64,000 nt of DNA from Paracoccus sp. IB05. GTDB lineage: Bacteria > Pseudomonadota > Alphaproteobacteria > Rhodobacterales > Rhodobacteraceae. Position 1 is the first letter of the stretch. Every line of letters begins with the position of its first letter. The notes under the pieces were generated by a model. That model saw only the letters and a list, made by a program, of their open reading frames with translations. It did no database searches and was not told where the DNA came from. Location of the stretch: positions 1 through 64,000 of the forward strand of contig NZ_JAEFCF010000008.1 in assembly GCF_016405985.1 (NCBI RefSeq), written 5' to 3'. Positions 1 through 64,000 of this stretch are shown here, in pieces. The position numbers were made by a program, and so were the translations under genes.

Positions 1-282
1 AGGGAACGCCCGCACTCCCGCCCTGGCTGGCAAACGCCTTCCGAATTCGCCCGGACCTTCACACCGCAACGGGGGATGACGCTGCGCAACACGCAAAGCT
101 CCGCGCCAGACCCCGTTGCCCAACCCGCCCAAAAAGGCAAAACTCAAACCCGGAGTCCCGCTCTCGCTGGATAAAAGCCGGGGGCAACGTCAGCGGTCCT
201 GCCAATGAATTGGTTGATGGTGACTATCTGGCCGGGATCGGGCAGGGGAATGTCGGTCAAAGGCGCCTCCCGCGCATGAAAA
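1..282. other. Left-edge intergenic DNA, no gene seen
   Basis: No reading frame here has a plausible start, ribosome binding site and protein-like composition. One minus-strand frame runs into it from the end of the RTX gene but looks like a shadow. The bases next to the RTX stop codon hold that gene's terminator, listed separately. Confidence 0.4.
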
Positions 283-303
283 GCCCGGGCGTGATGCCCG
301 GGC
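283..303 (-). terminator. Terminator of the first RTX gene
   Basis: An 8-bp GC-only stem (GCCCGGGC, 283-290, pairing with 296-303) has a 5-nt loop. On the minus strand it is followed by a TTTT run. It lies about 30 bases past the stop codon of the minus-strand RTX gene, as expected for an intrinsic terminator. Confidence 0.75.
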
Positions 304-330
304 GATTTGATCTGACCGGAGTGTCCGGCG

Positions 331-1878
331 TCAGCCGAGGATGAAGTCGGTCGCGGTGATACCGGTTGGACCATGGGCAAGCACGATGGAGAAATCGGCC
401 AGGCCGTCGCCATCAGTATCGCCGGTCACAAGCCAGGTCGCGCGGTCATAGCGCAGTTCTCCGGCGGTGCCCGAAAAGGCGGTATTGCCAATGAAGGTGA
501 AGACCTGGCGGCCGTCAGTCAATGTATCCGCGTCAATTGCGGACAGGTTGATGAAATCCTCGCCTGCTTTGAAATCCATGATCCAGGCGCGGCCTGCGAC
601 ATCGACCGGGCTCTCGGACGCATCCGAGAAATAGAACGTGTCCGCTCCGGCACCGCCGTAGAGCAGATCCCCGCCGGTGCCGCCCTGGATCACATCATCA
701 CCATCACCGCCGTAGATTGTGTCGCGCCCCTCGCCGCCGCTCAGAGCGTCATTGCCGGCCCCGCCCGACATCAAATCGGCGCCCTCGCCACCACTGACAT
801 AATCCCTGCCATCCTGACCTGCGAGCGTATCCCCCCCCGCGCCACCGTAAATCAGGTCATCACCGCCCCCGCCCTGAATGAGGTCGCGCCCCTCATCTCC
901 GCTTATCAGGTCGGCATTGTCCCCGCCGAGCAGCGTGTCGCTGCCGCCGCCACCGTAAATGGTTCCCGTCACTGTCGCGCCGAGATGGCCGAGGAAGTAA
1001 TCATCGCCCTCCCCTCCATACCAGTCGCCGGTGATAGTGCCGGCGCGGTTGTCGATCGTGTCATCGCCATTCCCCATCACCACATCGCCGTTCAGATCGC
1101 CCCGGTTCAGGATGTGATCGGCGTTCTGGCTCCCATTGTAGGAGGTGCCATTCCCACCGGTGATCTCGCCACGGTTCACAAGGCGGTTGCCGGTTTCCCC
1201 CAACGCGACAGAACCCAGATCGACGCCATAGAAGTTGTCCGAGATGATGGATCCGTGATTCTGAACGAGATTGCCACCGGAATTGAAGACGTTAACTCCG
1301 GCGCCGAAGTCATTCTGCGCCCGCACCACCCCGCCTGCCAAGTTGTAGAAAATGCCATCCTTTCCCGCGAGCACAACACCGGCGCTGTAGACAGGATCTT
1401 TACCGCGCGCAGCACCGGTTGCCGTGATCGTACCGGAGTTTGAAGCTGCCGCCCCTGATGAATCATACACAAATATCAGACCCCACATCCCGGACAAGCT
1501 GCCTGAGTTCTGCGCGCTCGCGCTCTGGTAGAGAGAAATACCACCAGTATTGACTGCAGATATCGTACCATGATTGAAGATCGACGCCCCGGTATGTACC
1601 TGGATCCCAGACACACCAACTGCGAAATAAGTCAGTATAAACTCTGCGCCGGCACCGATATTCAGACTGGATCCTGCTCCAACTACGGTTACCTGGCCTC
1701 CCGAAGTCACCGAACCATAGATGGTCGCGATATTGTTGGCCCCCCCGTCCCAGCGGAACACCGGATCTGTTGTCACAATGGTGGTTCCGACCGCGATCTC
1801 AAGCGCTCCGTCAGAGCCGGCGAATGTGTGGACGGGACCAACTCCGGTATAATCGGTGCTGATAATGGTAGGCGGCAT
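331..1878 (-). CDS. RTX calcium-binding repeat protein, probably secreted by a type I system
   Basis: This is a 515-residue protein. Residues 1 to about 260 are rich in Gly, Asn, Ser and Thr, with recurring N-x-G-x-I turns (for example NHGTISAVNTGG), suggesting a beta-helical or beta-roll stalk. From about 265 to 420 there are many RTX nonapeptides of the GGxGxDxLx type (GGAGNDALSGGEGRDTIYGG), which bind calcium outside the cell. The last 85 residues resemble the C-terminal domain of serralysin-type secreted proteins (DFKAGEDFINLSAID and GDTDGDGLADFSIV), where the uncleaved type I secretion signal lies. No catalytic domain is visible, so it may be a surface or adhesive protein. The ATG is preceded by GGAG at good spacing, and a terminator follows the stop. 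No HlyB/HlyD-type exporter lies nearby. A paralogue is encoded at 3760-5115. Confidence 0.85.
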   Translation of the reverse strand: MPPTIISTDYTGVGPVHTFAGSDGALEIAVGTTIVTTDPVFRWDGGANNIATIYGSVTSGGQVTVVGAGSSLNIGAGAEFILTYFAVGVSGIQVHTGASIFNHGTISAVNTGGISLYQSASAQNSGSLSGMWGLIFVYDSSGAAASNSGTITATGAARGKDPVYSAGVVLAGKDGIFYNLAGGVVRAQNDFGAGVNVFNSGGNLVQNHGSIISDNFYGVDLGSVALGETGNRLVNRGEITGGNGTSYNGSQNADHILNRGDLNGDVVMGNGDDTIDNRAGTITGDWYGGEGDDYFLGHLGATVTGTIYGGGGSDTLLGGDNADLISGDEGRDLIQGGGGDDLIYGGAGGDTLAGQDGRDYVSGGEGADLMSGGAGNDALSGGEGRDTIYGGDGDDVIQGGTGGDLLYGGAGADTFYFSDASESPVDVAGRAWIMDFKAGEDFINLSAIDADTLTDGRQVFTFIGNTAFSGTAGELRYDRATWLVTGDTDGDGLADFSIVLAHGPTGITATDFILG

Positions 1879-2791
1879 GGGCTTCTCCGACTGACTTTAT
1901 CTGCCGGACGAAGTCCGGCCTGCGCCCATCTATCATGCATTTTAAGGCAATTTATGGGCAATTTTTCTGTGCCTGAGCGGCGGCGCCGCCTGCACGTCAG
2001 AGATTTGCGGTGACCAGTCCTGGCCGGCTGCTGTTCCGGAGCTCTGCCCGGGATCGCGTATTTGCCTTTGACGAAGGTCTCGATGGCGCGCCTGTGGTCC
2101 GCGTTTTCGACCTGACCCAGATCCACATCGGGCATGCTGCTCATGCCCGTGAGCATTGAGCGGCTGGATCGCCGCTGCATCCTGCGCGATCAGCGCGCCC
2201 ATTCTGAAGATCCGCAGCCCGTCGCGCACCGGCTCGGCCGCCATGAGCAAGACGGTTGCGCCGCTGACCACAGGGTTCGCAGCGCTCAGGCGACTATCTG
2301 AGGACGCGGTTCTGAAGCGCTCAGCGGTCCGGACCGTGGGCGGCACCATGATATTTTCGGGCAAGTCCCGGTTGCGCGCGCCGCCGCCGGTCGGAAAGGC
2401 GGGGTCGCTCAGCGTCTTCCGGCCCGGCACGCCCCCATGGCGCGGCCCTCGGCCTGCGCGGCACCGGCGGCAGGGCGGTGGCGGCAGGGCGGTGGCATTG
2501 CCCAGGCTCTGGCCGGCCGGTTCTATGATGCGTTTCATGGTCGCCCCTCAGAGTGCAAGGCGCTGCCGGATGGCCCGGTTGCGCCGGGCCGTGATGCCGT
2601 CGAGGCCCTTATCCGGGGTGCTGTCGCGGAGATAGCCGCCCGCCCCCATGGCGAGGGTTTTGGCCCGGGCCACCTGGAGACCCAACAATTCATCTCGCGC
2701 CATCCGCACCTTCGCAGCAGATCCTGGCCGAAAAGACCGCGGACAGGCGCGCCTCGGGGAGAACTTCGGCCCTCTCGTTTTCTGACTGTCA
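1879..2791. other. Decayed coding region, possible TssL (DotU)-like remnant
   Basis: Long minus-strand frames are open but shift into each other. One frame starts at 2538 (ATG with a GAGGGG ribosome binding site) and contains PENIMVPPTVRTAERF, then SAANPVVSGATVLLMAAEPV. A second frame near 2150 to 2050 contains AIETFVKGKYAI. The layout (a Pro-rich N-terminus, then NP(L/V)..A..LL, then KYA(I/L)) resembles TssL/DotU of type VI secretion, but the match is weak and no intact frame exists. Just upstream another frame ends in an Arg-rich stretch. I would treat the whole segment as gene debris. Confidence 0.3.
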
Positions 2792-2970
2792 TTTTCTGAG
2801 ACAGGCCATTTACACCTATGCCGTTTCCATGCGCAGGCGCATCCGAAAAAGAAACCGGCGAAATGGCACAGGTCCAAGAGACAGAGAAACGAAAAACCTC
2901 CCGGATTCCCCATATTTGGCGGGAAACCCGGGGCTTTTCTAACTGATCTGGTGCCGATGAAAGGAAGCGA
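2792..2970 (-). repeat. Left copy of the tRNA-Leu 3'-end direct repeat (att-like)
   Basis: This segment is a diverged direct copy of 9927-10100, estimated by eye at 75 to 80% identical. It covers the last 20 or so bases of tRNA-Leu (CCA end, acceptor 3' strand and part of the T arm, 2949-2970), the terminator hairpin beyond the tRNA and more downstream flank. The tRNA body itself is absent here. Duplication of a tRNA 3' end at the far edge of accessory DNA is the usual mark of integration at a tRNA gene. It could instead be the stub of a second tRNA-Leu gene. Confidence 0.7.
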
Positions 2971-3011
2971 AGCAGATTGATTTATTGTGATATTTTTCGA
3001 ACGTACGTAAT

Positions 3012-3246
3012 TTATGCGGAATTCATCGCCAGAATTGACCCCGGCAAGCCCGGCTGAAAGCCGCTCCGGATATAGCCACCAAACACCACCACCCGGGCCT
3101 GAGCCTGCCCTTCTGCACGGAATCGCTCGACCTTATCCGGCCAGTCTGCCCCTGCCCGCCCCTCACAGACCAGCCCTGCCCGGTCCAGCGCGCGCTTCGT
3201 CGCAACGCACGGGCCACAAGCCCGACGAGGTGTAGATGATGATCAT
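3012..3246 (-). pseudogene. nrdH: nrdH-like glutaredoxin, broken by a one-base insertion
   Basis: The gene starts with an ATG after a strong GGAGG (spacing 5) and reads MIIIYTSSG. One extra T (about 3219 on the plus strand) then shifts the frame. If it is ignored, the protein continues C-G-P-C-VATKRALDRAGL, then QARVVVFGG and SGFQPG, and stops at 3012. This is the full NrdH pattern: a thioredoxin fold with an N-terminal CxxC, a VVV strand and the SGF-x-P motif. The total length of 235 bases is 78 codons plus one. NrdH reduces class Ib ribonucleotide reductase (NrdEF), and no nrdI, nrdE or nrdF is present. The insertion sits directly before the first catalytic cysteine, so the product would end after 27 codons. 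Confidence 0.75.
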
Positions 3247-3267
3247 GGAGACCTCCTGATTGTCAGG

Positions 3268-3381
3268 TCAGAGGTCGGAATAACCCGCCGGCGTCAGGAC
3301 CGGCTTCGCCGGTACAACCTGGGTATCGGCCAGCCCGTCGTGTGCCGGTGGGCCGCGATAGCCGCAGTGGAGGCATTTCAT
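3268..3381 (-). CDS. Tiny ORF with a CxxC motif, upstream of nrdH
   Basis: This is a 37-codon frame starting MKCLHCGYRGPP. Its CLHC pair is like half of a zinc ribbon. It overlaps the preceding tiny frame by ATGA and ends 21 bases before the nrdH start, so the three would form one minus-strand unit. I do not recognise a family. It may be the N-terminal half of a zinc-ribbon protein whose second CxxC has been lost. Confidence 0.35.
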   Translation of the reverse strand: MKCLHCGYRGPPAHDGLADTQVVPAKPVLTPAGYSDL

Positions 3382-3464
3382 GACAGCCACTGCGGCGGCA
3401 TGTCTTCAGGCGCAGGTTGGCGCTCACGGTCGCAGGAACATTTGAGGTGAAAGATCCGCTTCAT
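3378..3464 (-). CDS. Tiny 28-codon ORF, first of a possible nrdH mini-operon
   Basis: The frame reads MKRIFHLKCSCDRE and so on, and stops in an ATGA overlap with the next tiny CxxC frame. Its own ribosome binding site is poor (AGG too close to the ATG). Only the tight coupling to the next frame and the CSC cluster support it. It could be chance. Confidence 0.2.
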   Translation of the reverse strand: MKRIFHLKCSCDRERQPAPEDMPPQWLS

Positions 3465-3759
3465 CCTAAGGTCATATGCAGAACACTTCGCGATTCCAGA
3501 GGCCCCGAGAGCGCGCAATCACGCATTCACGTCTGAGGCCACCTCCCCGTCCATAGTGGACAGCGATTGCTCCCCCATTCTCGGGAGCAAACCCGGAACC
3601 AGACCAGGCGTTGACAGGCCGCGCTCAGCTTCGCCAGCCTGCTGACAAGAAAAGCGGGATGAACACTCGACAGACAGAAATTCAGATCTGACGGGACATA
3701 GCATTCGCCTACGGCATGACCATGGGGTATCGCCCCCCCGCCCGATCCAAAAGTGGACC
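3465..3759. other. Intergenic, no gene recognised
   Basis: A 61-codon minus-strand frame (3519-3704) is open but has no good ribosome binding site or family resemblance. I see nothing else here. Confidence 0.3.
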
Positions 3760-5115
3760 CTACAGGATCAGGATATCTGCCGCCGTCATCGTGGCCCAGG
3801 CCTGCATATCAGCCACCAGAATGCCCGCCCCCCCGCCATTGCCATCGGCATCGAACCACAGCGTGGTGTCAGTGGTGCGAAAAATGAAGCGGTCATTGGA
3901 ATCCTGCGCCAGATTGTCGGCCCGGCTCTGGAACTGGTCCGCCGCCAGCACCCCCGCCGCCAACCCGCCACCAAAGCCCGCCGCCGAGACCTGGATAGAA
4001 TCGTTGTTGCCCGGCGTATTGGACGAGAAATCCACAATCAGATCGCCGCATTCGTTCAGGAAGAAGAAGCGGAAGAGGTCATTGCCGGCTCCCCCCATCA
4101 GCGTATCGGTGCCGGTGCCACCGCGAAGCGCATCATTGCCGGCGCCGCCATCAAGAAAATCATTGCCACCATTGCCGAGGAAGGAATTCACCTCCGCCCC
4201 GCCCCGCAGCCGGTCATTCCCCACATTCGAACCATAAATGACCTCGAATCCGGTATAGGTATCGCCAAGCGCTGCGCCGTCATTGCCATAGCTGCCATCC
4301 AGCGCGACATGCGCCCCTGCCCCGAGCCGGAAATCCAGCGCATCCTGGAGACCGGCGGCGCCGTCGAAGATCTCGGCCTGGGCGTTGTTCCCGATGACAA
4401 TGTCATTGCCGTCGCCACCATAAGCCACGCCGTTCAGCGTGCCGCCGCGATTGTCGAATGTGTCATTCCCCGCGCCCAGATCGACATTGCCATCAATCGA
4501 CCCGCCGCGATTATCCACGATATCGTCCATGCTGCCCATGGCGATTTCGCCCACAATCTCGCCCCGGTTCCTGATGATCTCGACGGCATTGGACGCATTG
4601 TGGTTGAACGCCCGGACCTCGCCCGAGATCAGGCCGGTGTTGTGAATGATCAGCGTTTCGGTGTCGCTCGCAAAGCGCGTGATACCATCATCCTTGCCAT
4701 AAATCGTCCCTCGGTTGGTTATCGTCGATGGACCGGTCACACCGCTGACAATGCCCCCGATGGCGACGCCGTTGAAGGCCGAAATGGACCCTTCGTTCAG
4801 CAGGGTGCTGCCGACTCCCATGATCCAGACCCCGACAGAGCCGAAGTCGGTCACGGCACTGACTGATCCGCCCGGCAGGATGATGACAGTCTGACTTTGG
4901 TCCGTGTCCCTCTGATCGCCGAGGTAGACCCCATATGCCCCCCCGGAATGCACCATGCCTGCCACTCTGACGTCATGATTGCTGCCGATGCCACTGATCG
5001 CGGTGGAATCCGTTGAGACGACAAGACTGCCGGGGCCAAGGACGATGTCATCCAGAGTCGTGAGGTCATAGCGTATTCCAGCGCCCGTGCTGGTCACTCC
5101 CACGAGCAAAGTCAT
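3760..5115 (-). CDS. Second RTX calcium-binding repeat protein
   Basis: This is a 451-residue protein paralogous to the RTX protein at 331-1878. The N-terminal 190 residues have beta-helix-like repeats (NEGSISAFNG, NRGTIYG). The shared module DNRGG-x-DGNVDLGAGNDTFDNRGG type follows. Calcium-binding nonapeptides come next (GNGGNDFLDGGAGNDALRGG), and the C-terminus resembles a type I secretion signal domain. I place the start at the ATG at 5115, where GGGAG lies 8 bases upstream. A GTG three codons earlier abuts that GGGAG and is less likely. Compared with its paralogue it has fewer RTX repeats and lacks the D-x-D-GDG-x-AD tail. No dedicated exporter is adjacent. It lies inside the segment bracketed by the tRNA-Leu repeats. 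Confidence 0.8.
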   Translation of the reverse strand: MTLLVGVTSTGAGIRYDLTTLDDIVLGPGSLVVSTDSTAISGIGSNHDVRVAGMVHSGGAYGVYLGDQRDTDQSQTVIILPGGSVSAVTDFGSVGVWIMGVGSTLLNEGSISAFNGVAIGGIVSGVTGPSTITNRGTIYGKDDGITRFASDTETLIIHNTGLISGEVRAFNHNASNAVEIIRNRGEIVGEIAMGSMDDIVDNRGGSIDGNVDLGAGNDTFDNRGGTLNGVAYGGDGNDIVIGNNAQAEIFDGAAGLQDALDFRLGAGAHVALDGSYGNDGAALGDTYTGFEVIYGSNVGNDRLRGGAEVNSFLGNGGNDFLDGGAGNDALRGGTGTDTLMGGAGNDLFRFFFLNECGDLIVDFSSNTPGNNDSIQVSAAGFGGGLAAGVLAADQFQSRADNLAQDSNDRFIFRTTDTTLWFDADGNGGGAGILVADMQAWATMTAADILIL

Positions 5116-5558
5116 GTCCAACACTCCCTTTGCCCCGGCAAGGCGTTCAATCTGAATTCAAATCCGGCCGGAGAGCCGCTCCACCGGCATGGATCATGCC
5201 TTTCGGTCAATGCCAAAAGGCTGCGCCTTCGCCCGCCAGCTGTCAAGCCTGCGCTGCCGCGCGCAAGAGGCCCGCTGGGCTCTCCATGGACCTCTGACCG
5301 CTGACCTCTGACCTCTGGCCTCCGCCCACGGCATTCCGGGGCGGCTCTCAAATTCGTCAGGCTGACGGATTTCACCTCTGCGCGGCAATCATCCCCGGCT
5401 GATACCTTCAGCCATGTCAGAGCACGAAGAGAAATATATCCTGATCCCCGGCGCGCTTACGGCGACGGTTCACCCTGGCACTCGTATTGACCGGCGCCAC
5501 CCCCCATATATCTCACAGTCGCGGGAACATCCCGAGCGACTTCATGGAGGGCCCGAGA
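5116..5558. other. Intergenic with a 7-bp tandem repeat
   Basis: At 5291-5325 five heptads follow each other (CCTCTGA, CCGCTGA, CCTCTGA, CCTCTGG, CCTCCGC). A 63-codon plus frame from 5414 (MSEHEEKYILIPGALTATV) is open but has no clear ribosome binding site and overlaps the next small gene in another frame, so I do not call it. The region should hold divergent promoters for the RTX gene and the small-gene pair. Confidence 0.4.
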
Positions 5559-5747
5559 ATGGGTACCGACAACTCCAGGCCAAGCATCAATCTTGCGCGA
5601 GATGAGGATGACAAGCTCCGTCGCAGGTATCAGGCGGAAAAAGCTCAGGACGCCTCTGATGAGGCGGAGCGCGCCGCCATGGAAATGGTTAAGGTCGTAA
5701 CCCCATCCAGGCAGGAGACAGGACACAAGCCTGTTTCAGAGGTCTGA
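5559..5747 (+). CDS. Small charged protein of unknown function (62 aa)
   Basis: The frame starts at an ATG with GGAGG upstream and reads MGTDNSRPSINLARDEDD and so on. It is rich in Asp, Glu, Lys and Arg, with a stretch likely to be helical (KLRRRYQAEKAQ...). There is no signal peptide and no cysteine. The stop is followed one base later by the ATG of a second small gene, so the two look co-transcribed and share the terminator at 5927-5958. I do not recognise a family. Confidence 0.55.
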   Translation: MGTDNSRPSINLARDEDDKLRRRYQAEKAQDASDEAERAAMEMVKVVTPSRQETGHKPVSEV

Positions 5748-5748
5748 G

Positions 5749-5925
5749 ATGACCATGTTCTCGCAGAAGACCCCTTTCGACCTTTCCGCATTTCTGAAAG
5801 TGCCGGCATCTCAGGAAACACGGCAACATATAAGACTGGTTAAGAGCCAACACCAGGCCAACGCGCGCCTCTCCGACGATGACGCGGTCATCGCGGACAG
5901 GAAACTGACCCTGAAAAAACGCTGA
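5749..5925 (+). CDS. Small basic protein of unknown function (58 aa)
   Basis: This 58-residue frame begins one base after the stop of the previous small gene, so translational coupling is likely. It starts MTMFSQKTPFDLSAFLKVP and ends KKR. The N-terminal P-F-D-L-S-A-F run faintly recalls phasin N-termini, but the rest does not, and I make no functional call. A good terminator follows 2 bases after the stop. Confidence 0.5.
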   Translation: MTMFSQKTPFDLSAFLKVPASQETRQHIRLVKSQHQANARLSDDDAVIADRKLTLKKR

Positions 5926-5926
5926 C

Positions 5927-5958
5927 GGATAAGCCCGCCCTGACCGGCGGGCTTATCC
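5927..5958 (+). terminator. Hairpin terminator of the small-gene pair
   Basis: A 13-bp perfect stem (GGATAAGCCCGCC at 5927-5939 with its complement at 5946-5958) has a 6-nt loop and lies right after the stop of the 58-residue gene. The arms end in TTATCC rather than a T run. It may act in both directions, since the minus-strand 64-residue gene ends at 5991. Confidence 0.6.
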
Positions 5959-5990
5959 ATGCGCCACTGCCATGACCGGCCATCCGGATC

Positions 5991-6185
5991 TCACATCTTT
6001 GAACGTGCTGGCATTAGCCGCGCAAAGCGCTTCGAGTAGTCATTGAGGATCTGCTCCATCTCGCTCTCCTTCGGTGGAGCCTCTGAGCGCTTGCCATATC
6101 GCTTTTCCGCCCCCCAGCCTGGCGGGTCATAGGGCTCGTCAAAAATGGATCTGGGGGAAGTGACTGTAGCTTTATCGGGCCCCAT
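5991..6185 (-). CDS. Small hydrophilic protein of unknown function (64 aa)
   Basis: The start is the ATG at 6185, because GGAGG lies 7 bases upstream of it; the longer frame to 6242 lacks such a site. The protein begins MGPDKATVTSPRSIFDEPYD, is rich in Pro, Glu, Lys and Arg, and has a helix-like C-terminus (EMEQILNDYSKRFARL). It is transcribed away from the 27-residue microprotein gene at 6259. No family recognised. Confidence 0.5.
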   Translation of the reverse strand: MGPDKATVTSPRSIFDEPYDPPGWGAEKRYGKRSEAPPKESEMEQILNDYSKRFARLMPARSKM

Positions 6186-6258
6186 GTTGGTGCCTCCATG
6201 ACGCCACAGGGAATACCTGCAGACACCGCCACCATACCACAACCCAAAGGAGAAAGAT

Positions 6259-6342
6259 ATGATGCCTGGTCAGGAGGGTTGCGTCATGTGCCCCACCTGT
6301 GAAATCACGCGCATCGCCTCAACTTATCACGAAGACGCATAA
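6259..6342 (+). CDS. Candidate 27-residue cysteine-rich microprotein
   Basis: An excellent ribosome binding site (AAAGGAGA, spacing 6) precedes an ATG opening a 28-codon frame, MMPGQEGCVMCPTCEITR and so on, which ends cleanly at TAA. The C-x2-C-x2-C cluster could bind a metal. It is divergent from the 64-residue gene, with 73 bases between starts. The strength of the ribosome binding site is the main support. Confidence 0.35.
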   Translation: MMPGQEGCVMCPTCEITRIASTYHEDA

Positions 6343-6560
6343 GCCCACCAGGCGGCCAGGGCGTGGGTGAAGGATCTGTATATGGTTGCCGCCATTTTGG
6401 TGGCGGTGTGGTTCTGGTTGAAAATGTCAGTGCAAGAATCAAATGACCCCATATGGGGGCCTTTATGGGGGCCTTTTCATGCGCCCCGACCAAAGCCGAG
6501 GCGCTCCATAATCACCGTGCCGCCACCCGCAGGTTTCGCCCGGCCAGCCCGATCAGCACC

Positions 6561-6949
6561 TCAGCCACTGGCCCAGGCACCCGGAGCGCATCCGGCACCC
6601 AGAGGCTGCCAACGGCATTGGAAGGCGATCAGGGCGGCGCGGGTTATTGATCCGAACACGCAATCAGCGGTCGCGCCGGGAAGGGATGGGTCCAGCAAGC
6701 GGGCGCCATGCGGTGTTTGCCATGGCGCAGACCGAGACGCCGATGCTTCCAGAGTTGAGGCCGAGGCAATGGGCGGCGTAGCTGCCAGCGGCCAGCGGTC
6801 AGCGCGTGGCCCGGGGCATTCGCCGAAAGCGGCTGCCTGCCATCCTGCGGCTGCCCGTCGCCGTCGATCAGCCGATGACAGGCCGCGCGGTCAGTCGCGT
6901 TCGGGACTTAGGCGCCACCGGTATGGTGGCCGGTGATGCGGTTCATCAT
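6561..6949 (-). pseudogene. Decayed phage N-acetylmuramoyl-L-alanine amidase with peptidoglycan-binding tail
   Basis: From the ATG at 6949 the frame reads MMNRITGHHTGGA, hits a TAA where Tyr is expected, then continues VPNATDRAACHRLIDGDG and ANAPGHALTAG. A frameshift leads to GSYAAHCLGLNSGSIGVSV in another frame. This is the core of PGRP/amidase_2-type phage lysins (Zn-ligand histidines, NSGSIGV). A further shift gives DCVFGSITRAALIAFQ, the signature of a PG_binding_1 domain. The piece between them is too short, so an internal deletion is likely. With one nonsense codon and at least two frameshifts the gene is dead. It indicates that the island once carried a prophage lysis module. Confidence 0.6.
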
Positions 6950-8016
6950 GCTGTCTTTCCGTAGAAAAAATGCCAGAGCGAGCCGATCCGATGGGTCTGT
7001 TCTTGTGAGAAGGCCCGTTGAATCGGGGCTGGCTGGTGCTCTGAAGCACCAAAAGACGCTGCTTATTCTGTGCAGATACGCTCATCTTCTGAGCGAATTT
7101 GCTCAAGAAAGCGCCATCACAGATTGAGATCGACTGAGTTAATTATCCGGCGTCCGTTCAGAGCGAGCCCGGCCGGAGCCTGCCTGAGAACTTTTTTTGC
7201 GGCGGCAGGAAACCGAACATGCTGACCGTTCGTTTAGTTGTTGTGCTGTGAGTGTTAAGCAGGTGTCAACAGAAGGTGTATCGTAGAGTGTCGCAACCGT
7301 TGTTGGTGAAAAGAGACGAAGTCAGACTGTGCGCTTATCCAGGTGAATCCAGAGATTCAGGTACAGAAGCCGAAAAGCGGCTTGAGATCCATCATACGGT
7401 CGGGCGCGTATTTGACGGGATCGAAGGTCTTGGCGTGCTGACGCTGCAGGATGCGGGCGCCGAGCAGGACGAAGGCATCAGCCGCGTTACGTACCACTTC
7501 AACCAGGTCAGGTTATCAGGCTCTGACGCCTCAGCACCGAAGTTTGCAGCTTGCTTTTACTGCCGCTCCGATGTCGACCGGGCTCTCAGCACGGGCGAGC
7601 TCCGGCTGGGACTGTGGGCCCCCCCTTCCTTTCAGTCAAACGGGATCGTCGTTGCGAGCAAGATTGTCGTAAACCAGTTTCAGCTCGCAGGGATGAAAGT
7701 GCGATGGGATGGTTCAAAATACATGAGGCCAGTCGTTTATCTGTCATAGTGAGCTGACCAGACCGTGGTCTGACATTTTGACAGTGTCATGTTATTCGGA
7801 CAGCCGCCTGCGACCGGGCGTGATGTCCGATCACCAGAGCAATTCTGGTCATGTCATTCTCCATGATGGATGTGAAAAGGCCCGGTCCGGCGGCCGGGCG
7901 TCGTGGAAACCGGTCGAGTTTCAGCTGTGGCGAGCGTCAGCTACGCGGAGATTCTGTTGAAGAAGTCGTTGTTCTTCTCGGCGCTCTCAGCGCGATGCCC
8001 CTCCGCCATCGTGGTT
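6950..8016. other. Remnant region without an intact gene
   Basis: GC content is visibly lower here than in the core. A 165-codon plus-strand frame (7252-7749) is open but reads like a shadow. On the minus strand, 7357 to about 7512 encodes a protein-like piece (DLVEVVRNAADAFVLLGARI and on to MMDLKPLFGF) bounded by stop codons, perhaps the C-terminus of a lost gene. At about 7930-7970 the minus strand reads EKNNDFFNRI, the usual tail of IS1182-type elements, just past the stop of the transposase. Confidence 0.35.
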
Positions 8017-9081
8017 TCAGGCGGCCTTTGGCATCATTGGCACCAGTTTCGCCAGCTTCCGCAGGTTCTGAACGGTGGTAGCCAGGAGGAATTCGTCCTT
8101 CGCGCCGTTCGCCCCCCGCAGGCGCAGGCGGTCGAGCCGCATGATGCGCTTGAGATGGGCGAAGAGCATTTCGACTTTCTTCCTGGCATAGCCTGAAGCT
8201 AAGTAAGCATCCGTCTTCGCCAATCCCCGGGCATAATCCCGGGAATCCTCATGTTTGTGCCGGGCGATCCTGCGGGCCTCGACATTCGGTGTGCATTTCG
8301 GTTTCAGGGCGCAGGCCGCGCAATCATGATTGCTGGCATAGTATCTGGTCGCACCGTCCTTGCAGACCCCGGTTCGCGGCTGACGCATCTCCCGCCAGTA
8401 TTTCTTCAGCTTCTTTCCACCCGGGCAGGTGTATTCGTTGGCTTCTGGATCAAAGGAGAAGGCCGTGGCCGGAAAGGCGCCGTCGCTGCGCTCGGTCTTG
8501 TCGAAGACCGGGATGTGCGGATCGATGCCCTGTTCATCAACCAGCCATCCCAACATCTCGCCCGCTCCATAGGCCGTATCGGCGACCAGCGTTTCGGGAT
8601 GCAGGCCGAATGTGTCCTCGGTGCGCATGAGCATATTGCGCACGGAGCCGACCTCGGCCTGACGCACCGGTGCGGTCGCCTCGACGTCCACGATGCTCGC
8701 ATGCTCCAGATCGACGAGATAGTTGGTGCTGCAGGCAAAACAGTCTTCTTTATTCCTCGCCGTCTTCGCGACAGACAGTTTGCAATTCTCTTTCAGCCAT
8801 TCATTCATGCGGCCGATCAGGACATCATCGGCCAGCACAGTGTTATCGACGCCCAGACTTTTGAGCACCGCGCACAAACGTTTGACCCGCGCATTTTCAG
8901 TCTTATCCCCGACAGCGAGCGCCCGCGTGTCTCGGCGCTCCGGTGCGTCCTGCACCTGCTCCAGCACCACCTTTTGCATCAGCCGGACCTCGTCGCCGCA
9001 CAGGCACCGCGTCCATCCCCGCAACGGCCCGAATTCCTGCCGCCGCAACTCCGCGATCCGCTTTGGCGTCATGCGAAGCAT
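8017..9081 (-). pseudogene. IS1182-type transposase C-terminal half on an unrelated N-terminus
   Basis: From about residue 118 to the end (354 residues in all) the frame is a clear IS1182-family transposase. It shows STNYLVDLEHASIVDVEAT, VADTAYGAGEMLGWLV, IPVFDKTERSDG, CPGGKKLK, a C-x2-C pair, and ARKKVEMLFAHLKRI with the catalytic Glu. The usual N-terminal DUF772 domain and first catalytic Asp are missing. In their place are about 117 residues I cannot identify (MTPKRIAELRRQEFGPLRGW, later DDVLIGRMNEWLKENCKL). The family normally runs to about 450 to 500 residues, so the protein is probably inactive. The joint is in frame, so an in-frame deletion or fusion, rather than simple truncation, made it. 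Confidence 0.7.
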
Positions 9082-9641
9082 TGCCGCTGGCTCCGCATCA
9101 TCCTCCGGAAAGGGGGACGACCGGTTTCCCGGTCTGAGCCATATCGAACAGGGCGCGGATCATCCCCTGCGCTTCCCATCCAGCCATTTTGAATGGTCCG
9201 CGACGACATCCAGCGCAGATGCTTCCATTTGACAAAGCTATTGTTATCGAGGCTTTCATCCCGACTGATTGGATATTGGTCCAGCCCTTCGCCCGTCTCG
9301 ATCGACCTGACAGTCTGGCTCACCCCCCCTTCCGTCACGTCTGCACACAGGCCCTCGATCAGCACGCCCGGCAAATCGCCAACGCGCTCAAGCCGCTGCC
9401 TGCGTTGAGATTTTGAGTCCTCATTCTGCCACGTATCTGTTTCAGCATCGCGGCAGCTGCTGCCCGCCGCGTCGCGGAGCGCGGCAAAAAAAGCCATCCC
9501 ATGCGGAATAGGACCGGTTCACTGAGCCCCCTCCTGATCACAACAGGATGAAGTCGGAACCAGAAAACCCTTGGGCGTTGTATTGTCAGGCCGTCACAAC
9601 GTCCCGTGACCTGTCTGTTGAACTGCCTGATTGACTTCCCG
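9082..9641. other. Gene debris upstream of the transposase fragment
   Basis: Minus-strand frames contain protein-like pieces in two registers (ASALDVVADHSKWLDGKRRG, then MIRALFDMAQTGKPVVPL). They abut the unidentified N-terminus of the chimeric transposase and may belong to the same lost gene. No intact frame and no family recognised. Confidence 0.3.
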
Positions 9642-9767
9642 ACCCGCAAAGAAGCGCGTGCCGACGTCTTCGATTGCATCGCGCGCTTCCTCAACCCGCG
9701 CAGGTGGCATTCGAAACCGGGCTACATCAGCCCTATGGAGTTCGAAGCCCGTGCTTTGCCAGCTTAA
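9642..9767 (+). pseudogene. 3' stub of an IS3-family transposase (orfB)
   Basis: The last 41 codons before a TAA read TRKEARADVFDCIARFLNPR, then RWHSKPGYISPMEFEARA. This is the conserved end of the IS3-family DDE integrase (ATR-x-EA-x2-D-x-FDYI-x-RF-YNP-RR-HS-x-LGY-x-SP-x-EFE). Upstream of 9642 the frame loses similarity within about 15 codons, so only the 3' end survives. Confidence 0.7.
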
Positions 9768-9926
9768 CCCGCCGTCCACGAAACCGGCAGCAGCTCAGGG
9801 CGCCTCTTCGGGAATCAGCTACTCTTCACGCGCGGCCCATTCTTTGGCGGCGGTCTTTGCTGGGAAGACCCTGGACAGACGGCGTCTCTGGCGGGCGGCT
9901 TCGGCACGGCAGCTACCTCATGGGAG
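9768..9926. other. Short intergenic stretch after the IS3 stub
   Basis: No gene recognised. The 128-codon plus frame that runs through here starts inside the IS3 stub in another register and is a shadow. No inverted-repeat end of the IS element could be found by eye. Confidence 0.3.
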
Positions 9927-10100
9927 TTTTCCGAATCTGGCCATTTGCGCATATGCGGTTTCCATGCGTAAGAGCATCGGAAAGACTAGGAAAATGACAC
10001 AAATCGCGAAACGCTGAAACGAAAAAACCCCCGGATTTCCCATATCTGGCGGGAAACCGGGGGTTCTTCAAACTGATCTGGTGCGGATGAAAAGACTCGA
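9927..10100 (-). repeat. Right copy of the tRNA-Leu 3'-end direct repeat (att-like)
   Basis: This is the copy attached to the intact tRNA-Leu gene. It includes the tRNA 3' end (10079-10100), the terminator hairpin just beyond it (near-perfect AACCCCCGG...CCGGGGGTT arms, about 10024-10066) and further downstream flank. It matches 2792-2970 in the same orientation. The two copies bracket about 7.1 kb that contains no identifiable integrase. Confidence 0.7.
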
Positions 10101-10165
10101 ACTTTCACTCCGGTTAAGGAACAGCGACCTCAACGCTGCGCGTCTACCAATTCCGCCACATCCGC
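10079..10165 (-). tRNA. tRNA-Leu, anticodon GAG
   Basis: Read on the minus strand, an acceptor stem starting GCGGATG pairs with CATCCGC near the 3' end, followed by discriminator A and an encoded CCA (complement of 10079-10081). The anticodon arm is CAGCG-TTGAGGT-CGCTG, so the anticodon is GAG (codons CTC/CTT). A long variable arm follows, as usual for leucine tRNAs (87 nt with CCA). The T loop shows GTTCGAGTC. A strong terminator hairpin lies directly downstream. Confidence 0.95.
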
Positions 10166-10500
10166 ATTTTCAGATCAGCTGGCGGGTATTTAGCTTTACT
10201 CTCGGGCGAAGGAAAGAGGTAATTTCAACTTTCTCAGGCCTGAGATGAACTTTCTTCGCGCCGCTAGTTTTTCAGCCTTTCCGAAGGGTTATCTCAGGAT
10301 CATGCCCCTGCCTGACGCCTTGCTTCGGTCTTTGCCGGAACTGCGGTCTGCGCTGCCACCCGCTTGTTGCCTGCGCCACCTGGTTCATGGCAAAAGAGAG
10401 GTGCCAGGGCAGGCTGACCTCTGGCCTGCGCCCTGCCCGCCTGATGCCCGCCCGATGCGCACCACCTGTCCCGTCTCTCAACCGCCGGAAGGCCCCTGTC
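10166..10500. other. Intergenic between tRNA-Leu and lipB
   Basis: This must hold the minus-strand tRNA promoter and the plus-strand lipB promoter, but I cannot place convincing -35/-10 pairs. A longer frame reaching back from lipB to 10387 exists; its first 38 codons look non-coding. Confidence 0.4.
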
Positions 10501-11178
10501 GTGACCGAATGGACCCATATTCCCGGCCTTGCGCCCTATACCGAGACGCTTGAGCGGATGGAGGCGCGGGCCGGCGCCATCGCCGCCGGCGCAGCGGATG
10601 AGGCGGTCTGGCTGCTGGAACATCCGCCGCTCTATACGGCCGGCACTTCGGCGCGTCCGGCGGATCTGGTGCAACCCGACCGTTTCCCGGTCTTTGCCGC
10701 CGGGCGTGGCGGGCAATATACCTATCACGGGCCCGGCCAGCGGGTGATCTATACCATGCTGGATCTGAAGAAACGCGGCGGCCCGAATGGCGGCGATGTG
10801 CGCTGTTTCGTGCGCGCACTGGAGCGTTGGGTGATCGATACGCTTGCCGAATTTGGCGTGAAGGGCGAGATCCGCCCCGGCCGCGTCGGCGTCTGGGTCA
10901 CGCGCCCCGACCGCCCGCCTGGCCCCGATGGCAGCCCGGCCGAGGATAAAATCGCGGCCATCGGCATCAAGATCCGCAGAGGTGTCAGCTTTCACGGCAT
11001 CTCGATCAATGTCGAGCCGGATCTGTCGCATTTCACCGGCATCGTGCCCTGCGGCATCCAGGACCACGGGGTGACAAGCCTTGTCGATCTCGGCCTGCCG
11101 GTCAGCCTGCACGATCTCGACGCGGCGCTGATGCGCCATTTTGAACCCGCTTTCACTTTTGCCTGTGCCACCGCCTGA
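10501..11178 (+). CDS. lipB: Octanoyl-ACP:protein octanoyltransferase (lipoate biosynthesis)
   Basis: LipB moves the octanoyl group from acyl carrier protein to the lipoyl domains of enzymes such as pyruvate dehydrogenase, the first step before LipA adds sulfur. The family signature [12 protein letters not shown] is at residues 69-80. The acyl-carrying cysteine is C184 (in [13 protein letters not shown]) and the catalytic lysine is K157 (in AAIGIK). I chose the GTG at 10501 (225 residues), preceded by GGAAGG at spacing 8. The frame extends upstream to an ATG at 10387, but those codons do not resemble LipB. It is the first clearly core gene right of the tRNA. Confidence 0.92.
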
Positions 11179-11675
11179 TCGGCGCCTGTGTCAGGCTGCC
11201 GCTCTGGAAGGGCGTCCGATGCGCGCCTGGCTGGAACATGTCCGCCAGACCGGAAACCTCCCGCTCGCCAAAGGCGCATCCGACGGCGTGACCCACACGG
11301 ATCGCACACCGCCCGGGCAGGTCTTTCGCGCCACTATCACGGCCTGCGCCGGCACCGGGTTCGCGCCCCGCATCAGCGAGGTGTCACCGCCATCGCCCCG
11401 ACACCTGGCCGCACTCCGGACAGCTCGCGCGGCGCGCAAAGCGCCCCGGATGAAAGTGCGTGCCTCCCCCCACCCGCCTCTGTGGCCAGACCGAAGCCGA
11501 TATTCCCGATCTCGCCGCAGCTTCAGTCGCCTCCCTCCCCATGAAGGGCAATCCGGCTGCTCTCACCGGCGCCCTGCCGAAACACATCCTTCGTCGGGCA
11601 GCGTGATTTTGAATTCACCTGTCCATATATATCCCGCGGGTGCGGCGGCAGCGCCTGCGGCCTGAGCAAATACCA
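11179..11675. other. Intergenic, no gene recognised
   Basis: About 500 bases between the convergent lipB and pntB. Several open frames cross it in both directions, as is common at this GC content, but none has a ribosome binding site or a recognisable domain. It could be a decayed gene. Confidence 0.4.
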
Positions 11676-11703
11676 AAAGGGCCGCCCCGAAGGGCGGCCC
11701 TTT
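11676..11703 (-). terminator. Terminator of pntAB
   Basis: A perfect 12-bp stem (AAAGGGCCGCCC, 11676-11687, with its complement 11692-11703) has a 4-nt loop. It gives a T-rich tail in minus-strand RNA, 26 bases after the pntB stop codon. Confidence 0.85.
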
Positions 11704-11729
11704 CAATTCAAACCACGCAGCCTGCCCGC

Positions 11730-13238
11730 TCAGTCGAGCATCGGCAGCAGCTGGTCGATCGACTTTTTCGCATCGCCATAGAACATTCGCGTATTCTCTT
11801 TGTAGAAGAGCGGGTTCTCGATGCCGGAATAGCCGGTGCCCTGGCCGCGTTTCGACACAAACACCTGCCGCGCCTTCCAGACCTCCAGCACCGGCATGCC
11901 GGCGATGGGCGAGTTCGGATCTTCCTGCGCCGCCGGGTTCACGATGTCATTCGAGCCAATCACGATCACCACATCGGTCTCGGGGAAGTCCTCATTGATC
12001 TCGTCCATTTCCAGAACGATGTCATAAGGCACCTTCGCCTCGGCCAGCAGCACGTTCATATGGCCCGGCAGACGGCCCGCGACCGGGTGAATGGCGAAAC
12101 GCACATTCTTGCCACGGGCGCGCAGTTTGCGGGTCAGTTCCGACACCGATTGCTGCGCCTGAGCCACCGCCATGCCGTAACCCGGCACGATGATCACCGA
12201 ATCCGCGTCATTCAGCGCCGAAGCCACACCATCGGCATCAATCGCCACCTGCTCGCCCGAGATCTCCATCGCCGGGCCGGTGGTGCCACCGAAACCGCCA
12301 AGGATCACCGAGACGAAGGACCGGTTCATCGCCTTACACATGATATAGCTCAGGATCGCCCCCGAAGAGCCGACCAGCGCGCCGACCACGATCAGCAGAT
12401 CATTCGACAGCGAGAAGCCAATCGCTGCCGCCGCCCAGCCGGAATAGCTGTTCAGCATCGACACAACGACCGGCATATCCGCGCCGCCGATCCCCATGAT
12501 CAGGTGGTACCCGATGAACAAAGCCGCCAGCGTCATCACAGCAAGCGCCCAGAACGAGCCCGTTTGCAGATAGACCACCAGCATCACCAGCGAGATCAGC
12601 GCGGCAGATGCGTTCAGCACATGGCCGCCCGGAAGTTTCTTCGCCTTGCCATCGACGCGGCCCGCAAGCTTGCCGAACGCAATGACCGAGCCGGTGAAGG
12701 TCACCGCGCCGATGAAGACGCCAAGGAAGGTCTCGACCCGCAGGATCGAGATTTCGGCGGCGGATTTACCAATCAGGGTCGCGACAAAACCCGAAGGTGG
12801 ATTGGTGACCAAATCCTCCATCGCGGCCAGCGCAGCCAGATCAACGTCGCCGCCGGCTGCGTGGCTGATTGTCTGGTCCAGCAAATCGCTGATCAGCGGA
12901 ACGATTTTAGCCAATTCAATATGGGTGTTGTAGCCGATGAATACGGCCGCCAGCCCCACCAGCGAGTGCATCGCCGCCACGAGCTGCGGCATTTCGGTCA
13001 TCTGGACGCGCTGTGCGACCACATAGCCCGCCGCACCGCCAGCGGCGATCAGCAGCGCCGAAAGCCACCACAGGCCAGCGCCCGGGCCGACCAGCGTGGC
13101 GACAACCGCCAGCGCCATGCCGGTGATCCCATACCAGACCGCGCGTTTCGCGCTTTCCTGGTTGGAGAGCCCGCCAAGCGAGAGGATGAAAAGAACAGCC
13201 GCGACAACATAGGCGGCGGTGGTGAAACCAAGATGCAT
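11730..13238 (-). CDS. pntB: Proton-translocating NAD(P)+ transhydrogenase, beta subunit
   Basis: PntB carries the NADP(H)-binding domain III and most of the membrane channel of the inner-membrane transhydrogenase, which uses the proton gradient to make NADPH from NADH. The 502-residue protein has about nine membrane helices in residues 1-310. A soluble Rossmann-like domain follows, with the NADP-binding [12 protein letters not shown] at about 351-362 and the conserved [13 protein letters not shown] loop. It is somewhat longer than E. coli PntB (462) because of extra loop sequence around the [19 protein letters not shown] segment. The gap to pntA is only 15 bases, so the two form an operon. 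Confidence 0.95.
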
Positions 13239-13253
13239 CTGTTTCCCCCTCCC

Positions 13254-14828
13254 TTACGACTTCTGGAACATGGCGAGCATGCGCCGTGTGACGAGGAAAC
13301 CGCCGAAGATATTCACCCCGGCCATCAGGACTGAGAGAGCCCCCAGGACGATCACCAGCCAGTTGCCCGAGCCGATCTGCAACAAAGCGCCAAGGATGAT
13401 GATCGACGAGATCGCATTGGTGATCGCCATCAGGGGCGTGTGCAGCGAATGCGCCACATTCCAGATCACCTGGAACCCGATGAAGCAGGAAAGCACAAAG
13501 ACGATAAAATGCGACATGAAGCTTGCGGGCGCATAAAGCCCTGCGAGCAGCAGAAGCCCGCCACCCACCGCCAGCAGCGTGAACTGGTTGCGGGTTTGTG
13601 CTTTGAACGCAGCCACTTCTGCGGCGCGCTTCTCTTCCGCTGTGAGCTCTTTCGCGGCCTCTTTCGGCTTTTGAACCGCGATGGCCGCGATCTTTGGCGG
13701 CGGCGGCGGGAAAGTGATCTCGCCTGCCTTTGCGACGGTCGCGCCACGGATCACGTCATCTTCCATATTATGGTTGATGACCCCATCCTTACCCGGCGTA
13801 AGATCGGCCAGCATGTGACGGATGTTGTTGGAATAAAGGTTCGACGCCTGGGTCGCCATCCGCGAGGGGAAGTCGGTATAGCCCACAATCGTCACGCCAT
13901 TGGCGGTGACGATCTTCTGGTCGGGAACCGTCAGATCGCAATTGCCGCCACGTTCCGCCGCAAGATCGATGATGACCGAGCCGCGCTTCATCAGCCCGAC
14001 CATATCCTCGGTCCAGAGCTTCGGCGCCGGCCGGCCCGGGATCAGCGCGGTGGTGATCACGATGTCGATTTCCGGCGCGAGTTCGCGGAATTTCTTCAGC
14101 TGCGCGTCGCGGAATTCCGGCGAAGACGGGGCCGCATAGCCGCCGGTCGCAGCCCCATCGGTCTGCGCTTCGGTGAACTCGAGATAGACGAATTCGGCGC
14201 CCATCGAATTGATCTGCTCGGCCACTTCGGGCCGCACGTCGAAGGCATAGGTGATCGCGCCCAGCGAGACAGAGGCGCCAATCGCCGCAAGACCCGCGAC
14301 GCCCGCCCCCACCACCAGCACTTTCGCCGGCGGCACCTTGCCCGCCGCCGTCACCTGGCCGGTGAAGAAGCGCGGGAAGTTGTTCGCGGCCTCGATCACC
14401 GCACGGTAGCCGGCGATATTGGCCATCGACGACAGCGCATCCATCTTCTGAGCGCGGCTGATCCGGGGGACCATATCCATCGCGACGGCAGTGACGCCCT
14501 TCGCTTTGGCCTGCTCCAGCAGCTCGGGGTTCTGTGCCGGCCAGAAGAACGAGATCACCGTCTCGCCCTCATGCAGCAGGTCAAGTTCGGCCGGTTCCGG
14601 CCCGCGCACTTTCACGACCACATCCGACGCATCCGCCACCGCTTGCGCCGAAGGCAGCACGGCGACACCGGCAGCCTTATAGGCCTCATCGGTGAACCCC
14701 GCATTGGTCCCGGCGCCAGTCTCGATCAGACAGTCGTGACCCAGCTTCTGCAGCTGCAACGCGGAATCCGGAGTCATCGCAACCCGGTTCTCTCCCGCGA
14801 AAATCTCTTTCAAGGCACCAATTTTCAA
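13254..14828 (-). CDS. pntA: Proton-translocating NAD(P)+ transhydrogenase, alpha subunit (full length)
   Basis: PntA binds NAD(H) (domain I) and adds membrane helices. The 524-residue form is the undivided, E. coli-like subunit: domain I with GAGVAGLAA at 174-182, the mobile loop near [14 protein letters not shown], a Lys/Glu-rich linker (about 395-415), and four C-terminal membrane helices. The frame is open far upstream (to 16397), but the protein clearly starts [17 protein letters not shown] take the TTG at 14828, with GGGGGAG 8 bases before it; there is no ATG or GTG near. The promoter region is shared with kynU and holds two copies of a GCAAT-N3-ATTGC palindrome. Confidence 0.93.
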
Positions 14829-14877
14829 AGTGCGTTCTCCCCCTTCTTCTGAGCAGGCGCAGTCCCAATAGCATCCG

Positions 14878-14921
14878 GCAATAAAATTACAATCCATACT
14901 TTTGGCTTGCAATTTTATTGC
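14878..14921. promoter_or_regulatory. Twin operator between pntA and kynU
   Basis: Two 13-bp sites, GCAATAAAATTAC (14878-14890) and GCAATTTTATTGC (14909-14921), each fit the palindrome GCAAT-N3-ATTGC (the first with one mismatch). Their centres are 31 bp apart, three helical turns. Together they also form a larger inverted repeat. They start 50 bases before the pntA start codon, in a stretch much richer in A/T than its surroundings. The cognate regulator is unknown; none is encoded next to it. Confidence 0.55.
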
Positions 14922-15194
14922 GCGGCATTGTGACGCAGGATCACGAAAGCGTAATCTGCGGCGGACTTTTCCCTTACCCGGCGGAAAGTGCAAGCGCTTT
15001 ACGACGCTTTGGGAGGGAAAAACGCCCCATCCGTTCGGGCAGGTTTCGCCGCTAGCGCTAACAGATGCCGAATGGCCCCGTCCGGGCCTGCCACCCGCAC
15101 CCTGATCCCGGATTTCGGAGCCTGTCTTCCCTGGGTCACTGGCATATTTGCCCCCGACATGCGAGACCGGAACAGGCAGATGGGAGAAACGCCG
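14922..15194. other. kynU upstream region
   Basis: The kynU frame is open through here to 14988, but the sequence before 15159 reads like non-coding DNA. It is probably a 5' leader about 250 bases long. No riboswitch fold was recognised. Confidence 0.3.
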
Positions 15195-16391
15195 TTGCGC
15201 ACTGATTTCAAAGCAACCAGGGCCATGTTCGACCTTCCCGAGGGGGTGGTCTATCTGGATGGCAATTCGCTCGGGCCGCTGCCGAAAGCGGTCGCGGCGC
15301 GGGTGGCTGAAACGGTAACTGCCGAATGGGGCCAGATGCTGATCCGCGCCTGGAATGAGGCGAAATGGATGGAGATGCCCTCGCGCGTTGGCGACCGCGT
15401 CGGGCGCCTGATTGGCGCCGAGCCAGGCTCGGTTGTGATGGGCGATACGCTTTCGATCAAGGTCTGGCAGGCGCTGGCCGCAGGCCTGGATATGGTGCCT
15501 GACCGGCGGGTGATCCTGTCGGATACCGGCAATTTCCCCTCTGATCTCTATATTGCCCAGGGGCTGACCGGGATGCTCGGGCCGGATTACAGCCTGAAGA
15601 CCGTCGCGCCCGAAGAGGTGGCAGGCGCCATCGACGGGACCATTGCGGTCGTGATGATCACCGAGACCGATTACCGCACCGGGCGGCGCCATAACATGGC
15701 GGAACTTGCGCGGATCGCCCATGCAAACGGCGCGCTGCTGGTCTGGGATCTGGCGCATTCCGCCGGCGCTTTCCCGGTGGAACTCGCCCGGGATGGTGCC
15801 GATTTCGCGGTCGGCTGCACCTATAAATACCTCAATTCCGGCCCCGGCGGCCCGGCCTTCATCTATGTTGCCCCCCGCCATCAGGCGCGGGCGCGCCCGG
15901 GGCTTTCGGGCTGGATGGGTCACGAATCGCCTTTCGCCTTTGACCTCGACTACCGCCCCGGCCAGGGGATCGAGCGGATGCGCGTCGGCACGCCGCCGAT
16001 CCTCCAGCTTGCCGCGCTGGATGCCGCGCTGGACGTCTGGGAGGGGGTCGATCCTGAGGACCTGCGCCGGGTCTCGCTTGAGTTGCAGGACCAGTTCATT
16101 GCGGGTGTCGAGGCCGCCTGCCCCGAGCTGAGCCTCGCCACGCCCCGCGATCACGCGATGCGCAGCAGCCAGGTCAGTTTCCGCCATCCCGAGGGCTATG
16201 CGATCATGCAGGCGCTGATCGCCGAAGGGGTGATCGGCGATTTTCGTGCCCCGGATATCCTGCGATTCGGCTTCACACCGCTGTATATCGCCCAGGATGA
16301 CGTGGCGCGGGCCGTTGAAATCCTTGCCCGCATCATGGCAGAGCGCCGCTGGGACCGTCCGGAATTCCGGATTCGCGGCAAGGTGACCTGA
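15195..16391 (+). CDS. kynU: Kynureninase (tryptophan degradation)
   Basis: KynU is a PLP enzyme that cleaves L-kynurenine to anthranilate and L-alanine. Counting from a TTG at 15195 (GGGAG 8 bases upstream) the protein is 398 residues, close to the family norm. [11 protein letters not shown] is at 20-30, the cofactor-binding [14 protein letters not shown] near 184-197, and the PLP lysine K211 lies in [13 protein letters not shown]. The C-terminal [12 protein letters not shown] and [10 protein letters not shown] are also typical. In-frame ATGs at 15159 and 15180 are alternative starts. No kynA or kynB is in the window. Confidence 0.92.
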
Positions 16392-16453
16392 GGTCAACTG
16401 CGCCCGGATCCGGCGCTGCCGGGCGTAAATGAATACCAGATGCGGGAAATTTG

Positions 16454-16472
16454 GCCGGGAAGCCGGCTTTTT
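16454..16472 (+). terminator. Possible terminator of kynU
   Basis: A short GCCGG/CCGGC stem is followed by TTTTT, about 60 bases after the kynU stop. The stem is short, so this is a moderate call. Confidence 0.45.
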
Positions 16473-16623
16473 CTCACGTTTCTGTGTTCACATCAGAGTG
16501 TCTCGCCCATCACGGGACTTGACCTGCGGGCCTTGCTCCCCCACTGAAAAGCGAAGGAAATCAGTCGGCCCCTTAATCGGGTCCGGATGAAATATCCGTG
16601 TGAAAATTTATTGCGAGATCCAG

Positions 16624-17709
16624 ATGCGAATGACCGGTTTCGTCGCCCCGCTGCGCGGTATCGCGACCAGCCCCGCCAAAGCCGTGCTGCTTGCGGCAAT
16701 GCTGCTTTCGGCCTGTGTCGATACGATGACCAGCACCGACGCCAAAGACCAGCCCGCAGCCCAGCTTATTGAACAGCCCGCGATCAGCACGGATCCGACG
16801 ATCTATGCCGCGCGCTCTGACGGGACCTTCACCGTTCCCGGCCTGCCGGTCGAACAGATCCCCGAGGCCTATCGCCGCCAGGTCGTCGATTACCCGACCG
16901 ATCTCGCGCCGGGCACCATCGTGATCGACCCGACACCGCGCTTCCTTTACTATGTGCTCGGCAAGAACAAGGCGCTGCGCTATGGCATCGCTGTGGGCGC
17001 CGAGGGCTTTGGCTGGTCGGGCGAATCCATCGTCGCAAACAAGCGGCAATGGCCGACCTGGACGCCTCCGGCCGAGATGATTGCCCGCAAGCCCTCGCTT
17101 GAGAAATGGCGGAGCGGTCAGCCGGGCGGCCCGAGCAACCCGCTGGGCTCGCGCGCGATCTATCTGACCTCGGGCGGCCGCGATTATGGCTACCGCATCC
17201 ACGGCACCCCGGAATGGAAGTCGATCGGCCGTAATGCCTCTTCGGGTTGTTTCCGGATGATCAACCAGGATGTGATGGACCTTTATGAGCGCATCAAAGG
17301 CGGCGAGCGGGTGATCACCCTGACCTCGACCGGCGCGATGCCGACCGGTCTCAACATCCCCAAACCGGTGGCCCCGAAAAAAGCGGCTGCGCCGAAGAAA
17401 GCGGCGGCAACGCCTGCCGTGCTGCCGATGATCGGCCCGGCTTTGCCCGGCGCACCTGCCCCGGCGACGCCTGGTGCCGCAACGCCGGCAGCCGCGCCCG
17501 CTCCGGTGGTGCCCGCTCCGGTGGTGCCCGCTCCGGTGGTGCCCGCGGATACCTTCACCGTGACCGAACCCGCGGCACCTGCCGCTCCGGCAGCGCCGCA
17601 ACCGGCTGCCAGTGAGGCCCCGGCTGCGCCGGCCGCTTCGGCTCCGGCGGTTGTGACGCCTGCCCCCGCGGCTCCGGCCTGCACCGGCACCGACTGCCCG
17701 GCAAACTGA
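16624..17709 (+). CDS. L,D-transpeptidase lipoprotein (YkuD family) with Pro/Ala-rich tail
   Basis: The enzyme forms 3-3 peptidoglycan cross-links or attaches proteins to the wall, acting in the periplasm. Residues 21-31 (VLLAAMLLSAC) are a signal peptide with a lipobox, so C31 should be lipidated. The YkuD catalytic core spans about 96-236, with H193 in RIHGTPEW and the nucleophile C209 in SSGCFRM. The last 110 residues (250-361) are low-complexity Pro/Ala/Lys and include three exact copies of a 15-base unit encoding APVVP; they may span the cell wall or be disordered. I start at the ATG at 16624; a GTG at 16600 and an ATG at 16630 are possible. Confidence 0.88.
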   Translation: MRMTGFVAPLRGIATSPAKAVLLAAMLLSACVDTMTSTDAKDQPAAQLIEQPAISTDPTIYAARSDGTFTVPGLPVEQIPEAYRRQVVDYPTDLAPGTIVIDPTPRFLYYVLGKNKALRYGIAVGAEGFGWSGESIVANKRQWPTWTPPAEMIARKPSLEKWRSGQPGGPSNPLGSRAIYLTSGGRDYGYRIHGTPEWKSIGRNASSGCFRMINQDVMDLYERIKGGERVITLTSTGAMPTGLNIPKPVAPKKAAAPKKAAATPAVLPMIGPALPGAPAPATPGAATPAAAPAPVVPAPVVPAPVVPADTFTVTEPAAPAAPAAPQPAASEAPAAPAASAPAVVTPAPAAPACTGTDCPAN

Positions 17710-17753
17710 GGCCCTCTCACGCGGTCCGGCCACACGCCGGATCGCGTCAAACG

Positions 17754-17783
17754 AAAAAGGCCGCCTTTCGGGGCGGCCTTTTT
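17754..17783 (+). terminator. Terminator of the L,D-transpeptidase gene (probably bidirectional)
   Basis: A 12-bp stem (AAAAAGGCCGCC, 17754-17765, with 17772-17783) is followed by T-rich sequence, 45 bases after the stop. The A/T-flanked arms would also serve the minus-strand isomerase gene ending at 17821. Confidence 0.85.
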
Positions 17784-17820
17784 CATATCCGGAGGGCGCC
17801 AGGTTCAGCCGGACCCGGTT

Positions 17821-18507
17821 TTACCTGAGCCAGGTCTCGTAATCGCTGACCAGCAGATGCGTCGGCGCGACATCTTCCTCGATCTCGGCAAAACGGCCAA
17901 TCGGCTCACGGAAGATATTGTCGGTGAGATCGTCATTCACGGTCGAGACCTCGCCGATCAGCACATCGCCGCCCTCGCCCCAGAACGAATGCCAGTCGCC
18001 CGGCATCAGCGTGACCGATTCCCCTGGCGCAAGCCGCAGTTTATCACCGGGACTATAGGGCCGTTCCACCCCGTCACAGAGCACAATCCCGCCGCGATCC
18101 GCAGCATAGGCGCCGGTGTCATCGCTGCCAAACAGCTCGACCACCAGCGTCGCACCGCCCCGGTTGATGATATCTTCGGCCTTGATGACATGGGTATGCA
18201 TCGGCGAGATCTGATCCTGACGCGAGATCAGCAGCTTTTCCGCATAGCACATGCCGCCGCCGCGCTGCAGATCCGCAAGCTCGCCATTCCGCAGCGTGAA
18301 GAGGAAAAGCCCGAGCTCGTCAAACCGACCCTCGCCGTAATCGGTGATATCCCAGCCGCAGCGCCCGGCAATGAGCCGCGAGGCATTGTCCTTGCGGGCG
18401 CGGAACTCGTCCGGGCTCCAGCGGGCGAAGGGCGGCAGGACAAAGCCGTAATGGCGGATCATCTCATCCGCTGCCGCCATGATCTCATTGATACGCGAAC
18501 GCTTCAT
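17821..18507 (-). CDS. D-lyxose/D-mannose-type ketol-isomerase
   Basis: This 228-residue cupin-fold protein matches the D-lyxose isomerase (YdaE) type, which interconverts D-lyxose and D-xylulose, or D-mannose and D-fructose. The metal ligands of the family are visible: H104 and H106 (SPMHTHVIKAEDI), E111 and H173 (GDWHSFWGEGG). K109 in the same motif is also conserved. There is no signal peptide, so it is cytoplasmic. It stands apart from sugar-transport genes; the next gene on the same strand is a PuuD-like hydrolase with its own start. Substrate choice cannot be read from sequence. Confidence 0.82.
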   Translation of the reverse strand: MKRSRINEIMAAADEMIRHYGFVLPPFARWSPDEFRARKDNASRLIAGRCGWDITDYGEGRFDELGLFLFTLRNGELADLQRGGGMCYAEKLLISRQDQISPMHTHVIKAEDIINRGGATLVVELFGSDDTGAYAADRGGIVLCDGVERPYSPGDKLRLAPGESVTLMPGDWHSFWGEGGDVLIGEVSTVNDDLTDNIFREPIGRFAEIEEDVAPTHLLVSDYETWLR

Positions 18508-18669
18508 CTTCCCTCCGCTCTCGCCCTGATGCGGGCGGTCGGCGCAAATCCGGCGCCGGCCCCCCGTTTGCGCTAACCTAACGGCGGAAGACCTGGCGGA
18601 AAAGCGGCATTGTGCAGGCCGCGACCCAAACCGTCAGACCCGTCACCAGGATCGGATCGGGCAACCGGC

Positions 18670-19491
18670 TCAGGCGGCCCCGGCCGCCACTGGGCGCCGC
18701 TCCGCAGCCCAGGCGCGCGCGGCCAGGCCAAATGCCTCGAACAGGGGCCGCGATACCGGGTCTTCGCCGGCCTGCCATTCGGGATGCCATTGCACCGAGA
18801 GCGTGAAGCCCGGCGCGCCCTCGACATAGATTGCTTCGGGCGTGCCATCCGGCGCATGGCCGTCGATCACGATGCGCTTGCCGGCGCGGTTGATGCCCTG
18901 GCCATGCAGCGAATTGGTCATCACCTCTGACGCCCCGAGCAAGCGATGGAACACGCCGCCTTCGGTAAAGCGCACCGGGTGACGCAGGGCGAATTTCTCC
19001 TCCAGCGTGCCTTCGGGCGGCATACGGTGGTTCATCCGCCCCGGCAGGTCGCGGATCTCGGGGAAAAGGCTTCCGCCCATCGCGACATTGACCTCCTGGA
19101 AACCACGGCAGATGCCGAAGACCGGCTGGCCACGTTCAACGCAGGCCCGGATCAGCGGCAGGGTGATCGCATCGCGCGCGCGGTCGAAATCACCATGCGC
19201 CGGGGTCTCGTCCTCGCCATATTCGGACGGGTGCACATTCGGGCGACCGCCGGTCAGCAAAAAGCCATCGCATTGTTCCAGCAGATCCTCGACCCGCGCA
19301 AGACGCGGATCGGTCGGCACGATCAGCGGCAGCACGCCTGACACCTGCGCCAGCGCCTCGGTATTGATCACGCCGCTGCCATGGACCTCATAGCGCCCGT
19401 CGATGTGATGCGAATTGGCGATCACGCCGATCAGGGGGCGACGGCCTGTGGCGCGGGAACCGGGGTCGGGAACGGGCTGCGGGCGGGACAT
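18670..19491 (-). CDS. Gamma-glutamyl-gamma-aminobutyrate hydrolase-like (peptidase C26)
   Basis: This is a class I glutamine-amidotransferase-fold hydrolase of the PuuD type. In putrescine breakdown PuuD splits gamma-glutamyl-GABA into glutamate and GABA. The nucleophile is C128 (FGICRGFQEVN), and H236 and E238 lie in SVQWHPEW. The family LLTGGRPNVHPSEY loop is at about 78-91. I start at the ATG at 19491 (273 residues); the frame upstream to 19635 lacks protein character. It may act with the amine-gamma-glutamylation cluster at 55851-64000, although it is far from it. Confidence 0.85.
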   Translation of the reverse strand: MSRPQPVPDPGSRATGRRPLIGVIANSHHIDGRYEVHGSGVINTEALAQVSGVLPLIVPTDPRLARVEDLLEQCDGFLLTGGRPNVHPSEYGEDETPAHGDFDRARDAITLPLIRACVERGQPVFGICRGFQEVNVAMGGSLFPEIRDLPGRMNHRMPPEGTLEEKFALRHPVRFTEGGVFHRLLGASEVMTNSLHGQGINRAGKRIVIDGHAPDGTPEAIYVEGAPGFTLSVQWHPEWQAGEDPVSRPLFEAFGLAARAWAAERRPVAAGAA

Positions 19492-19746
19492 GACTCGATC
19501 CAATACAACGCTATGGGGGCAAGATAGCGGCCCGGCGCGGCGGATTGAACCTCTCTCAGCCGCACAATGAACCGTCCTGCCCTGCACAGTGCCGGAATTC
19601 CGGACCCATGCCCGGAAATCCGGCAGCGGGGCCAAAGCCGGCGTCAGGTCTCCCGCCGCTCACCCGAGCGTGACTTGCCTTCCCCCTGCTGGAAGGCCGT
19701 ATGACCGCCCTGTCACACCGCAATTTTGTCCACAGGAGAAAGCCAG

Positions 19747-20139
19747 ATGTTCAAACTTCCCGCCCTTGCCGCACTGTCGCTGGCGCTTGCGGGCCCGCTT
19801 GCAGCCCCTGCCGGGGCCGAAGAGATGCCGGCGATGGACCATTCCGCCCATGGTGCCGCGCCCGCCGCATCGGAAGTTCCCGCCTCCACCGTAGCCTATG
19901 AGGCGGCGGCAATTAAAATGCATGGCGATATGACCATCGACTATAGCGGCAATGCGGATGTGGATTTCGTGCGCGGCATGATCCCCCATCACAAAGGCGC
20001 GGTAGAGATGGCGCGGGTGGTGCTGGAATATGGCTCCGACCCCGAGCTGCGCGAACTGGCCGAAGGCATCATCGCGGCCCAGGAAAGCGAGATCGCCTGG
20101 ATGCAGGCCTGGCTGGAAAAGAACGCGCCCGCCGAATGA
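19747..20139 (+). CDS. Periplasmic DUF305 protein
   Basis: The 130-residue protein starts at an ATG with AGGAG upstream. Residues 1-24 form a signal peptide (LPALAALSLALAGPLAAPAG). The DUF305 domain follows, with VDFVRGMIPHHKGAVEMA and the closing IIAAQESEIAWMQAWL. The paired histidines and methionines (MDHSAHG, MIPHH) suit copper or other metal binding, as in CopM-type members of this family, but the function here is inferred. No other copper genes are adjacent. Confidence 0.85.
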   Translation: MFKLPALAALSLALAGPLAAPAGAEEMPAMDHSAHGAAPAASEVPASTVAYEAAAIKMHGDMTIDYSGNADVDFVRGMIPHHKGAVEMARVVLEYGSDPELRELAEGIIAAQESEIAWMQAWLEKNAPAE

Positions 20140-20445
20140 GGCTGCAGCCCTGCCCCCCGCCAGGGCGTGGCGGGCCTGAGCCGCCCCCCCTCTTGCCGTG
20201 AAACGCTGGCGGTGAAATAGCCGCGCGCCTGGCGGGCTTGTCCGCGCGCCACTGCCATCCTGCCGCCCCGATCCGGTCGCGGATCGGGACCTGTCCGCGT
20301 TCCCGCCACGCGGGGATATGCCGATCCGGCACGTTCCTGCCGTCTTCCCCCTTGCGGCGCAGCCCGGCAAGGACAAGATCCGGGACTGACCCAATCCCAG
20401 GCGCATCCTCCTGCCACAGCGCCCCAGCCCGAGAGTGCCGCCGGC
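20140..20445. other. Intergenic, no gene recognised
   Basis: About 300 GC-rich bases between the DUF305 gene and exoD. Open frames here are shadows. A possible 5' leader for exoD. Confidence 0.35.
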
Positions 20446-21114
20446 GTGGAAGACGAATGTAGCCCTGCACGACCCGCGGTAATTTCCCCGCCGGATACGG
20501 TATCCCAAAGCGCAAGGCCGGCCGGGCTGAGCGCCATGCTCACCGCGCTCGCCGATGACCACAGCCGCGAGCGGGTGGCGATTGGTGACATGCTCGATCT
20601 GATGCGCGCCCGGGCCTTCGGCGCGCTGCTGCTGATCTTTGCCTTTCCCAATATCCTGCCATCCCCGCCTGGCCTGGCCGGCGTGCTGGGATTGCCGCTG
20701 ATCTTTCTGGCGGCGCAGATGATGCTGGGCCAGGCGCCCTGGCTGCCGCAATTCATCGCAAAGCGCTCGATGTCGCGCGAGGTCTTTGCCGCGATGGTGG
20801 CGAAGATCCTGCCCTGGATCAGACGCGCCGAATCCCTCATGCATCCCCGGCTTGAGCCCCTGGCCGGCGCGCGCGCACAGCGGGTGCTTGGTCTGATCTG
20901 CCTGATCCTTGCCATCGCACTGGCACTGCCGGTTCCCTTTGCCAACCTGGCGCCCGCCGCTGCCATTTCGGTCATCGGCCTTGGCATTTTGCAGCGTGAC
21001 GGGCTCTGGATCGGGATAGGCCTGGTCGGAGCGGCTGGCGCGCTGGCCTGGGTCGCGGGGCTTGGCTATGCGCTGCTGCGCTCGCTGATCTTTGTGCTCG
21101 ACAATGCCTTCTGA
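20446..21114 (+). CDS. ExoD family membrane protein
   Basis: The 222-residue protein matches the ExoD family (exopolysaccharide synthesis, ExoD). After a polar N-terminus of about 30 residues comes the conserved start of the domain (LADDHSRERVAIGDMLDLM). Hydrophobic segments follow at about 55-90 (FGALLLIFAFPNILPSPPG is the family's diagnostic loop), 145-165, and two near the end. ExoD proteins sit in the inner membrane. The name comes from a Sinorhizobium mutant with altered exopolysaccharide, but the biochemical role is unknown. The GTG at 20446 gives the full frame; an ATG at 20536 would also keep the domain. Confidence 0.8.
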   Translation: MEDECSPARPAVISPPDTVSQSARPAGLSAMLTALADDHSRERVAIGDMLDLMRARAFGALLLIFAFPNILPSPPGLAGVLGLPLIFLAAQMMLGQAPWLPQFIAKRSMSREVFAAMVAKILPWIRRAESLMHPRLEPLAGARAQRVLGLICLILAIALALPVPFANLAPAAAISVIGLGILQRDGLWIGIGLVGAAGALAWVAGLGYALLRSLIFVLDNAF

Positions 21115-21224
21115 CCACGCCCGCTGGACCGGCGAGGCTTGAGCGGCCCCGCCCTCTGGGCTAAACCGCCAGGACGGATGCGTGCTGCCAGATGCCGCAA
21201 ACGGCAATTGAGAGGCACCGCCCC

Positions 21225-23051
21225 ATGACCCCCGTTCCAGAGCAGATCGCCCCCGGGCAGGTCGTCCCCGCCCCGGCCCATGGCATTGACGTTCCGATGC
21301 CGGCGGTGGTGCCACCGGAACAGCGCGACCAGCTCTTTCGCCGCTTCTGGCGCGATTTCCTGAAACGCCGTTCCGGGCTGATGCTGCTGGCACTGCTGGT
21401 CTCGGCGCTGGAAGGCTCGACGCTCGGCCTGCTGTCGGCGACGCTCGAACCCCTGTTTGACGATGTCTTTGCCTCGCGTTCCGAAACGGCGCTGATCTGG
21501 GTCGGGCTGGGCATCCTTGCGCTTTTCCTCTTCCGGGCGCTGACCTCGATCCTCGGGCGCTGGCTGCTGGCTCTGGTGAATTTCACCAATGCGACCGAGA
21601 TGCAGGTCGCGCTGGTGCGGCATTTGCTGACGCTGGATGGCAATTTCTACCAGAAAAACCCGCCCGGCTCGCTGATCGAGCGGGTTCAGGGCGACACAAT
21701 CGTGGCCCAGACCACGACGCAGCTGGTGATCGCCGGACTCGGGCGCGACCTTGTCTCGCTGATCGGGCTTTTTGTTGTGGCGCTGATGATCGACGTGCAA
21801 TGGACGCTGGTCGCGCTGATCGGCACGCCGCTTTTGCTGCTGCCCGCCATGGCGCTGCAACGCTATGTGCGGCGCAAGACACGGCAGATGCGGGTGGAAT
21901 CGGGTTTGCGCGCCACCCGGCTCGACGAAATCTTCCACGGCATCCAGCAGGTCAAGCTGAACCGGATGGAGGACTATCAGACCAGCCGCTTCTCGGGCAT
22001 CGTCAACCGCATCCGCCGTGCCGAGATCAAATCGACGCTGGGGCGGTCCACCATGCCGGCGCTGGTCGATATCGTCACCGGGATCGGCTTTTTCGCAGTG
22101 CTGATCTTTGGCGGGACGCAGGTGGTCGAGGGCACCCGCACCACCGGCGAATTCATGGCCTTTTTCACCGCGATGGCCCTGACCTTCCAGCCGATCCGCA
22201 AACTCTCAGAAATCGCGGGCCAGCGCCAGATCGCACTGGCCTCGCTGGAACGGATCTACGGGCTTTTCGACACCGAGCCGAATACCAGCCGCCCCGCGGT
22301 CAGCCGCGCCCTGCCCGAGGCCCTGCCGCCCGAGATCCGGCTGGAAAATGTCAGCTTCGGCTATGAGGAAACGCCGGTCCTGAACGGGCTGAGCTTTACC
22401 GCCAAAGCCGGCCGCGTCACGGCGCTGGTCGGCGCGTCGGGGGCGGGAAAGTCCACCATCTTCCACCTTCTGACCGCACTGGCCGACCCGCAACAGGGCC
22501 GCATCCTGATCGGCGGCGCCGATGCCAGCGGCATGAGCCTCACCGATCAGCGCAGGCTCATTGCCGCCGTCAGCCAGGAGGCGGCGCTCTTTGACGAGAC
22601 GCTGCGCGAGAACCTGATCCTTGGCCGCAACGGCATCACCGAGACCCGGCTTGACCATGTGCTTGATGACGCGAGGGTAAGCGAATTCCTCGCCCGGCTG
22701 CCCGATGGGCTCGACAGTCTCGCCGGCCCGCGCGGCTCGGCGCTCTCGGGCGGGCAGCGCCAGCGGGTCGCCATCGCGCGCGCGCTGCTCGCGGATGCAC
22801 CGATCCTCCTCCTGGATGAGGCGACCTCGGCGCTGGACACCGCATCCGAGCGCGCGGTGACCGGGGCGCTGGCGCGCGCCCAGGCCGGACGCACGACGCT
22901 GGTGATCGCGCATCGCCTCGCCACGGTGCGTGAGGCCGATCATATCGTGGTGCTCGACCAGGGCCGCGTGATTGAGGAAGGCACCCATGACGCGCTGATC
23001 GCCGCCGGCGGCCAATATGCGCGGCTCTATGCGCTGCAATTTCGCGACTGA
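21225..23051 (+). CDS. MsbA-like ABC exporter (fused membrane and ATPase domains)
   Basis: This is a 608-residue half-transporter. It has a cytoplasmic N-terminus, six membrane helices between about 45 and 300, then an ATPase domain with Walker A GASGAGKST (about 401), signature LSGGQRQR (about 506), Walker B ILLLDEATS (about 527) and the H-loop IAHRL. It should work as a homodimer pumping a lipid or hydrophobic substrate outward. I start at the ATG at 21225, after GAGAGG; the longer frame from 21192 adds 11 unlikely residues. The substrate cannot be assigned from context, since ygfZ follows 78 bases later. Confidence 0.88.
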   Translation: MTPVPEQIAPGQVVPAPAHGIDVPMPAVVPPEQRDQLFRRFWRDFLKRRSGLMLLALLVSALEGSTLGLLSATLEPLFDDVFASRSETALIWVGLGILALFLFRALTSILGRWLLALVNFTNATEMQVALVRHLLTLDGNFYQKNPPGSLIERVQGDTIVAQTTTQLVIAGLGRDLVSLIGLFVVALMIDVQWTLVALIGTPLLLLPAMALQRYVRRKTRQMRVESGLRATRLDEIFHGIQQVKLNRMEDYQTSRFSGIVNRIRRAEIKSTLGRSTMPALVDIVTGIGFFAVLIFGGTQVVEGTRTTGEFMAFFTAMALTFQPIRKLSEIAGQRQIALASLERIYGLFDTEPNTSRPAVSRALPEALPPEIRLENVSFGYEETPVLNGLSFTAKAGRVTALVGASGAGKSTIFHLLTALADPQQGRILIGGADASGMSLTDQRRLIAAVSQEAALFDETLRENLILGRNGITETRLDHVLDDARVSEFLARLPDGLDSLAGPRGSALSGGQRQRVAIARALLADAPILLLDEATSALDTASERAVTGALARAQAGRTTLVIAHRLATVREADHIVVLDQGRVIEEGTHDALIAAGGQYARLYALQFRD

Positions 23052-23129
23052 CCGGCGCCCGCGCCCTTTCCGCGCCCGCCCGCAGGCCCCATATTGACCG
23101 CAGACCGACCAGAGAAACCGGAACAGATC

Positions 23130-23957
23130 ATGACCGAGACCGCCCTTGCACAGCGCCCCCGCAAAATCCTGCGGATCGAGGGTAAGGACGCGGTTCCCTT
23201 CCTCCAGGGCCTGGTGACCAATGATGTCCTGCCGCTGCAAAAAGCGCCGGGCCTCGTCTGGGCCGCGCTGCTGACGCCGCAGGGAAAATATATCGCCGAT
23301 TTCTTTCTGGTACGCCGCAAAGAAGACCCCGAAGGGCTGATCTTCCTCGATATCGACGCAGAGCTGGCGCCACAGGTGCAGCGGCTGCTGACGCTTTACA
23401 AACTGCGTGCGGTGGTGACGATCGGCGAAAGCGATCTGGCCCTGTCGCGGGGAACCGGCACCGCGCCGGAAGCCGCGCTGGCAGATCCGCGCCACGCGGC
23501 GCTTGGCTGGCGGCTATACAGCGACGCCGCCCTGTCACAGGCGCCGACCGCGCCGGAAGCGGAGGCCCCGGCCCCTGCGACCCCGGACCTGACAGACTGG
23601 AACGCGATCCGCATCGCGCATCTTATTCCGGAATATCCCAATGAGCTGCGCCCGAATGAGACCTTCATTCTGGAACAGGCCTTTGAGCGGCTGCATGGCG
23701 TCGATTTCCGCAAGGGCTGCTATGTTGGCCAGGAGGTCACCGCGCGGATGAAACACAAGGCCGAGCTGCGCAAGGGCCTCGTGCGGCTGCAACTCGAGGG
23801 CGAGGCCGCCCCTGGCACACCGATCACGCTTCCTGACGGGCGCGAGGCCGGGCAGATCGGCACCTCGGCAGCAGGCAAGGCCCTGGCCTATATGCGGTTC
23901 GACCGGATGGAAGGCGAGCTGAGCGCAGGGTCTGCAAAGCTGCGCGCTGAAAGCTGA
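23130..23957 (+). CDS. ygfZ: YgfZ/GcvT-like folate-binding protein for iron-sulfur cluster assembly
   Basis: YgfZ (IBA57 group) has the T-protein fold and uses tetrahydrofolate to help mature or repair certain [4Fe-4S] enzymes and the MiaB tRNA thiolation step. The diagnostic motif K-G-C-Y-V-G-Q-E is present near residue 195 (KGCYVGQEVTARMKH), and the N-terminal FLQGLVTNDV motif is typical. I start at the ATG at 23130 (275 residues, slightly short for the family). The frame upstream to 23094 lacks a ribosome binding site. Confidence 0.88.
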   Translation: MTETALAQRPRKILRIEGKDAVPFLQGLVTNDVLPLQKAPGLVWAALLTPQGKYIADFFLVRRKEDPEGLIFLDIDAELAPQVQRLLTLYKLRAVVTIGESDLALSRGTGTAPEAALADPRHAALGWRLYSDAALSQAPTAPEAEAPAPATPDLTDWNAIRIAHLIPEYPNELRPNETFILEQAFERLHGVDFRKGCYVGQEVTARMKHKAELRKGLVRLQLEGEAAPGTPITLPDGREAGQIGTSAAGKALAYMRFDRMEGELSAGSAKLRAES

Positions 23958-24356
23958 GCCGCAAGGCGGAAGGCTGAAGACAGGCGTTTCAGATGGCTCT
24001 GCGCGCGGATGGTCAGAAAGCCCCGTCGTCGGTTTCGGGCTGCGATTACAGATTCGCCCGATTTTCGCGCAGACCTCTGCCCGGAAATCGGGCGGAGACA
24101 TCTTTTTCCGTCAACGGCAAGCCGGTATTCCGCCGACCCCCTGGGGGCAGGCGCGGCAGCCGCTTGAAAAATTTCTCCCAAAGCCCATATTTCGGCGGTG
24201 CCCCCCCTGCCTGGCACCCAGATTATGTGGCCCTTGTTCTTAGCTATGCGTATTTCGCATGACAGGCATTCCAAACAGGGCTGCCCGAATCGTAATCAAG
24301 GCGTTACAAGCGGCAGGCGGCCAGGCAAGATCAAAAAACGACCAAGGATGTGCGTG
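23958..24356. other. Intergenic, probable promoter region of the 108-residue gene
   Basis: About 400 bases. The first 200 are GC-rich with no feature. From about 24230 the sequence becomes A/T-richer, which suits a promoter, but no -35/-10 pair stands out. The downstream gene's frame is open here but not protein-like. Confidence 0.35.
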
Positions 24357-24683
24357 ATGCTCGATTCAATCGATAGTACGGCTTTCAATTTCGAGCAGGG
24401 TCAGCGCGCTCGTAAGCTTTTTGCGGCTGTTGTTCTTGCGGCTCTGGATGATGCCATTGCCGATGATAAGAAATATGGCAATGGCCCGGAACAGATCGCC
24501 CGCTGGGCGCGCTCGCGTGACGGACGTGAAGTGCTGTCCTGTGCGGGCATCGACCCGAATGAACGCGTCGTCAAAGGGCTGATGGAATTCGTCGCCAAAG
24601 GGATCCGCACCTCGGTGGCGCTCAGCCGCGAAGAATCCGAACGTCGTGCGGCCCTCGAAGCTGATCAGGCCGAAGCCGCCTGA
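24357..24683 (+). CDS. Conserved small protein of unknown function (108 aa)
   Basis: The protein starts MLDSIDSTAFNFEQGQRARK after an AAGGA at spacing 8. It has an acidic N-terminus, an Ala-rich helix (LFAAVVLAALDDAIAD), a central ARWARSRDGREVLSCAGID segment and a helical C-terminus. It looks soluble and single-domain, of a kind I believe is widespread in Rhodobacterales (a DUF6280-like protein), but I am not certain of the family. It is monocistronic with its own terminator. Confidence 0.7.
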   Translation: MLDSIDSTAFNFEQGQRARKLFAAVVLAALDDAIADDKKYGNGPEQIARWARSRDGREVLSCAGIDPNERVVKGLMEFVAKGIRTSVALSREESERRAALEADQAEAA

Positions 24684-24732
24684 CCAAAGGCGTCTCTGCC
24701 CCGGAACAATCCGGTAAAGACGGACCTGAAAC

Positions 24733-24759
24733 AAAAAGCGCCCTTGCGGGGCGCTTTTT
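24733..24759 (+). terminator. Terminator of the 108-residue gene
   Basis: An AAAAAGCGCCC stem pairs with GGGGCGCTTTTT around a short loop, 50 bases after the stop. It has a clear T run. Confidence 0.85.
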
Positions 24760-24823
24760 GTTTTGAACGGGCTCAGGTCGCTGCGGCGGATCCGTCCGCG
24801 CCCCTCAGTGGGTTCAGAGGGTG

Positions 24824-25747
24824 TTATTCAAAATCCCGGGTCGACAGCGCGCGGTTGACTTCCAGCCGCACCAGTTTGCGCACATTGCGGGTGATCCGCT
24901 CTCCAAGCGTGCCGGCGAGTTCCTTGCGGATGATGTCCGTGACGAGGTCGCGCAGCGTTTCTTCGTCAATCCAGGCGTCATCTGCGTCATTGTCGTCATC
25001 CTGCGTCAGGTCATCTGACGAGACCGCAACGACAGGGGGCCGGGCCTCTGCCGCAGCCGCAAATCGCGGGGCTGCTTCGGGCTGCGTAAGCTCTTCTCTG
25101 ATCCGGGCCTCGGCGCGGTCTGCCCAGGCCCTGGCCAGCGGATCGTCCGAGGTTTCACGGCGCGGCTCTGGCGCGGGCGACCGGGCCTCCGGCGCCAAGG
25201 ACCCATCCCAGGACTCGCTGCCCTGGCCCCAATCCACTTCGGGAATGGCGGCCCTGGCCGGGATCGGCTGCTCAAGCCTCAGCACATCGTCTGCTGCGGT
25301 CGGTTCGGGGTCATCCGTCAGCGCCGGACGGCTGTCGAGCACCACCCGCAAACCCGTGCCCCCTTCGGAGAGGCCGGCATCATCATAGATCTCGCCGCCA
25401 TAGGATCGCCCGAGCGGCGCCGCCTCGCCAAAGAAGACGAGGATCTCGTCATCGCCGACCACCGCCATCGGCGCCCCGCTGTCATCGGCGTCAGCGTCGG
25501 GAGTTGCTGTGACCTCCTGGCTGGCTGTCACCGGCACCGAGGCTGTGACCGGCGCGGCTGCGGCGGCTTTCGCAACAACCGGTGCCGGCTGGGCCTCGAC
25601 GATACGCAGCGAGGGGGTCAGCAAGAGCTTTTCAACCGGGCCGGCATTTGCCGGCGGCTTCAGTGTCGGTCTCAGATCTGCGGATACCAGACGACGAATC
25701 GAGGACAGAACATCCTCGATCTCATGCGATGTGAGTGGTTCCGACAT
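24824..25747 (-). CDS. Acidic PopZ-like (DUF2497-type) protein
   Basis: The 307-residue protein has three parts: a short N-terminal helix (SHEIEDVLSSIRRLVSADL), a long disordered Ala/Pro/Asp/Glu-rich middle (about 60-240), and a C-terminal helical region (DEETLRDLVTDIIRKELAGT, then RNVRKLVRLEVNRAL). This helix-disorder-helix plan is that of PopZ, the polar scaffold of alphaproteobacteria. A gene of that type commonly follows pcm and tolC in the class. Here too it lies downstream of tolC on the same strand, after a probable tolC terminator. The match is by layout, not strong motif identity, so polar organisation is an inference. Confidence 0.55.
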   Translation of the reverse strand: MSEPLTSHEIEDVLSSIRRLVSADLRPTLKPPANAGPVEKLLLTPSLRIVEAQPAPVVAKAAAAAPVTASVPVTASQEVTATPDADADDSGAPMAVVGDDEILVFFGEAAPLGRSYGGEIYDDAGLSEGGTGLRVVLDSRPALTDDPEPTAADDVLRLEQPIPARAAIPEVDWGQGSESWDGSLAPEARSPAPEPRRETSDDPLARAWADRAEARIREELTQPEAAPRFAAAAEARPPVVAVSSDDLTQDDDNDADDAWIDEETLRDLVTDIIRKELAGTLGERITRNVRKLVRLEVNRALSTRDFE

Positions 25748-25913
25748 GTTGCCCTGCCCGTCACTGACTTTTCTTGGCGATCAGTCTACCGCCAGTTTGG
25801 CCCGCAGACAAGGAAGGCCGCGATATCGCAACCCGGAGCGGCGGGGTCCGTGATCCCGCGCCACAGGGAAGGTAATGTACGATGCACAGGGCGCACAAAC
25901 TGGGCGGCGGATA

Positions 25914-25947
25914 AGCAAAAGGCCGGAACGCCTTGCGCATTCCGGCC
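25914..25947 (-). terminator. Terminator of tolC
   Basis: GGCCGGAA (25921-25928) pairs with TTCCGGCC (25940-25947). On the minus strand the hairpin is followed by TTTTGC. It lies about 90 bases after the tolC stop. Confidence 0.65.
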
Positions 25948-26035
25948 CGCATAATTTACCCTGAACTTCCCCGGACTAGTCCCGGCAGACCTTTAGGGCG
26001 CCATGGCTCAATTGCGGTGGCTCCGTTGCGGAGGC

Positions 26036-27472
26036 TCAGTTATTGCCGCGCTTCAGGATCCGGTCGAGCTTCTTGCCCTGAACCGAGGTGGTCGGCGCCG
26101 ATCTGACCGCGTTGTAATAGGCCGCCGGGTCATAGGTCGGGATCCCGAGATTGAGATGTTCGACCGTCAAAAGCCCCATGCCGGCGAGAATCTGATAGAC
26201 CGAGTAATACCGGTTCGCCTCTGATTCAAGCCGCGAGGCGCGGGCGTTCAGCAGATCCTGCTCGGCATCCAGCACATCAAGCGTGGTCCGCGCGCCCAGA
26301 GCCGCCTCTTCGCGCACCCCGTCAAACGCTGCCTGCGCCGCCACGATCTGCTGGCGCGAGGCTTCGATCGAGGCATTATAGACCTCAAGCATCGCCCAGA
26401 GCGTGCCGACATTCTGCTCGATGATCACCACCGTCTGATGCAGGCCGGCGCGCGCGCCTTCCTTCTGGGCGACCGCCTTGCGATAGCGCGCTGAATACTC
26501 GCCGCCGGCATAGATCGTCTGGCTCAGATTGAGGCCAACGCTGCCGCCGAGAGTATCGGAATCGCGCAGGAGCCCATCGGATTCGGCGCGGCTGCCGGTT
26601 ATCCCGGCCGAAAGGCCAAGCACCGGTTTCATCGCGGCTTCTGCCAGAGAGACGTTCAGATCCGACGCCTTGACCGTGTGCTGCGACTGGCGGATCGTCG
26701 GATGGGTGCTGACGGCGACGCGGCGCGCTTCCTCCATCGACTTGCCGATCGCGGGGCTTTTCGGCAGCGGCGCAAGCTTGCCCGGATAGGCGCCGGTCGC
26801 GGCCTTATAGGTCTCGCGGGCGACTTTCAGATCGCCCTCGGCTGCCGCCAGATTGGCGCGCGAGGCCGCCAGCGCGGCTTCGGCAATCGAGACATCGGTG
26901 CGGGTGATCTCGCCCACTTCGAACCGGTCCTGGGCCGCGCGGAGTTCCTGGGTGATCAGCCGCACATTCGACTGACGCAGCGCCACGATTTCCAGCTGGA
27001 GGCGCACCTGCACATAGGCCCGCACCGCCGCCAGCAGCACATCCTGTTCAACGGAAACCAGCGCCTGGCGCGTCGCCATCACGTTTTCACGCGCGATTTC
27101 CAGCGCGATAGCGCGGCGGCCGAAATCCATCAGCGTCAGCGAGACGCTGAGTTCAAAGGTTGCGCTGAAATTCTTCGACCAGCTTGACGTGGGAACAACC
27201 GGTCCAGTGCCCAGAAAGCCGCTGGCGCCAAAGCCATCCGTATGGGAATAGCTTGACCCGGCGCGCACCGCATAGGCCACAACCGGACGCAGCGCCGACA
27301 TGGCAATCGCGGCATCCTCATCGGCGGCGCGCAGCACCGCCTGGTTTTGCTGCATAAGGTTCGAATTGCGATAGGCCGCGATCAGCGCATCGGCCAGGGT
27401 CTCGGCCCTTGCCGGCAGCGCAACCACTGCTGCCGCCATGCTGATCGTCATCACCTTGAGCCAGTTGCGCAT
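26036..27472 (-). CDS. tolC: TolC-family outer membrane channel protein
   Basis: TolC trimers form the outer-membrane duct for type I secretion and multidrug efflux. The 478-residue protein has a signal peptide (residues 1-24, cut near LPARAETLADAL). Two OEP repeats follow, each with long heptad-rich helices (for example LVSVEQDVLLAAVRAYVQV and VIIEQNVGTLWAMLEVYNAS), separated by an N-GGEYSAR region. It lies 97 bases downstream of pcm. It is the likely exit channel for the RTX proteins at the left of the window, although no partner ABC/MFP genes are nearby. Confidence 0.9.
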   Translation of the reverse strand: MRNWLKVMTISMAAAVVALPARAETLADALIAAYRNSNLMQQNQAVLRAADEDAAIAMSALRPVVAYAVRAGSSYSHTDGFGASGFLGTGPVVPTSSWSKNFSATFELSVSLTLMDFGRRAIALEIARENVMATRQALVSVEQDVLLAAVRAYVQVRLQLEIVALRQSNVRLITQELRAAQDRFEVGEITRTDVSIAEAALAASRANLAAAEGDLKVARETYKAATGAYPGKLAPLPKSPAIGKSMEEARRVAVSTHPTIRQSQHTVKASDLNVSLAEAAMKPVLGLSAGITGSRAESDGLLRDSDTLGGSVGLNLSQTIYAGGEYSARYRKAVAQKEGARAGLHQTVVIIEQNVGTLWAMLEVYNASIEASRQQIVAAQAAFDGVREEAALGARTTLDVLDAEQDLLNARASRLESEANRYYSVYQILAGMGLLTVEHLNLGIPTYDPAAYYNAVRSAPTTSVQGKKLDRILKRGNN

Positions 27473-27569
27473 CTTGTTCTGTCCTGTCTGCTCGCAAGTC
27501 CCGGGCCTGCGCCCAGGGCACTATTCCGTTCAACCTGTCAGAGGGCGCCCGTCTGTCGGTGGCGGCCCG

Positions 27570-28223
27570 TCAAAGCGTGAAAGTCTTTTCTTTGGCAAAT
27601 CCCGGCAGGACCGGTGCAGAGGCGTTGAAGGCATAGCGCCAGTCGATGCGGCCATCGGTCTTGAGCCCGTATTTCACGGTTCCAAGCGCGCCGGTCATCA
27701 CCACGGCAACGATCCGGCCGCCTTCTTTCAGCTGAGAGGCAATCGCCTCGGGCAGCTCTTCAATGCCGCCCCCGACCACGATCGCATCATAGGGCGCGTA
27801 TTTCGCCGCGCCCGCGGTCAGCCCGCCCTTGACCACAACCGCATTATCGACGCCATCTGCGGCCAGGATGCGCCCGGCCTCCTCGGCCATGGCCTCGTCT
27901 TCCTCCAGCGCCACCACCGTCTGCGCCAGCCGTGCCAGCAGCGCCGTCGAATAGCCAAATCCCGCCCCGATATCGAGCACGAGATCCGAGGGCAGGATAT
28001 CCAGCGTCTCGATCATTTTGGCGAAGGTGCGCGGATCCAGCAAAGCGCGACCGCTGCCGAGGTCGAGATTGGCGCCGATATAGGCGGCATCCCGTTTCGA
28101 CGGCGGCACATAATTCTCACGCGGAACATGCAGCATCGCATCAATAATGGGGAACCTGGTGACGTCGGAAGGCCGGATCTGGGTGTCCACCATCGTCATG
28201 CGGAGGGATGCGAAGTCGCTCAT
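27570..28223 (-). CDS. pcm: Protein-L-isoaspartate O-methyltransferase
   Basis: PIMT methylates isoaspartyl residues in aged proteins so that they can revert to aspartate. The 217-residue protein has the substrate-loop TQIRPSDV near residue 15 and the SAM-binding motif I LDIGAGFGYSTALL at 83-96. In this alphaproteobacterial group the usual catalytic serine region reads GRALLDPRTFAKM. It is cytoplasmic. Together with tolC and the PopZ-like gene downstream it forms a block whose order is conserved in alphaproteobacteria. Confidence 0.88.
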   Translation of the reverse strand: MSDFASLRMTMVDTQIRPSDVTRFPIIDAMLHVPRENYVPPSKRDAAYIGANLDLGSGRALLDPRTFAKMIETLDILPSDLVLDIGAGFGYSTALLARLAQTVVALEEDEAMAEEAGRILAADGVDNAVVVKGGLTAGAAKYAPYDAIVVGGGIEELPEAIASQLKEGGRIVAVVMTGALGTVKYGLKTDGRIDWRYAFNASAPVLPGFAKEKTFTL

Positions 28224-28461
28224 TCTGAACCCTGCGGTTTAGTTCTGTATCTGAATGCCTGCAACGCCACCCGAAAGCAACGCCGGCTCTGCAGTCTTTT
28301 GCCCTGGAAAGCGCAAATTTGCCAGTGTTTAAAAGCCTGTTGCGTAAACGCCGCAGGCGAAATTCTCCGTCGTGACAAGGAGGAGACAATGGCGGTCCCT
28401 GTGCCGGGGCATCCGCCTGCGCGCTGTGACGATCGCGCCTGCGTCCTGAGCATTGCCGGGA

Positions 28462-29103
28462 TCAGCCGAGAATCGCCTTCACATAGGCTTTGGTTTCGGC
28501 AAAAGGCGGCACACCGCCATGCTTTTCAACCGCCGCCGGGCCGGCATTATAGGCCGCAAGCGCCAGCTTCCATGAGCCGAATTTCGCATGCATCATCTTG
28601 AGATAGCGCGCGCCGCCTTCGAGATTTTGCTTCGGGTCGTCAATATCGACACCAAGCAGCTTTGCTGTTCCCGGCATCAGCTGCGCAAGGCCGGTGGCGC
28701 CCTTATGGCTGACCGCGCGGGCATTCCATCCGCTTTCCTGCTGCACGAGCCGCAGGAACAGATCCTCCGGCACGCCATGCTTGCGGGCCACGGTCTTCGC
28801 ATGTTCGAGATGCTCGCCCTTGTAGCGGCCACTATAGCGCGGCACGGCCTCGGCCGAGGCGACCTCGCCATCCTTACCCGCCTTATAGTTCGGCTTGAGC
28901 TTGACCGATCCGGAATATTGCCTGGACAGCTTGCCGTCGAGCAGCGCAGTCTGCGATTCGAACACCGCATTGCGCGACTTGCTGGAGCCATGGAGTTTCA
29001 GCGGCTCGGCGGCGACAGAGCCGGTAAACCCACCCGTTGCGGTCACAAAAGAAACACTCAGCACCAGCGCTGCCCGGAACCGGAAAGTCAACCGAAGGGT
29101 CAT
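28462..29103 (-). CDS. Lytic transglycosylase, SLT domain, secreted
   Basis: It cleaves peptidoglycan between MurNAc and GlcNAc with formation of 1,6-anhydro ends, in the periplasm. I start at the ATG at 29103 (213 residues); the frame runs back to 29274 but a signal peptide begins exactly here (residues 1-32, [20 protein letters not shown]). After a basic spacer the SLT domain spans about 98-205. The catalytic glutamate is E123 in LVQQESGWN, followed by [14 protein letters not shown] and [10 protein letters not shown]. It is divergent from ssb. Confidence 0.88.
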
Positions 29104-29440
29104 CTGAAAGCCGTCCACAGTCACCAAATCCGGCGCAACTATAGCCGCGACGGGTCGTTCCGGCCAGCGGGGAATCCCCGCCCCCGGCGGCCAAACCGGC
29201 AAATCCCCGCCGATCCGGGGCAGAACGGCTGCGATTCGCCCGGGATCCAGGCCAAAAATCAGGAACAGGGCCAAAAGCCCTGCTGCGGCAACCGCCGCCT
29301 GGCCCCGCTTCCGGAGGCAGCGGCGCCAATGCGCGGTTGCGAGGCCGCGCGGCTGTCTTTAGATACGGGCGTCAACACAATAGTAACCCTGATCCCGCAT
29401 CAGGTTCAGGGGTCACTCAGCCAGCAAAGCGGAGGCGCAT

Positions 29441-30028
29441 ATGGCCGGATCGGTCAACAAGGTCATCATCATCGGCAATCTCGGCCGCGACCCCGAGGTG
29501 CGCAGCTTCCCCAATGGCGGCAAGGTCTGCAACCTGCGGATCGCAACTTCCGAGACCTGGCGCGACCGCAACACGGGCGAGCGCAAGGAACGCACCGAAT
29601 GGCATTCGGTCGCTATCTTCTCGGAACCGCTTGCAAAGATCGCCGAACAATATCTGCGCAAGGGCTCGACCGTCTATATCGAGGGGGCACTGGAGACCCG
29701 CAAATGGCAGGACCAGTCCGGCCAGGACCGCTATTCGACCGAGGTTGTGCTGCGGCCCTTCTCGGGCAATCTGACGCTGCTGGGCGGTCGCGGTGACAGC
29801 CAGGGCGGCGGCGCGAGCGGCGGCGGCGGCGCGCAGGGCGGCTATGGCGATGACTACGGCGGCCAGGGCGGCGGCTATGGCGGCGGTGGCGGTGGCTATG
29901 GCGGTGGCGCCCAGGGCGGCGGTGGCCAGGGCGGTGGCAGCCAGGGCGGCAGTTCCGGCGGTGGCCGGGGCGGCTATGGCGGCCCTTCGGGTGGCAATTC
30001 CGACATGGATGACGAAATCCCGTTCTGA
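29441..30028 (+). CDS. ssb: Single-stranded DNA-binding protein
   Basis: SSB coats single-stranded DNA during replication, repair and recombination and recruits partners through its tail. The 195-residue protein has the OB fold at 1-112 ([47 protein letters not shown]). It then has an unusually pure Gly/Gln/Tyr linker of about 70 residues, and the conserved acidic tip DMDDEIPF. The ribosome binding site is GCGGAGG. Upstream there is one GTTC that could be half of an alphaproteobacterial SOS box, but the second half does not match. Confidence 0.95.
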
Positions 30029-30378
30029 CCCGCGCGGCGACGACGCAAAGACGCGGAACCGGGCAAACGGAACTCCGGAGCCACATAGCTCTTTCCCGGC
30101 GCCGGAGCGCCCCCCTCAGTTCCCCCGCCCTGAACAGGTGTTGAAAGCAGCGGCTGCTTCCTTTCGGAGGCGGCCGCTGTTTTTAACACGGCCCGCAATG
30201 GCGCGAGGCCTGACCGCACGGCGCGCGGTATGTCTTTGAGACGGGCACCGCATTGCGCACGACGGGGCGCGCGCGCCGCCGCGCCGCCACCCGGAGAGGA
30301 AACGGCCCACCGGATCTGGACCTTGGGCACGCAATCCCTATATTGATGGCAGAAGTTTTCCGGACCGGGACCACGCAG
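30029..30378. other. Intergenic with ssb terminator
   Basis: Apart from the hairpin at 30145-30185, listed separately, I see no gene. The sufT frame is open back to 30253, but the extra codons are Arg-rich and unlike the family. Confidence 0.4.
30145..30185 (+). terminator. Terminator of ssb
   Basis: A long, slightly imperfect stem (GCAGCGGCTGCTTCC with GGAGGCGGCCGCTGT) closes on TTTC and is followed by TTTTT, about 120 bases after the ssb stop. Confidence 0.75.
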
Positions 30379-30756
30379 ATGGACATGACCACCTCGACCG
30401 CCGATCAGACCGCCGCCGAAGGCGCGCCGCTGATTGCGCCCTCTTCTGTCGATCACCCGCTCTATGATGCTGTCGCCGATGCCTGCCGGACGGTCTTCGA
30501 CCCCGAGATCCCGGTGAATATTTTCGATCTTGGCCTCGTCTATACCATCGCCATTGATGACGAGAATGCGGTGCGGATCGTGATGACACTGACGGCGCCG
30601 GGCTGCCCCGTCGCGGGCGAGATGCCCGGCTGGGTGCAGGAGGCCGTTGAGGCCACGCCCGGCGTGCGCGAGGTCCAGGTCGAGATGACCTTTGATCCGC
30701 CCTGGGGCATGGAAATGATGTCGGATGAGGCGCGCCTTGAGCTGGGCTTCATGTAA
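30379..30756 (+). CDS. sufT: SufT/MIP18-family iron-sulfur assembly protein (DUF59)
   Basis: This is a 125-residue DUF59 protein, the family that helps load Fe-S clusters onto client proteins. The hallmark PEIPVNIFDLGLVYTI (about 42-57) and the reactive-cysteine loop LTAPGCPVAGEMP (C near 79) are present, and WGMEMMSDEARLELG closes the domain. It is most often found at the end of suf operons. Here the A-type carrier gene follows 255 bases later, while sufBCDS are not in the window. An ATG at 30345 or 30385 is also possible. Confidence 0.85.
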   Translation: MDMTTSTADQTAAEGAPLIAPSSVDHPLYDAVADACRTVFDPEIPVNIFDLGLVYTIAIDDENAVRIVMTLTAPGCPVAGEMPGWVQEAVEATPGVREVQVEMTFDPPWGMEMMSDEARLELGFM

Positions 30757-31010
30757 GCGGCCACCACCCTGACGCCTGTCCCCTGAAACGCATCCGCCGC
30801 GCAGACCGCGCGGCCTCTCACCGCCGACCGGATCGCAATCCCGGCTGCGCGCGCGGCACCGGGCGCTGCACCCGCGCGGATCGCGATGCGACCAGCCGAA
30901 AGCAGGACCGGGGCGCATCACAGGGGCCTCCCATAAAGCAAGGACAGCGCAGCCCTCTTGAAGCAGAGCGCCTGCGGGATTACCTTTACCCCAGACAAAG
31001 GATTTCCATC
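30757..31010. other. Intergenic between sufT and sufA
   Basis: About 250 GC-rich bases without a gene. The sequence just before sufA has AAAGGA at good spacing. No IscR or Fur site was recognised by eye. Confidence 0.35.
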
Positions 31011-31382
31011 ATGTTCGGCATCCCCGGCAAAGCCGCCGTTTCCATTACCCCGCCCGCTGCGAAACAGATCGCCCGCCTGATGGCGCGCGATGGCAGCCAG
31101 GGCCTGCGGATCGGCGTGAAAAAGGGCGGCTGTGCCGGTATGGAATATACGATGGATTACGTCGCAGAGGTGAATCCGCTGGACGAAATCGTCGAACAGG
31201 ACGGCGCGCGGGTGCTGATCGCGCCCATGGCGCAGATGTTCCTGATCGGCACGATCATCGATTACGAGACCAGCCTGCTGGAATCAAAATTCGTGTTCCG
31301 CAATCCGAACGTGTCCGAGGCCTGCGGCTGCGGCGAATCGATCCGCTTTAACGAACCGGCCACGGAAGCGTCCCGGATCTGA
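31011..31382 (+). CDS. sufA: A-type iron-sulfur carrier protein
   Basis: A-type carriers (SufA/IscA/ErpA) take nascent clusters from the scaffold to apo-enzymes. The 123-residue protein has the three invariant cysteines: C41 (KKGGCAGMEY), C105 and C107 (EACGCGES). It carries the SITPPAAKQI start typical of the family. It is co-directional with sufT and probably belongs with it functionally. SufA is the best name by context, but ErpA or IscA cannot be excluded. Confidence 0.88.
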   Translation: MFGIPGKAAVSITPPAAKQIARLMARDGSQGLRIGVKKGGCAGMEYTMDYVAEVNPLDEIVEQDGARVLIAPMAQMFLIGTIIDYETSLLESKFVFRNPNVSEACGCGESIRFNEPATEASRI

Positions 31383-31518
31383 CCTGACCGGCGCGGGATT
31401 GCCCACTTGCAGCGCCACGCCCCTGATGCCGGGGCCTGGAACCTGATCACCTAACGCCCCCATTGCATGACGCGCCCGAATTTGCGACCAGATGGGAGCG
31501 GTAACAGGGAGAGAGCGG

Positions 31519-32262
31519 ATGCGCAGACTGGCGGCGGGCAACTGGAAGATGAACGGCGTTTCGGCCTCGCTTGACGAGATCCGGGCCTTGCTTGCACTCC
31601 ATTCCGATCCGGCCTGCGAGATGCTGATCTGCCCGCCTGCAACCCTGCTCGCCCCCCTGGCGGTGCTGGCAGCGGGTACAGCGCTTTCGGTCGGCGGCCA
31701 GGATTGCCACCAGAACGCCTCGGGCGCGCATACCGGCGATATCTCGGCCGCGATGCTGAAAGATGCCGGCGCCGGCTCTGTGATTCTCGGCCATTCCGAA
31801 CGCCGGGCGGATCATGGGGAAACCGATCAGCTGGTGGCGCAAAAAGCACTTGCGGCGCGCGAGGCAGGCCTGGTTGCGGTGATCTGCCTTGGCGAGACAG
31901 AAGGCGAGCGCGATGCCGGGCGGACCCTCGATGTGATCGGCGCGCAGCTGGCGGGTTCGGTGCCGGATGGCGCATCCGGCGCCAATACGGTCATCGCCTA
32001 TGAGCCGGTCTGGGCCATCGGCACCGGCCGCGTGCCTACGCTTGATCAGATCGCGGAAGTGCATGATTTCATCTCGAGATCCCTGAATGCGCGTTTTGGT
32101 ACTGCGGCGGGCGCGATCCGGCTTCTCTATGGTGGATCGGTCAAACCCTCGAACGCCGCCGAAATCTTTGAGGTGCCGCATGTCCATGGTGCCCTGGTGG
32201 GTGGCGCGAGCTTGAAAGCGTCAGATTTTGGCACGATCGTTGCCGCGCTTTCGGCTGCCTGA
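31519..32262 (+). CDS. tpiA: Triosephosphate isomerase
   Basis: TpiA interconverts dihydroxyacetone phosphate and glyceraldehyde 3-phosphate. All catalytic residues are visible: K10 (AAGNWKMNG), H92 (GHSERR) and E162 ([11 protein letters not shown]), with the phosphate-gripping [10 protein letters not shown] near 208. The length of 247 residues is normal. The start is the ATG at 31519 with GGGAGAG upstream. A composite hairpin repeat follows the stop by 27 bases. Confidence 0.96.
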
Positions 32263-32289
32263 GCTTAGCGCCTTTGACCGCCGGCGGAT

Positions 32290-32353
32290 GCCTCCGGCGG
32301 GAGTATTTAAGTCAAGAGGAAATCAAAGCCTCTTCCTCTTGACTTAAATACTC
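32290..32353 (-). repeat. Composite hairpin repeat, copy 1 (inverted, shortened)
   Basis: A perfect 21-bp stem (32301-32321 with 32333-32353) closes an 11-nt loop. The arm reads GAGTATTTAAGTCAAG and continues GAGGAA. The flank GCCTCCGGCGG (32290-32300) is the reverse complement of the right end of the other three copies, so this one is inverted relative to them. Its G/C hairpin modules are missing. It sits after tpiA and may also end transcription. Confidence 0.8.
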
Positions 32354-32438
32354 ATCTTCAGCCCGGCTGGCCGGAACGCGCCAGGACTGGTCGCCCGGAG
32401 AACAGTGGCCAGAGCTGCGGCGTGACAGATTTCATTCT

Positions 32439-33395
32439 ATGACAGGTTTCGCGCGCCCTGCCCCGCCTTCCGATCCGATCCCCGGTCAGCATTTGCCGGG
32501 GAACCGGCTTCTGTCCGGGCATCTGATCTGCATGATCTCTATGGTGGTCTGGGCGGCCGGGCTGCCGGCGGCAGAGTTTTTGATTCCGATCATGCCCTCG
32601 GACCAGCTGGGCGCGGTACGGATCGGCCTCGCGGCGCTGGTCCTGTTGCCGGTCTGGCTGCTGGCAGATGGGCCGCGCGCGATTTTGCGGGCGGACTGGC
32701 TGCGCGGGATCACGGTCGGGGCGCTGATCGGGATCGCGGCCTGGTGTCTGATCATGGGCCAGGCGGCGGGCGGGCCGGTGACGGCGGCGGTGATTACCGC
32801 TGCGATGCCGGTGGTGGCCATTGCGCTTGAAGTGCTGTTCGACGGGCGCCGGCTGAGCCTGCAACTCATTGCCGGAATTACGCTTTCCATGGCCGGCGGC
32901 CTGCTTGCCCTCGATTTCGGCGCCGGCGGCAGCAATGTGGCGCTTGGTGCGCTGTTTTGCTGCGGCTCGGTGCTGCTCTACACGCTTGGCTCACGGCTGA
33001 CGGTGACCAGCTTTCCAACCCTTTCCCTGATCGGGCGCACCGCGCTGACCATGGCGGGGGCAGCGATTTCCATGCTGATCATCGCCGGGGCCAATCTCGC
33101 CATGGGCGCGCCGCTGGCCGATCCTGGCCTCTGGGGGGTGCGCGAGGTGATCTCGCTCGGTCTTTTCGCCATAGGCGGGCTCGCCCTGTGTCAGCTTTTA
33201 TGGATCATCTCGATCAACAGGATCGGCATCGGCATGTCATCGCTGCACACCAATGCCTCGCCGTTTTACGTCATGCTGATCATGTTCCTCTGGCTTTCCG
33301 CGCCCTGGAACTGGCTCCAGGCCGGGGCGGCGGGGCTTGTCGCGCTTGGGGTGCTGGTGGCGCAGGGCGTCATCCCCCTGCCGCGCTTCCGTTAA
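32439..33395 (+). CDS. EamA/DMT-family permease
   Basis: The 318-residue protein has about ten membrane helices in two EamA repeats (roughly 28-155 and 168-310), the plan of drug/metabolite transporters that export amino acids, metabolites or drugs. The N-terminal 25 residues are cytoplasmic. It is convergent with the Lrp-type regulator gene, the stop codons overlapping by 4 bases (33392-33395). No substrate can be inferred. Confidence 0.85.
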   Translation: MTGFARPAPPSDPIPGQHLPGNRLLSGHLICMISMVVWAAGLPAAEFLIPIMPSDQLGAVRIGLAALVLLPVWLLADGPRAILRADWLRGITVGALIGIAAWCLIMGQAAGGPVTAAVITAAMPVVAIALEVLFDGRRLSLQLIAGITLSMAGGLLALDFGAGGSNVALGALFCCGSVLLYTLGSRLTVTSFPTLSLIGRTALTMAGAAISMLIIAGANLAMGAPLADPGLWGVREVISLGLFAIGGLALCQLLWIISINRIGIGMSSLHTNASPFYVMLIMFLWLSAPWNWLQAGAAGLVALGVLVAQGVIPLPRFR

Positions 33396-33853
33396 ACCGG
33401 AAGCACCGTCGTCGACTTGATTTCTTCCATGCTCAGAAGCGCGGTGACATTGTAAATCTTCACCTCGGAAATCAGCGCCTGATAGAATTCATCATAGGCA
33501 CGGGCGTTTTTCACACGGACCTTGAGGATGTAATCGATATCCCCCGCCAGCCGATGCGCCTCAAGCACTTCGGGGCGTTCGCGCAGCGCGTGGAGGAATT
33601 TGCGCTGCCAATCCGCCTCATGTTCCGAGGTGCGGATCAGCACGAAGAAACAGGCCTCTAGCCCCAGGGCCTCGGCATCGAGGATCACCGTCTGGCGCGA
33701 GATCACGCCCTGTTCTTTCATGCGCCGGATCCGGTTCCAGACCGGGGTTTTCGACGAGCCCACCTTGCGGGCGATCTCATCCAGCGACTGCTCTGCATCC
33801 TGTTGCAGTTCGGACAGGATTTTCCGGTCCAGATCGTCCAGCGCGGCTGCCAT
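33392..33853 (-). CDS. Lrp/AsnC-family transcriptional regulator next to the sulfite operon
   Basis: The 153-residue protein has an N-terminal winged helix (LDDLDRKILSELQQDAEQSL to VWNRIRRMKEQGVI) and a C-terminal RAM ligand domain (VLEAHRLAGDIDYILKVRV). I start at the ATG at 33853 with AGGGGA 8 bases upstream. It is divergent from cobA, the first gene of the assimilatory sulfite reduction operon, with 167 bases between them. This pairing recurs in Rhodobacteraceae, so it probably controls that operon in response to a sulfur amino acid such as cysteine; the ligand is inferred. Confidence 0.85.
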   Translation of the reverse strand: MAAALDDLDRKILSELQQDAEQSLDEIARKVGSSKTPVWNRIRRMKEQGVISRQTVILDAEALGLEACFFVLIRTSEHEADWQRKFLHALRERPEVLEAHRLAGDIDYILKVRVKNARAYDEFYQALISEVKIYNVTALLSMEEIKSTTVLPV

Positions 33854-34020
33854 TCCTGATTTCCCCTCTGACGCAGAACTGCGTTCCCAGAGGCCAGAGT
33901 ATCGGAACATTCTTCCTTATCTGCAAGGGGATCTGGCCGATTCAGAGGAAAAAGTCCTATATTGCTGCCAGTGCAAACCGGCCCCGCCGCCATACCTGCC
34001 CGAAAGCCAGGATCGAAGCC

Positions 34021-34794
34021 ATGTTGACAGCCAGCGCCCCCCTCAAGGATCTGCCGCCCGTGATCTTCGCGGGGGCTGGCCCGGGCGCGGCCGATCACCT
34101 GACGCTCGGCGTGCTGCGCGCGCTTGAGGCGGCCGAGGTGGTGATCCATGACCGTCTCGTCGGCGAAGAGGTAATGGCGCTGATCCCGGCCCATGTGCGC
34201 CGCATTGACGTTGGCAAAGAGGGCTTTGGCCCTTCGGTCGCGCAATCGACGATCAACCGGGTTCTGGTTGAAACCGCTCAGACCGGCGCGCGCATCGTCC
34301 GTCTCAAAGGCGGCGATCCGGGAATTTTCGCCCGTCTCGACGAAGAGATCGAGGCGCTGGAGGCAGCTGGCCTCAGCTTTCGCATCCTGCCCGGCCTCTC
34401 GACCGCGCCGGTTGCGGCGGCGGCCATTGGCCAGGCGCTGACAAAGCGGGGCCGCAATGCCAGCCTGCGCATTCTGACCGGCCATGACATGGAGGGTTTT
34501 GCCGAACTGGACTGGCGCGGTCTCGCCCGTGCCACTGAGGTTGCGGCGATCTATATGGGCAAGAAATCGGCCCGTTTCATCCAGGGCCGGCTGCTGATGC
34601 ATGGCGCAGGGCCGGAAACGCCGGTCACCCTGGTCGAGAACGCCTCGCGCGCAGATCAGCGGGTCCATGCCGGGACGCTTTCCTCGCTGCCCGCGCTGGC
34701 GCTTTGTTGCACCGGCCCCGCCATCATCCTTTTCGGCCTCGCGCCCCGCGCGGCCATTCCCGCCATGACCAGTCACGAGGAGGCCCGCGCATGA
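34021..34794 (+). CDS. cobA: Uroporphyrinogen-III C-methyltransferase (siroheme synthesis)
   Basis: The enzyme adds two SAM-derived methyl groups to uroporphyrinogen III to make precorrin-2, the start of siroheme, the cofactor of the sulfite reductase encoded downstream. The 257-residue protein has the family signatures GAGPGAADHLTLGVLRALE (18-36), RLKGGDPGIFARLDEE (93-108) and the GHDMEGF loop. It lacks the CysG N-terminal dehydrogenase/ferrochelatase module, so those steps need another protein. It is the first gene of a tightly packed operon, and its stop overlaps the next start (ATGA). Confidence 0.92.
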   Translation: MLTASAPLKDLPPVIFAGAGPGAADHLTLGVLRALEAAEVVIHDRLVGEEVMALIPAHVRRIDVGKEGFGPSVAQSTINRVLVETAQTGARIVRLKGGDPGIFARLDEEIEALEAAGLSFRILPGLSTAPVAAAAIGQALTKRGRNASLRILTGHDMEGFAELDWRGLARATEVAAIYMGKKSARFIQGRLLMHGAGPETPVTLVENASRADQRVHAGTLSSLPALALCCTGPAIILFGLAPRAAIPAMTSHEEARA

Positions 34795-35099
34795 GCCGCC
34801 GCTTTACCCCGAAAGTCGTCACCGCCAATCGCCTGCGCGAAGGGGATGTCGTCTATCTCACTGCCGATGACCGCTGGACGCTGGTCCATGCCGAGGCCGA
34901 GCTGATCGAAGACGAGGCCCATGCCCAGCTGCGGCTTCTCCATGCCAATGCGCAGGGGCGGCTGATCGTCGGCGCCTATCTGGCAGATGCGAAACCGGGC
35001 CCGAACGGCCCCGAACCCACCCATTTCCGTGAGGCCTTCCGCACCCGCGGCCCCTCGAACTATCACCACGGGAAACAGGCAGACCTCGATCATGTATGA
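34791..35099 (+). CDS. DUF2849 protein of the sulfite reduction operon
   Basis: A 102-residue cytoplasmic protein (MSRRFTPKVVTANRLREGDV and so on) of the DUF2849 family, found almost only between the methyltransferase and sulfite reductase genes of alphaproteobacteria. It overlaps cobA by 4 bases (ATGA) and cysI by 8 bases, so translation is coupled on both sides. It probably assists siroheme insertion or electron transfer, but this is not established. Confidence 0.85.
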   Translation: MSRRFTPKVVTANRLREGDVVYLTADDRWTLVHAEAELIEDEAHAQLRLLHANAQGRLIVGAYLADAKPGPNGPEPTHFREAFRTRGPSNYHHGKQADLDHV

Positions 35100-36762
35100 T
35101 TACACCGACTTCGATGAGCGTTTCGTCCGCGAGCGCGTGGCGCAGTTTTCGCAGCAGGTCGAACGCCGTCTCGATGGCAGCCTGACCGAGGAAGAGTTCC
35201 GGCCCTTGCGGCTGATGAACGGGCTTTATCTGCAACTCCATGCCTATATGCTGCGGGTCGCCATTCCCTATGGCACGCTGAATGCGCGTAAGATGCGCCA
35301 GCTGGCGAAGATCGGTGCGACCTGGGACAAGGGGTACGGCCACTGGACCACGCGGCAGAATATCCAGTTCAACTGGCCGAAACTGCCGGATATTCCTGCG
35401 ATCCTGACCGCGCTGGCCGATGTCGGCATGCATGCGATCCAGACGAGCGGAAATACTGTCCGCAACGTGACCGCCGACCATTTCGCGGGTGCGGCGGCTG
35501 ACGAGATCGCCGATCCCCGCGCCTATGCCGAACTGTTGCGCCAGTGGTCGACCGATCACCCGGAATTCCAGTTCCTGCCCCGGAAGTTCAAGATCGCCAT
35601 CACCGGCGCAACGCATGACCGCGCGGTGATCCGCGCGCATGACATTGGTCTGCAACTGGTGAAGAACGATCAGGGCGAGATCGGTTTCCGTGTGCTTGTG
35701 GGCGGCGGGCTTGGCCGCACGCCGCTGATCGGTATGGTGGTGCGGGAATTCCTGCCCGAGGCCGATCTGCTGCCTTATGTCGAAGCGGTCCTCAGCGTCT
35801 ATAACGTGCTGGGCCGGCGCGACAATAAATACAAGGCGCGTATCAAGATCACGCTGCATGAGACCGGCAAGGAAGAGATCACCCGGCTGGTGGAAGAACG
35901 GTTTGAAGAGCTGCGCCCGCTCTTTGGCGGCGCTGATCAGGCGCTGCTGGAAGATATTCAGGCCGCCTTTGCGCCCCCTTCCTTCCGCGATGCTCCGGTC
36001 ACCGCCTATGAGGATTTCTACAAATCCGATCCGGTGTTCCGGGCCTGGGCCGATACCAACCTCGCCGCCCATAAGAACGATCAATATGCGATCGTGACGA
36101 TCTCGGTAAAGGAACAGGGCAAGACGCCGGGCGACCAGACCTCGGACCAGATGGAGCTGATCGCGGATCTGGCCGAGACATTCGGCCATGACGATATCCG
36201 CATCAGCCATGAGCAGAATGTGATCCTGCCGCATGTCCATAAGGGCGACCTGCCGGCGCTTCATGCAGCCCTGGTCCAGGGCGGCATTGCCACTGCCAAT
36301 GTCGGGCTGATCTCGGATATCATCGCCTGCCCCGGCATGGATTACTGCGCGCTGGCGACCGCGCGCTCGATCCCGGTGGCGCAGGAAATTGCCATGCGGT
36401 TCAAAGAGCTCGACCTCGAACATGAGATCGGGCCGCTGAAGATCAAGATCTCGGGCTGCATCAATGCCTGCGGTCACCACCATGTCGGTCATATCGGCAT
36501 TCTCGGCCTCGACCGGGCGGGGGTCGAGAATTACCAGATCACCCTCGGTGGGTCTGGCGCCGAAGATGCTGCGATCGGCGACAAGACCGGCCCGGGCTTT
36601 GCCTATGACCAGGTGGTGCCGGCGGTGGAGCGGATCGTGCGCGCCTATCTGAGCGAGCGTGAAGGGCCGCAGGAAAGCTTCCTCGACGCCTTCCGTCGCC
36701 TCGGGATGGAGCCCTTCAAGGCCGCCCTTTATGAGAGCGGAGACGCGAAGGATGCCGCGTGA
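35092..36762 (+). CDS. cysI: Siroheme nitrite/sulfite reductase (assimilatory)
   Basis: It reduces sulfite to sulfide with six electrons, using a siroheme bridged to a [4Fe-4S] cluster. The 556-residue protein starts at the ATG at 35092 inside the end of the DUF2849 gene. Domains are ferredoxin-like half 1 (about 45-115), siroheme half 1 with TSGNTVRNVTADHFAG (about 120-135), ferredoxin-like half 2, and siroheme half 2. The cluster ligands are C-x5-C (ACPGMDYCALA, about 412-420) and C-x3-C (SGCINACGHHH, about 455-463). Context (cysH, fpr) favours sulfite over nitrite as substrate. Fpr downstream is the likely electron donor through ferredoxin. Confidence 0.92.
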   Translation: MYDYTDFDERFVRERVAQFSQQVERRLDGSLTEEEFRPLRLMNGLYLQLHAYMLRVAIPYGTLNARKMRQLAKIGATWDKGYGHWTTRQNIQFNWPKLPDIPAILTALADVGMHAIQTSGNTVRNVTADHFAGAAADEIADPRAYAELLRQWSTDHPEFQFLPRKFKIAITGATHDRAVIRAHDIGLQLVKNDQGEIGFRVLVGGGLGRTPLIGMVVREFLPEADLLPYVEAVLSVYNVLGRRDNKYKARIKITLHETGKEEITRLVEERFEELRPLFGGADQALLEDIQAAFAPPSFRDAPVTAYEDFYKSDPVFRAWADTNLAAHKNDQYAIVTISVKEQGKTPGDQTSDQMELIADLAETFGHDDIRISHEQNVILPHVHKGDLPALHAALVQGGIATANVGLISDIIACPGMDYCALATARSIPVAQEIAMRFKELDLEHEIGPLKIKISGCINACGHHHVGHIGILGLDRAGVENYQITLGGSGAEDAAIGDKTGPGFAYDQVVPAVERIVRAYLSEREGPQESFLDAFRRLGMEPFKAALYESGDAKDAA

Positions 36763-37501
36763 TCTGTGCGCCTATCCGGTTGCCGACCGGGTGGCCGCGC
36801 TGAACGCGCGCTACAAACACCATTCGGCCCATGATGTGCTGGAACATGCTTTGCAGGATGATGACCTGGGCCGGGTGGCCCTGGTCTCGTCTTTCGGGGC
36901 GGAATCGGTGGTGCTTTTGCATCTGGTGTCGCTGCTGGCGCCGGAAACCCCGGTGCTGTTCGTCGATACGCGGATGCTCTTCAAGGAAACGCTGGACTAT
37001 CAGCGCGAGCTGGCCGAGCGTCTCGATCTTTGTGACATCCGCACCATCCGCGCCAATCCGCGCCGGCTTCACTTTGAAGACCCGGATAATACATTGCATC
37101 TCTACAGCACGGATGCCTGCTGCAATGTGCGCAAGGTCGAGCCGCTGGAACGCGCGCTGAAACCGTTTGAGGGCTGGATCACCGGGCGGAAACGCTTTCA
37201 GAACTCGGATCGCGGCACGCTGGATTTCTTTGAGAATGAGGGCGATTTCCGCATCAAGGTCAATCCGCTGGCGCATTGGGGGCGCGAGGATCTGGAAGAC
37301 TATATCACCAATAACAACCTGCCGCGCCATCCGCTGGTCGCGAAAGGCTATCCGTCGATCGGTTGCGCGCCCTGCACCAGCCCGGTGAAGCCCGGCGAAG
37401 ACCCGCGCGCCGGGCGCTGGCGGGGCCAGCAGAAAACCGAATGCGGCATCCATTTCGCGGGCGGCAAGCCCGTGCGCAATACCAGCGAGAGCGCCGCATG
37501 A
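36752..37501 (+). CDS. cysH: Adenylylsulfate (APS) reductase, iron-sulfur type
   Basis: The 249-residue enzyme reduces activated sulfate to sulfite with thioredoxin. It has the CC...CxxC pattern of APS-specific members that carry a [4Fe-4S] cluster: TDACCNVRK (near 120), GCAPC (near 205), and the catalytic ECGIH near the end. PAPS-specific enzymes lack the CC and CxxC pairs. The nucleotide-binding SSFGAESVVLLHL is at about 47-59. It overlaps cysI by 11 bases. The sulfate-activating genes cysD/cysN are not in the window. Confidence 0.92.
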   Translation: MPRDLCAYPVADRVAALNARYKHHSAHDVLEHALQDDDLGRVALVSSFGAESVVLLHLVSLLAPETPVLFVDTRMLFKETLDYQRELAERLDLCDIRTIRANPRRLHFEDPDNTLHLYSTDACCNVRKVEPLERALKPFEGWITGRKRFQNSDRGTLDFFENEGDFRIKVNPLAHWGREDLEDYITNNNLPRHPLVAKGYPSIGCAPCTSPVKPGEDPRAGRWRGQQKTECGIHFAGGKPVRNTSESAA

Positions 37502-37507
37502 GCGGCG

Positions 37508-37552
37508 CCGATTTCTGCACAGAAATCGGTCCGGTTCCTGTACAGGAACCGG
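37508..37552 (+). promoter_or_regulatory. Two abutting 22-nt palindromes between cysH and the DUF934 gene
   Basis: Two inverted repeats lie side by side with one base between. The first (37508-37529) has arms CCGATTTCTG and CAGAAATCGG around CA. The second (37531-37552) is a perfect 22-bp palindrome with arms CCGGTTCCTG and CAGGAACCGG around TA. In RNA each would fold into a tight 10-bp hairpin. Their place, just after cysH and 39 bases before the next gene, suggests mRNA processing or partial termination, or a protein-binding site. A 29-codon frame (37498-37587) also spans them. Confidence 0.6.
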
Positions 37553-37590
37553 GCTCCCCGCCCGACCGACAGCAAAAAGAGGACTGAGAC

Positions 37591-37995
37591 ATGAGCATTA
37601 TTGTCACCGATGCCGGTTTCACCCCGGCCCCCGCCCGCGAGATCCCGGCTTTGGCCGAGCTGACCGCGACCGACATCGCCGTCGATCTGTCGAATACCGA
37701 CAGTCCCGAGGCACTGATCCCGCATCTTGACCGGCTCACCCTGATCCGGGTCGCCTTCCCGGCCTTTTCGGATGGCCGCGCCTTTACCATCGCGCGCAGG
37801 CTCCGGATGCTCGGCTACAAAGGGCAGCTGCTTGCACTCGGGCCCGTTATCTCCGATCAATATGCCATGTGCCGCCGGGTCGGCTTTGACGGGGTCGAGA
37901 TCCCGGACGAGCTCGCTCAACGTCAGCCGGAAGAGCAATGGAAATTCCGCGCCAACTGGATGGCGCATGATTACCAGGGCCGCCTGCGCGCCTGA
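37591..37995 (+). CDS. DUF934 protein of the sulfite reduction operon
   Basis: The 134-residue protein belongs to DUF934, a family nearly always beside cysH/cysI in proteobacteria. Typical segments are ALIPHLDRLTLIRVAFPAFS, DGRAFTIARRLRMLGY and the C-terminal QYAMCRRVGFDGVEIPDEL. It is soluble, and its function is unknown; a helper role in sulfite reduction is likely from context. It has its own AGAGGA ribosome binding site after the paired hairpins. Confidence 0.88.
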   Translation: MSIIVTDAGFTPAPAREIPALAELTATDIAVDLSNTDSPEALIPHLDRLTLIRVAFPAFSDGRAFTIARRLRMLGYKGQLLALGPVISDQYAMCRRVGFDGVEIPDELAQRQPEEQWKFRANWMAHDYQGRLRA

Positions 37996-38100
37996 TCCAT
38001 TGGCTGCGCGAAAATATGCCGCAGCGAGGCCCGGTTCCCCCGGCCCCGCCCGTGCCTTAAATGAGACCGCGCCCGGATGGCGCCCGAGACGGAGCCCGAG

Positions 38101-38922
38101 ATGACCGAGACCGCCGCAACCACTGAGCGCCCGGCAAAACCGCATCTGCCCGATGCTCAGACCGTCACCTCGGTCAGACACTGGACCGACCGGCTGTTTT
38201 CCTTCCGCGTCGCGCGGCCGCAATCGCTGCGCTTCCGTTCGGGCGAGTTTGTGATGATCGGGCTGATGGGCGAAAATGGCAAACCGCTTTTGCGCGCCTA
38301 TTCCATCGCCTCGCCCGCCTGGGATGAGGAGCTGGAATTCTATTCGATCAAAGTGCCCGATGGCCCGCTGACCTCGAAACTGCAGCATGTGAAGCCGGGC
38401 GATCAGATCATCCTTCGCCCGAAACCCGTTGGCACCCTGGTCCATGACGCGCTGCTGCCGGGCAAGCGTCTCTGGTTTCTTGCCACCGGCACCGGTTTCG
38501 CGCCTTTTGCCTCGCTGCTGCGCGAGCCGGAGACCTGGGAGAAATATGACCAGGTCATCATGATGCATACCTGCCGCGAGAAGGCCGAGCTGGAGTATGG
38601 CCGCGCGCTGATCGAAGGGCTGAAGGAAGACCCGCTGATCGGCGAGCTGATCGGCGACAAGCTCCTTTATTATCCGACCACCACCCGCGAAGAGTCGCAA
38701 AATATGGGCCGGATCACCGATAACCTCGCCTCGGGCAAGGTCTTTGAGGATCTCGGCCTGCCGAAGATCAACCCGGAAGAAGACCGCGCCATGGTCTGTG
38801 GCTCGCTCGCGTTCAACGTCGATGTGAAGGCGACACTGGAAAGCTTCGGACTTGAGGAAGGCGCCAATTCCGACCCGAAGCAATTCGTGGTCGAGAAGGC
38901 TTTTGTGGGCGACGGCATCTGA
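38101..38922 (+). CDS. fpr: Ferredoxin--NADP+ reductase
   Basis: The 273-residue FAD enzyme passes electrons between NADPH and ferredoxin or flavodoxin. FAD-binding RAYSIASPAWDEELEFYSI is at about 64-82, the NADP-binding GTGFAPFASLLREPE near 124-138, and the C-terminus ends EKAFVGDGI, the form that stacks on FAD in bacterial subclass I enzymes. The start is the ATG at 38101 with GGAG upstream. As the last gene of the sulfite operon it probably feeds CysI, and a terminator follows. Confidence 0.93.
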   Translation: MTETAATTERPAKPHLPDAQTVTSVRHWTDRLFSFRVARPQSLRFRSGEFVMIGLMGENGKPLLRAYSIASPAWDEELEFYSIKVPDGPLTSKLQHVKPGDQIILRPKPVGTLVHDALLPGKRLWFLATGTGFAPFASLLREPETWEKYDQVIMMHTCREKAELEYGRALIEGLKEDPLIGELIGDKLLYYPTTTREESQNMGRITDNLASGKVFEDLGLPKINPEEDRAMVCGSLAFNVDVKATLESFGLEEGANSDPKQFVVEKAFVGDGI

Positions 38923-38945
38923 CACCTCTGACAAGCGAAGACGCA

Positions 38946-38974
38946 AAGGCCGCAGGGGTGCCCCCCTGCGGCCT
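38946..38974 (+). terminator. Terminator of the sulfite reduction operon
   Basis: AGGCCGCAGGGG pairs with CCCCTGCGGCCT around a short loop, about 25 bases after the fpr stop. The following tract (TCTGCATC) is only weakly T-rich. Confidence 0.65.
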
Positions 38975-39022
38975 TCTGCATCTGGTCTCTGTCGCCGCTC
39001 TGAGCACAGGCCGGCCAATTAA

Positions 39023-39058
39023 AAAAACGGCTGCAGGATCCTCCCCGCAGCCGTTTTC
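39023..39058 (-). terminator. Terminator of the Ala-rich protein gene
   Basis: AAAACGGCTGC pairs with GCAGCCGTTTT around the loop. On the minus strand the hairpin is followed by a long T run. It lies 41 bases after the minus-strand stop at 39099. Confidence 0.8.
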
Positions 39059-39098
39059 TTGTCTCACGCCTCCGGCCTGAACCGGAAGGGCGCTGCGA

Positions 39099-39776
39099 TC
39101 ACAGGCCGAGTGCGGTCCGCACCTGAGCCAGCACGCTTGCCACCAGAGCCGGGTTCGCTTTCGCGCTTTCGACTGCGGTTTTCAGAATGCCCTTGCTCGC
39201 CGCGTCCAGCGAGGACGCGTCGATCAGTGCATTGACCTTATCCGCATCGAAATTGGCCGGATCGAGTGCGGCATTCGCATCCGATGCCGGCGCGGCGGTG
39301 CCTTCGGGTGCGGCGGCGCCTTCGACGGCGGTTTCGGTTGTGGTGGTGGCGGATTCGACCGCTTCCGAAACAGCTTCACCGGCCGAGGTGGCAGCATTGC
39401 CAGCGGCCTCTGCGGCATTGCCAACCGCGGTGGCGGCACCATCAACGGCCTCGCCCGCAGCAGTTGCGGCCGATTCCGCCGCGCCGGCGACAGCCGCACC
39501 GGCTTCGCCTGCCGCTTCGGTTGCCGCATTGCCGAGATCGGTCGCCGCTTCTTCGGTTGCAGCAGCAGTGGCAGCCGCGGCAGCAGCCGCCTCTTCTTCT
39601 GCTTTCTTCGCAGCTTCCTCAGCGAGCTTTGCATCTTCTGCGGCCTTGGCCGCAGCATCGGCTTTCACCTTCTCTGCCGCTGCGGCTTGTTCCTGGGCCG
39701 GCTTATAGCTGAACTGGTAGTAGCCACCCGCCGCCAGCAGGACGACGATGGCGCCGATGATTACGCTTCTGTTCAT
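39099..39776 (-). CDS. Membrane-anchored Ala-rich coiled-coil protein
   Basis: The 225-residue protein has one N-terminal membrane anchor (SVIIGAIVVLLAAGGYYQF). A TolA-like Lys/Glu/Ala helix follows (residues 28-70), then a long Ala-rich stretch with repeated E-AA/G-N-AA units (70-170). The C-terminus is small and ordered-looking (FDADKVNALIDASSLDAASK). The bulk should lie in the periplasm. I know no specific family; similar proteins are common in Rhodobacteraceae. Composition alone makes similarity searches unreliable. Confidence 0.75.
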   Translation of the reverse strand: MNRSVIIGAIVVLLAAGGYYQFSYKPAQEQAAAAEKVKADAAAKAAEDAKLAEEAAKKAEEEAAAAAAATAAATEEAATDLGNAATEAAGEAGAAVAGAAESAATAAGEAVDGAATAVGNAAEAAGNAATSAGEAVSEAVESATTTTETAVEGAAAPEGTAAPASDANAALDPANFDADKVNALIDASSLDAASKGILKTAVESAKANPALVASVLAQVRTALGL

Positions 39777-40100
39777 GATGAATCTCCCATTGCCGGAAAA
39801 CAGCCCGGATTGCCCGGATATGGCAGGATCTGCCCGAATTGAAAAGTCTCAGCCCCGAACGCCAGTCAAAAAGGGAAGAATCCCGCTCAGCCCTGCGATC
39901 AGCGAATTTGCGCCCAACCGCCCGATCACCACCACCGCTCCGGACTCCCGCAGCGTCTCGGAGCCCACAAAGCCGCAATCGTGGCAGTTCTTTCTCAGGA
40001 CAGCCCGCCGCCCCTGAATTCCCTGCTCCCGGGCGCTTGAAAGCCAACGCCTTCGGGAGTAAGTTCGCGACCGGTTTTCACCTCAGAAGGAAATACTACC
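39777..40100. other. Divergent promoter and infC leader region
   Basis: About 320 bases between the Ala-rich gene (minus) and infC (plus). No small gene recognised. The end (CAGAAGGAAATACTACC) is the infC ribosome binding site. Confidence 0.4.
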
Positions 40101-40640
40101 ATAGGACGCAGACCCCATAACGCCCCGCCGCAACGTGAGACCGGCCCGCGCGTAAACGATCGTATCCGCGCGCCCGAAATCCGTCTGATCGGCGCAGATG
40201 GCGAAAATGTCGGTGTTGTCACTCCGGCGCGCGCCATGGCGCTGGCGGAAGAGGCCGGGCTCGACCTGGTCGAGATCTCGCCGAATGCCGTGCCGCCGGT
40301 CTGTAAGATCATGGATTTCGGCAAGTTCAAATACGAGACGCAAAAGCGCGAAGCCGAAGCCCGCAAGAAACAGAAGATCATCGAGATCAAGGAAATCAAG
40401 TTCCGTCCTGGTACGGATGAGCATGATTACCAGGTCAAGATGCGCTCGGTGCTGAAATTCCTTGAAGAAGGCGACAAGGTAAAGGTCACCCTGCGCTTCC
40501 GGGGCCGCGAAATGGCGCATCAGCAGCTTGGGCTGGAGCTTCTGAACCGCGTCTCAGCGGATGTCGGCGATGCCGGCAAAGTCGAGAGCATGCCAAAGCT
40601 TGAAGGCCGCCAGATGGTGATGATGATCGGGCCGAGATAA
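40101..40640 (+). CDS. infC: Translation initiation factor IF-3, starting at ATA
   Basis: IF-3 keeps ribosomal subunits apart and checks start-codon pairing. The full protein is 179 residues: the N-domain (about 1-80, [20 protein letters not shown]), the Lys-rich linker helix ([20 protein letters not shown]) and the C-domain ending [12 protein letters not shown]. The conserved N-terminus ([17 protein letters not shown]) is coded upstream of the first ATG of the frame (40236). The only fitting start is ATA at 40101, with AAGGA about 9 bases before it; no ATG, GTG or TTG in frame is near. IF-3 genes often use a rare start (AUU in E. coli) for self-repression. rpmI and rplT do not follow. Confidence 0.9.
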
Positions 40641-40664
40641 CCGGTGATCGACGTCCTGATATGT

Positions 40665-40689
40665 AAAAGCCCCGCTTTGGCGGGGTTTT
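40665..40689 (+). terminator. Terminator of infC
   Basis: AAAAGCCCCGC pairs with GCGGGGTTTT around a TTTG loop, about 25 bases after the infC stop. Confidence 0.9.
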
Positions 40690-40727
40690 GCATATCTGAG
40701 AGGCAGATCCCCGGGCTCACCGCGCAA

Positions 40728-40825
40728 GGGGGCGCTGCCCCCGTCCCGTACCGGGACTCCCCCGGAGTATTTGTATCAAGAGGAATGCGGTATTTCCTCT
40801 TGACCTAAATACTCCCGCCGGAGGC
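40728..40825 (+). repeat. Composite hairpin repeat, copy 2
   Basis: It has three modules in order: a GGGGGC/GCCCCC hairpin (40728-40742), a GTCCCG/CGGGAC hairpin (40743-40757), and a long imperfect stem (arms about 40765-40785 and 40794-40814, with TCAAGAGGAA as in copy 1). It closes with CGCCGGAGGC. It sits between infC and valS, past the infC terminator. Confidence 0.8.
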
Positions 40826-40932
40826 TGCCGCAGTCAGCCAGAGATGGCCCGATCAGGTGTTAAGCGGTGCCCTGCCCCTTTCCCTTGCGCTTTGCATTGG
40901 CTAAATCCCCTTGCAGCAAAAGGGGACGCGCG

Positions 40933-43900
40933 ATGGCAATGGAAAAGACCTTCAACGCTCAGGAAGCCGAGGCCCGGATCATGGATCTGTGGATCGACCA
41001 GAAGGTCGGCCGCGCCGGAGCCAATGCCAAACCCGGAAAGCCCGCCTTTTCCGTCGTCATCCCGCCGCCAAATGTCACCGGCAGCCTGCATATGGGTCAT
41101 GCCTTCAACAATACCTTGCAGGACGTGCTCGTGCGCTGGCACCGGATGCGCGGCTTTGACACGCTCTGGCAGCCCGGCACCGACCATGCCGGCATCGCAA
41201 CCCAGATGGTGGTGGAGCGGGAACTGGCCAGGACCAACCGCCGGCGCTCGGATTTTTCGCGCCCGGAGTTTCTGGGTCTGGTCTGGGAGCAGAAGAAGAA
41301 GTCGCGCGGCAATATCATTGGCCAGCTGATGCGCCTTGGTGCCACCTGCGACTGGGACCGCGAGGCCTTTACCATGTCCGGCGCGCCCGGGGCGCCCGAG
41401 GGCGAGGAGGGCAATTTTCATGATGCCGTGATCAAGGTCTTTGTCGATCTTTACAACAAGGGCCTGATCTATCGCGGCAAGCGGCTGGTGAACTGGGATC
41501 CCCATTTCGAAACCGCGATCTCTGATCTCGAAGTCGAGCAGACCGAAGTCGACGGCCATATGTGGCATTTCAAATATCCGCTCGCCGGCGGCGAGACCTA
41601 TCTTTACGAGGAGAAGGACGAAGACGGGAACGTCACCTTCTCGGAAACCCGCGACTATATCTCGATTGCGACCACCCGGCCCGAGACCATGCTCGGCGAT
41701 GGCGCGGTGGCGGTACATCCCTCGGACAGCCGCTATGCCCCCATCGTCGGCAAGCTGTGCGAGATCCCGGTCGGTCCGCGCGCGCAGCGCCGCCTGGTGC
41801 CGATCATCACCGATATGTACCCGGATCCCACATTTGGCTCGGGCGCGGTGAAAATCACCGGCGCGCATGATTTCAACGATTACGGCGTCGCGCAGCGCAA
41901 CGGCATCCCGCTTTACCGGCTGATGGATACCCGCGCGCGGATGCGCGAGGACGGGTTGCCTTACGCCGAAAGCTGCGCGAATGCCAAAGCGATCCTCGAT
42001 GGCGCGAGCTATACCGAGGCCGATGTCGACCGCATCAACCTGGTGCCCGACCATCTGCGCGGGCTCGACCGCTATGAGGCGCGCAGGCTGGTGGTGGCCG
42101 AGATCAATGACGAAGGCCTCGCCGTCACAAAGCTGGTGAAGTCGATCGACAAAGAGACCAATGCCGAACATCTGGAACGGGTGCCGGTGGTCGAGAATAA
42201 AAAGATCATGCAGCCCTTCGGCGACCGCTCGAAAGTGGTGATCGAGCCGATGCTGACAGATCAGTGGTTCGTCGAGACCTCGAAAATCGTCGGCCCGGCG
42301 CTGGATGCTGTCAGGAATGGCGAGACCACGATCCTGCCCGAGCGCGATGCGAAAGTATATTTCCACTGGCTGGAAAATATCGAACCCTGGTGCATCTCGC
42401 GTCAGCTCTGGTGGGGGCATCAGATCCCGGTCTGGTATGGTCTCGACCTGCGCCCCGCGGGGTTCAGAGACGATCAGGGCGACAATGCGCTGGATGAGGT
42501 GGAACTGTTTCGCTTCCTCTTTGACGGCGGGTTCAATGCCCAGGATCCGGTCTATTTCTGCGCGCCCTCGATTGAAGAGGTGACGGGCCAGTTCCAGGAC
42601 GCGCTGGCGCCGCTGCCGATGCCCTTGAACCATGCCCGCATCATCGAGGTCGAAAACCGCGAGGCTGCCGAGGCTGCTTTGTCGGCGGCGCTGGCGGAAT
42701 ACAACCTGAGCCAGGACCCGACAAAGCTGGTCTATCCGGTCTGGCGCGATGCCGATGTGCTGGACACCTGGTTCTCCTCGGGGCTCTGGCCGATCGGGAC
42801 GCTGGGCTGGCCCGAGCAGACGCCGGAACTCGCGCGCTATTTCCCGACGAGCGTCCTGGTCACCGGCTTTGACATCATCTTCTTCTGGGTCGCCCGGATG
42901 ATGATGATGCAGCTGGCCGTGGTCGATCAGGTGCCGTTCAAAACCGTTTATGTTCATGCCCTTGTCCGCGATGAGAAGGGCAAGAAGATGTCGAAATCTC
43001 TGGGCAATGTGCTGGATCCGCTGGATCTGATCGCCGATTACGGCGCGGATGCCGTGCGGTTCACACTGGCTGCCATGGCAGCGATGGGGCGTGACCTGAA
43101 GCTCTCGAAAGACCGGATCGCGGGCTATCGCAATTTCGGGACCAAGCTCTGGAATGCCTGCCGTTTCGCCGAGATGAACGGCGTCTGGGAGGGGCATGCG
43201 ACGAAGGCAGAGCCGCCGGAGGCGACCGCCACCGCGAATAAATGGATCATCGGCGAGACCGCGAAAGCGCTGGCCGAAGTTGATCTGGCGCTGGCCGAGT
43301 TCCGCTTTGATCAGGCGGCGGACGCGCTTTACAAATTCGTCTGGGGCAAGGTCTGCGACTGGTATGTCGAATTCGCAAAACCGCTGTTTGACGGTGACGC
43401 CGCCGCAGAGACCCGCGCGACCATGGCCTGGGTGCTTGACCAGTGCATGATCCTCTTGCATCCGTTCACGCCTTTCATCACCGAAGAGCTTTGGGCAACC
43501 ACCGGCACGCGCGAAAAGCTGCTCGTTCATACCGACTGGCCGGAATATGGCCCGGCGCTGATCGACCAGGCGGCGGATGCCGAGATGTCGTTTGTCACCG
43601 GGCTGATCGACGAGATCCGTTCGGCGCGCGCGCAATGCCATGTGCCGGCGGGGCTGAAGATCGACATCGTCGCGACCGACCTCGCGGGTGCTGCGCGCGA
43701 AGCCTGGAGCCGCAATGAGGCGCTGATCCGCCGCATGGCGCGGATCGAGGGCTTCAGCGAGGGATCTGCTCCGAAAGGCTCGATCCTGGTGGCTGCGGGC
43801 GGCGCCGGTTTCGCGATCCCGCTGGAAGGGCTGATCGACATTGCCGAAGAAAAGGCGCGGCTGACGAAGACGCTGGAGAAGCTCGGGAAAGAGATCGGCG

Positions 43901-44046
43901 GGCTGAAGGGCCGGCTCGACAACCCGAAATTCGCAGCCTCGGCGCCGGAAGAGGTGGTGGACGAGGCCCGCGCCAATCTGGAAGCGCGCGAGGACGAGCG
44001 CGCCAAGGTCGAGACCGCCTTGAAACGGCTCTCCGAACTGGCCTGA
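40933..44046 (+). CDS. valS: Valyl-tRNA synthetase
   Basis: This class I synthetase charges tRNA-Val and hydrolyses mischarged threonine. The 1037-residue protein starts at the ATG at 40933 after AAAGGGG. The HIGH motif appears as HMGH near residue 55 ([17 protein letters not shown]) and KMSKS near 684 ([13 protein letters not shown]). The editing domain lies between them ([15 protein letters not shown]), the anticodon-binding helices at about 750-900, and the C-terminal coiled-coil arm at about 975-1037. It is a little longer than E. coli ValS (951). A 935-codon antisense frame inside it is a shadow. Confidence 0.96.
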
Positions 44047-44063
44047 CCTCAGCTATTTCAGCA

Positions 44064-44094
44064 AAGCGCGCGCCTGAAAACAGGCGCGCGCTTT
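44064..44094 (+). terminator. Terminator of valS
   Basis: AAGCGCGCGCCTG pairs perfectly with CAGGCGCGCGCTT around AAAA, 18 bases after the stop. Confidence 0.85.
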
Positions 44095-44245
44095 AGGTTT
44101 AGCACAAGCCGCCGGTGCCGCGCAGGTCAATATGATGGTTGAAAGAGCGGAACAGTCGCGCCTCAGGCAAAGCGGGGAAATTTGTCTTTCCTGCAGCACC
44201 CCATGCGCCGGTCCGCCCGCAGGCATATCCCGACAGCGCCGCCCC

Positions 44246-46471
44246 TTAGGGCGATGCGCCTTGCCGGAACAAGCGGTCAAGCCGATCCATAGCTTCCACG
44301 CCGTGAGAACTGGTTTTCTCCGACCCCGAGGACCAGATCCTGTCACGGGCAGAGAATGTGGCCTCGATCTGCGCGCCCTGCCTCCGCAGCGCAATCGCAC
44401 CGGTCCGGGACAGCAGATGCTGGTCGATCAGCGGGCAATTGGGCGGTGGGTGTTCCGCCCGCGCGTTGAGGATCACGAGGTCAAAGCCGGCACAGGCCGC
44501 CGCGAGCTGTGAAAGCCCGGCCTTACCGCTTATCGCGACGCCCTTTCGCCCAGAAAACTCAAAGGTTTTCGCGTCACGGGTGCCAGTGAATCCCGGGCGC
44601 AGTGCGGCGGTTTTTTGCGACGCGAGATCACCATCGCTTTCCAGCCAGTTGCTTGCCGAAAAGCCGCCCCCCGTGGCCGTTGACAGCGCCCTGCCCTCGG
44701 GCCCCATCACCCCCACCAGCCGCCCGTCAGCGGAGATCAACAACTCAGGCCGGTCCGCCAGCGGCCAGAGCATGATGCCCAAAGCGATCAGCCCTACCCC
44801 GGCAAGCCGCGCCCTTCCCGGCCAGGCGATCAGCCAGAGCCCCCCCCAGCTGATCACCGGCAGCGCCAGCCAATGCGGCGCCGGGATCGCGGTCACTGAT
44901 CCGTCCAGCCCCGCAACCCAGGCGGCAACCCAGAGGATCCATTCAGAGGCCTTGCCCATGACCCAGAGCGGCAGAGCCTCCAGCCCGACCGGCGCCAGCA
45001 GGAAGGCCAGAACCCCCATCGGCATGATGGCGATCCCCATGGCCGGCGCGGTCAGGATATTGGCCATGAGCCCGTAATCGGCAAACCGGTTGAAATGCGC
45101 CGCCGCATAGGGCGCGGTGGCGAAACCGCCGATCACCGAGCTCATGACCACTGTGATCAGCACAAGCTGCCAGCGCGCCAGGCGGCCCCGTTGCAGCCAG
45201 CGATCCATCGCCTGAAACCCGGCAATCAGCGAGATGGTCGCGGCCATCGACATCTGGAAACCGGGCGCGAGCAGGCTTTCGGGTTTCAGCGCCAGAAGTA
45301 CCGCGCCGGCAATCGCGGCACTGCGGATCGTCATGGCCCTGCGGTTCATCAAAATCGCCAGCAGCATCACCAGCGTCATGACAAAGGCACGTTCGGTTGC
45401 GACATTGGCGCCGGAGAGCTGCAGATAGAACCAGGCGACAAAGATCGAGACCAGGGCCGCGAGCTTCTTCGCGTTCACCCGCAGCGCGAGCCAGGGGAAA
45501 CAGGCGATCCCCCCCCGCAACAGCGCGAAAACAAAGGCCGTCAGGCAAACGAGGTTCATCCCCGAAATCGCAAGGATATGCGCGAGTGAGGAATCGCGCA
45601 GATCCTCGACCGTCTTCTGGCTGATGCCCGAGCGGTCGCCGGTCATCGCGCCCGCGGCAAAGGCCCCCGCCTCGCCCGGAATATGGGCGCGGATGCCACT
45701 GGAAAACCAGGCGCGGAGCCGGCCGATCCATTCCTCTCCGTCGCGTGGCGGCTCCAGCAGCAGGACCGGGGTCTGGCTGTAGCCAACCGCGCCGAGCCCC
45801 TGAAAAAACGCCATGCGGCGGAAGTCAAAGCCGCCGGGCTCTGCCGCATCCTGAGGGGCCGAAAGATGCCCGGTCAGGATCACCGTTTCGCCGGCGGCGG
45901 GGCTATGGCCATAGTCGTTTCCGTGCAGCGCAACCCTTACGCGATGCGGCACCCGCGCGGGATCGGTGCGCTCCAGCACAACCTGGTCCAGCGTGATCCT
46001 GACCGCATCCGAGGCGGAAGTGTCGATCTCGACCACCCGCCCCTCGACCGGGCCGTAATAGCCGAAATCAAGCATCGGGGCGGCGATCATATGCGCGCGC
46101 AGCCCCGCCGCCAGCAGGCCCAGAGACAGCGCCAGCACGGCGCCTCCGATGCTGCGAAAGGGAAAAGGCGCAAGCTGGGCCGCGACTGCCGCCAGTACCG
46201 CCAGGGCGACAAGCGCGCCATAGACCAGCGCTCCCGGCTCGGTTTCCAGAGCGAACCACAGCCCGATACCGCTGCCAAAAAGGATCACCGCCAGCGGCAG
46301 AAGATGCCCGCGCGCGTCCTCCAGCGCGATCAGCGGCCCGATCAGCGCCCGGATCGGCCCCCGGCAGAACCTGGCGAGGTGACGCCAGAGCTGACGTGAC
46401 AATGCAGCCGGATGATCCGCCCCGCCGGGCACCGCCTCGCCTGCGCCTGTGGCGGCAATGCTGTCAGCCAC
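44246..46471 (-). CDS. comEC: ComEC/Rec2-family DNA uptake channel
   Basis: ComEC carries single-stranded DNA across the inner membrane during natural transformation. The 741-residue protein has N-terminal helices, a periplasmic OB-like (DUF4131) region (about 125-225), and the competence domain with SLAHILAISGMNLVCLTAFVF (the conserved H-x-LAISG motif, near 305) and many helices to about 600. The remaining C-terminus (about 620-741) is a much reduced hydrolase-like part without the metallo-beta-lactamase HxHxDH motif, the usual short form in alphaproteobacteria. I start at a GTG at 46471 (GGGGGAAGGG upstream); the frame extends to a TTG at 46510. It is divergent from gltX. Confidence 0.88.
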   Translation of the reverse strand: MADSIAATGAGEAVPGGADHPAALSRQLWRHLARFCRGPIRALIGPLIALEDARGHLLPLAVILFGSGIGLWFALETEPGALVYGALVALAVLAAVAAQLAPFPFRSIGGAVLALSLGLLAAGLRAHMIAAPMLDFGYYGPVEGRVVEIDTSASDAVRITLDQVVLERTDPARVPHRVRVALHGNDYGHSPAAGETVILTGHLSAPQDAAEPGGFDFRRMAFFQGLGAVGYSQTPVLLLEPPRDGEEWIGRLRAWFSSGIRAHIPGEAGAFAAGAMTGDRSGISQKTVEDLRDSSLAHILAISGMNLVCLTAFVFALLRGGIACFPWLALRVNAKKLAALVSIFVAWFYLQLSGANVATERAFVMTLVMLLAILMNRRAMTIRSAAIAGAVLLALKPESLLAPGFQMSMAATISLIAGFQAMDRWLQRGRLARWQLVLITVVMSSVIGGFATAPYAAAHFNRFADYGLMANILTAPAMGIAIMPMGVLAFLLAPVGLEALPLWVMGKASEWILWVAAWVAGLDGSVTAIPAPHWLALPVISWGGLWLIAWPGRARLAGVGLIALGIMLWPLADRPELLISADGRLVGVMGPEGRALSTATGGGFSASNWLESDGDLASQKTAALRPGFTGTRDAKTFEFSGRKGVAISGKAGLSQLAAACAGFDLVILNARAEHPPPNCPLIDQHLLSRTGAIALRRQGAQIEATFSARDRIWSSGSEKTSSHGVEAMDRLDRLFRQGASP

Positions 46472-46655
46472 CTTGCCCTTCCCCCTCGACCGCGCATAAA
46501 TGCAGCGCAACTGCGTCTGTCTTTGCCGCAGTCACCGATCTTCCTCCGGGAAAGCAGTCAACCGCTCCCCGACCCGCCAGAAATGCCCGCCATATAACAG
46601 CCAGCCATCGCGGCGATCATCCTCCGCTATGGTTTCCGAAAGGTTAACACCCGCC

Positions 46656-48068
46656 ATGTCTACCTCCGTCGCCCCCGTCGTCACCCGTTTCGCGCCTTCG
46701 CCAACCGGCTATCTCCATATCGGCGGCGCGCGCACGGCGCTGTTCAACTGGCTTTATGCGCGCGGGCGGCGCGGCAGGTTCCTCCTCAGGATCGAGGATA
46801 CTGACCGCGAGCGCTCGACCCCCGAAGCGACGGCGGCGATCCTGCAAGGGCTGACCTGGCTCGGCCTTGACTGGGATGGCGATGTGGTCAGCCAGTTCGA
46901 GCAGAAAGACCGCCATGCCGAGGTCGCGCGCGAGATGCTGGCGCGCGGGACTGCCTATAAATGCTTCTCGACGCCCGAAGAAATCGCCGCCTTCAAAGAG
47001 GCCGAAAAGGCGCGCGGCGTGAGCTATCCGGTGTTCGTCTCGCCCTGGCGCGATGCCGATCCGGCCAGTTTCCCCGATGCGCCCTATGCCATCCGCATGA
47101 AGGCGCCGCGCGACGGCGAGACCGTGATCCGCGATCAGGTCCAGGGTGATGTGGTGATCAGAAATGACACGCTCGACGACATGATCGTGTTACGCTCGGA
47201 CGCTACGCCGACCTATATGCTGGCGGTGGTTGTGGATGATCATGATATGGGCGTGACCCATGTGATCCGGGGGGATGACCATCTCGTCAATGCTGCACGT
47301 CAGCAGATGGTCTATGACGCGATGGGCTGGGCGGTGCCGGTCTGGTCGCATATCCCGCTGATCCACGGGCCGGATGGCAAAAAGCTGTCGAAACGCCATG
47401 GCGCGACCGGGCTCGAGGAATATCAGGCCATGGGCTACCCGGCCTCCGGTATGCGCAATTACCTGACCCGGCTGGGCTGGGCCAATGGCGATATGGAGAT
47501 TTTCACCAGCCAGGAGGCGATGGAGGTTTTCGATCTGAAAGGCATCGGAAAAGCCCCGGCGCGGCTGGATTTTAAGAAACTGGAAAACACCTGCGGCCAT
47601 CATATCGCGATGGAGGAGGATGCCGCACTGCTGCATGAAATTGAGGCATATCTGGCGGCGGCGGGGAAGCCTGCATTGACGCAGACCCAGTCTGAGCTGC
47701 TGCACAAAGCGATGTACTGCGTGAAGGACCGCGCGAAGACTTTCCCGGAACTTATTGAAAAGGCGCATTTTGTGATGGTATCGCGCCCGATCGTCCCAGA
47801 GGAGAAAGCTGCTGCAAATCTGGACCCGGTATCCCGTAGTATACTGAATTCATTGACGCCGCAGCTGCAAAATGCTAGCTGGACGAAGGAAGCGCTTGAG
47901 ACCATGCTCAACGCGGTGGCGGCCGAAAACGGCATCGGATTCGGCAAGCTTGCTGCACCGCTGCGGGCTGCACTGGCGGGGCGGGCCGCGACGCCTTCGG
48001 TCTTTGACATGATGCTCGTCATCGGTCGGGACGAAACTATCGCCAGGCTCTCGGACGCCGCAGCCTGA
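46656..48068 (+). CDS. gltX: Glutamyl-tRNA synthetase
   Basis: It charges tRNA-Glu (and, in organisms with GatCAB, tRNA-Gln). The 470-residue class I enzyme has HIGH as HIGG ([16 protein letters not shown], near 22), the zinc-region-less connecting domain, KLSKRHG near 244, and an all-helical anticodon domain. Alphaproteobacteria usually keep two gltX copies; this one begins [18 protein letters not shown] use the ATG at 46656, although an ATG at 46629 is in frame. Codons 330-430 use more A/T-ending codons than the rest. Confidence 0.94.
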
Positions 48069-48174
48069 TCTGCGACGGGCCCCGGGCCAGGTCTACGCTC
48101 CGCAAGGAGCAGCGAAGAAGCCACGAAACCGCTGCGCTTACGCGGGCGGTTTGCCACACGGGGAACCTGGGAAA

Positions 48175-49464
48175 ATGTCTGACAGAAAAGCGACACTGAC
48201 GCTCGACGGCAAGGAGTTCGACCTGCCGGTTATGAAACCGGTACTTGGCCCCGACGTGCTGGATATCCGCAAGCTCTATGGGCAGGCTGATGTCTTTACC
48301 TATGACCCCGGCTTCACCTCGACCGCGTCCTGCGAAAGCGCGATCACCTATATCGACGGCGATCTGGGCGAACTGCTGTATCGCGGCTATCCGATTGAAC
48401 AGCTGGCCGAGAAATCCAGCCATCTCGAGACCTGTTTCCTGCTGATGTATGGTGAGCTGCCGACCGCGGCGCAGCTGGCCGACTTCAACACCCGCGTGAC
48501 CCGCCATACGATGGTTCACGAGCAAATGATGAACTTTTTCCGTGGCTTCCGCCGCGATGCTCATCCGATGGCGACCATGGTGGGTGTGGTTGGCGCGATG
48601 TCGGCCTTCTATCATGACAGCCTTGATATCACCGATGAATGGCACCGCGAGGTCGCCTCGATCCGGATGATCGCAAAGCTGCCGACCATTGCGGCGATGG
48701 CCTATAAGTATTCGGTCGGCCAGCCCTTCGTCTATCCGAAGAATTCGCTCAGCTATGCCGGCAATTTCCTGCATATGTGCTTCTCGGTTCCGGCCGAGGA
48801 TTATGTCGTCAATCCGGTGCTTGAAAAGGCCATGGACCGCATCATGATGCTCCATGCCGATCACGAGCAGAACGCCTCGACCTCGACCGTGCGTCTGGCC
48901 GGCTCTTCGGGCGCCAACCCCTTTGCCTGTATCGCGGCCGGCATCGCCTGCCTCTGGGGGCCGGCACATGGCGGCGCCAACCAGGCCTGTCTCGAGATGC
49001 TGAAAGAAATCGGCACTGTCGAGAGGATCCCGGAATTCATCGCCAAGGCGAAAGACAAGAATTCCGGCTTCCGCCTGATGGGCTTTGGCCACCGGGTCTA
49101 TAAGAATTTCGACCCGCGGGCCAAGGTGATGAAGGAATCGGCGGACGAGGTGCTCGAGCTGCTGGGCGTCCATAACAACCCGCTGCTGCAGGTCGCAAAA
49201 GAGCTGGAGCGCATCGCGCTGGAAGACGAATATTTCGTCTCGAAGAAACTCTATCCGAATGTCGATTTCTATTCCGGCATCATCCTCGAAGCGATGGGCT
49301 TTCCGACCTCGATGTTCACCCCGATCTTCGCGATTTCGCGCACGGTCGGCTGGATCTCGCAGTGGAAAGAGATGATCTCTGACCCGACCGGCAAGATCGG
49401 CCGCCCGCGCCAGCTCTATGTCGGCCCGAAGAAACGCGACTATACCGAGCTGCGGTCGCGCTGA
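48175..49464 (+). CDS. gltA: Citrate synthase (type II, hexameric)
   Basis: It condenses oxaloacetate and acetyl-CoA at the entry of the TCA cycle. The 429-residue protein starts at the ATG at 48175. The catalytic triad is visible: His in [11 protein letters not shown] (near 265), His in [14 protein letters not shown] (near 306) and Asp in [14 protein letters not shown] (near 363). The N-terminal beta domain ([17 protein letters not shown]) is that of type II, NADH-sensitive enzymes. It follows gltX by 106 bases on the same strand. Confidence 0.97.
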
Positions 49465-49482
49465 TCTGTCAGCATTTTGCGG

Positions 49483-49510
49483 AAAGGCGGCTCCTCTGCG
49501 GGCCGCCTTT
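49483..49510 (+). terminator. Terminator of gltA
   Basis: AAAGGCGGC pairs with GCCGCCTTT around a loop of about ten bases, 18 bases after the gltA stop, followed by TCTCTTT. Confidence 0.8.
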
Positions 49511-49534
49511 CTCTTTGGCCGATGTGAAACAGAA

Positions 49535-49649
49535 GGGGGGCCAGCCCCCCTCGGCTCTGTCGAGCCTCACCCCCCGGGATATTTAGCGACAGAAAATATG
49601 CACGGCTCTGCTGGTTTATTTTCTGTCTTTAAATATCCCCGCCGGAGGC
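49535..49649 (+). repeat. Composite hairpin repeat, copy 3
   Basis: The same three-module plan as copies 2 and 4: GGGGGG-CCAG-CCCCCC type hairpin (49535-49550), GGCTC/GAGCC hairpin, then a long stem with arms GGATATTTAGCGACAGAAAA and TTTTCTGTCTTTAAATATCC. It ends GCCGGAGGC. Stem arms share GACAGAAAA with copy 4 but differ from copies 1 and 2. Confidence 0.8.
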
Positions 49650-49731
49650 ATCCCGCCAAGGGCGGGACAGGCCCTTGCCGGTCAGGGGATTTGGCGTCAG
49701 GTAAGAGGGGCGCTGCAAGAAAGCCAGATAC

Positions 49732-50454
49732 GTGCCGCAAAGACTGATCCTGATTGATCTCGCCCGCAGCCTTGCGCTTTTGTGCATGGTTATTTTTCAT
49801 TTCACCTGGGATCTGGGCATGTTCGGCCTGATCCCGCCCGGCACCGCCTTTACCGGATTTTTCTGGTATTTCGCGCGTCTCACTGCCGGGAGTTTCATCT
49901 TCCTTGCCGGTGTCGGGCTTTACATGTCGCATGCGCGGGCGATCCGCTGGCGCGCCTTTCTCCGCCGCCTTGTAAAGATCGGCGCAGCGGCGGCTCTGGT
50001 TTCCGTCGCGAGTTATTTCGCAATGCCGGAGGTCTGGATCTTTTACGGCATCCTGCATTCCATCGCGGTTTCCTCAATCCTCGGACTGCTCTTTCTGCGC
50101 CTGCTCCCGACCGCCCTGCTTGCCATCGCGGCCCTGGTCTTTGCCCTGCCCTGGTATTGGTCGCATCCGGCATTCGGCGGGGTGCTGGTCTGGACAGGGC
50201 TTTCCGGCGAGGTACCCGTCACCGCCGATTTCGAGCCGCTGTTTCCCTGGTTCGCGCCCTTCCTCGCCGGTATGGCCACGGCGCGGATGTTCGGGGATCT
50301 GAATCTGTGGCAGCGGCTGTCCCTGCCGCCCGCGCGGGTGCTGAACCGTCTGGCCTGGCCTGGCCGCCATTCGCTCGCGATCTATCTGATCCATCAGCCT
50401 TTGCTGATCGGAGCGCTGGCCTCACTGGTCTGGCTGATCTCAGTCGCCAGCTGA
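49732..50454 (+). CDS. Heparan-alpha-glucosaminide acetyltransferase-like membrane protein (DUF1624)
   Basis: The 240-residue protein has about seven to eight membrane helices and the DUF1624/acyltransferase-like opening LIDLARSLALLCMVIFHFTW (Asp and His near the first helix). YGILHSIAVSSILGL and a closing HSLAIYLIHQPLLIG match the same superfamily. Members acetylate sugars or other groups across the membrane, but the bacterial substrates are mostly unknown. The GTG at 49732 is the only good start, with a weak ribosome binding site. Its 3' end overlaps that of the convergent DUF2235 gene by 61 bases. Confidence 0.8.
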   Translation: MPQRLILIDLARSLALLCMVIFHFTWDLGMFGLIPPGTAFTGFFWYFARLTAGSFIFLAGVGLYMSHARAIRWRAFLRRLVKIGAAAALVSVASYFAMPEVWIFYGILHSIAVSSILGLLFLRLLPTALLAIAALVFALPWYWSHPAFGGVLVWTGLSGEVPVTADFEPLFPWFAPFLAGMATARMFGDLNLWQRLSLPPARVLNRLAWPGRHSLAIYLIHQPLLIGALASLVWLISVAS

Positions 50455-51551
50455 TCCCCCGCCCCTTGCCGCGCCAGATGCCAGCGCAGCCGTTCCGTCT
50501 CCGGCACGCTTTCATGCAGCCGCTCGCTGGGGTCACGCCCGATCACACGCCGCCTGCGATAGAGGAAGGCCGCGCCAAGGCCACGCCAGGTGCCGGCCAT
50601 CGGCGCGGCGGGGTCACAGGGAAACCGCTTGCGCCAGCCATGCGGCAGATCAAGCCCCGCCTGGACCGCGCGATCCAGCATCCAGACCAGCGGGATATTT
50701 GACAAAGGCCGCGCTGCCGCAAAAGCCCCCAGATGGCCGCCGATATCGCCATGCGCGCCGCGAAACCAGACCTGTTCGACATGGGTTCCGCCGCCCGGAT
50801 TGCCCTGCCAGAGCACCGGCTCAAAGACCACGCGTGTCTCGTCCAGCGCCAGCGCCTGGAGCGCGAAATCCAGGTCCTCCACCGGATGCGGGTCGTGGAA
50901 GGCATAGCGCCCCTCGGTCAGCATCCACAAAAGCGGAAAGCGCAGGCCAAGCGCCTTGACCGTGTCCCAGACCCCAATCATCCGGATCGGCGCCCGCGCA
51001 TGGCAGGAGGCCTGGCGGAAGGCCCTGAGACCGTCGTCATTGCCGCGCCGCTGATACCAGCGCCAGGCGAGGTGCAGATTGCGCTCGGTCGCCGCCTCAT
51101 GACGCAAAAGCCCCACTTTCGCGATCACCCCGGCAAGGCTGCGCACTGCGAATGCGCCGCGCGAATAGCCGAAGAGGAAGATCCGGTCGCCCTCGCGGTA
51201 ATGGCTGGCGAGATGGCCATAGGCGCGCAGGATCTGTTCCTCGAGCCCCCGCCCCTCGATGACATCCATGATGCGCTTCCAGCCGCGCCAGGGAATGCCC
51301 TCGTCATAGTAAAGCGACCGACCCGCCTGGGCCTTGCCGGTCGAGAGGAGCAGAAAGACCCTTCCGGCATTGGTGCGTTCGCCCTGGCGCAGTGAGGCCA
51401 TGGTGCCGTCAAGGATCACCACATGATCCACCCGGCGCCGCGCAAAGCCTGGGGCTGCGGGGCTCGCAGGCTCCACCTCGGCGCGCGGGCGCGGCCGGAA
51501 AAAGCGCGTGAGGAAAGCACGCAGGCCTATGATGCTGTCCTTTCCGGGCAA
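50394..51551 (-). CDS. DUF2235 alpha/beta-hydrolase (Tle1-like fold)
   Basis: The 385-residue protein has the DUF2235 pattern: an early VVILDGTMASL strand, the nucleophile elbow FGYSRGAFAVRSLAG (near 125), VWDTVKALG, and HGDIGGHLG near the end, supplying Ser, Asp and His of a hydrolase triad. The same fold occurs in Tle1 phospholipase effectors of type VI secretion, but here there is no immunity gene or secretion gene, and a free-standing cytoplasmic hydrolase is more likely. The usual first-strand D-G-T-x-N reads DGTMAS. The TTG at 51551 opens the frame, but the exact start is unsure. Confidence 0.8.
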   Translation of the reverse strand: MPGKDSIIGLRAFLTRFFRPRPRAEVEPASPAAPGFARRRVDHVVILDGTMASLRQGERTNAGRVFLLLSTGKAQAGRSLYYDEGIPWRGWKRIMDVIEGRGLEEQILRAYGHLASHYREGDRIFLFGYSRGAFAVRSLAGVIAKVGLLRHEAATERNLHLAWRWYQRRGNDDGLRAFRQASCHARAPIRMIGVWDTVKALGLRFPLLWMLTEGRYAFHDPHPVEDLDFALQALALDETRVVFEPVLWQGNPGGGTHVEQVWFRGAHGDIGGHLGAFAAARPLSNIPLVWMLDRAVQAGLDLPHGWRKRFPCDPAAPMAGTWRGLGAAFLYRRRRVIGRDPSERLHESVPETERLRWHLARQGAGDQLATEISQTSEASAPISKG

Positions 51552-51670
51552 TCCCTTTCGGGTGGCCCTGACGGGCCTGTGTCCTGGGAAAGACTAGCCC
51601 CGCCGCAGGTTTTGTCCAGCGGCGGGGCGCGCAGAAGGTGCGGAAATCACGTCAGATTGTCAGCGAAGGC

Positions 51671-52816
51671 TCAGATCGCAAGGGACAGGACAGTCGCCAT
51701 CTGCAGTTCGCCAAAACCGTTGAACCGGCTGTTCGTCACCACCGAATAGGACCCCATGCCATGCAGCACGACGAAATCGCCTTCCTCGGCATCAACCGGG
51801 AAAGCCATCTCGCCCGGCAGACGGTCGACCGAATCGCAGGTCGGGCCAAAGGTGATGCGCGGGCTCGGATCGCCCTTCCGCAGCACCCCTTCCGGCGAAA
51901 TCACCTGAAGCCGGTCGATCATACCGATCTGCGGCATTTCATTCAGCGAGCCATAGACCCCGTCATTGAGGAAGACATGGGCATCGTCACGGATCGCCTT
52001 GATGCGGGCGACCAGGGTGAAAGCATCACCGCAAAGCGCGCGGCCCGGCTCACAGACAAGCGCCGGACGGCCCTCGCCGAACGCCTCATCAGCGGTGCGG
52101 CCGATAGCCGCGAAGATCGCGTCATAGTCGGGCATCACTGCCGAAAGGCGATGATTCGGGAAACCACCGCCGACATTGAGACGCGCGATCTTCACACCGG
52201 CCTCGGACGCAATTTCAGCCGCTGTGCGGATATAGGTCGCCCAGGCTTCCGGATCGGTGCATTGGGTGCCCGGGTGGAAGGTCAGCGAGGGGATATAACC
52301 CGCCCCGGCCACGGTTTTCAGCAGGTCCACCGCCAGCTCGGCCGTCGCGCCGAATTTCGCGCCGAAATTATAGGCGGCACCGCCGACCGGCAGCTTGAAC
52401 CGGACCGAGATTTCGCAGCTATCCGCCGGCACCAGCGCGATCAGCTTGGCCAGTTCAGAGCGCGAATCGACGCTGTAGCTTTTGACGTTTTTGGCGACCG
52501 CATGCGCGATCTCGGCGCGCGAGCGGACCGGATTGTGATAATGGATCGCCGCATCCGGCACGAGATCGCGGATCAGGTCGATTTCAAAAGGCGAGGCACA
52601 GTCAAACCCGCGGATCCCGGCGGCCGCCAGGTTTTCCACCATCTCTTCGCCCGGGTTCGATTTCACCGCATAGGTGACCAGCCCGGGGAAGCCCTGGAGA
52701 AAGCGTCGCGCCGCGGCCTGAGCCACGCTGGGCGCGAAAAAAAGGACCGGGTTTTCAGGCTGATGCAGCCGGATGAATTCGGTCGGATTGTTGAAGATTG
52801 TCCGTGAAAGTCCCAT
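51671..52816 (-). CDS. Type III PLP ornithine/lysine decarboxylase
   Basis: This alanine-racemase-fold decarboxylase makes putrescine from ornithine (or cadaverine from lysine). The 381-residue protein starts at the ATG at 52816 with AAGGGA upstream. The PLP lysine is K52 (VTYAVKSNP). The substrate His/Gly region is LTFHPGTQC and ARLNVGGGFPNH, CEPGRALCGD follows, and the catalytic Cys/Asp lie in FGPTCDSVDRL near 325. It probably works as a dimer. It is divergent from an Lrp-family regulator gene and is likely controlled by it. It fits with the polyamine-type uptake and breakdown genes further right. Confidence 0.9.
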   Translation of the reverse strand: MGLSRTIFNNPTEFIRLHQPENPVLFFAPSVAQAAARRFLQGFPGLVTYAVKSNPGEEMVENLAAAGIRGFDCASPFEIDLIRDLVPDAAIHYHNPVRSRAEIAHAVAKNVKSYSVDSRSELAKLIALVPADSCEISVRFKLPVGGAAYNFGAKFGATAELAVDLLKTVAGAGYIPSLTFHPGTQCTDPEAWATYIRTAAEIASEAGVKIARLNVGGGFPNHRLSAVMPDYDAIFAAIGRTADEAFGEGRPALVCEPGRALCGDAFTLVARIKAIRDDAHVFLNDGVYGSLNEMPQIGMIDRLQVISPEGVLRKGDPSPRITFGPTCDSVDRLPGEMAFPVDAEEGDFVVLHGMGSYSVVTNSRFNGFGELQMATVLSLAI

Positions 52817-52992
52817 CGGCGTTTCCCTTTCAGCCAACAAGACGCTTCGCCCTTCCCCTGCATTCCGGGTCGGGCACCTGCGTGGTTTAAAGAAACCAGG
52901 CCAGGTGCGTATGAGCCGCCCTTTTCCTGCCAGAAGGATGCTGCATATGTGTGACAATCTCACCGAACAAAACTATAGAAATGACTGAAATC

Positions 52993-53009
52993 ATCGTTAT
53001 TATGACGAT
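52993..53009. promoter_or_regulatory. Candidate operator between the decarboxylase and its Lrp-type regulator
   Basis: An inverted repeat ATCGT-N7-ACGAT lies 17 bases before the regulator start, in an A/T-rich stretch of the 210-base divergent region. Lrp-family proteins often bind such sites near their own start. It is a by-eye call. Confidence 0.4.
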
Positions 53010-53026
53010 ACCGGGAGACAAACTGC

Positions 53027-53458
53027 ATGGATGACCTCGACAGAAGCCTGATCGGCCTTCTCAGCGCCGATGCGCGGATCTCGGTGGCGACACTGGCGCG
53101 GCGTCTGAAAGTGGCGCGTTCGACAATCCAGGCCAGGCTTGAGCGGCTGGAAAACACAGGAATCATAGCGGGTTACACGCTGAAACTGGGCGAGGCCGCA
53201 CGCGAAGGGCGGCTTCGGGCTTCGGTGCTGGTGACGATCGAGCCGCGCGGTCAGGCCGCGATTCTCACCCGGCTGAAATCGATCCATGAGGTCGAGAAGG
53301 TCTATACGACCTCGGGCCGGTTCGATCTTTTGCTGCAGATCTCCTGCCCCAATACGCAGATCCTCGATCAGGTGCTGGATCAGATCGGCGCGATGACAGG
53401 GGTGAAAAGCTCGGAAAGCCTGATCCACCTCTCGACCCGCATCGATCGCGCGGTGTAA
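53027..53458 (+). CDS. Lrp/AsnC-family regulator
   Basis: The 143-residue protein has the winged helix at 1-60 (MDDLDRSLIGLLSADARISV, ARSTIQARLERLENTGIIAG) and the RAM domain at about 65-140 (VEKVYTTSGRFDLLLQISC). It is shorter and distinct in sequence from the Lrp-type protein at 33392. Its divergent neighbour is the ornithine/lysine decarboxylase, which is the probable target; the ligand may be ornithine, lysine or a polyamine precursor. Confidence 0.88.
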   Translation: MDDLDRSLIGLLSADARISVATLARRLKVARSTIQARLERLENTGIIAGYTLKLGEAAREGRLRASVLVTIEPRGQAAILTRLKSIHEVEKVYTTSGRFDLLLQISCPNTQILDQVLDQIGAMTGVKSSESLIHLSTRIDRAV

Positions 53459-53485
53459 GGCGGGCGCTGAACCAGGGGGCCTGTC

Positions 53486-54265
53486 ATGCTGTCATATCAA
53501 CACGCTTTTCACGCCGGCAATCTGGCCGATGTGCAAAAACACGCGCTGCTGGCCTGGGTGCTGGATTACATGGTGCAAAAGGACAAGCCGGTTTCCTATA
53601 TCGAGACCCATGCCGGGCGCGGCCTCTACCGGCTCTCCGGCCCCGAAGCGCAGAAAACCGGCGAGGCGGCACAGGGGATCGGGCGGCTGGCAGATGCCTT
53701 TCCTGAAGGCCATCCCTATCCCGAGCGGCTGGAGGAAACCCGTGCCATGTTCGGGACCGATGCCTATCCCGGCTCGCCGCTGATCGCGACGCTTGGGCTG
53801 CGCGAGACCGATAAGCTGCATCTGGCAGAGTTGCATCCCCAGGAAAATGCGGCGCTGAAAGACGTGCTCGGCTCCTGGGGCGCGCATATCCGCAAGGAAG
53901 ACGGCTTTAATTTCGCGCTGTCCCTGACGCCGCCGACGCCGCGGCGCGGGCTGATGCTGGTCGATCCGCCCTATGAGGTGAAATCCGACTACGACCATAT
54001 CCCTAAATTCTTCGCGCAAGTCTCGCGGAAATGGAATGTGGGGGTCCTGATGCTCTGGTATCCGATCTTGCGCGACGCGCCGCATGTGCCGATGCTCAGG
54101 ACGCTGGCGGCGCAGTTCCCCGCGGCCCTGCGCCACGAGCTGCGCTTTCCCCCCGCCCGCGAAGGCCATCGGATGATCGGGACGGGCATGTTTATCGTGA
54201 ACCCGCCTTTCGGCATCGGGACCGAGACCGCGCGCCTTGAACGCATCTTCGCCGACCTGGGCTGA
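53486..54265 (+). CDS. rlmJ: 23S rRNA (adenine2030-N6)-methyltransferase
   Basis: RlmJ methylates A2030 of 23S rRNA with SAM. The 259-residue protein has the family start MLSYQHAFHAGNLADVQKH, the SAM-loop YIETHAGRGLYRL (about 38-50) and the catalytic DPPYE (near 158-162). The conserved WYPILRD and GTGMFIVNPPFG follow. It is 27 bases after the Lrp-type gene but unrelated in function. A composite hairpin repeat begins 9 bases after the stop. Confidence 0.93.
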   Translation: MLSYQHAFHAGNLADVQKHALLAWVLDYMVQKDKPVSYIETHAGRGLYRLSGPEAQKTGEAAQGIGRLADAFPEGHPYPERLEETRAMFGTDAYPGSPLIATLGLRETDKLHLAELHPQENAALKDVLGSWGAHIRKEDGFNFALSLTPPTPRRGLMLVDPPYEVKSDYDHIPKFFAQVSRKWNVGVLMLWYPILRDAPHVPMLRTLAAQFPAALRHELRFPPAREGHRMIGTGMFIVNPPFGIGTETARLERIFADLG

Positions 54266-54274
54266 ACGCGCGGA

Positions 54275-54379
54275 GGGGGCCAGCCCCCTCGCGGCTTTGC
54301 CGCTCACCCCCGGGATATTTAAGGACAGAAAATGAGAGGCAGTGCTGTTTTCTGTCTCTTAAATATCCCCGCCGGAGGC
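54275..54379 (+). repeat. Composite hairpin repeat, copy 4
   Basis: Modules in order: GGGGG-CCAG-CCCCC hairpin, GCGGC-TTT-GCCGC hairpin, then a long stem with arms GGATATTTAAGGACAGAAAA and TTTTCTGTCTCTTAAATATC. It ends GCCGGAGGC. It is the most complete copy, and close to copy 3. Confidence 0.8.
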
Positions 54380-54448
54380 TCCCGCAGCTGTCAGGACTGT
54401 GAAGTTGCGGCGCTGGCGCGGACCTGATCTTCGCGTTAGACTCGGGCC

Positions 54449-54889
54449 ATGATTCAGAACCTCTTGCGCCTTTTGCTGGCCCCCGCCCCCGAGCCCCTGA
54501 AAGATACCGATGCGCGGCTGGCACTGGCGGCGCTGCTGGTGCGGCTGGCGCGCACCGACGGGCTTTATGCCATTGAAGAGGTCGAGCGCATCGACCGGAT
54601 CCTGATGACCCGCTACGAGCTGGATGCTTTCGCCGCAGCCGCGCTGAGGACCGAGGCCGAGGCGGTGGAGGCCGAGGCGCCGGACACGGTCCGTTTTACG
54701 CGCGCCCTCAAATCCGCCACCTCGCCCGAAGAACGCGGCGGGCTGATGCAGGCGCTTTGGTCGGTGGCCCTGGCCGATGGCAGCCGCGATCCGGATGAGG
54801 ACCGGCTCTTGCGCATGGTGTCGAGCCTCTTCGGTCTTTCCGATGTCGAAAGCGCCGAAGCACGGCAGCGGGCGGAGCGCAGCCTGTGA
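54449..54889 (+). CDS. TerB-like protein
   Basis: The 146-residue, all-helical protein matches the TerB (tellurite-resistance type) fold: ALAALLVRLARTDGLYAIEE near 28-47 carries the acidic metal-binding first half. LMQALWSVALADGSRDPDED near 96-115 is the second, with the D-G-x-x-x-x-x-E pattern in each. No ter operon is present. Such free-standing copies are common in alphaproteobacteria and need not concern tellurite. It overlaps the next gene by 4 bases (GTGA). Confidence 0.85.
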   Translation: MIQNLLRLLLAPAPEPLKDTDARLALAALLVRLARTDGLYAIEEVERIDRILMTRYELDAFAAAALRTEAEAVEAEAPDTVRFTRALKSATSPEERGGLMQALWSVALADGSRDPDEDRLLRMVSSLFGLSDVESAEARQRAERSL

Positions 54890-55650
54890 TTGCCGCGCTT
54901 GGCATGTATGATGCCGGGCGGACCGAAGGCGCGAATGACCGGCTCTGGGCACGGATCCGCGACGGGCTGCGCGCGCGGGGGATTGCCGCGCCAGAGGCCC
55001 TGACGCGCGGGGACGGCGCTTATATGGCGGGCTGGCTTTCCCCCGGTCTCGTGCTGGCGCAATGCTGCGGCTATCCGTTTCGGGCGCGGCTTACAGGCCG
55101 GGTGACGCTGATCGGGGCGGGAGATCACCGCCTGGCCGGAACCCCTGCCGGGCAGTATCATTCGGTTCTGGTCGCCCGGAACGATGATCCGCGCACGGAT
55201 TTCACCGATTTCGACGGTGCGACTTTTGCCTGGAATGACGATCTCTCACAATCAGGCTGGGCGGCGCCGGCGCATCATGCGGCCCGGTCCGGCATCAGGC
55301 TTGCCCCGGCCTGGCGCAGCGGCGGCCACCGCGCTTCGGCCCGGGGGGTGCGCGCGGGAAAAGCCGATCTCGCCGCGCTTGATGCCGTGACCTGGGCGAT
55401 CATGTGCGAGGATGGCAGCGGCGACGCGACCGGGCTGAAAGAGATCGGCCGCACCGGGGCCACCCCCGCCTTGCCCTTCATCGCAGGGAAGGATCTTGAC
55501 CAGGAGGCGGTTTTTACGGCGCTTGACGCCGCGATCCGGGGCCTGACGGAAGAGGACCGTGCGGTTTTGCATCTCTATGGGCTTGTCGCCGTCCGTGAGG
55601 CGGATTACCTCGCGGTGCCCGATCCCGGCCCGCCCGTCCCTGCAGCCTGA
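54886..55650 (+). CDS. PhnD-like phosphate/phosphonate-type binding protein without signal peptide
   Basis: The 254-residue protein matches the PhnD/SBP fold of phosphonate transporters: ALGMYD start, YMAGWLSPGLVLAQCCGYPF near 47-66, the ligand loop HSVLVARND, and DAVTWAIMCEDG. It begins directly in the mature fold at a GTG, with no signal peptide or lipobox, so it may be cytoplasmic or use a missed upstream start. No phosphonate ABC genes are next to it. It is translationally coupled to the TerB-like gene. Confidence 0.75.
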   Translation: MIAALGMYDAGRTEGANDRLWARIRDGLRARGIAAPEALTRGDGAYMAGWLSPGLVLAQCCGYPFRARLTGRVTLIGAGDHRLAGTPAGQYHSVLVARNDDPRTDFTDFDGATFAWNDDLSQSGWAAPAHHAARSGIRLAPAWRSGGHRASARGVRAGKADLAALDAVTWAIMCEDGSGDATGLKEIGRTGATPALPFIAGKDLDQEAVFTALDAAIRGLTEEDRAVLHLYGLVAVREADYLAVPDPGPPVPAA

Positions 55651-55850
55651 TCCGATCCTCCGATCAGACAGATTGCTGCAGATCAGACGGCGGATTGCCG
55701 GAATGCGGGCGCAGGATGCTGCAAAACCACGTTGCAAACCGCGCAGATCTGCGTCCTACTGACAGGATTATACCTGCGACCAGTCACCGGGGCGACCCGA
55801 CAAAAAGACGGGCGCGGGCAAGAAGAACAACAGGGGATGATATCAGGTTT

Positions 55851-56621
55851 ATGGCAGAGGTGCCCGTAATCGAGATCCGGGGGCTGCATAAGTCCTACGG
55901 CCCGCTCGAAGTGCTTAAAGGTGTCGATCTTGTCGCGCCGCGGGGTCATGTGATCTCGCTGATCGGCTCTTCGGGTTCGGGGAAATCCACGCTGTTGCGT
56001 TGTTGCAATCTGCTGGAAGACAGCCAGCAGGGTGATGTGAAATTTGAAGGCGAAGCCGTGCGCTGGAAGGGCGAAGGTCTGCGCCGCCACCCGGCCGACC
56101 GCGCCCAGGTCACCCGCATCCGCACCAATCTTTCGATGGTCTTCCAGCAGTTCAACCTCTGGGCCCATATGACGATTCTTCAGAACGTCATGGAGGCGCC
56201 GGTCACTGTGATGAAACGCGACCCGGCCGAGGTTGAGGCGAAGGCGCGCGAATATCTCGCCAAGGTGGGCATTGCCGACAAGGCCGATGCCTGGCCGGCG
56301 CAGCTTTCGGGCGGCCAGCAGCAGCGCGCCGCCATCGCCCGCGCCCTGTGCATGGAGCCGCGCGCGCTTTTGTTCGATGAACCGACCTCGGCGCTTGACC
56401 CCGAACTGGAGCAGGAGGTCATCAAGGTGATCCGCGCGCTGGCCGATGAGGGCCGCACCATGATCCTCGTGACCCATGACATGAAGCTGGCCGCCGATTG
56501 CTCGGATCATGTGATCTTCCTTCACCAGGGACGGATCGAAGAGGAAGGTGCGCCGTCGCAGCTTTTCGGCCAGCCAAAATCGGAACGCCTGCGCGGCTTC
56601 CTTTCGGCCACGATGGTCTGA
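55851..56621 (+). CDS. Polar amino-acid/amine ABC importer, ATPase
   Basis: This is a 256-residue HisP/GlnQ-type ATPase. Walker A GSSGSGKST is at 39-47, the Q-loop in VFQQFNLWAHMT, signature LSGGQQQR near 152, Walker B ALLFDEPTSALDPE and the H-loop THDM. The start is the ATG at 55851. It heads a co-directional cluster with two binding proteins, two permeases and gamma-glutamylation enzymes, so its cargo is probably an amine or amino acid that these enzymes degrade. Confidence 0.92.
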   Translation: MAEVPVIEIRGLHKSYGPLEVLKGVDLVAPRGHVISLIGSSGSGKSTLLRCCNLLEDSQQGDVKFEGEAVRWKGEGLRRHPADRAQVTRIRTNLSMVFQQFNLWAHMTILQNVMEAPVTVMKRDPAEVEAKAREYLAKVGIADKADAWPAQLSGGQQQRAAIARALCMEPRALLFDEPTSALDPELEQEVIKVIRALADEGRTMILVTHDMKLAADCSDHVIFLHQGRIEEEGAPSQLFGQPKSERLRGFLSATMV

Positions 56622-56628
56622 CCGGGCC

Positions 56629-57339
56629 ATGTCCTGCATCGCCACCATCTCTGCCATCACCGCCAGCATCTGGCTCGCCTCGACCGGCGCGGACCGGGTG
56701 CTGGTGATCGGCACCGAAGACACGTTTCCGCCCTATATCCTGCGCGACGATGCGGGGGCGCTTTCGGGCTTTGATTACGAGGTGATGACCGAGATCTGCA
56801 ACCGGACGCATCATGACTGCCAATGGGAGGTCGCACAATTCGGCGAGCTGATCCCGGGCGTCGCCGAGGGGCGGTTCGATGTGGTGCTGGGCGGCATGGC
56901 GATCACGCCGGAGCGCCGCGCGGTGGTGGATATGTCGATCCCCTATACCTTTGGCAATTCTCTGGAATGGTTTGTCGGCTTTGCCGCAGCGCCGCCGCCC
57001 GGAGCGGCCCGGATCGCGGTCGAGGCGGGCACCATGCATGAAACATGGCTGCGCAAGGAAAAGCTGGATTTTCGGTCTTATACCTCAGAGCCGGCGGTGC
57101 TGAACGCCGTGGCCCGGGGCGCGGCCGACCTGGCGCTCGGGCCCTTTTCAGGCCGCACCGATCTTGAGACGCTGATCGCCGGCCAGGGCCTGGAATATGT
57201 CTACAGCCAGGAGATCCCCGATGAGGGCACCGGCATCGCCATGTGCAAGGGGAATGCGCTCAAGGCCGAAATCGACAGCGCCATCGCGGCTATGGAAGCC
57301 GATGGCACGCTCGACTCTCTTCACGACACCTGGTTCTGA
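56629..57339 (+). CDS. ABC importer substrate-binding protein, first copy (SBP family 3)
   Basis: The 236-residue periplasmic protein has a short signal peptide (residues 1-22) and the family-3 fold: VLVIGTEDTFPPYILRDDAG, the LSGFDYEVMTEICNR motif, FDVVLGGMAITPERRAVVDM and the closing DGTLDSLHDTWF. It starts 7 bases after the ATPase stop. A second binding protein gene follows. The two share the fold but only modest sequence, so they may bind different ligands. Confidence 0.88.
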   Translation: MSCIATISAITASIWLASTGADRVLVIGTEDTFPPYILRDDAGALSGFDYEVMTEICNRTHHDCQWEVAQFGELIPGVAEGRFDVVLGGMAITPERRAVVDMSIPYTFGNSLEWFVGFAAAPPPGAARIAVEAGTMHETWLRKEKLDFRSYTSEPAVLNAVARGAADLALGPFSGRTDLETLIAGQGLEYVYSQEIPDEGTGIAMCKGNALKAEIDSAIAAMEADGTLDSLHDTWF

Positions 57340-57388
57340 CCCCCGGAACCGGCATAAAACCCAGAAAAGCAACCTTCGGGAGATGACA

Positions 57389-58102
57389 ATGAAGAAACTG
57401 CTGCTTGCAACCGCCCTCACCGCGCTTGGCGCCGGTGTTGTTGCTGCCGATCCGGTGCGGATCGCCACCGAGGGCGCCTATGAGCCCTATAACCTCATCA
57501 ATGACAAGGGCGAGCTGGACGGGTTCGAGATCGTGCTTGGCAATGAGCTCTGCAAGCGCGCCGGGCTGGAATGCATCTTTGTCAAGAATGACTGGGATTC
57601 GATCATCCCGAACCTGCAATCGGGGAATTACGACGCCATCATGGCCGGCATGTCGATCACCGACGAGCGCCGCGAGAAGATCGCCTTCTCGGAAAACTAC
57701 ACCCAGCCCGCGCCGTCGTCCTATGCAGCAATGTCGCCTGACACGCCGCTCGACAGCGGTGTGATCTCGGCGCAGACCGGCACCATCCAGGCGGCGCATG
57801 TGGCGGCTTCGGGCGCCAAGCTCCTTGAATTCGCCACGCCTGACGAGACCATTGCCGCAGTGCGCAATGGTCAGGCGGCTGCGGTCATGGCCGATGAAGA
57901 CTACCTTCTGTCGCAAATCGGCGATGGGCTGGAGATCATCGGCGATGATGTGCTGCTCGGCGACGGGATCGGCATCGGGCTGCGCAAATCCGACACCGAG
58001 CTGAAGGCAAAATTCGACGCGGCCATTCAGTCGATGAAGGCCGATGGCTCGCTCAACAAACTGACGGATGAGTGGTTCGACGGCAATTACACGCCGTTCT
58101 GA
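57389..58102 (+). CDS. ABC importer substrate-binding protein, second copy (SBP family 3)
   Basis: The 237-residue protein has a clear signal peptide (KKLLLATALTALGAGVVAAD, cut near residue 21). The family-3 motifs VRIATEGAYEPYNLINDKGE, LDGFEIVLGNELCKRAGLEC, YDAIMAGMSITDERREKIAF and DGSLNKLTDEWFDG follow. I use the ATG at 57389 with GGGAG 6 bases before it; an ATG two codons earlier is too close. A strong stem-loop follows before the permeases, which could protect this mRNA segment and raise binding-protein levels. Confidence 0.92.
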   Translation: MKKLLLATALTALGAGVVAADPVRIATEGAYEPYNLINDKGELDGFEIVLGNELCKRAGLECIFVKNDWDSIIPNLQSGNYDAIMAGMSITDERREKIAFSENYTQPAPSSYAAMSPDTPLDSGVISAQTGTIQAAHVAASGAKLLEFATPDETIAAVRNGQAAAVMADEDYLLSQIGDGLEIIGDDVLLGDGIGIGLRKSDTELKAKFDAAIQSMKADGSLNKLTDEWFDGNYTPF

Positions 58103-58168
58103 TCCGGGCCTCGCCCGCGTGATCCCCGGGGGGCTGCGGCCTTCCGGACCCGCGCGGGCATCCCTTTC

Positions 58169-58206
58169 GCACCTTGCCCCCGGTCACCCAGACCGGGGCA
58201 AGGTGC
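58169..58206 (+). promoter_or_regulatory. Long intra-operon stem-loop after the binding-protein gene
   Basis: GCACCTTGCCCC-CGGTC pairs with GACCGGGGCAAGGTGC, about 16 bp with one bulged C and a 5-nt loop. There is no T run, so it is more likely an mRNA-stabilising or attenuating hairpin than a full terminator. Such hairpins are common between binding-protein and permease genes. Confidence 0.65.
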
Positions 58207-58281
58207 CCCTCCTCACCCGTCTGCCACTGGTCAGCCGCATTGTGAATGCCCTGACCGGAGCCGCCGCGCCAGGGCAAGCCC

Positions 58282-59163
58282 ATGTTCGAATTCTGTGCCG
58301 ATCCCAAGACCATCGAAGGGCTGAGCTGGCTTTCCTGCTATCTCACCACGCCCAAACATATGGAGTTCTATTTCTCCTTCCTGACGGTGATGGCGCTTTT
58401 GCTGGTGACCGCTCCGGCAGCGCTGGCCTTTGGCTTTGGCGGTGCCATGGCGGCGCGGTCGCATATCGCGCCGATCCGGTGGCTCGGCAAGATCTACACC
58501 GCCATGGTGCGCGGTGTGCCCGATATCGTCTTTTTCCTGTTCTTCGTGATCGCGCTGGATCAGGGGATCGAATGGCTGATGCATCAGGTCCGGTGCCCGG
58601 ACTGGTCTGAACCGATCCGCCAGGGGCTTGAATTCCGCGTCTGCCCGGCGGCGAAAGTGCCGCCCAATAACGCATCGCTCTTTGTCCACCAATCCTATGC
58701 CTTCCTTTTGGCCGTTCTGACATTTGCCATTGTTTTCGGGGCTTTCGCGGCCAATGTTCTGAAAGGTGCGATGGATGCCGTGCCACGCGCCCAGATCGAA
58801 ACCGCCGAGGCCTATGGTCTCTCGCCGCGCCAGACCTTCCGCCGCATTCTGGTGCCGCAGATGTGGACCTATGCGCTGCCCGGCCTTTCAAATCTCTGGC
58901 TGATCCTGATCAAGGCAACGCCCTTGCTGTTCCTTCTGGGGATCCAGGACATCGTCTATTGGGCACGCGAGCTGGGCGGGTCGAAATCCGCGCGGTTCGA
59001 TTATCCGCATGGTGACTGGCGGCTCTATTACTTCCTTGGCCTGCTGGTCTTCTACCTCGCGCTGACCCGGGTCTCCGAGATCGGCCTCGGCCGCCTTACC
59101 CGCCGCCTTTCGCATGGCCAGGCCACCCGCGCCGGCGAAACCCTCAGGAAGGATGCGGCATGA
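58282..59163 (+). CDS. Polar amino-acid/amine ABC importer, permease (HisQ type)
   Basis: The 293-residue inner-membrane protein has the HisMQ fold with about five to six helices and the EAA loop ETAEAYGLSPRQTFRRILVP (near 173-192), which contacts the ATPase. An inserted extracytoplasmic loop of about 50 residues with two Cys (QVRCPDWSEPIRQGL, FRVCPAAK) between the first helix pair and the core is a distinctive trait of this subgroup. It overlaps the second permease gene by 4 bases. Confidence 0.9.
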   Translation: MFEFCADPKTIEGLSWLSCYLTTPKHMEFYFSFLTVMALLLVTAPAALAFGFGGAMAARSHIAPIRWLGKIYTAMVRGVPDIVFFLFFVIALDQGIEWLMHQVRCPDWSEPIRQGLEFRVCPAAKVPPNNASLFVHQSYAFLLAVLTFAIVFGAFAANVLKGAMDAVPRAQIETAEAYGLSPRQTFRRILVPQMWTYALPGLSNLWLILIKATPLLFLLGIQDIVYWARELGGSKSARFDYPHGDWRLYYFLGLLVFYLALTRVSEIGLGRLTRRLSHGQATRAGETLRKDAA

Positions 59164-59990
59164 CCTGCTGGGATACCGTTCAGGCCTATTGGCTGCGCTC
59201 GCTGGGCTTTGGCGAAAACGCGCTGCCCCTCACCAATATCTCGCTTTGCGATCAGTTCGTGCTGATCGGGTCCGGGATGCTGTGGAACCTCTATTTCGGC
59301 CTGCTGGCGCTGTCCCTCGGCTTTGTTTTCGCCGTCGGCCTCGCCATGGCCAAGGCCTCGCGCCATAAATGGATCCGCAAGCCCGCCGAGTGGTATATCT
59401 TCATCTTCCGCGGCTCGCCGCTCTTCATCCAGTTTTTCCTCGTGTATTTCTTCATCACCACCGTGCTGCGTGGCTCGGTCGATGTGTTTGGCCTCTTCAC
59501 CCTTCCGACCGCCTGGCTGGCCAATGCCTGGGCGGGGGCGGCCCTCACCCTCTTCCTCAACACCTCCGCCTATACTGCCGAGATCTTCTACGGCGCGCTG
59601 ATGACCGTGCCGAAAGGCGATCTCGAGGCCGCCGATGCCTATGGTATCACCGGGCGCGACCGGTTTTTCCGCATCGAATGGCCGACCATGCTGCGGCTCG
59701 GCTGGCCCGCCTATACCAATGAGGCGATCTTTCTGTTCCACGCCACGACGCTGGTGTTCTTCTCGGGTTTCCCGGCGTTTCAGCAACGTGGCGACGCGCT
59801 TTATTACGCGAATTACTTCGCCGACAAGACCTTCAACCCCTTCATCCCCTATCCGATCGTTGCCTTCTATTTCATCATTCTGACGCTCACGCTGATCGGG
59901 ATCTTCGGCCTGGTGAACAACCGGCTGAACCGTCACCTGCCCTCGCATCAGAAGAAAAGAATTCGCTTGCGTCCTCAGCTGATCCGCTAG
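59160..59990 (+). CDS. Polar amino-acid/amine ABC importer, permease (HisM type)
   Basis: The 276-residue partner permease shares the fold. Its first 35 residues are extracytoplasmic-like, then come helices from about 35, with the EAA loop EAADAYGITGRDRFFRIEWP near 160-179. PLFIQFFLVYFFITT marks the second helix. It starts in an ATGA overlap with the previous gene. The ATPase, two binding proteins and this pair make a complete importer. Confidence 0.9.
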   Translation: MTCWDTVQAYWLRSLGFGENALPLTNISLCDQFVLIGSGMLWNLYFGLLALSLGFVFAVGLAMAKASRHKWIRKPAEWYIFIFRGSPLFIQFFLVYFFITTVLRGSVDVFGLFTLPTAWLANAWAGAALTLFLNTSAYTAEIFYGALMTVPKGDLEAADAYGITGRDRFFRIEWPTMLRLGWPAYTNEAIFLFHATTLVFFSGFPAFQQRGDALYYANYFADKTFNPFIPYPIVAFYFIILTLTLIGIFGLVNNRLNRHLPSHQKKRIRLRPQLIR

Positions 59991-59998
59991 TATCCTAT

Positions 59999-60010
59999 AT
60001 TTGATCAAAT
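59999..60010. promoter_or_regulatory. Candidate operator or promoter before the first gamma-glutamyl ligase gene
   Basis: A perfect 12-bp palindrome ATTTGATCAAAT lies in an A/T-rich island (TATCCTATATTTGATCAAAT) 185 bases before the ligase start. It stands out from the GC-rich context. It could be bound by a regulator of amine breakdown or be FNR-like (TTGAT and ATCAA overlap), but the spacing does not fit a normal FNR box. Confidence 0.35.
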
Positions 60011-60195
60011 TATCCGGGCACCCGCCCGGACCCGCTCGACCACAGCGTTTCAATCGGGGCCATATGCCCGGCGGGAGAGGCGATCAAACCAAGGGAAGGA
60101 CCAGGGCATGGTCCGGCTCCTTGCGCATCTTGTGGGCCGGCCGTCTTCCGGGATTGTCGCCAGGCCGCCACGAGCCATGGCGCGGGGACGCGTCC

Positions 60196-61554
60196 ATGCT
60201 TGCTGGTTTGAAATCAATGATGAAGGACTGGCTCAGAAAACATCCGCAGGTCCGCACGATTCGTGTGGCTGCGGCTGATCTCAACGGGCAGGCGCGCGGC
60301 AAGCGCGTTCCGGCGCGTTTCGCCGATAATGTGGTGAAAAGCGGCGTACGTTTCCCCTATTCCGTCCTGAACCTCGACATCTGGGGCGAGGATATCGACG
60401 ACAGCCCGCTGGTATTTGAAGAGGGCGACCAGGACGGCACGCTGCGCCCGACCGAGCGTGGTTTCATGCCGATGCCCTGGCTGGAAAGCCCTTCGGCTTT
60501 GCTGCCGATCTGGATGTACCGCGAAAACGGCAAACCCTATGAGGGCGATCCGCGCCATGCTTTGCGCGCAGTCGTCGACCGCTATAAGGCACGCGGGTTG
60601 ACGCCGGTCTGCGCGATGGAGCTGGAGTTTTTCCTGATCGATGACAGCGGCAAGACGATGCAGGTGCCGCTTTCGCCCCGTTCCGGCAAGCGCCGCAAGG
60701 CGGCCGAGGCGCTGTCGATCCGCGCGCTGGACGCGTTCGACGTCTTCTTCACCGATCTCTATGACGCCTGCGAGGCGATGGATATCCCGGCGGATACCAC
60801 GACTTCGGAAACCGGGCTTGGCCAGTTCGAGGTCAACCTGATGCATTGCGACGATGCTTTGCGCGCCGCAGATGACGCCTGGTTCTTCAAGATGCTGGTG
60901 AAGGGCCTCGCGCGCCGTCACGGCTTTGCGGCCTCGTTCATGGCGAAACCCTATGCCGATTATTCGGGCTCGGGTCTGCATACGCATTTCTCGGTGCTTG
61001 ACCAGAAGGGCGATAATATCTTCGATTCCGGTGGCCCCAAAGGCACTGCCGTCCTGCGTCATGCCGTGGCCGGCTGCCTTGAGGCGATGCACGATTCGAC
61101 GCTTTTGTTCGCGCCGCATTCCAACAGCTTTGACCGGCTGGTGCCCGATGCCCATGCCCCCACCGCGATCTGCTGGGGTTATGAGAACCGCACCGCCGCG
61201 ATCCGTATTCCCTCGGGCAACCCGGCAGCGCGGCGGATCGAGCATCGCGTGGCGGGCGGTGACGTGAACCCCTATCTGATGCTTGCGGCCATCCTTGGCG
61301 CGGCGCTTTCCGGCATCGAAGACGGCAAGGAACCCGTCGCGCCGATCAGCGGCAATTCCTATGCGCTTGACCTGCCGCAGATCCCGACCACCTGGCAGGG
61401 GGCCATCGACGCTTTTGAATTCTCGCCGCATGTGGCGCGCTTCCTGCCGCCCGAGCTGATCGCCAATATGGTGATGACCAAGCGCCAGGAGCTGCATTAC
61501 ACCGCCGAGCTTTCGCCCGAGGAACTGGTCGAACTTTATCTCGATACCGTATGA
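60196..61554 (+). CDS. Glutamine-synthetase-fold gamma-glutamylamine ligase, first copy
   Basis: The 452-residue protein has the GS fold but belongs to the PuuA/GlnA3-like group that joins glutamate to an amine. It has the group's N-terminal VRVAAADLNG-type motif (IRVAAADLNGQARGKRVP), AMELEFFLIDDSG (metal ligands), GLGQFEVNLMHCDDAL, AKPYADYSGSGLHTHFSVLD, and NRTAAIRIPSGNPAARRIEH. PuuA makes gamma-glutamyl-putrescine with ATP. The substrate here may be putrescine or another amine. A second ligase lies two genes on, suggesting two substrates or a hetero-oligomer. Confidence 0.85.
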   Translation: MLAGLKSMMKDWLRKHPQVRTIRVAAADLNGQARGKRVPARFADNVVKSGVRFPYSVLNLDIWGEDIDDSPLVFEEGDQDGTLRPTERGFMPMPWLESPSALLPIWMYRENGKPYEGDPRHALRAVVDRYKARGLTPVCAMELEFFLIDDSGKTMQVPLSPRSGKRRKAAEALSIRALDAFDVFFTDLYDACEAMDIPADTTTSETGLGQFEVNLMHCDDALRAADDAWFFKMLVKGLARRHGFAASFMAKPYADYSGSGLHTHFSVLDQKGDNIFDSGGPKGTAVLRHAVAGCLEAMHDSTLLFAPHSNSFDRLVPDAHAPTAICWGYENRTAAIRIPSGNPAARRIEHRVAGGDVNPYLMLAAILGAALSGIEDGKEPVAPISGNSYALDLPQIPTTWQGAIDAFEFSPHVARFLPPELIANMVMTKRQELHYTAELSPEELVELYLDTV

Positions 61555-61647
61555 TCTGAACCGCGATACAGTCCGGCCCCCCTTGACCAGAGGCGGGGCC
61601 GCACCCACCATCCTAATGACCGCAACTTCGTGACCCAGAGCGCCCCA

Positions 61648-62358
61648 ATGATCATCGGCATCCTGCAAACCGGGGCCTCCCCCGACGCCCTCAAACCCAG
61701 CATGGGCGATTATCCCGATTTCTTCGAACGCCTGCTCGCGGATCGCGGGCTGGAATTCCGCCGCTTCACCGTGATGGAGATGGATTTCCCGAAATCCGTC
61801 CATGACTGTGACGGCTGGCTGATCACCGGCTCGCGCTTTGGTGCCTATGAGGATCACCCGTTCATCAAACCGCTCGAAGCCTTTATCCGCGAGGCCTATG
61901 TCGAACATGTGCCGGTCGTCGGCATCTGTTTCGGCCATCAGATCATCGCGCAAGCCATGGGCGGCCGCGTCGAGAAATACAAAGGCGGCTGGTCGGTCGG
62001 CCCGACCGATTACCATTTCGGGTCCGGCCCTGATGCGGAGACCATCACGCTGAACGCCTGGCACCAGGATCAGGTGGTGGAAAAGCCCGAAATGGCCGAG
62101 GTGATCGCCTCGACCGATTTCTGCTCCAATGCTGGGCTTTTATATGACGACCGCATGTTCACCGTGCAGCCGCATCCGGAATTCAGGAAAGACTTCATCG
62201 AAGGTCTGATCAAATACCGCGGCCCGGGGCTGGTGCCCCAGGAGACGCTGGATGCCGCGACCGAGAAGATCGACGCCCCCCTTGGCACGACGAAAATGGC
62301 GGAAAGGATCGCGGATTTCTTTCTCTCTCACCAGACCAGGGCCAGCCAGAGCGCCTGA
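61648..62358 (+). CDS. Class I glutamine-amidotransferase-like hydrolase
   Basis: The 236-residue protein has the GATase fold: GWLITGSRFGAYEDHPFIKP, the nucleophile elbow VVGICFGHQIIAQAMGG (Cys near 93) and FTVQPHPEF (His and Glu). It sits between two gamma-glutamyl ligase genes, so it probably hydrolyses a gamma-glutamyl product in the same route (the PuuD role) although it belongs to the GuaA-like rather than C26 branch. I start at the ATG at 61648; a GTG at 61630 is also open. Confidence 0.82.
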   Translation: MIIGILQTGASPDALKPSMGDYPDFFERLLADRGLEFRRFTVMEMDFPKSVHDCDGWLITGSRFGAYEDHPFIKPLEAFIREAYVEHVPVVGICFGHQIIAQAMGGRVEKYKGGWSVGPTDYHFGSGPDAETITLNAWHQDQVVEKPEMAEVIASTDFCSNAGLLYDDRMFTVQPHPEFRKDFIEGLIKYRGPGLVPQETLDAATEKIDAPLGTTKMAERIADFFLSHQTRASQSA

Positions 62359-62380
62359 GGCCCCAAACAGAGTGTGAACC

Positions 62381-63736
62381 ATGTCCAACTGGACGGAAAA
62401 ACTGCCCAAGGCAGCACGGGACTATATCGGCAAGCGTCGCGTCGATGAGGTGGAATGCGTGATCGGCGATATTGCCGGCGTGGCACGCGGCAAGGCAATG
62501 CCTGCCGCGAAATTCGCAAAACAAACCAATTACTTCCTGCCCAATTCTATCTTCCTGCAGACCATCACCGGTGAATGGGCCGACAGCCCGTTTGATGCCT
62601 TCACCGAGCCGGATATGATCCTCGAGCCCGACTGGTCCACCGCGACCGCCGCGCCCTGGACCGCCGATATCACGCTCCAGGTGATCCATGATGCGAAAGA
62701 TCAGCAGGGCAATCTGGTGCCGTTCTCACCGCGCAATGTGCTGCGCCGCATCGTGGGTCTTTACGAGGCCCAGGGCTGGCGGCCGGTTGTCGCGCCCGAG
62801 ATGGAATTCTTCCTGACCGCGCGCAATATCGACCCCAATATGCCGGTGATCCCGCCCATGGGCCGCACCGGGCGGCGTGCCGCCGGGAAACAGGCCTACA
62901 GCCTTTCCGCCATCGACGAATATGGCAAGGTGATCGACGATATCTATGATTTCGCCGAAGCCCAGGGCCTTGAAATCGACGGTATCTTGCAGGAAGGCGG
63001 CGCCGGGCAGATCGAACTGAACCTTGCGCATGGCGACCCGATTGAACTGTCGGACCATGTGTTCTTCTTCAAACGCCTGATCCGTGAAGCTGCCTTGCGC
63101 CATGATTGTTTTGCGACCTTCATGGCCAAGCCCATCGCGGGCGAGCCGGGATCTGCCATGCATATCCACACTTCGGTCGTGGATGTGAAAACCGGCAAGA
63201 ACATTTTCTCCGCCGCCAAAGGCGCCGAGACGCCGGAATTCAACCATTTCATCGCCGGAATGCAGAACCATATGGGGGCGGCGATTGCGCTGATGGCGCC
63301 CTATGTGAACTCTTACCGCCGTTACGTCCCGGATTTCGCGGCGCCGATCAATCTGGAATGGGGCCGTGACAACCGCACCACCGGGCTGCGCGTCCCGATT
63401 TCGGGCCCCGCCGCGCGCAGGATCGAAAACCGCCTGCCGGGGATGGATTGCAACCCCTATCTCGGCATCGCGGCGACTTTGGCCTGCGGCTATCTCGGGC
63501 TGATGGAGAAGAAAGCCGCGCGCCCGGAATTCACCGGATCGGCCTATATCGATTCGGATGAGATCCCGGTGAACCTTGGCGATGCGCTGGATCTTCTGGA
63601 TGAGGACGTGGCCCTGAAAGAGGTGATGGGCGTCGATTTCGTCAGATGTTACGATTCGGTAAAACGCAACGAATACAAAGAGTTCCTCCAGGTCATCAGC
63701 CCGTGGGAGCGTGAGCATCTGCTCCTGAACGTGTGA
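62381..63736 (+). CDS. puuA: Glutamine-synthetase-fold gamma-glutamylamine ligase, second copy
   Basis: The 451-residue protein is the more PuuA-like of the two: VECVIGDIAGVARGKAMPA (about 24-42), PEMEFFLTARNID (metal-ligand region), GAGQIELNLAHGDPIELSD, AKPIAGEPGSAMHIHTSVVD and NRTTGLRVPISGPAARRIEN. It should form gamma-glutamyl-putrescine or a related amide. It overlaps the following FAD oxidoreductase gene by one base (TGATG), the same order as in puuA-puuB pairs. Confidence 0.87.
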   Translation: MSNWTEKLPKAARDYIGKRRVDEVECVIGDIAGVARGKAMPAAKFAKQTNYFLPNSIFLQTITGEWADSPFDAFTEPDMILEPDWSTATAAPWTADITLQVIHDAKDQQGNLVPFSPRNVLRRIVGLYEAQGWRPVVAPEMEFFLTARNIDPNMPVIPPMGRTGRRAAGKQAYSLSAIDEYGKVIDDIYDFAEAQGLEIDGILQEGGAGQIELNLAHGDPIELSDHVFFFKRLIREAALRHDCFATFMAKPIAGEPGSAMHIHTSVVDVKTGKNIFSAAKGAETPEFNHFIAGMQNHMGAAIALMAPYVNSYRRYVPDFAAPINLEWGRDNRTTGLRVPISGPAARRIENRLPGMDCNPYLGIAATLACGYLGLMEKKAARPEFTGSAYIDSDEIPVNLGDALDLLDEDVALKEVMGVDFVRCYDSVKRNEYKEFLQVISPWEREHLLLNV

Positions 63737-64000
63737 TGGCGGTCAATCTTCTGCACGCCAATGACCGGCAAGGGCGCTATCCCGACAGCTGGTATGCGGC
63801 GACCCGTGTCGCGCTTGCGCCCTTCCCGCGCGCCACGGGCGAAATCCGTGCCGATGTCTGCGTGGTGGGGGCCGGCTATACCGGCCTCTCAAGCGCGCTG
63901 CATCTGGCGCAAAAGGGCCTGAAGGTCGTGGTGCTCGAGGCGCATCGCGTCGGTTTTGGTGCCTCGGGCAGGAATGGCGGCCAGGTCGGCTCCGGGCAGC
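63736..64000 (+). CDS. puuB: FAD-dependent amine oxidoreductase (PuuB-like), cut by the window edge
   Basis: The first 88 codons are present. The N-terminus has NDRQGRYPDSWYAAT, a helper segment typical of gamma-glutamylputrescine oxidases, then the FAD-binding Rossmann motif VVGAGYTGLSSALHLAQKG (near residue 40-58), the ribose-binding VVVLEAHRVGFGASGRNGGQ and on. In the Puu route PuuB oxidises gamma-glutamyl-putrescine to the aldehyde. The start overlaps the stop of the preceding ligase. The rest lies beyond the window. Confidence 0.88.
   Translation, partial: MAVNLLHANDRQGRYPDSWYAATRVALAPFPRATGEIRADVCVVGAGYTGLSSALHLAQKGLKVVVLEAHRVGFGASGRNGGQVGSGQ

Follow-up and report, generated by a model that had tools for sequence, protein, structure and literature searches.

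The hairpin elements that follow several genes in this DNA are built from a smaller repeating unit, composed in order of a head, a class mark (GA or AG), the sequence TATTT, three to four free bases and a ten-base tail. Between the source genome and sister species, the GA-class tail differs in place at dozens of orthologous sites, which points to a putative trans-acting factor. The reading that we prefer, with about even chances of being right, is that of a DNA tag recognised by such a factor and attached to a hairpin with a possible second role in ending transcription. The window, the whole 64,000-nucleotide stretch analysed here, comes from a Pseudogemmobacter-like genome of 5.3 Mb, referred to below as the source genome.

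Results

Hairpin elements in the window

Four elements lie in the window, in the places and with the modules given in the preliminary description. Copy 1 (32290-32353, minus strand) lies after tpiA and consists of two facing AG-class units without the G/C hairpins, so that it is inverted and lacks the first two modules, as had been proposed. Its unit cores, TATTT-AAG-TCAAGAGGAA, are at 32304-32321 on the plus strand and 32333-32350 on the minus strand; a CCTCCGGCGGG head adjoins tpiA and the other head is shrunk to GATG. Copy 2 (40728-40825, plus strand), between infC and valS, has two hairpins, one of the G5..C5 type (40728-40742, plus strand) and one variable and compensated (40743-40757, plus strand), followed by two facing AG-class units with cores at 40768-40785 (plus) and 40794-40811 (minus), the right head being CCTCCGGCGGG read on the minus strand. 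Copy 3 (49535-49649, plus strand), between gltA and an HGSNAT-family gene, and copy 4 (54275-54379, plus strand), between rlmJ and a terB-like gene, each contain two hairpins and two facing GA-class units, with cores at 49580-49597 (plus) and 49618-49635 (minus) in the former, and 54316-54333 (plus) and 54347-54365 (minus) in the latter, for which P. bohemicus has an orthologous element.

Copies 2-4 thus share a G-run..C-run hairpin, a variable hairpin and a long stem that opens with CCGG(AG/GA)TATTT and closes with AAATA(CT/TC)CCCGCCGGAGGC. The arms are of the two types described earlier, TCAAGAGGAA in copies 1 and 2 and GACAGAAAA(T or C) in copies 3 and 4; both the types and the four copies are real, but neither is peculiar to the window. 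The genes that the copies follow were confirmed as tpiA, infC and gltA by NCBIfam and rlmJ by Pfam. Gene calls came from a home-made caller that misses some genes (49732-50454 among them). The claim that two copies lie beyond a normal terminator also stands, classical terminators being visible by eye before copies 2 and 3. An Rfam search of the window at gathering scores matched only a tRNA and nothing in the hairpin family.

Architecture and number of units

The long stem of the preliminary description is formed by two units placed face to face. What repeats is a single arm together with its head, which is either CCTCCGGCGGG or a set of one or two G/C hairpins whose last bases are CCCCCGG. 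Because this unit is also found on its own, the two-arm hairpin is ruled out as the sole unit. In its 5.3 Mb the source genome carries about 240 units, 104 of the AG class and 133 of the GA class, and the reversed-pattern controls gave no match. A strict core gave 33 matches against 0 for its reversed pattern, so the family is not a product of chance, and a head 18-mer was exact in 101 of its 105 matches at ≤1 mismatch, so that a few decayed copies of it do exist.

Arrangement and context were scored on 200 distinct units from loci fetched by motif, rather than on every unit, with repeats from overlapping loci removed by a sequence key. In 199 of them the class mark matches the tail. As for arrangement, 122 are paired with tails inward, 2 with heads inward, and 76 are single (three of these in genes). 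In the list of paired and half elements that showed single units to exist, one paired row is an alignment-row artefact and some of the 39 rows entered as "half" do possess a partner arm, if an imperfect one. In the fetched loci of the source genome (505 kb summed with overlaps counted, picked by motif), TATTT precedes 172 of 180 distinct tails, and a one-letter variant of it is found in 7 of the remaining 8. AG tails are less pure, being exact in 73 of 96.

The arms had been described as changing together with base pairing kept, and this holds across 32 copies from the source genome: 97.4% of stem cells pair, against 84.1% after shuffling. This score is favoured by the structure having been drawn from the very alignment on which it was tested, but sliding the structure lowers pairing to at most 56%. 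Changes on both sides were found in 134 cells, against 41.3 after shuffling, a value reached in 0 of 500 shuffles. The variable hairpin was changed on both sides in 4 of 4 scored pairs. At E≤0.01, a covariance model built from the same 32 copies returned 118 matches among 150 scored candidates out of 3585; of these matches, 50 reached at least 77 bits, and many of the others represent the same elements read on the other strand. The earlier view is upheld: the family is interspersed, its ends are fixed, its stems covary, and it is more than a collection of terminators.

Distribution and tail dialects

Head motifs were found in 107 of 149 genomes of sampled genera of the Rhodobacteraceae, the other 42 lacking the motif searched for, and in 0 of 285 genomes outside the family. 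In Pseudogemmobacter genomes and several other genera, units of one class nearly all carry one tail, and different genera carry different tails. The GA tail GACAGAAAAT occurs 133 times in the source genome, 115 in P. humi, once in P. hezensis and 0 times in P. bohemicus, whereas GACAGATGAA occurs 5, 0, 61 and 127 times, respectively. GA tails are therefore near-exclusive between the source genome and P. bohemicus, genome-wide. Exceptions to tail uniformity are genome G010, with several different tails in 5 fetched loci, genome G044, with two kinds of tail in 3 loci, and Rhodobacter sp. SGA-6-6, which has both GA tails (33 and 9) plus others.

Tail change at orthologous sites

At 18 orthologous paired sites, the GA tail differs between the source genome and P. 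bohemicus (GACAGAAAAT versus GACAGATGAA) on 36 of 36 arms, as it does in all 11 additional GA units compared, 10 of which are unpaired, while flanks and hairpins at the changed sites still align. In the comparison with P. hezensis, the tail is changed on 16 of 16 arms at 8 sites. The AG tail is mostly unchanged between the source genome and P. bohemicus. For 15 more units, P. bohemicus aligned only to one flank or across a gap, and these units do not bear on the tails. The free bases beside the tail retain only a partial memory of the site, being identical on 14 of 35 arms in the 18-site set, where one further arm was unscored (8.3 expected, p 0.010), and on 9 of 16 arms in the P. hezensis set (3.7 expected, p 0.0017). 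One site, L288, is AG in the source genome and GA in P. bohemicus with its hairpin kept, a class switch that point mutation explains poorly. The rlmJ tree does not separate the branching order of P. bohemicus, P. hezensis and the source genome, and the tail may have changed in either direction.

Gene-end context

The 76 single units comprise 28 in tandem sense, 14 in tandem antisense, 23 convergent and 7 divergent positions, 3 in genes and 1 at an edge. In units whose head points towards a stop codon, the median distance from that codon to TATTT is 41 bases for the CCTCCGGCGGG head and 54 for the CCCCCGG head. Classical terminators are rarer where a gene end has a unit, in both orientations (8/44 sense, 2/28 antisense and 16/82 paired, compared with 44/101 unit-free ends), although the test masks the unit and a 45-base head, and the lost search space could account for part of the depletion. 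Visual inspection showed a few tandem sites at which the tail could provide the ribosome-binding site or the start of the downstream gene, but this is not general and was discarded as its role.

Insertion and mobility

In-frame units are present inside three genes, xdhB, xdhA and cobN, which suggests past insertion; those in xdhA and cobN are antisense. The xdhA and cobN proteins of the source genome are longer at the unit than those of the compared plasmid relatives, and the linker at the unit in xdhB is variable in most compared relatives. Among 31 full elements of P. bohemicus, 23 are at orthologous colinear sites, 3 were matched on one flank and 5 had no counterpart among the fetched loci of the source genome; indels or rearrangements occur at several unit sites. 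The proposed mobility is consequently supported for the past, by the units inside genes, but not for recent times, since the 23 orthologous elements argue against a burst of insertions. The RAYT-type transposase that had been suggested as a check, sought as Y1_Tnp at E≤0.001, was found neither in the source genome nor in any of the 18 motif-rich relatives searched (19 of 19 genomes negative, several of them drafts), with a control search positive in 5 of 14 known genomes, and RAYT mobilisation is thus unsupported. An origin from plasmids or phages was also set aside: the copy 4 element gave 2 partial matches in 72,556 plasmid records and no phage match, a test weakened by the dialects, and a crude scan of two 50-kb plasmid stretches found no unit.

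Discussion

In the explanation that we favour, the mark, TATTT and tail would form a tag that a putative sequence-specific factor, perhaps one per class, recognises in the DNA itself. Selection or molecular drive exerted by this factor would keep the tags uniform, and a change in its specificity would cause them to be rewritten. The hairpin end would also act as a gene-end terminator, a double role that is supported only indirectly and would explain the position of units beside stop codons. Several observations weigh against a DNA tag: tails are not uniform in G010, G044 and Rhodobacter sp. SGA-6-6; AG tails are less pure and 42 of the 149 family genomes lack the searched head motif; the class change at L288 and the partial memory of the free bases are to be counted too; the approximately 240 copies are well below the counts given for DNA uptake sequences (DUS) in PMC3630211; and the sense excess (28 versus 14) and compensated hairpins fit a role in RNA equally well.

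Such an RNA-level signal at 3' ends, in which an RNA-binding protein, an RNase or a small RNA would recognise the hairpins and a co-evolving tail once they are transcribed, is unlikely, even if the distance of TATTT from the faced stop codon, together with the sense excess and the variable hairpins, agrees with it. The identical tail is found in antisense, convergent and divergent units, including those antisense in xdhA and cobN, and single units do not need the partner arm.

Less likely still is a mobile repeat of the REP/REPIN type with a putative non-RAYT transposase and lineage-specific sequence classes. The hairpin with a short conserved tag, the two or more classes per genome, the extragenic location and the occasional in-frame copies (three genes here) recall these elements as portrayed in PMC3116915 and PMC3733652, as do inverted doublets alongside singlets. 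Indels or rearrangements at several unit sites also favour this reading; REP families of CGTC type with no associated transposase are known according to PMC3733652, so the absence of RAYT is no exclusion. However, most full elements of P. bohemicus are at orthologous sites where the GA tags changed in place, which transposition does not do, and Y1_Tnp was found in none of the 19 genomes. The GTAG or CGTC tag, as defined in PMC3733652, was not seen here, the conserved letters being CCGG(GA/AG)TATTT and the tail. Rickettsia palindromic elements are also mentioned in PMC3733652. These are palindromic repeats that occur in-frame inside protein genes; in the hairpin family, by contrast, only 3 of 200 distinct units do.

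That the units are ordinary intrinsic terminators with an incidental tail is improbable and already disfavoured by the tail counts, the in-place change and the linkage of mark and tail. Intrinsic terminators consist of a hairpin and then a T-rich stretch just past genes, and the units resemble them in having a hairpin followed by TATTT (four T in five) after genes, at gene ends where classical terminators are depleted; sister species also have sites in common. Nevertheless, a terminator needs neither ten fixed bases past the T stretch, nor a class mark linked to the tail, nor a genome-wide tail change, and the units stand in either orientation, with 14 of 42 single tandem units facing the wrong way and three inside genes. 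The alternative anticipated at the outset, that the copies are terminators occupying orthologous positions at the same genes, is borne out as far as sister species share sites and classical terminators are rarer at gene ends with a unit, but it leaves unexplained why tails vary from one genome to another and were altered at existing sites. Finally, concerted evolution through gene conversion among dispersed copies, which would account for tails uniform within genomes and for L288 changing class with its hairpin kept, is highly improbable, as loops, variable hairpins and, in part, the free bases beside the tails remain site-specific and single units share no sequence beyond the tail.

Returning to the DNA tag, the family may be an analogue, rather than a demonstrated member, of uptake-sequence dialects and REP elements. 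The DUS of Neisseriaceae is a short genome-wide motif with species dialects on a common core, of which two can coexist in one genome, and with inverted pairs associated with terminators and some copies in genes, in the account of PMC3630211. The hairpin family has the same traits, with genome-specific dialects (G010 being an exception), inverted pairs, a possible terminator link and some in-gene copies. It differs in being mostly intergenic and fused to hairpin heads, and in its number, 104 + 133 copies compared with at least 943 for a genome's own dialect in PMC3630211, short of roughly a thousand or more. DUS promote the uptake of DNA through a receptor; a ComP-like receptor and an uptake function would be conjectural for the hairpin family.

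By this analogy the units may constitute, as a tentative and rather doubtful extension, a new and independently evolved species-specific DNA-tag system of Rhodobacteraceae, with two to three classes per genome, each with its own putative reader protein, carried on gene-end hairpins. It would be a self-recognition code by which a cell labels its DNA as its own, to be used in uptake, recombination or chromosome organisation, with the dialect switching between sister species. No paper in the open-access collection searched matched any of six stretches of the family's sequence, and no title or abstract start retrieved by topic searches (repeats, termination and uptake in this group) described it. 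The repeat family, with a head motif present in 107 of the 149 genera sampled from a single bacterial family, seems to be unnamed, and its near-exclusive tails make the target of the putative factor directly testable by tag swaps between sister species.

Unit structure and copy number

The Paracoccus sp. IB05 genome (5.29 Mb, 108 contigs) was scanned for the repeat, and one arm of the long stem, together with its head, is the real repeating unit. Each unit comprises a head, a class mark (GA or AG), TATTT, three or four free bases and a ten-base tail, and two units face to face form the stem of a full element. A strict double core matched 33 times. A covariance model made from 32 of these copies returned 118 matches at E ≤ 0.01, of which 50 score 77 bits or higher. 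The 18-mer CCTCCGGCGGGRRTATTT occurs 105 times at no more than one mismatch (101 exact); with the head disregarded, TATTTN{2,5}TCARGRGGAA and TATTTN{1,5}GACAGAAAAT match 104 and 133 times, respectively. The reversed control gave 0 for the double core and for each of these three patterns. Mark and tail agree in 199 of 200 distinct fetched units (103 GA, 96 AG). By arrangement, tails-inward pairs account for 122 of the 200 and a heads-inward pair for 2, and the other 76 are single. The head is CCTCCGGCGGG, one or two G/C hairpins with a CCCCCGG-like end, CGCTCCGCGGGG, or nearly absent. Heads of the CCTCCGGCGGG type are also found as heads-inward inverted pairs at L208-L210, L231, L235 and L171 (unit sites), the mirror of the arrangement in the window copies.

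All four window copies lie where the preliminary description placed them, at 32290-32353, 40728-40825, 49535-49649 and 54275-54379, after tpiA, infC, gltA and rlmJ, and the identity of all four genes was confirmed. In copies 2-4 the proposed plan holds, with the G-run..C-run hairpin first, the variable hairpin second and the long stem last; copy 1 is indeed inverted and lacks the first two modules. The arms co-vary as had been claimed, with 134 two-sided changes in 32 IB05 copies versus 41.3 in shuffles, and 97.4% of cells pair in a structure derived from the same 32-copy alignment on which pairing was scored. The variable hairpin has two-sided changes in 4/4 scored pairs.

The window also contains other repeats. 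The two copies of an 86-base direct repeat (2886-2971 and 10016-10101, 86% identical) may be attachment sites left by the integration of a 7-kb segment; the second copy extends into the 3' end of a minus-strand tRNA gene (10082-10165). A 21-base sequence has three perfect copies with 15-base spacing at 17496-17546.

Tail change at orthologous sites

Among 31 full elements of Pseudogemmobacter bohemicus, 23 lie inside one colinear match spanning an IB05 element, 3 match on one flank and 5 lack a counterpart among the fetched IB05 loci. At 18 orthologous GA sites the tail differs on 36/36 arms, P. bohemicus carrying GACAGATGAA on 35 and GACAGAGGAA on one; at 5 orthologous AG sites, 9/10 arms are identical. 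The tail likewise differs between P. hezensis and IB05 on 16/16 arms (8 orthologous sites). When IB05 units were compared in a second round with 400 kb of P. bohemicus, 21 of them fell inside single matches, and 15 further units had a one-side match or a gap only. All 11 GA units, 10 of them unpaired, have the other tail. The 10 AG units comprise 6 identical ones, 2 with variation inside the AG form, 1 that departs from the consensus and 1 whose P. bohemicus counterpart belongs to the GA class, its hairpin retained. The free bases beside the tail are identical in 14/35 cases versus 8.3 expected by chance (p 0.010), and on 9 of 16 arms versus 3.7 in a second set (p 0.0017). At one site, L313, the alignment runs through head, mark, TATTT and free bases with a single mismatch over the stretch shown, and the tail then differs.

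Rearrangement or indel breakpoints also fall at units (locus L029 versus L259 and L260; L183, L200 and L315 versus P. bohemicus). In one case, two elements separated by 5.8 kb in P. bohemicus each match the same IB05 element on one flank, and further comparison sites have additional DNA between the flanks.

Tail dialects and distribution

Among fetched loci, tails vary from genome to genome. The GA mark is followed by AGCAAAAGATG in 10/10 cases in genome G093, by ACACAT.. in 9/9 in G063 (where CAATAAGAAA follows AG in 4/4) and by ACCCAA(A/G)GAA in 6/6 in G092, the AG tail of which is looser. Counter to uniform tails, G010 has several different tails among 5 loci and G044 two kinds among 3. Tabrizicola oligotrophica has mainly CCAGTATGAAAG (4 full elements), and P. 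humi combines GACAGAAAAT with a third class, GGTATTT with TCAGGRTGAA (28 full elements). This class (mark GG, CCGGGGTATTT) makes up 15/28 of the P. humi elements, and the AG mark was not seen at their left ends. Counts of the GA tails GACAGAAAAT and GACAGATGAA are near-exclusive between genomes: 133 and 5 in IB05, 0 and 127 in P. bohemicus, 1 and 61 in P. hezensis, 115 and 0 in P. humi, 9 and 33 in Rhodobacter sp. SGA-6-6, and 0 and 0 in Tabrizicola. The five foreign tails of IB05 are all on the forward strand.

The head motif GCCTCCGGCGGGNNTATTT is present in 107/149 Rhodobacteraceae genomes, each from a different genus, and the control gave 0 in all of them. In a class-wide draw, CCTCCGGCGGGRRTATTT was found in 3 of 289 genomes, all Rhodobacteraceae, and in 0/285 genomes outside the family.

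Position relative to genes

Units adjoin stop codons in both orientations. By home-made gene calls, tandem placement is sense in 28 and antisense in 14 of the 76 single units; 23 are convergent, 7 divergent and 3 within genes, and 1 borders the end of a fetched stretch. The three in-gene units are in-frame and carry the exact tail; the one in xdhB is sense, those in xdhA and cobN antisense. The IB05 protein is longer at the cobN linker than those of Haematobacter, Paracoccus, Gemmobacter and Rhodovulum, and at the xdhA unit it exceeds three relatives in length; the xdhB linker is long and variable in 4/5 relatives, and insertion there is therefore less clear. A separate classical terminator accompanies 8/44 sense, 2/28 antisense and 16/82 paired gene ends with a unit, and is commoner at ends without one (44/101), with the same trend at two further energy limits; since the search masked the unit and its head, lost search space may add to this depletion.

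A proposed sequence tag

Tails that are near-uniform within a genome and linked to a mark some ten bases distant are expected of a sequence tag recognised in trans, which also fits the presence of the tail in single and paired units, in both sense and antisense orientation and inside genes, and its in-place change between sister species. Recognition of the units at the RNA level is a serious rival, albeit less likely than a DNA tag. The family may have a REP-like origin, sharing its architecture with REPINs (PMC3116915, in part) and with GTAG/CGTC REPs (PMC3733652, in part). Its tags differ from GTAG/CGTC, and a search for the RAYT-type transposase suggested earlier found none in 19/19 genomes; CGTC REPs lacking a transposase association are reported in the sections of PMC3733652 available, so that such an origin may still apply. 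Neither Rhodobacter nor Paracoccus occurs in those sections. Six conserved stretches had no match among the open-access papers searched, and topic searches there listed no description of the family; one may exist elsewhere. A terminator alone or a transposon alone does not predict near-uniform, mark-linked, in-place-changed tails, and the most likely reading, which we give roughly an even chance, is therefore a DNA tag read by a putative factor and attached to a hairpin with a possible second role in ending transcription. This factor would recognise the tag and act on DNA, and drive or selection would rewrite the tags.

According to the portion of PMC3630211 available, DNA uptake sequences (DUS) resemble this family in having dialects, which can co-exist, and inverted pairs associated with terminators. 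Their copies of the own dialect, however, are at least 943 per genome versus 104 + 133 units here, where an uptake role is putative.

A ComEC/Rec2-like competence protein is encoded in the window at 44246-46510 (minus strand). Such proteins are common in this class, and this one would become relevant if the tags have a part in DNA uptake.
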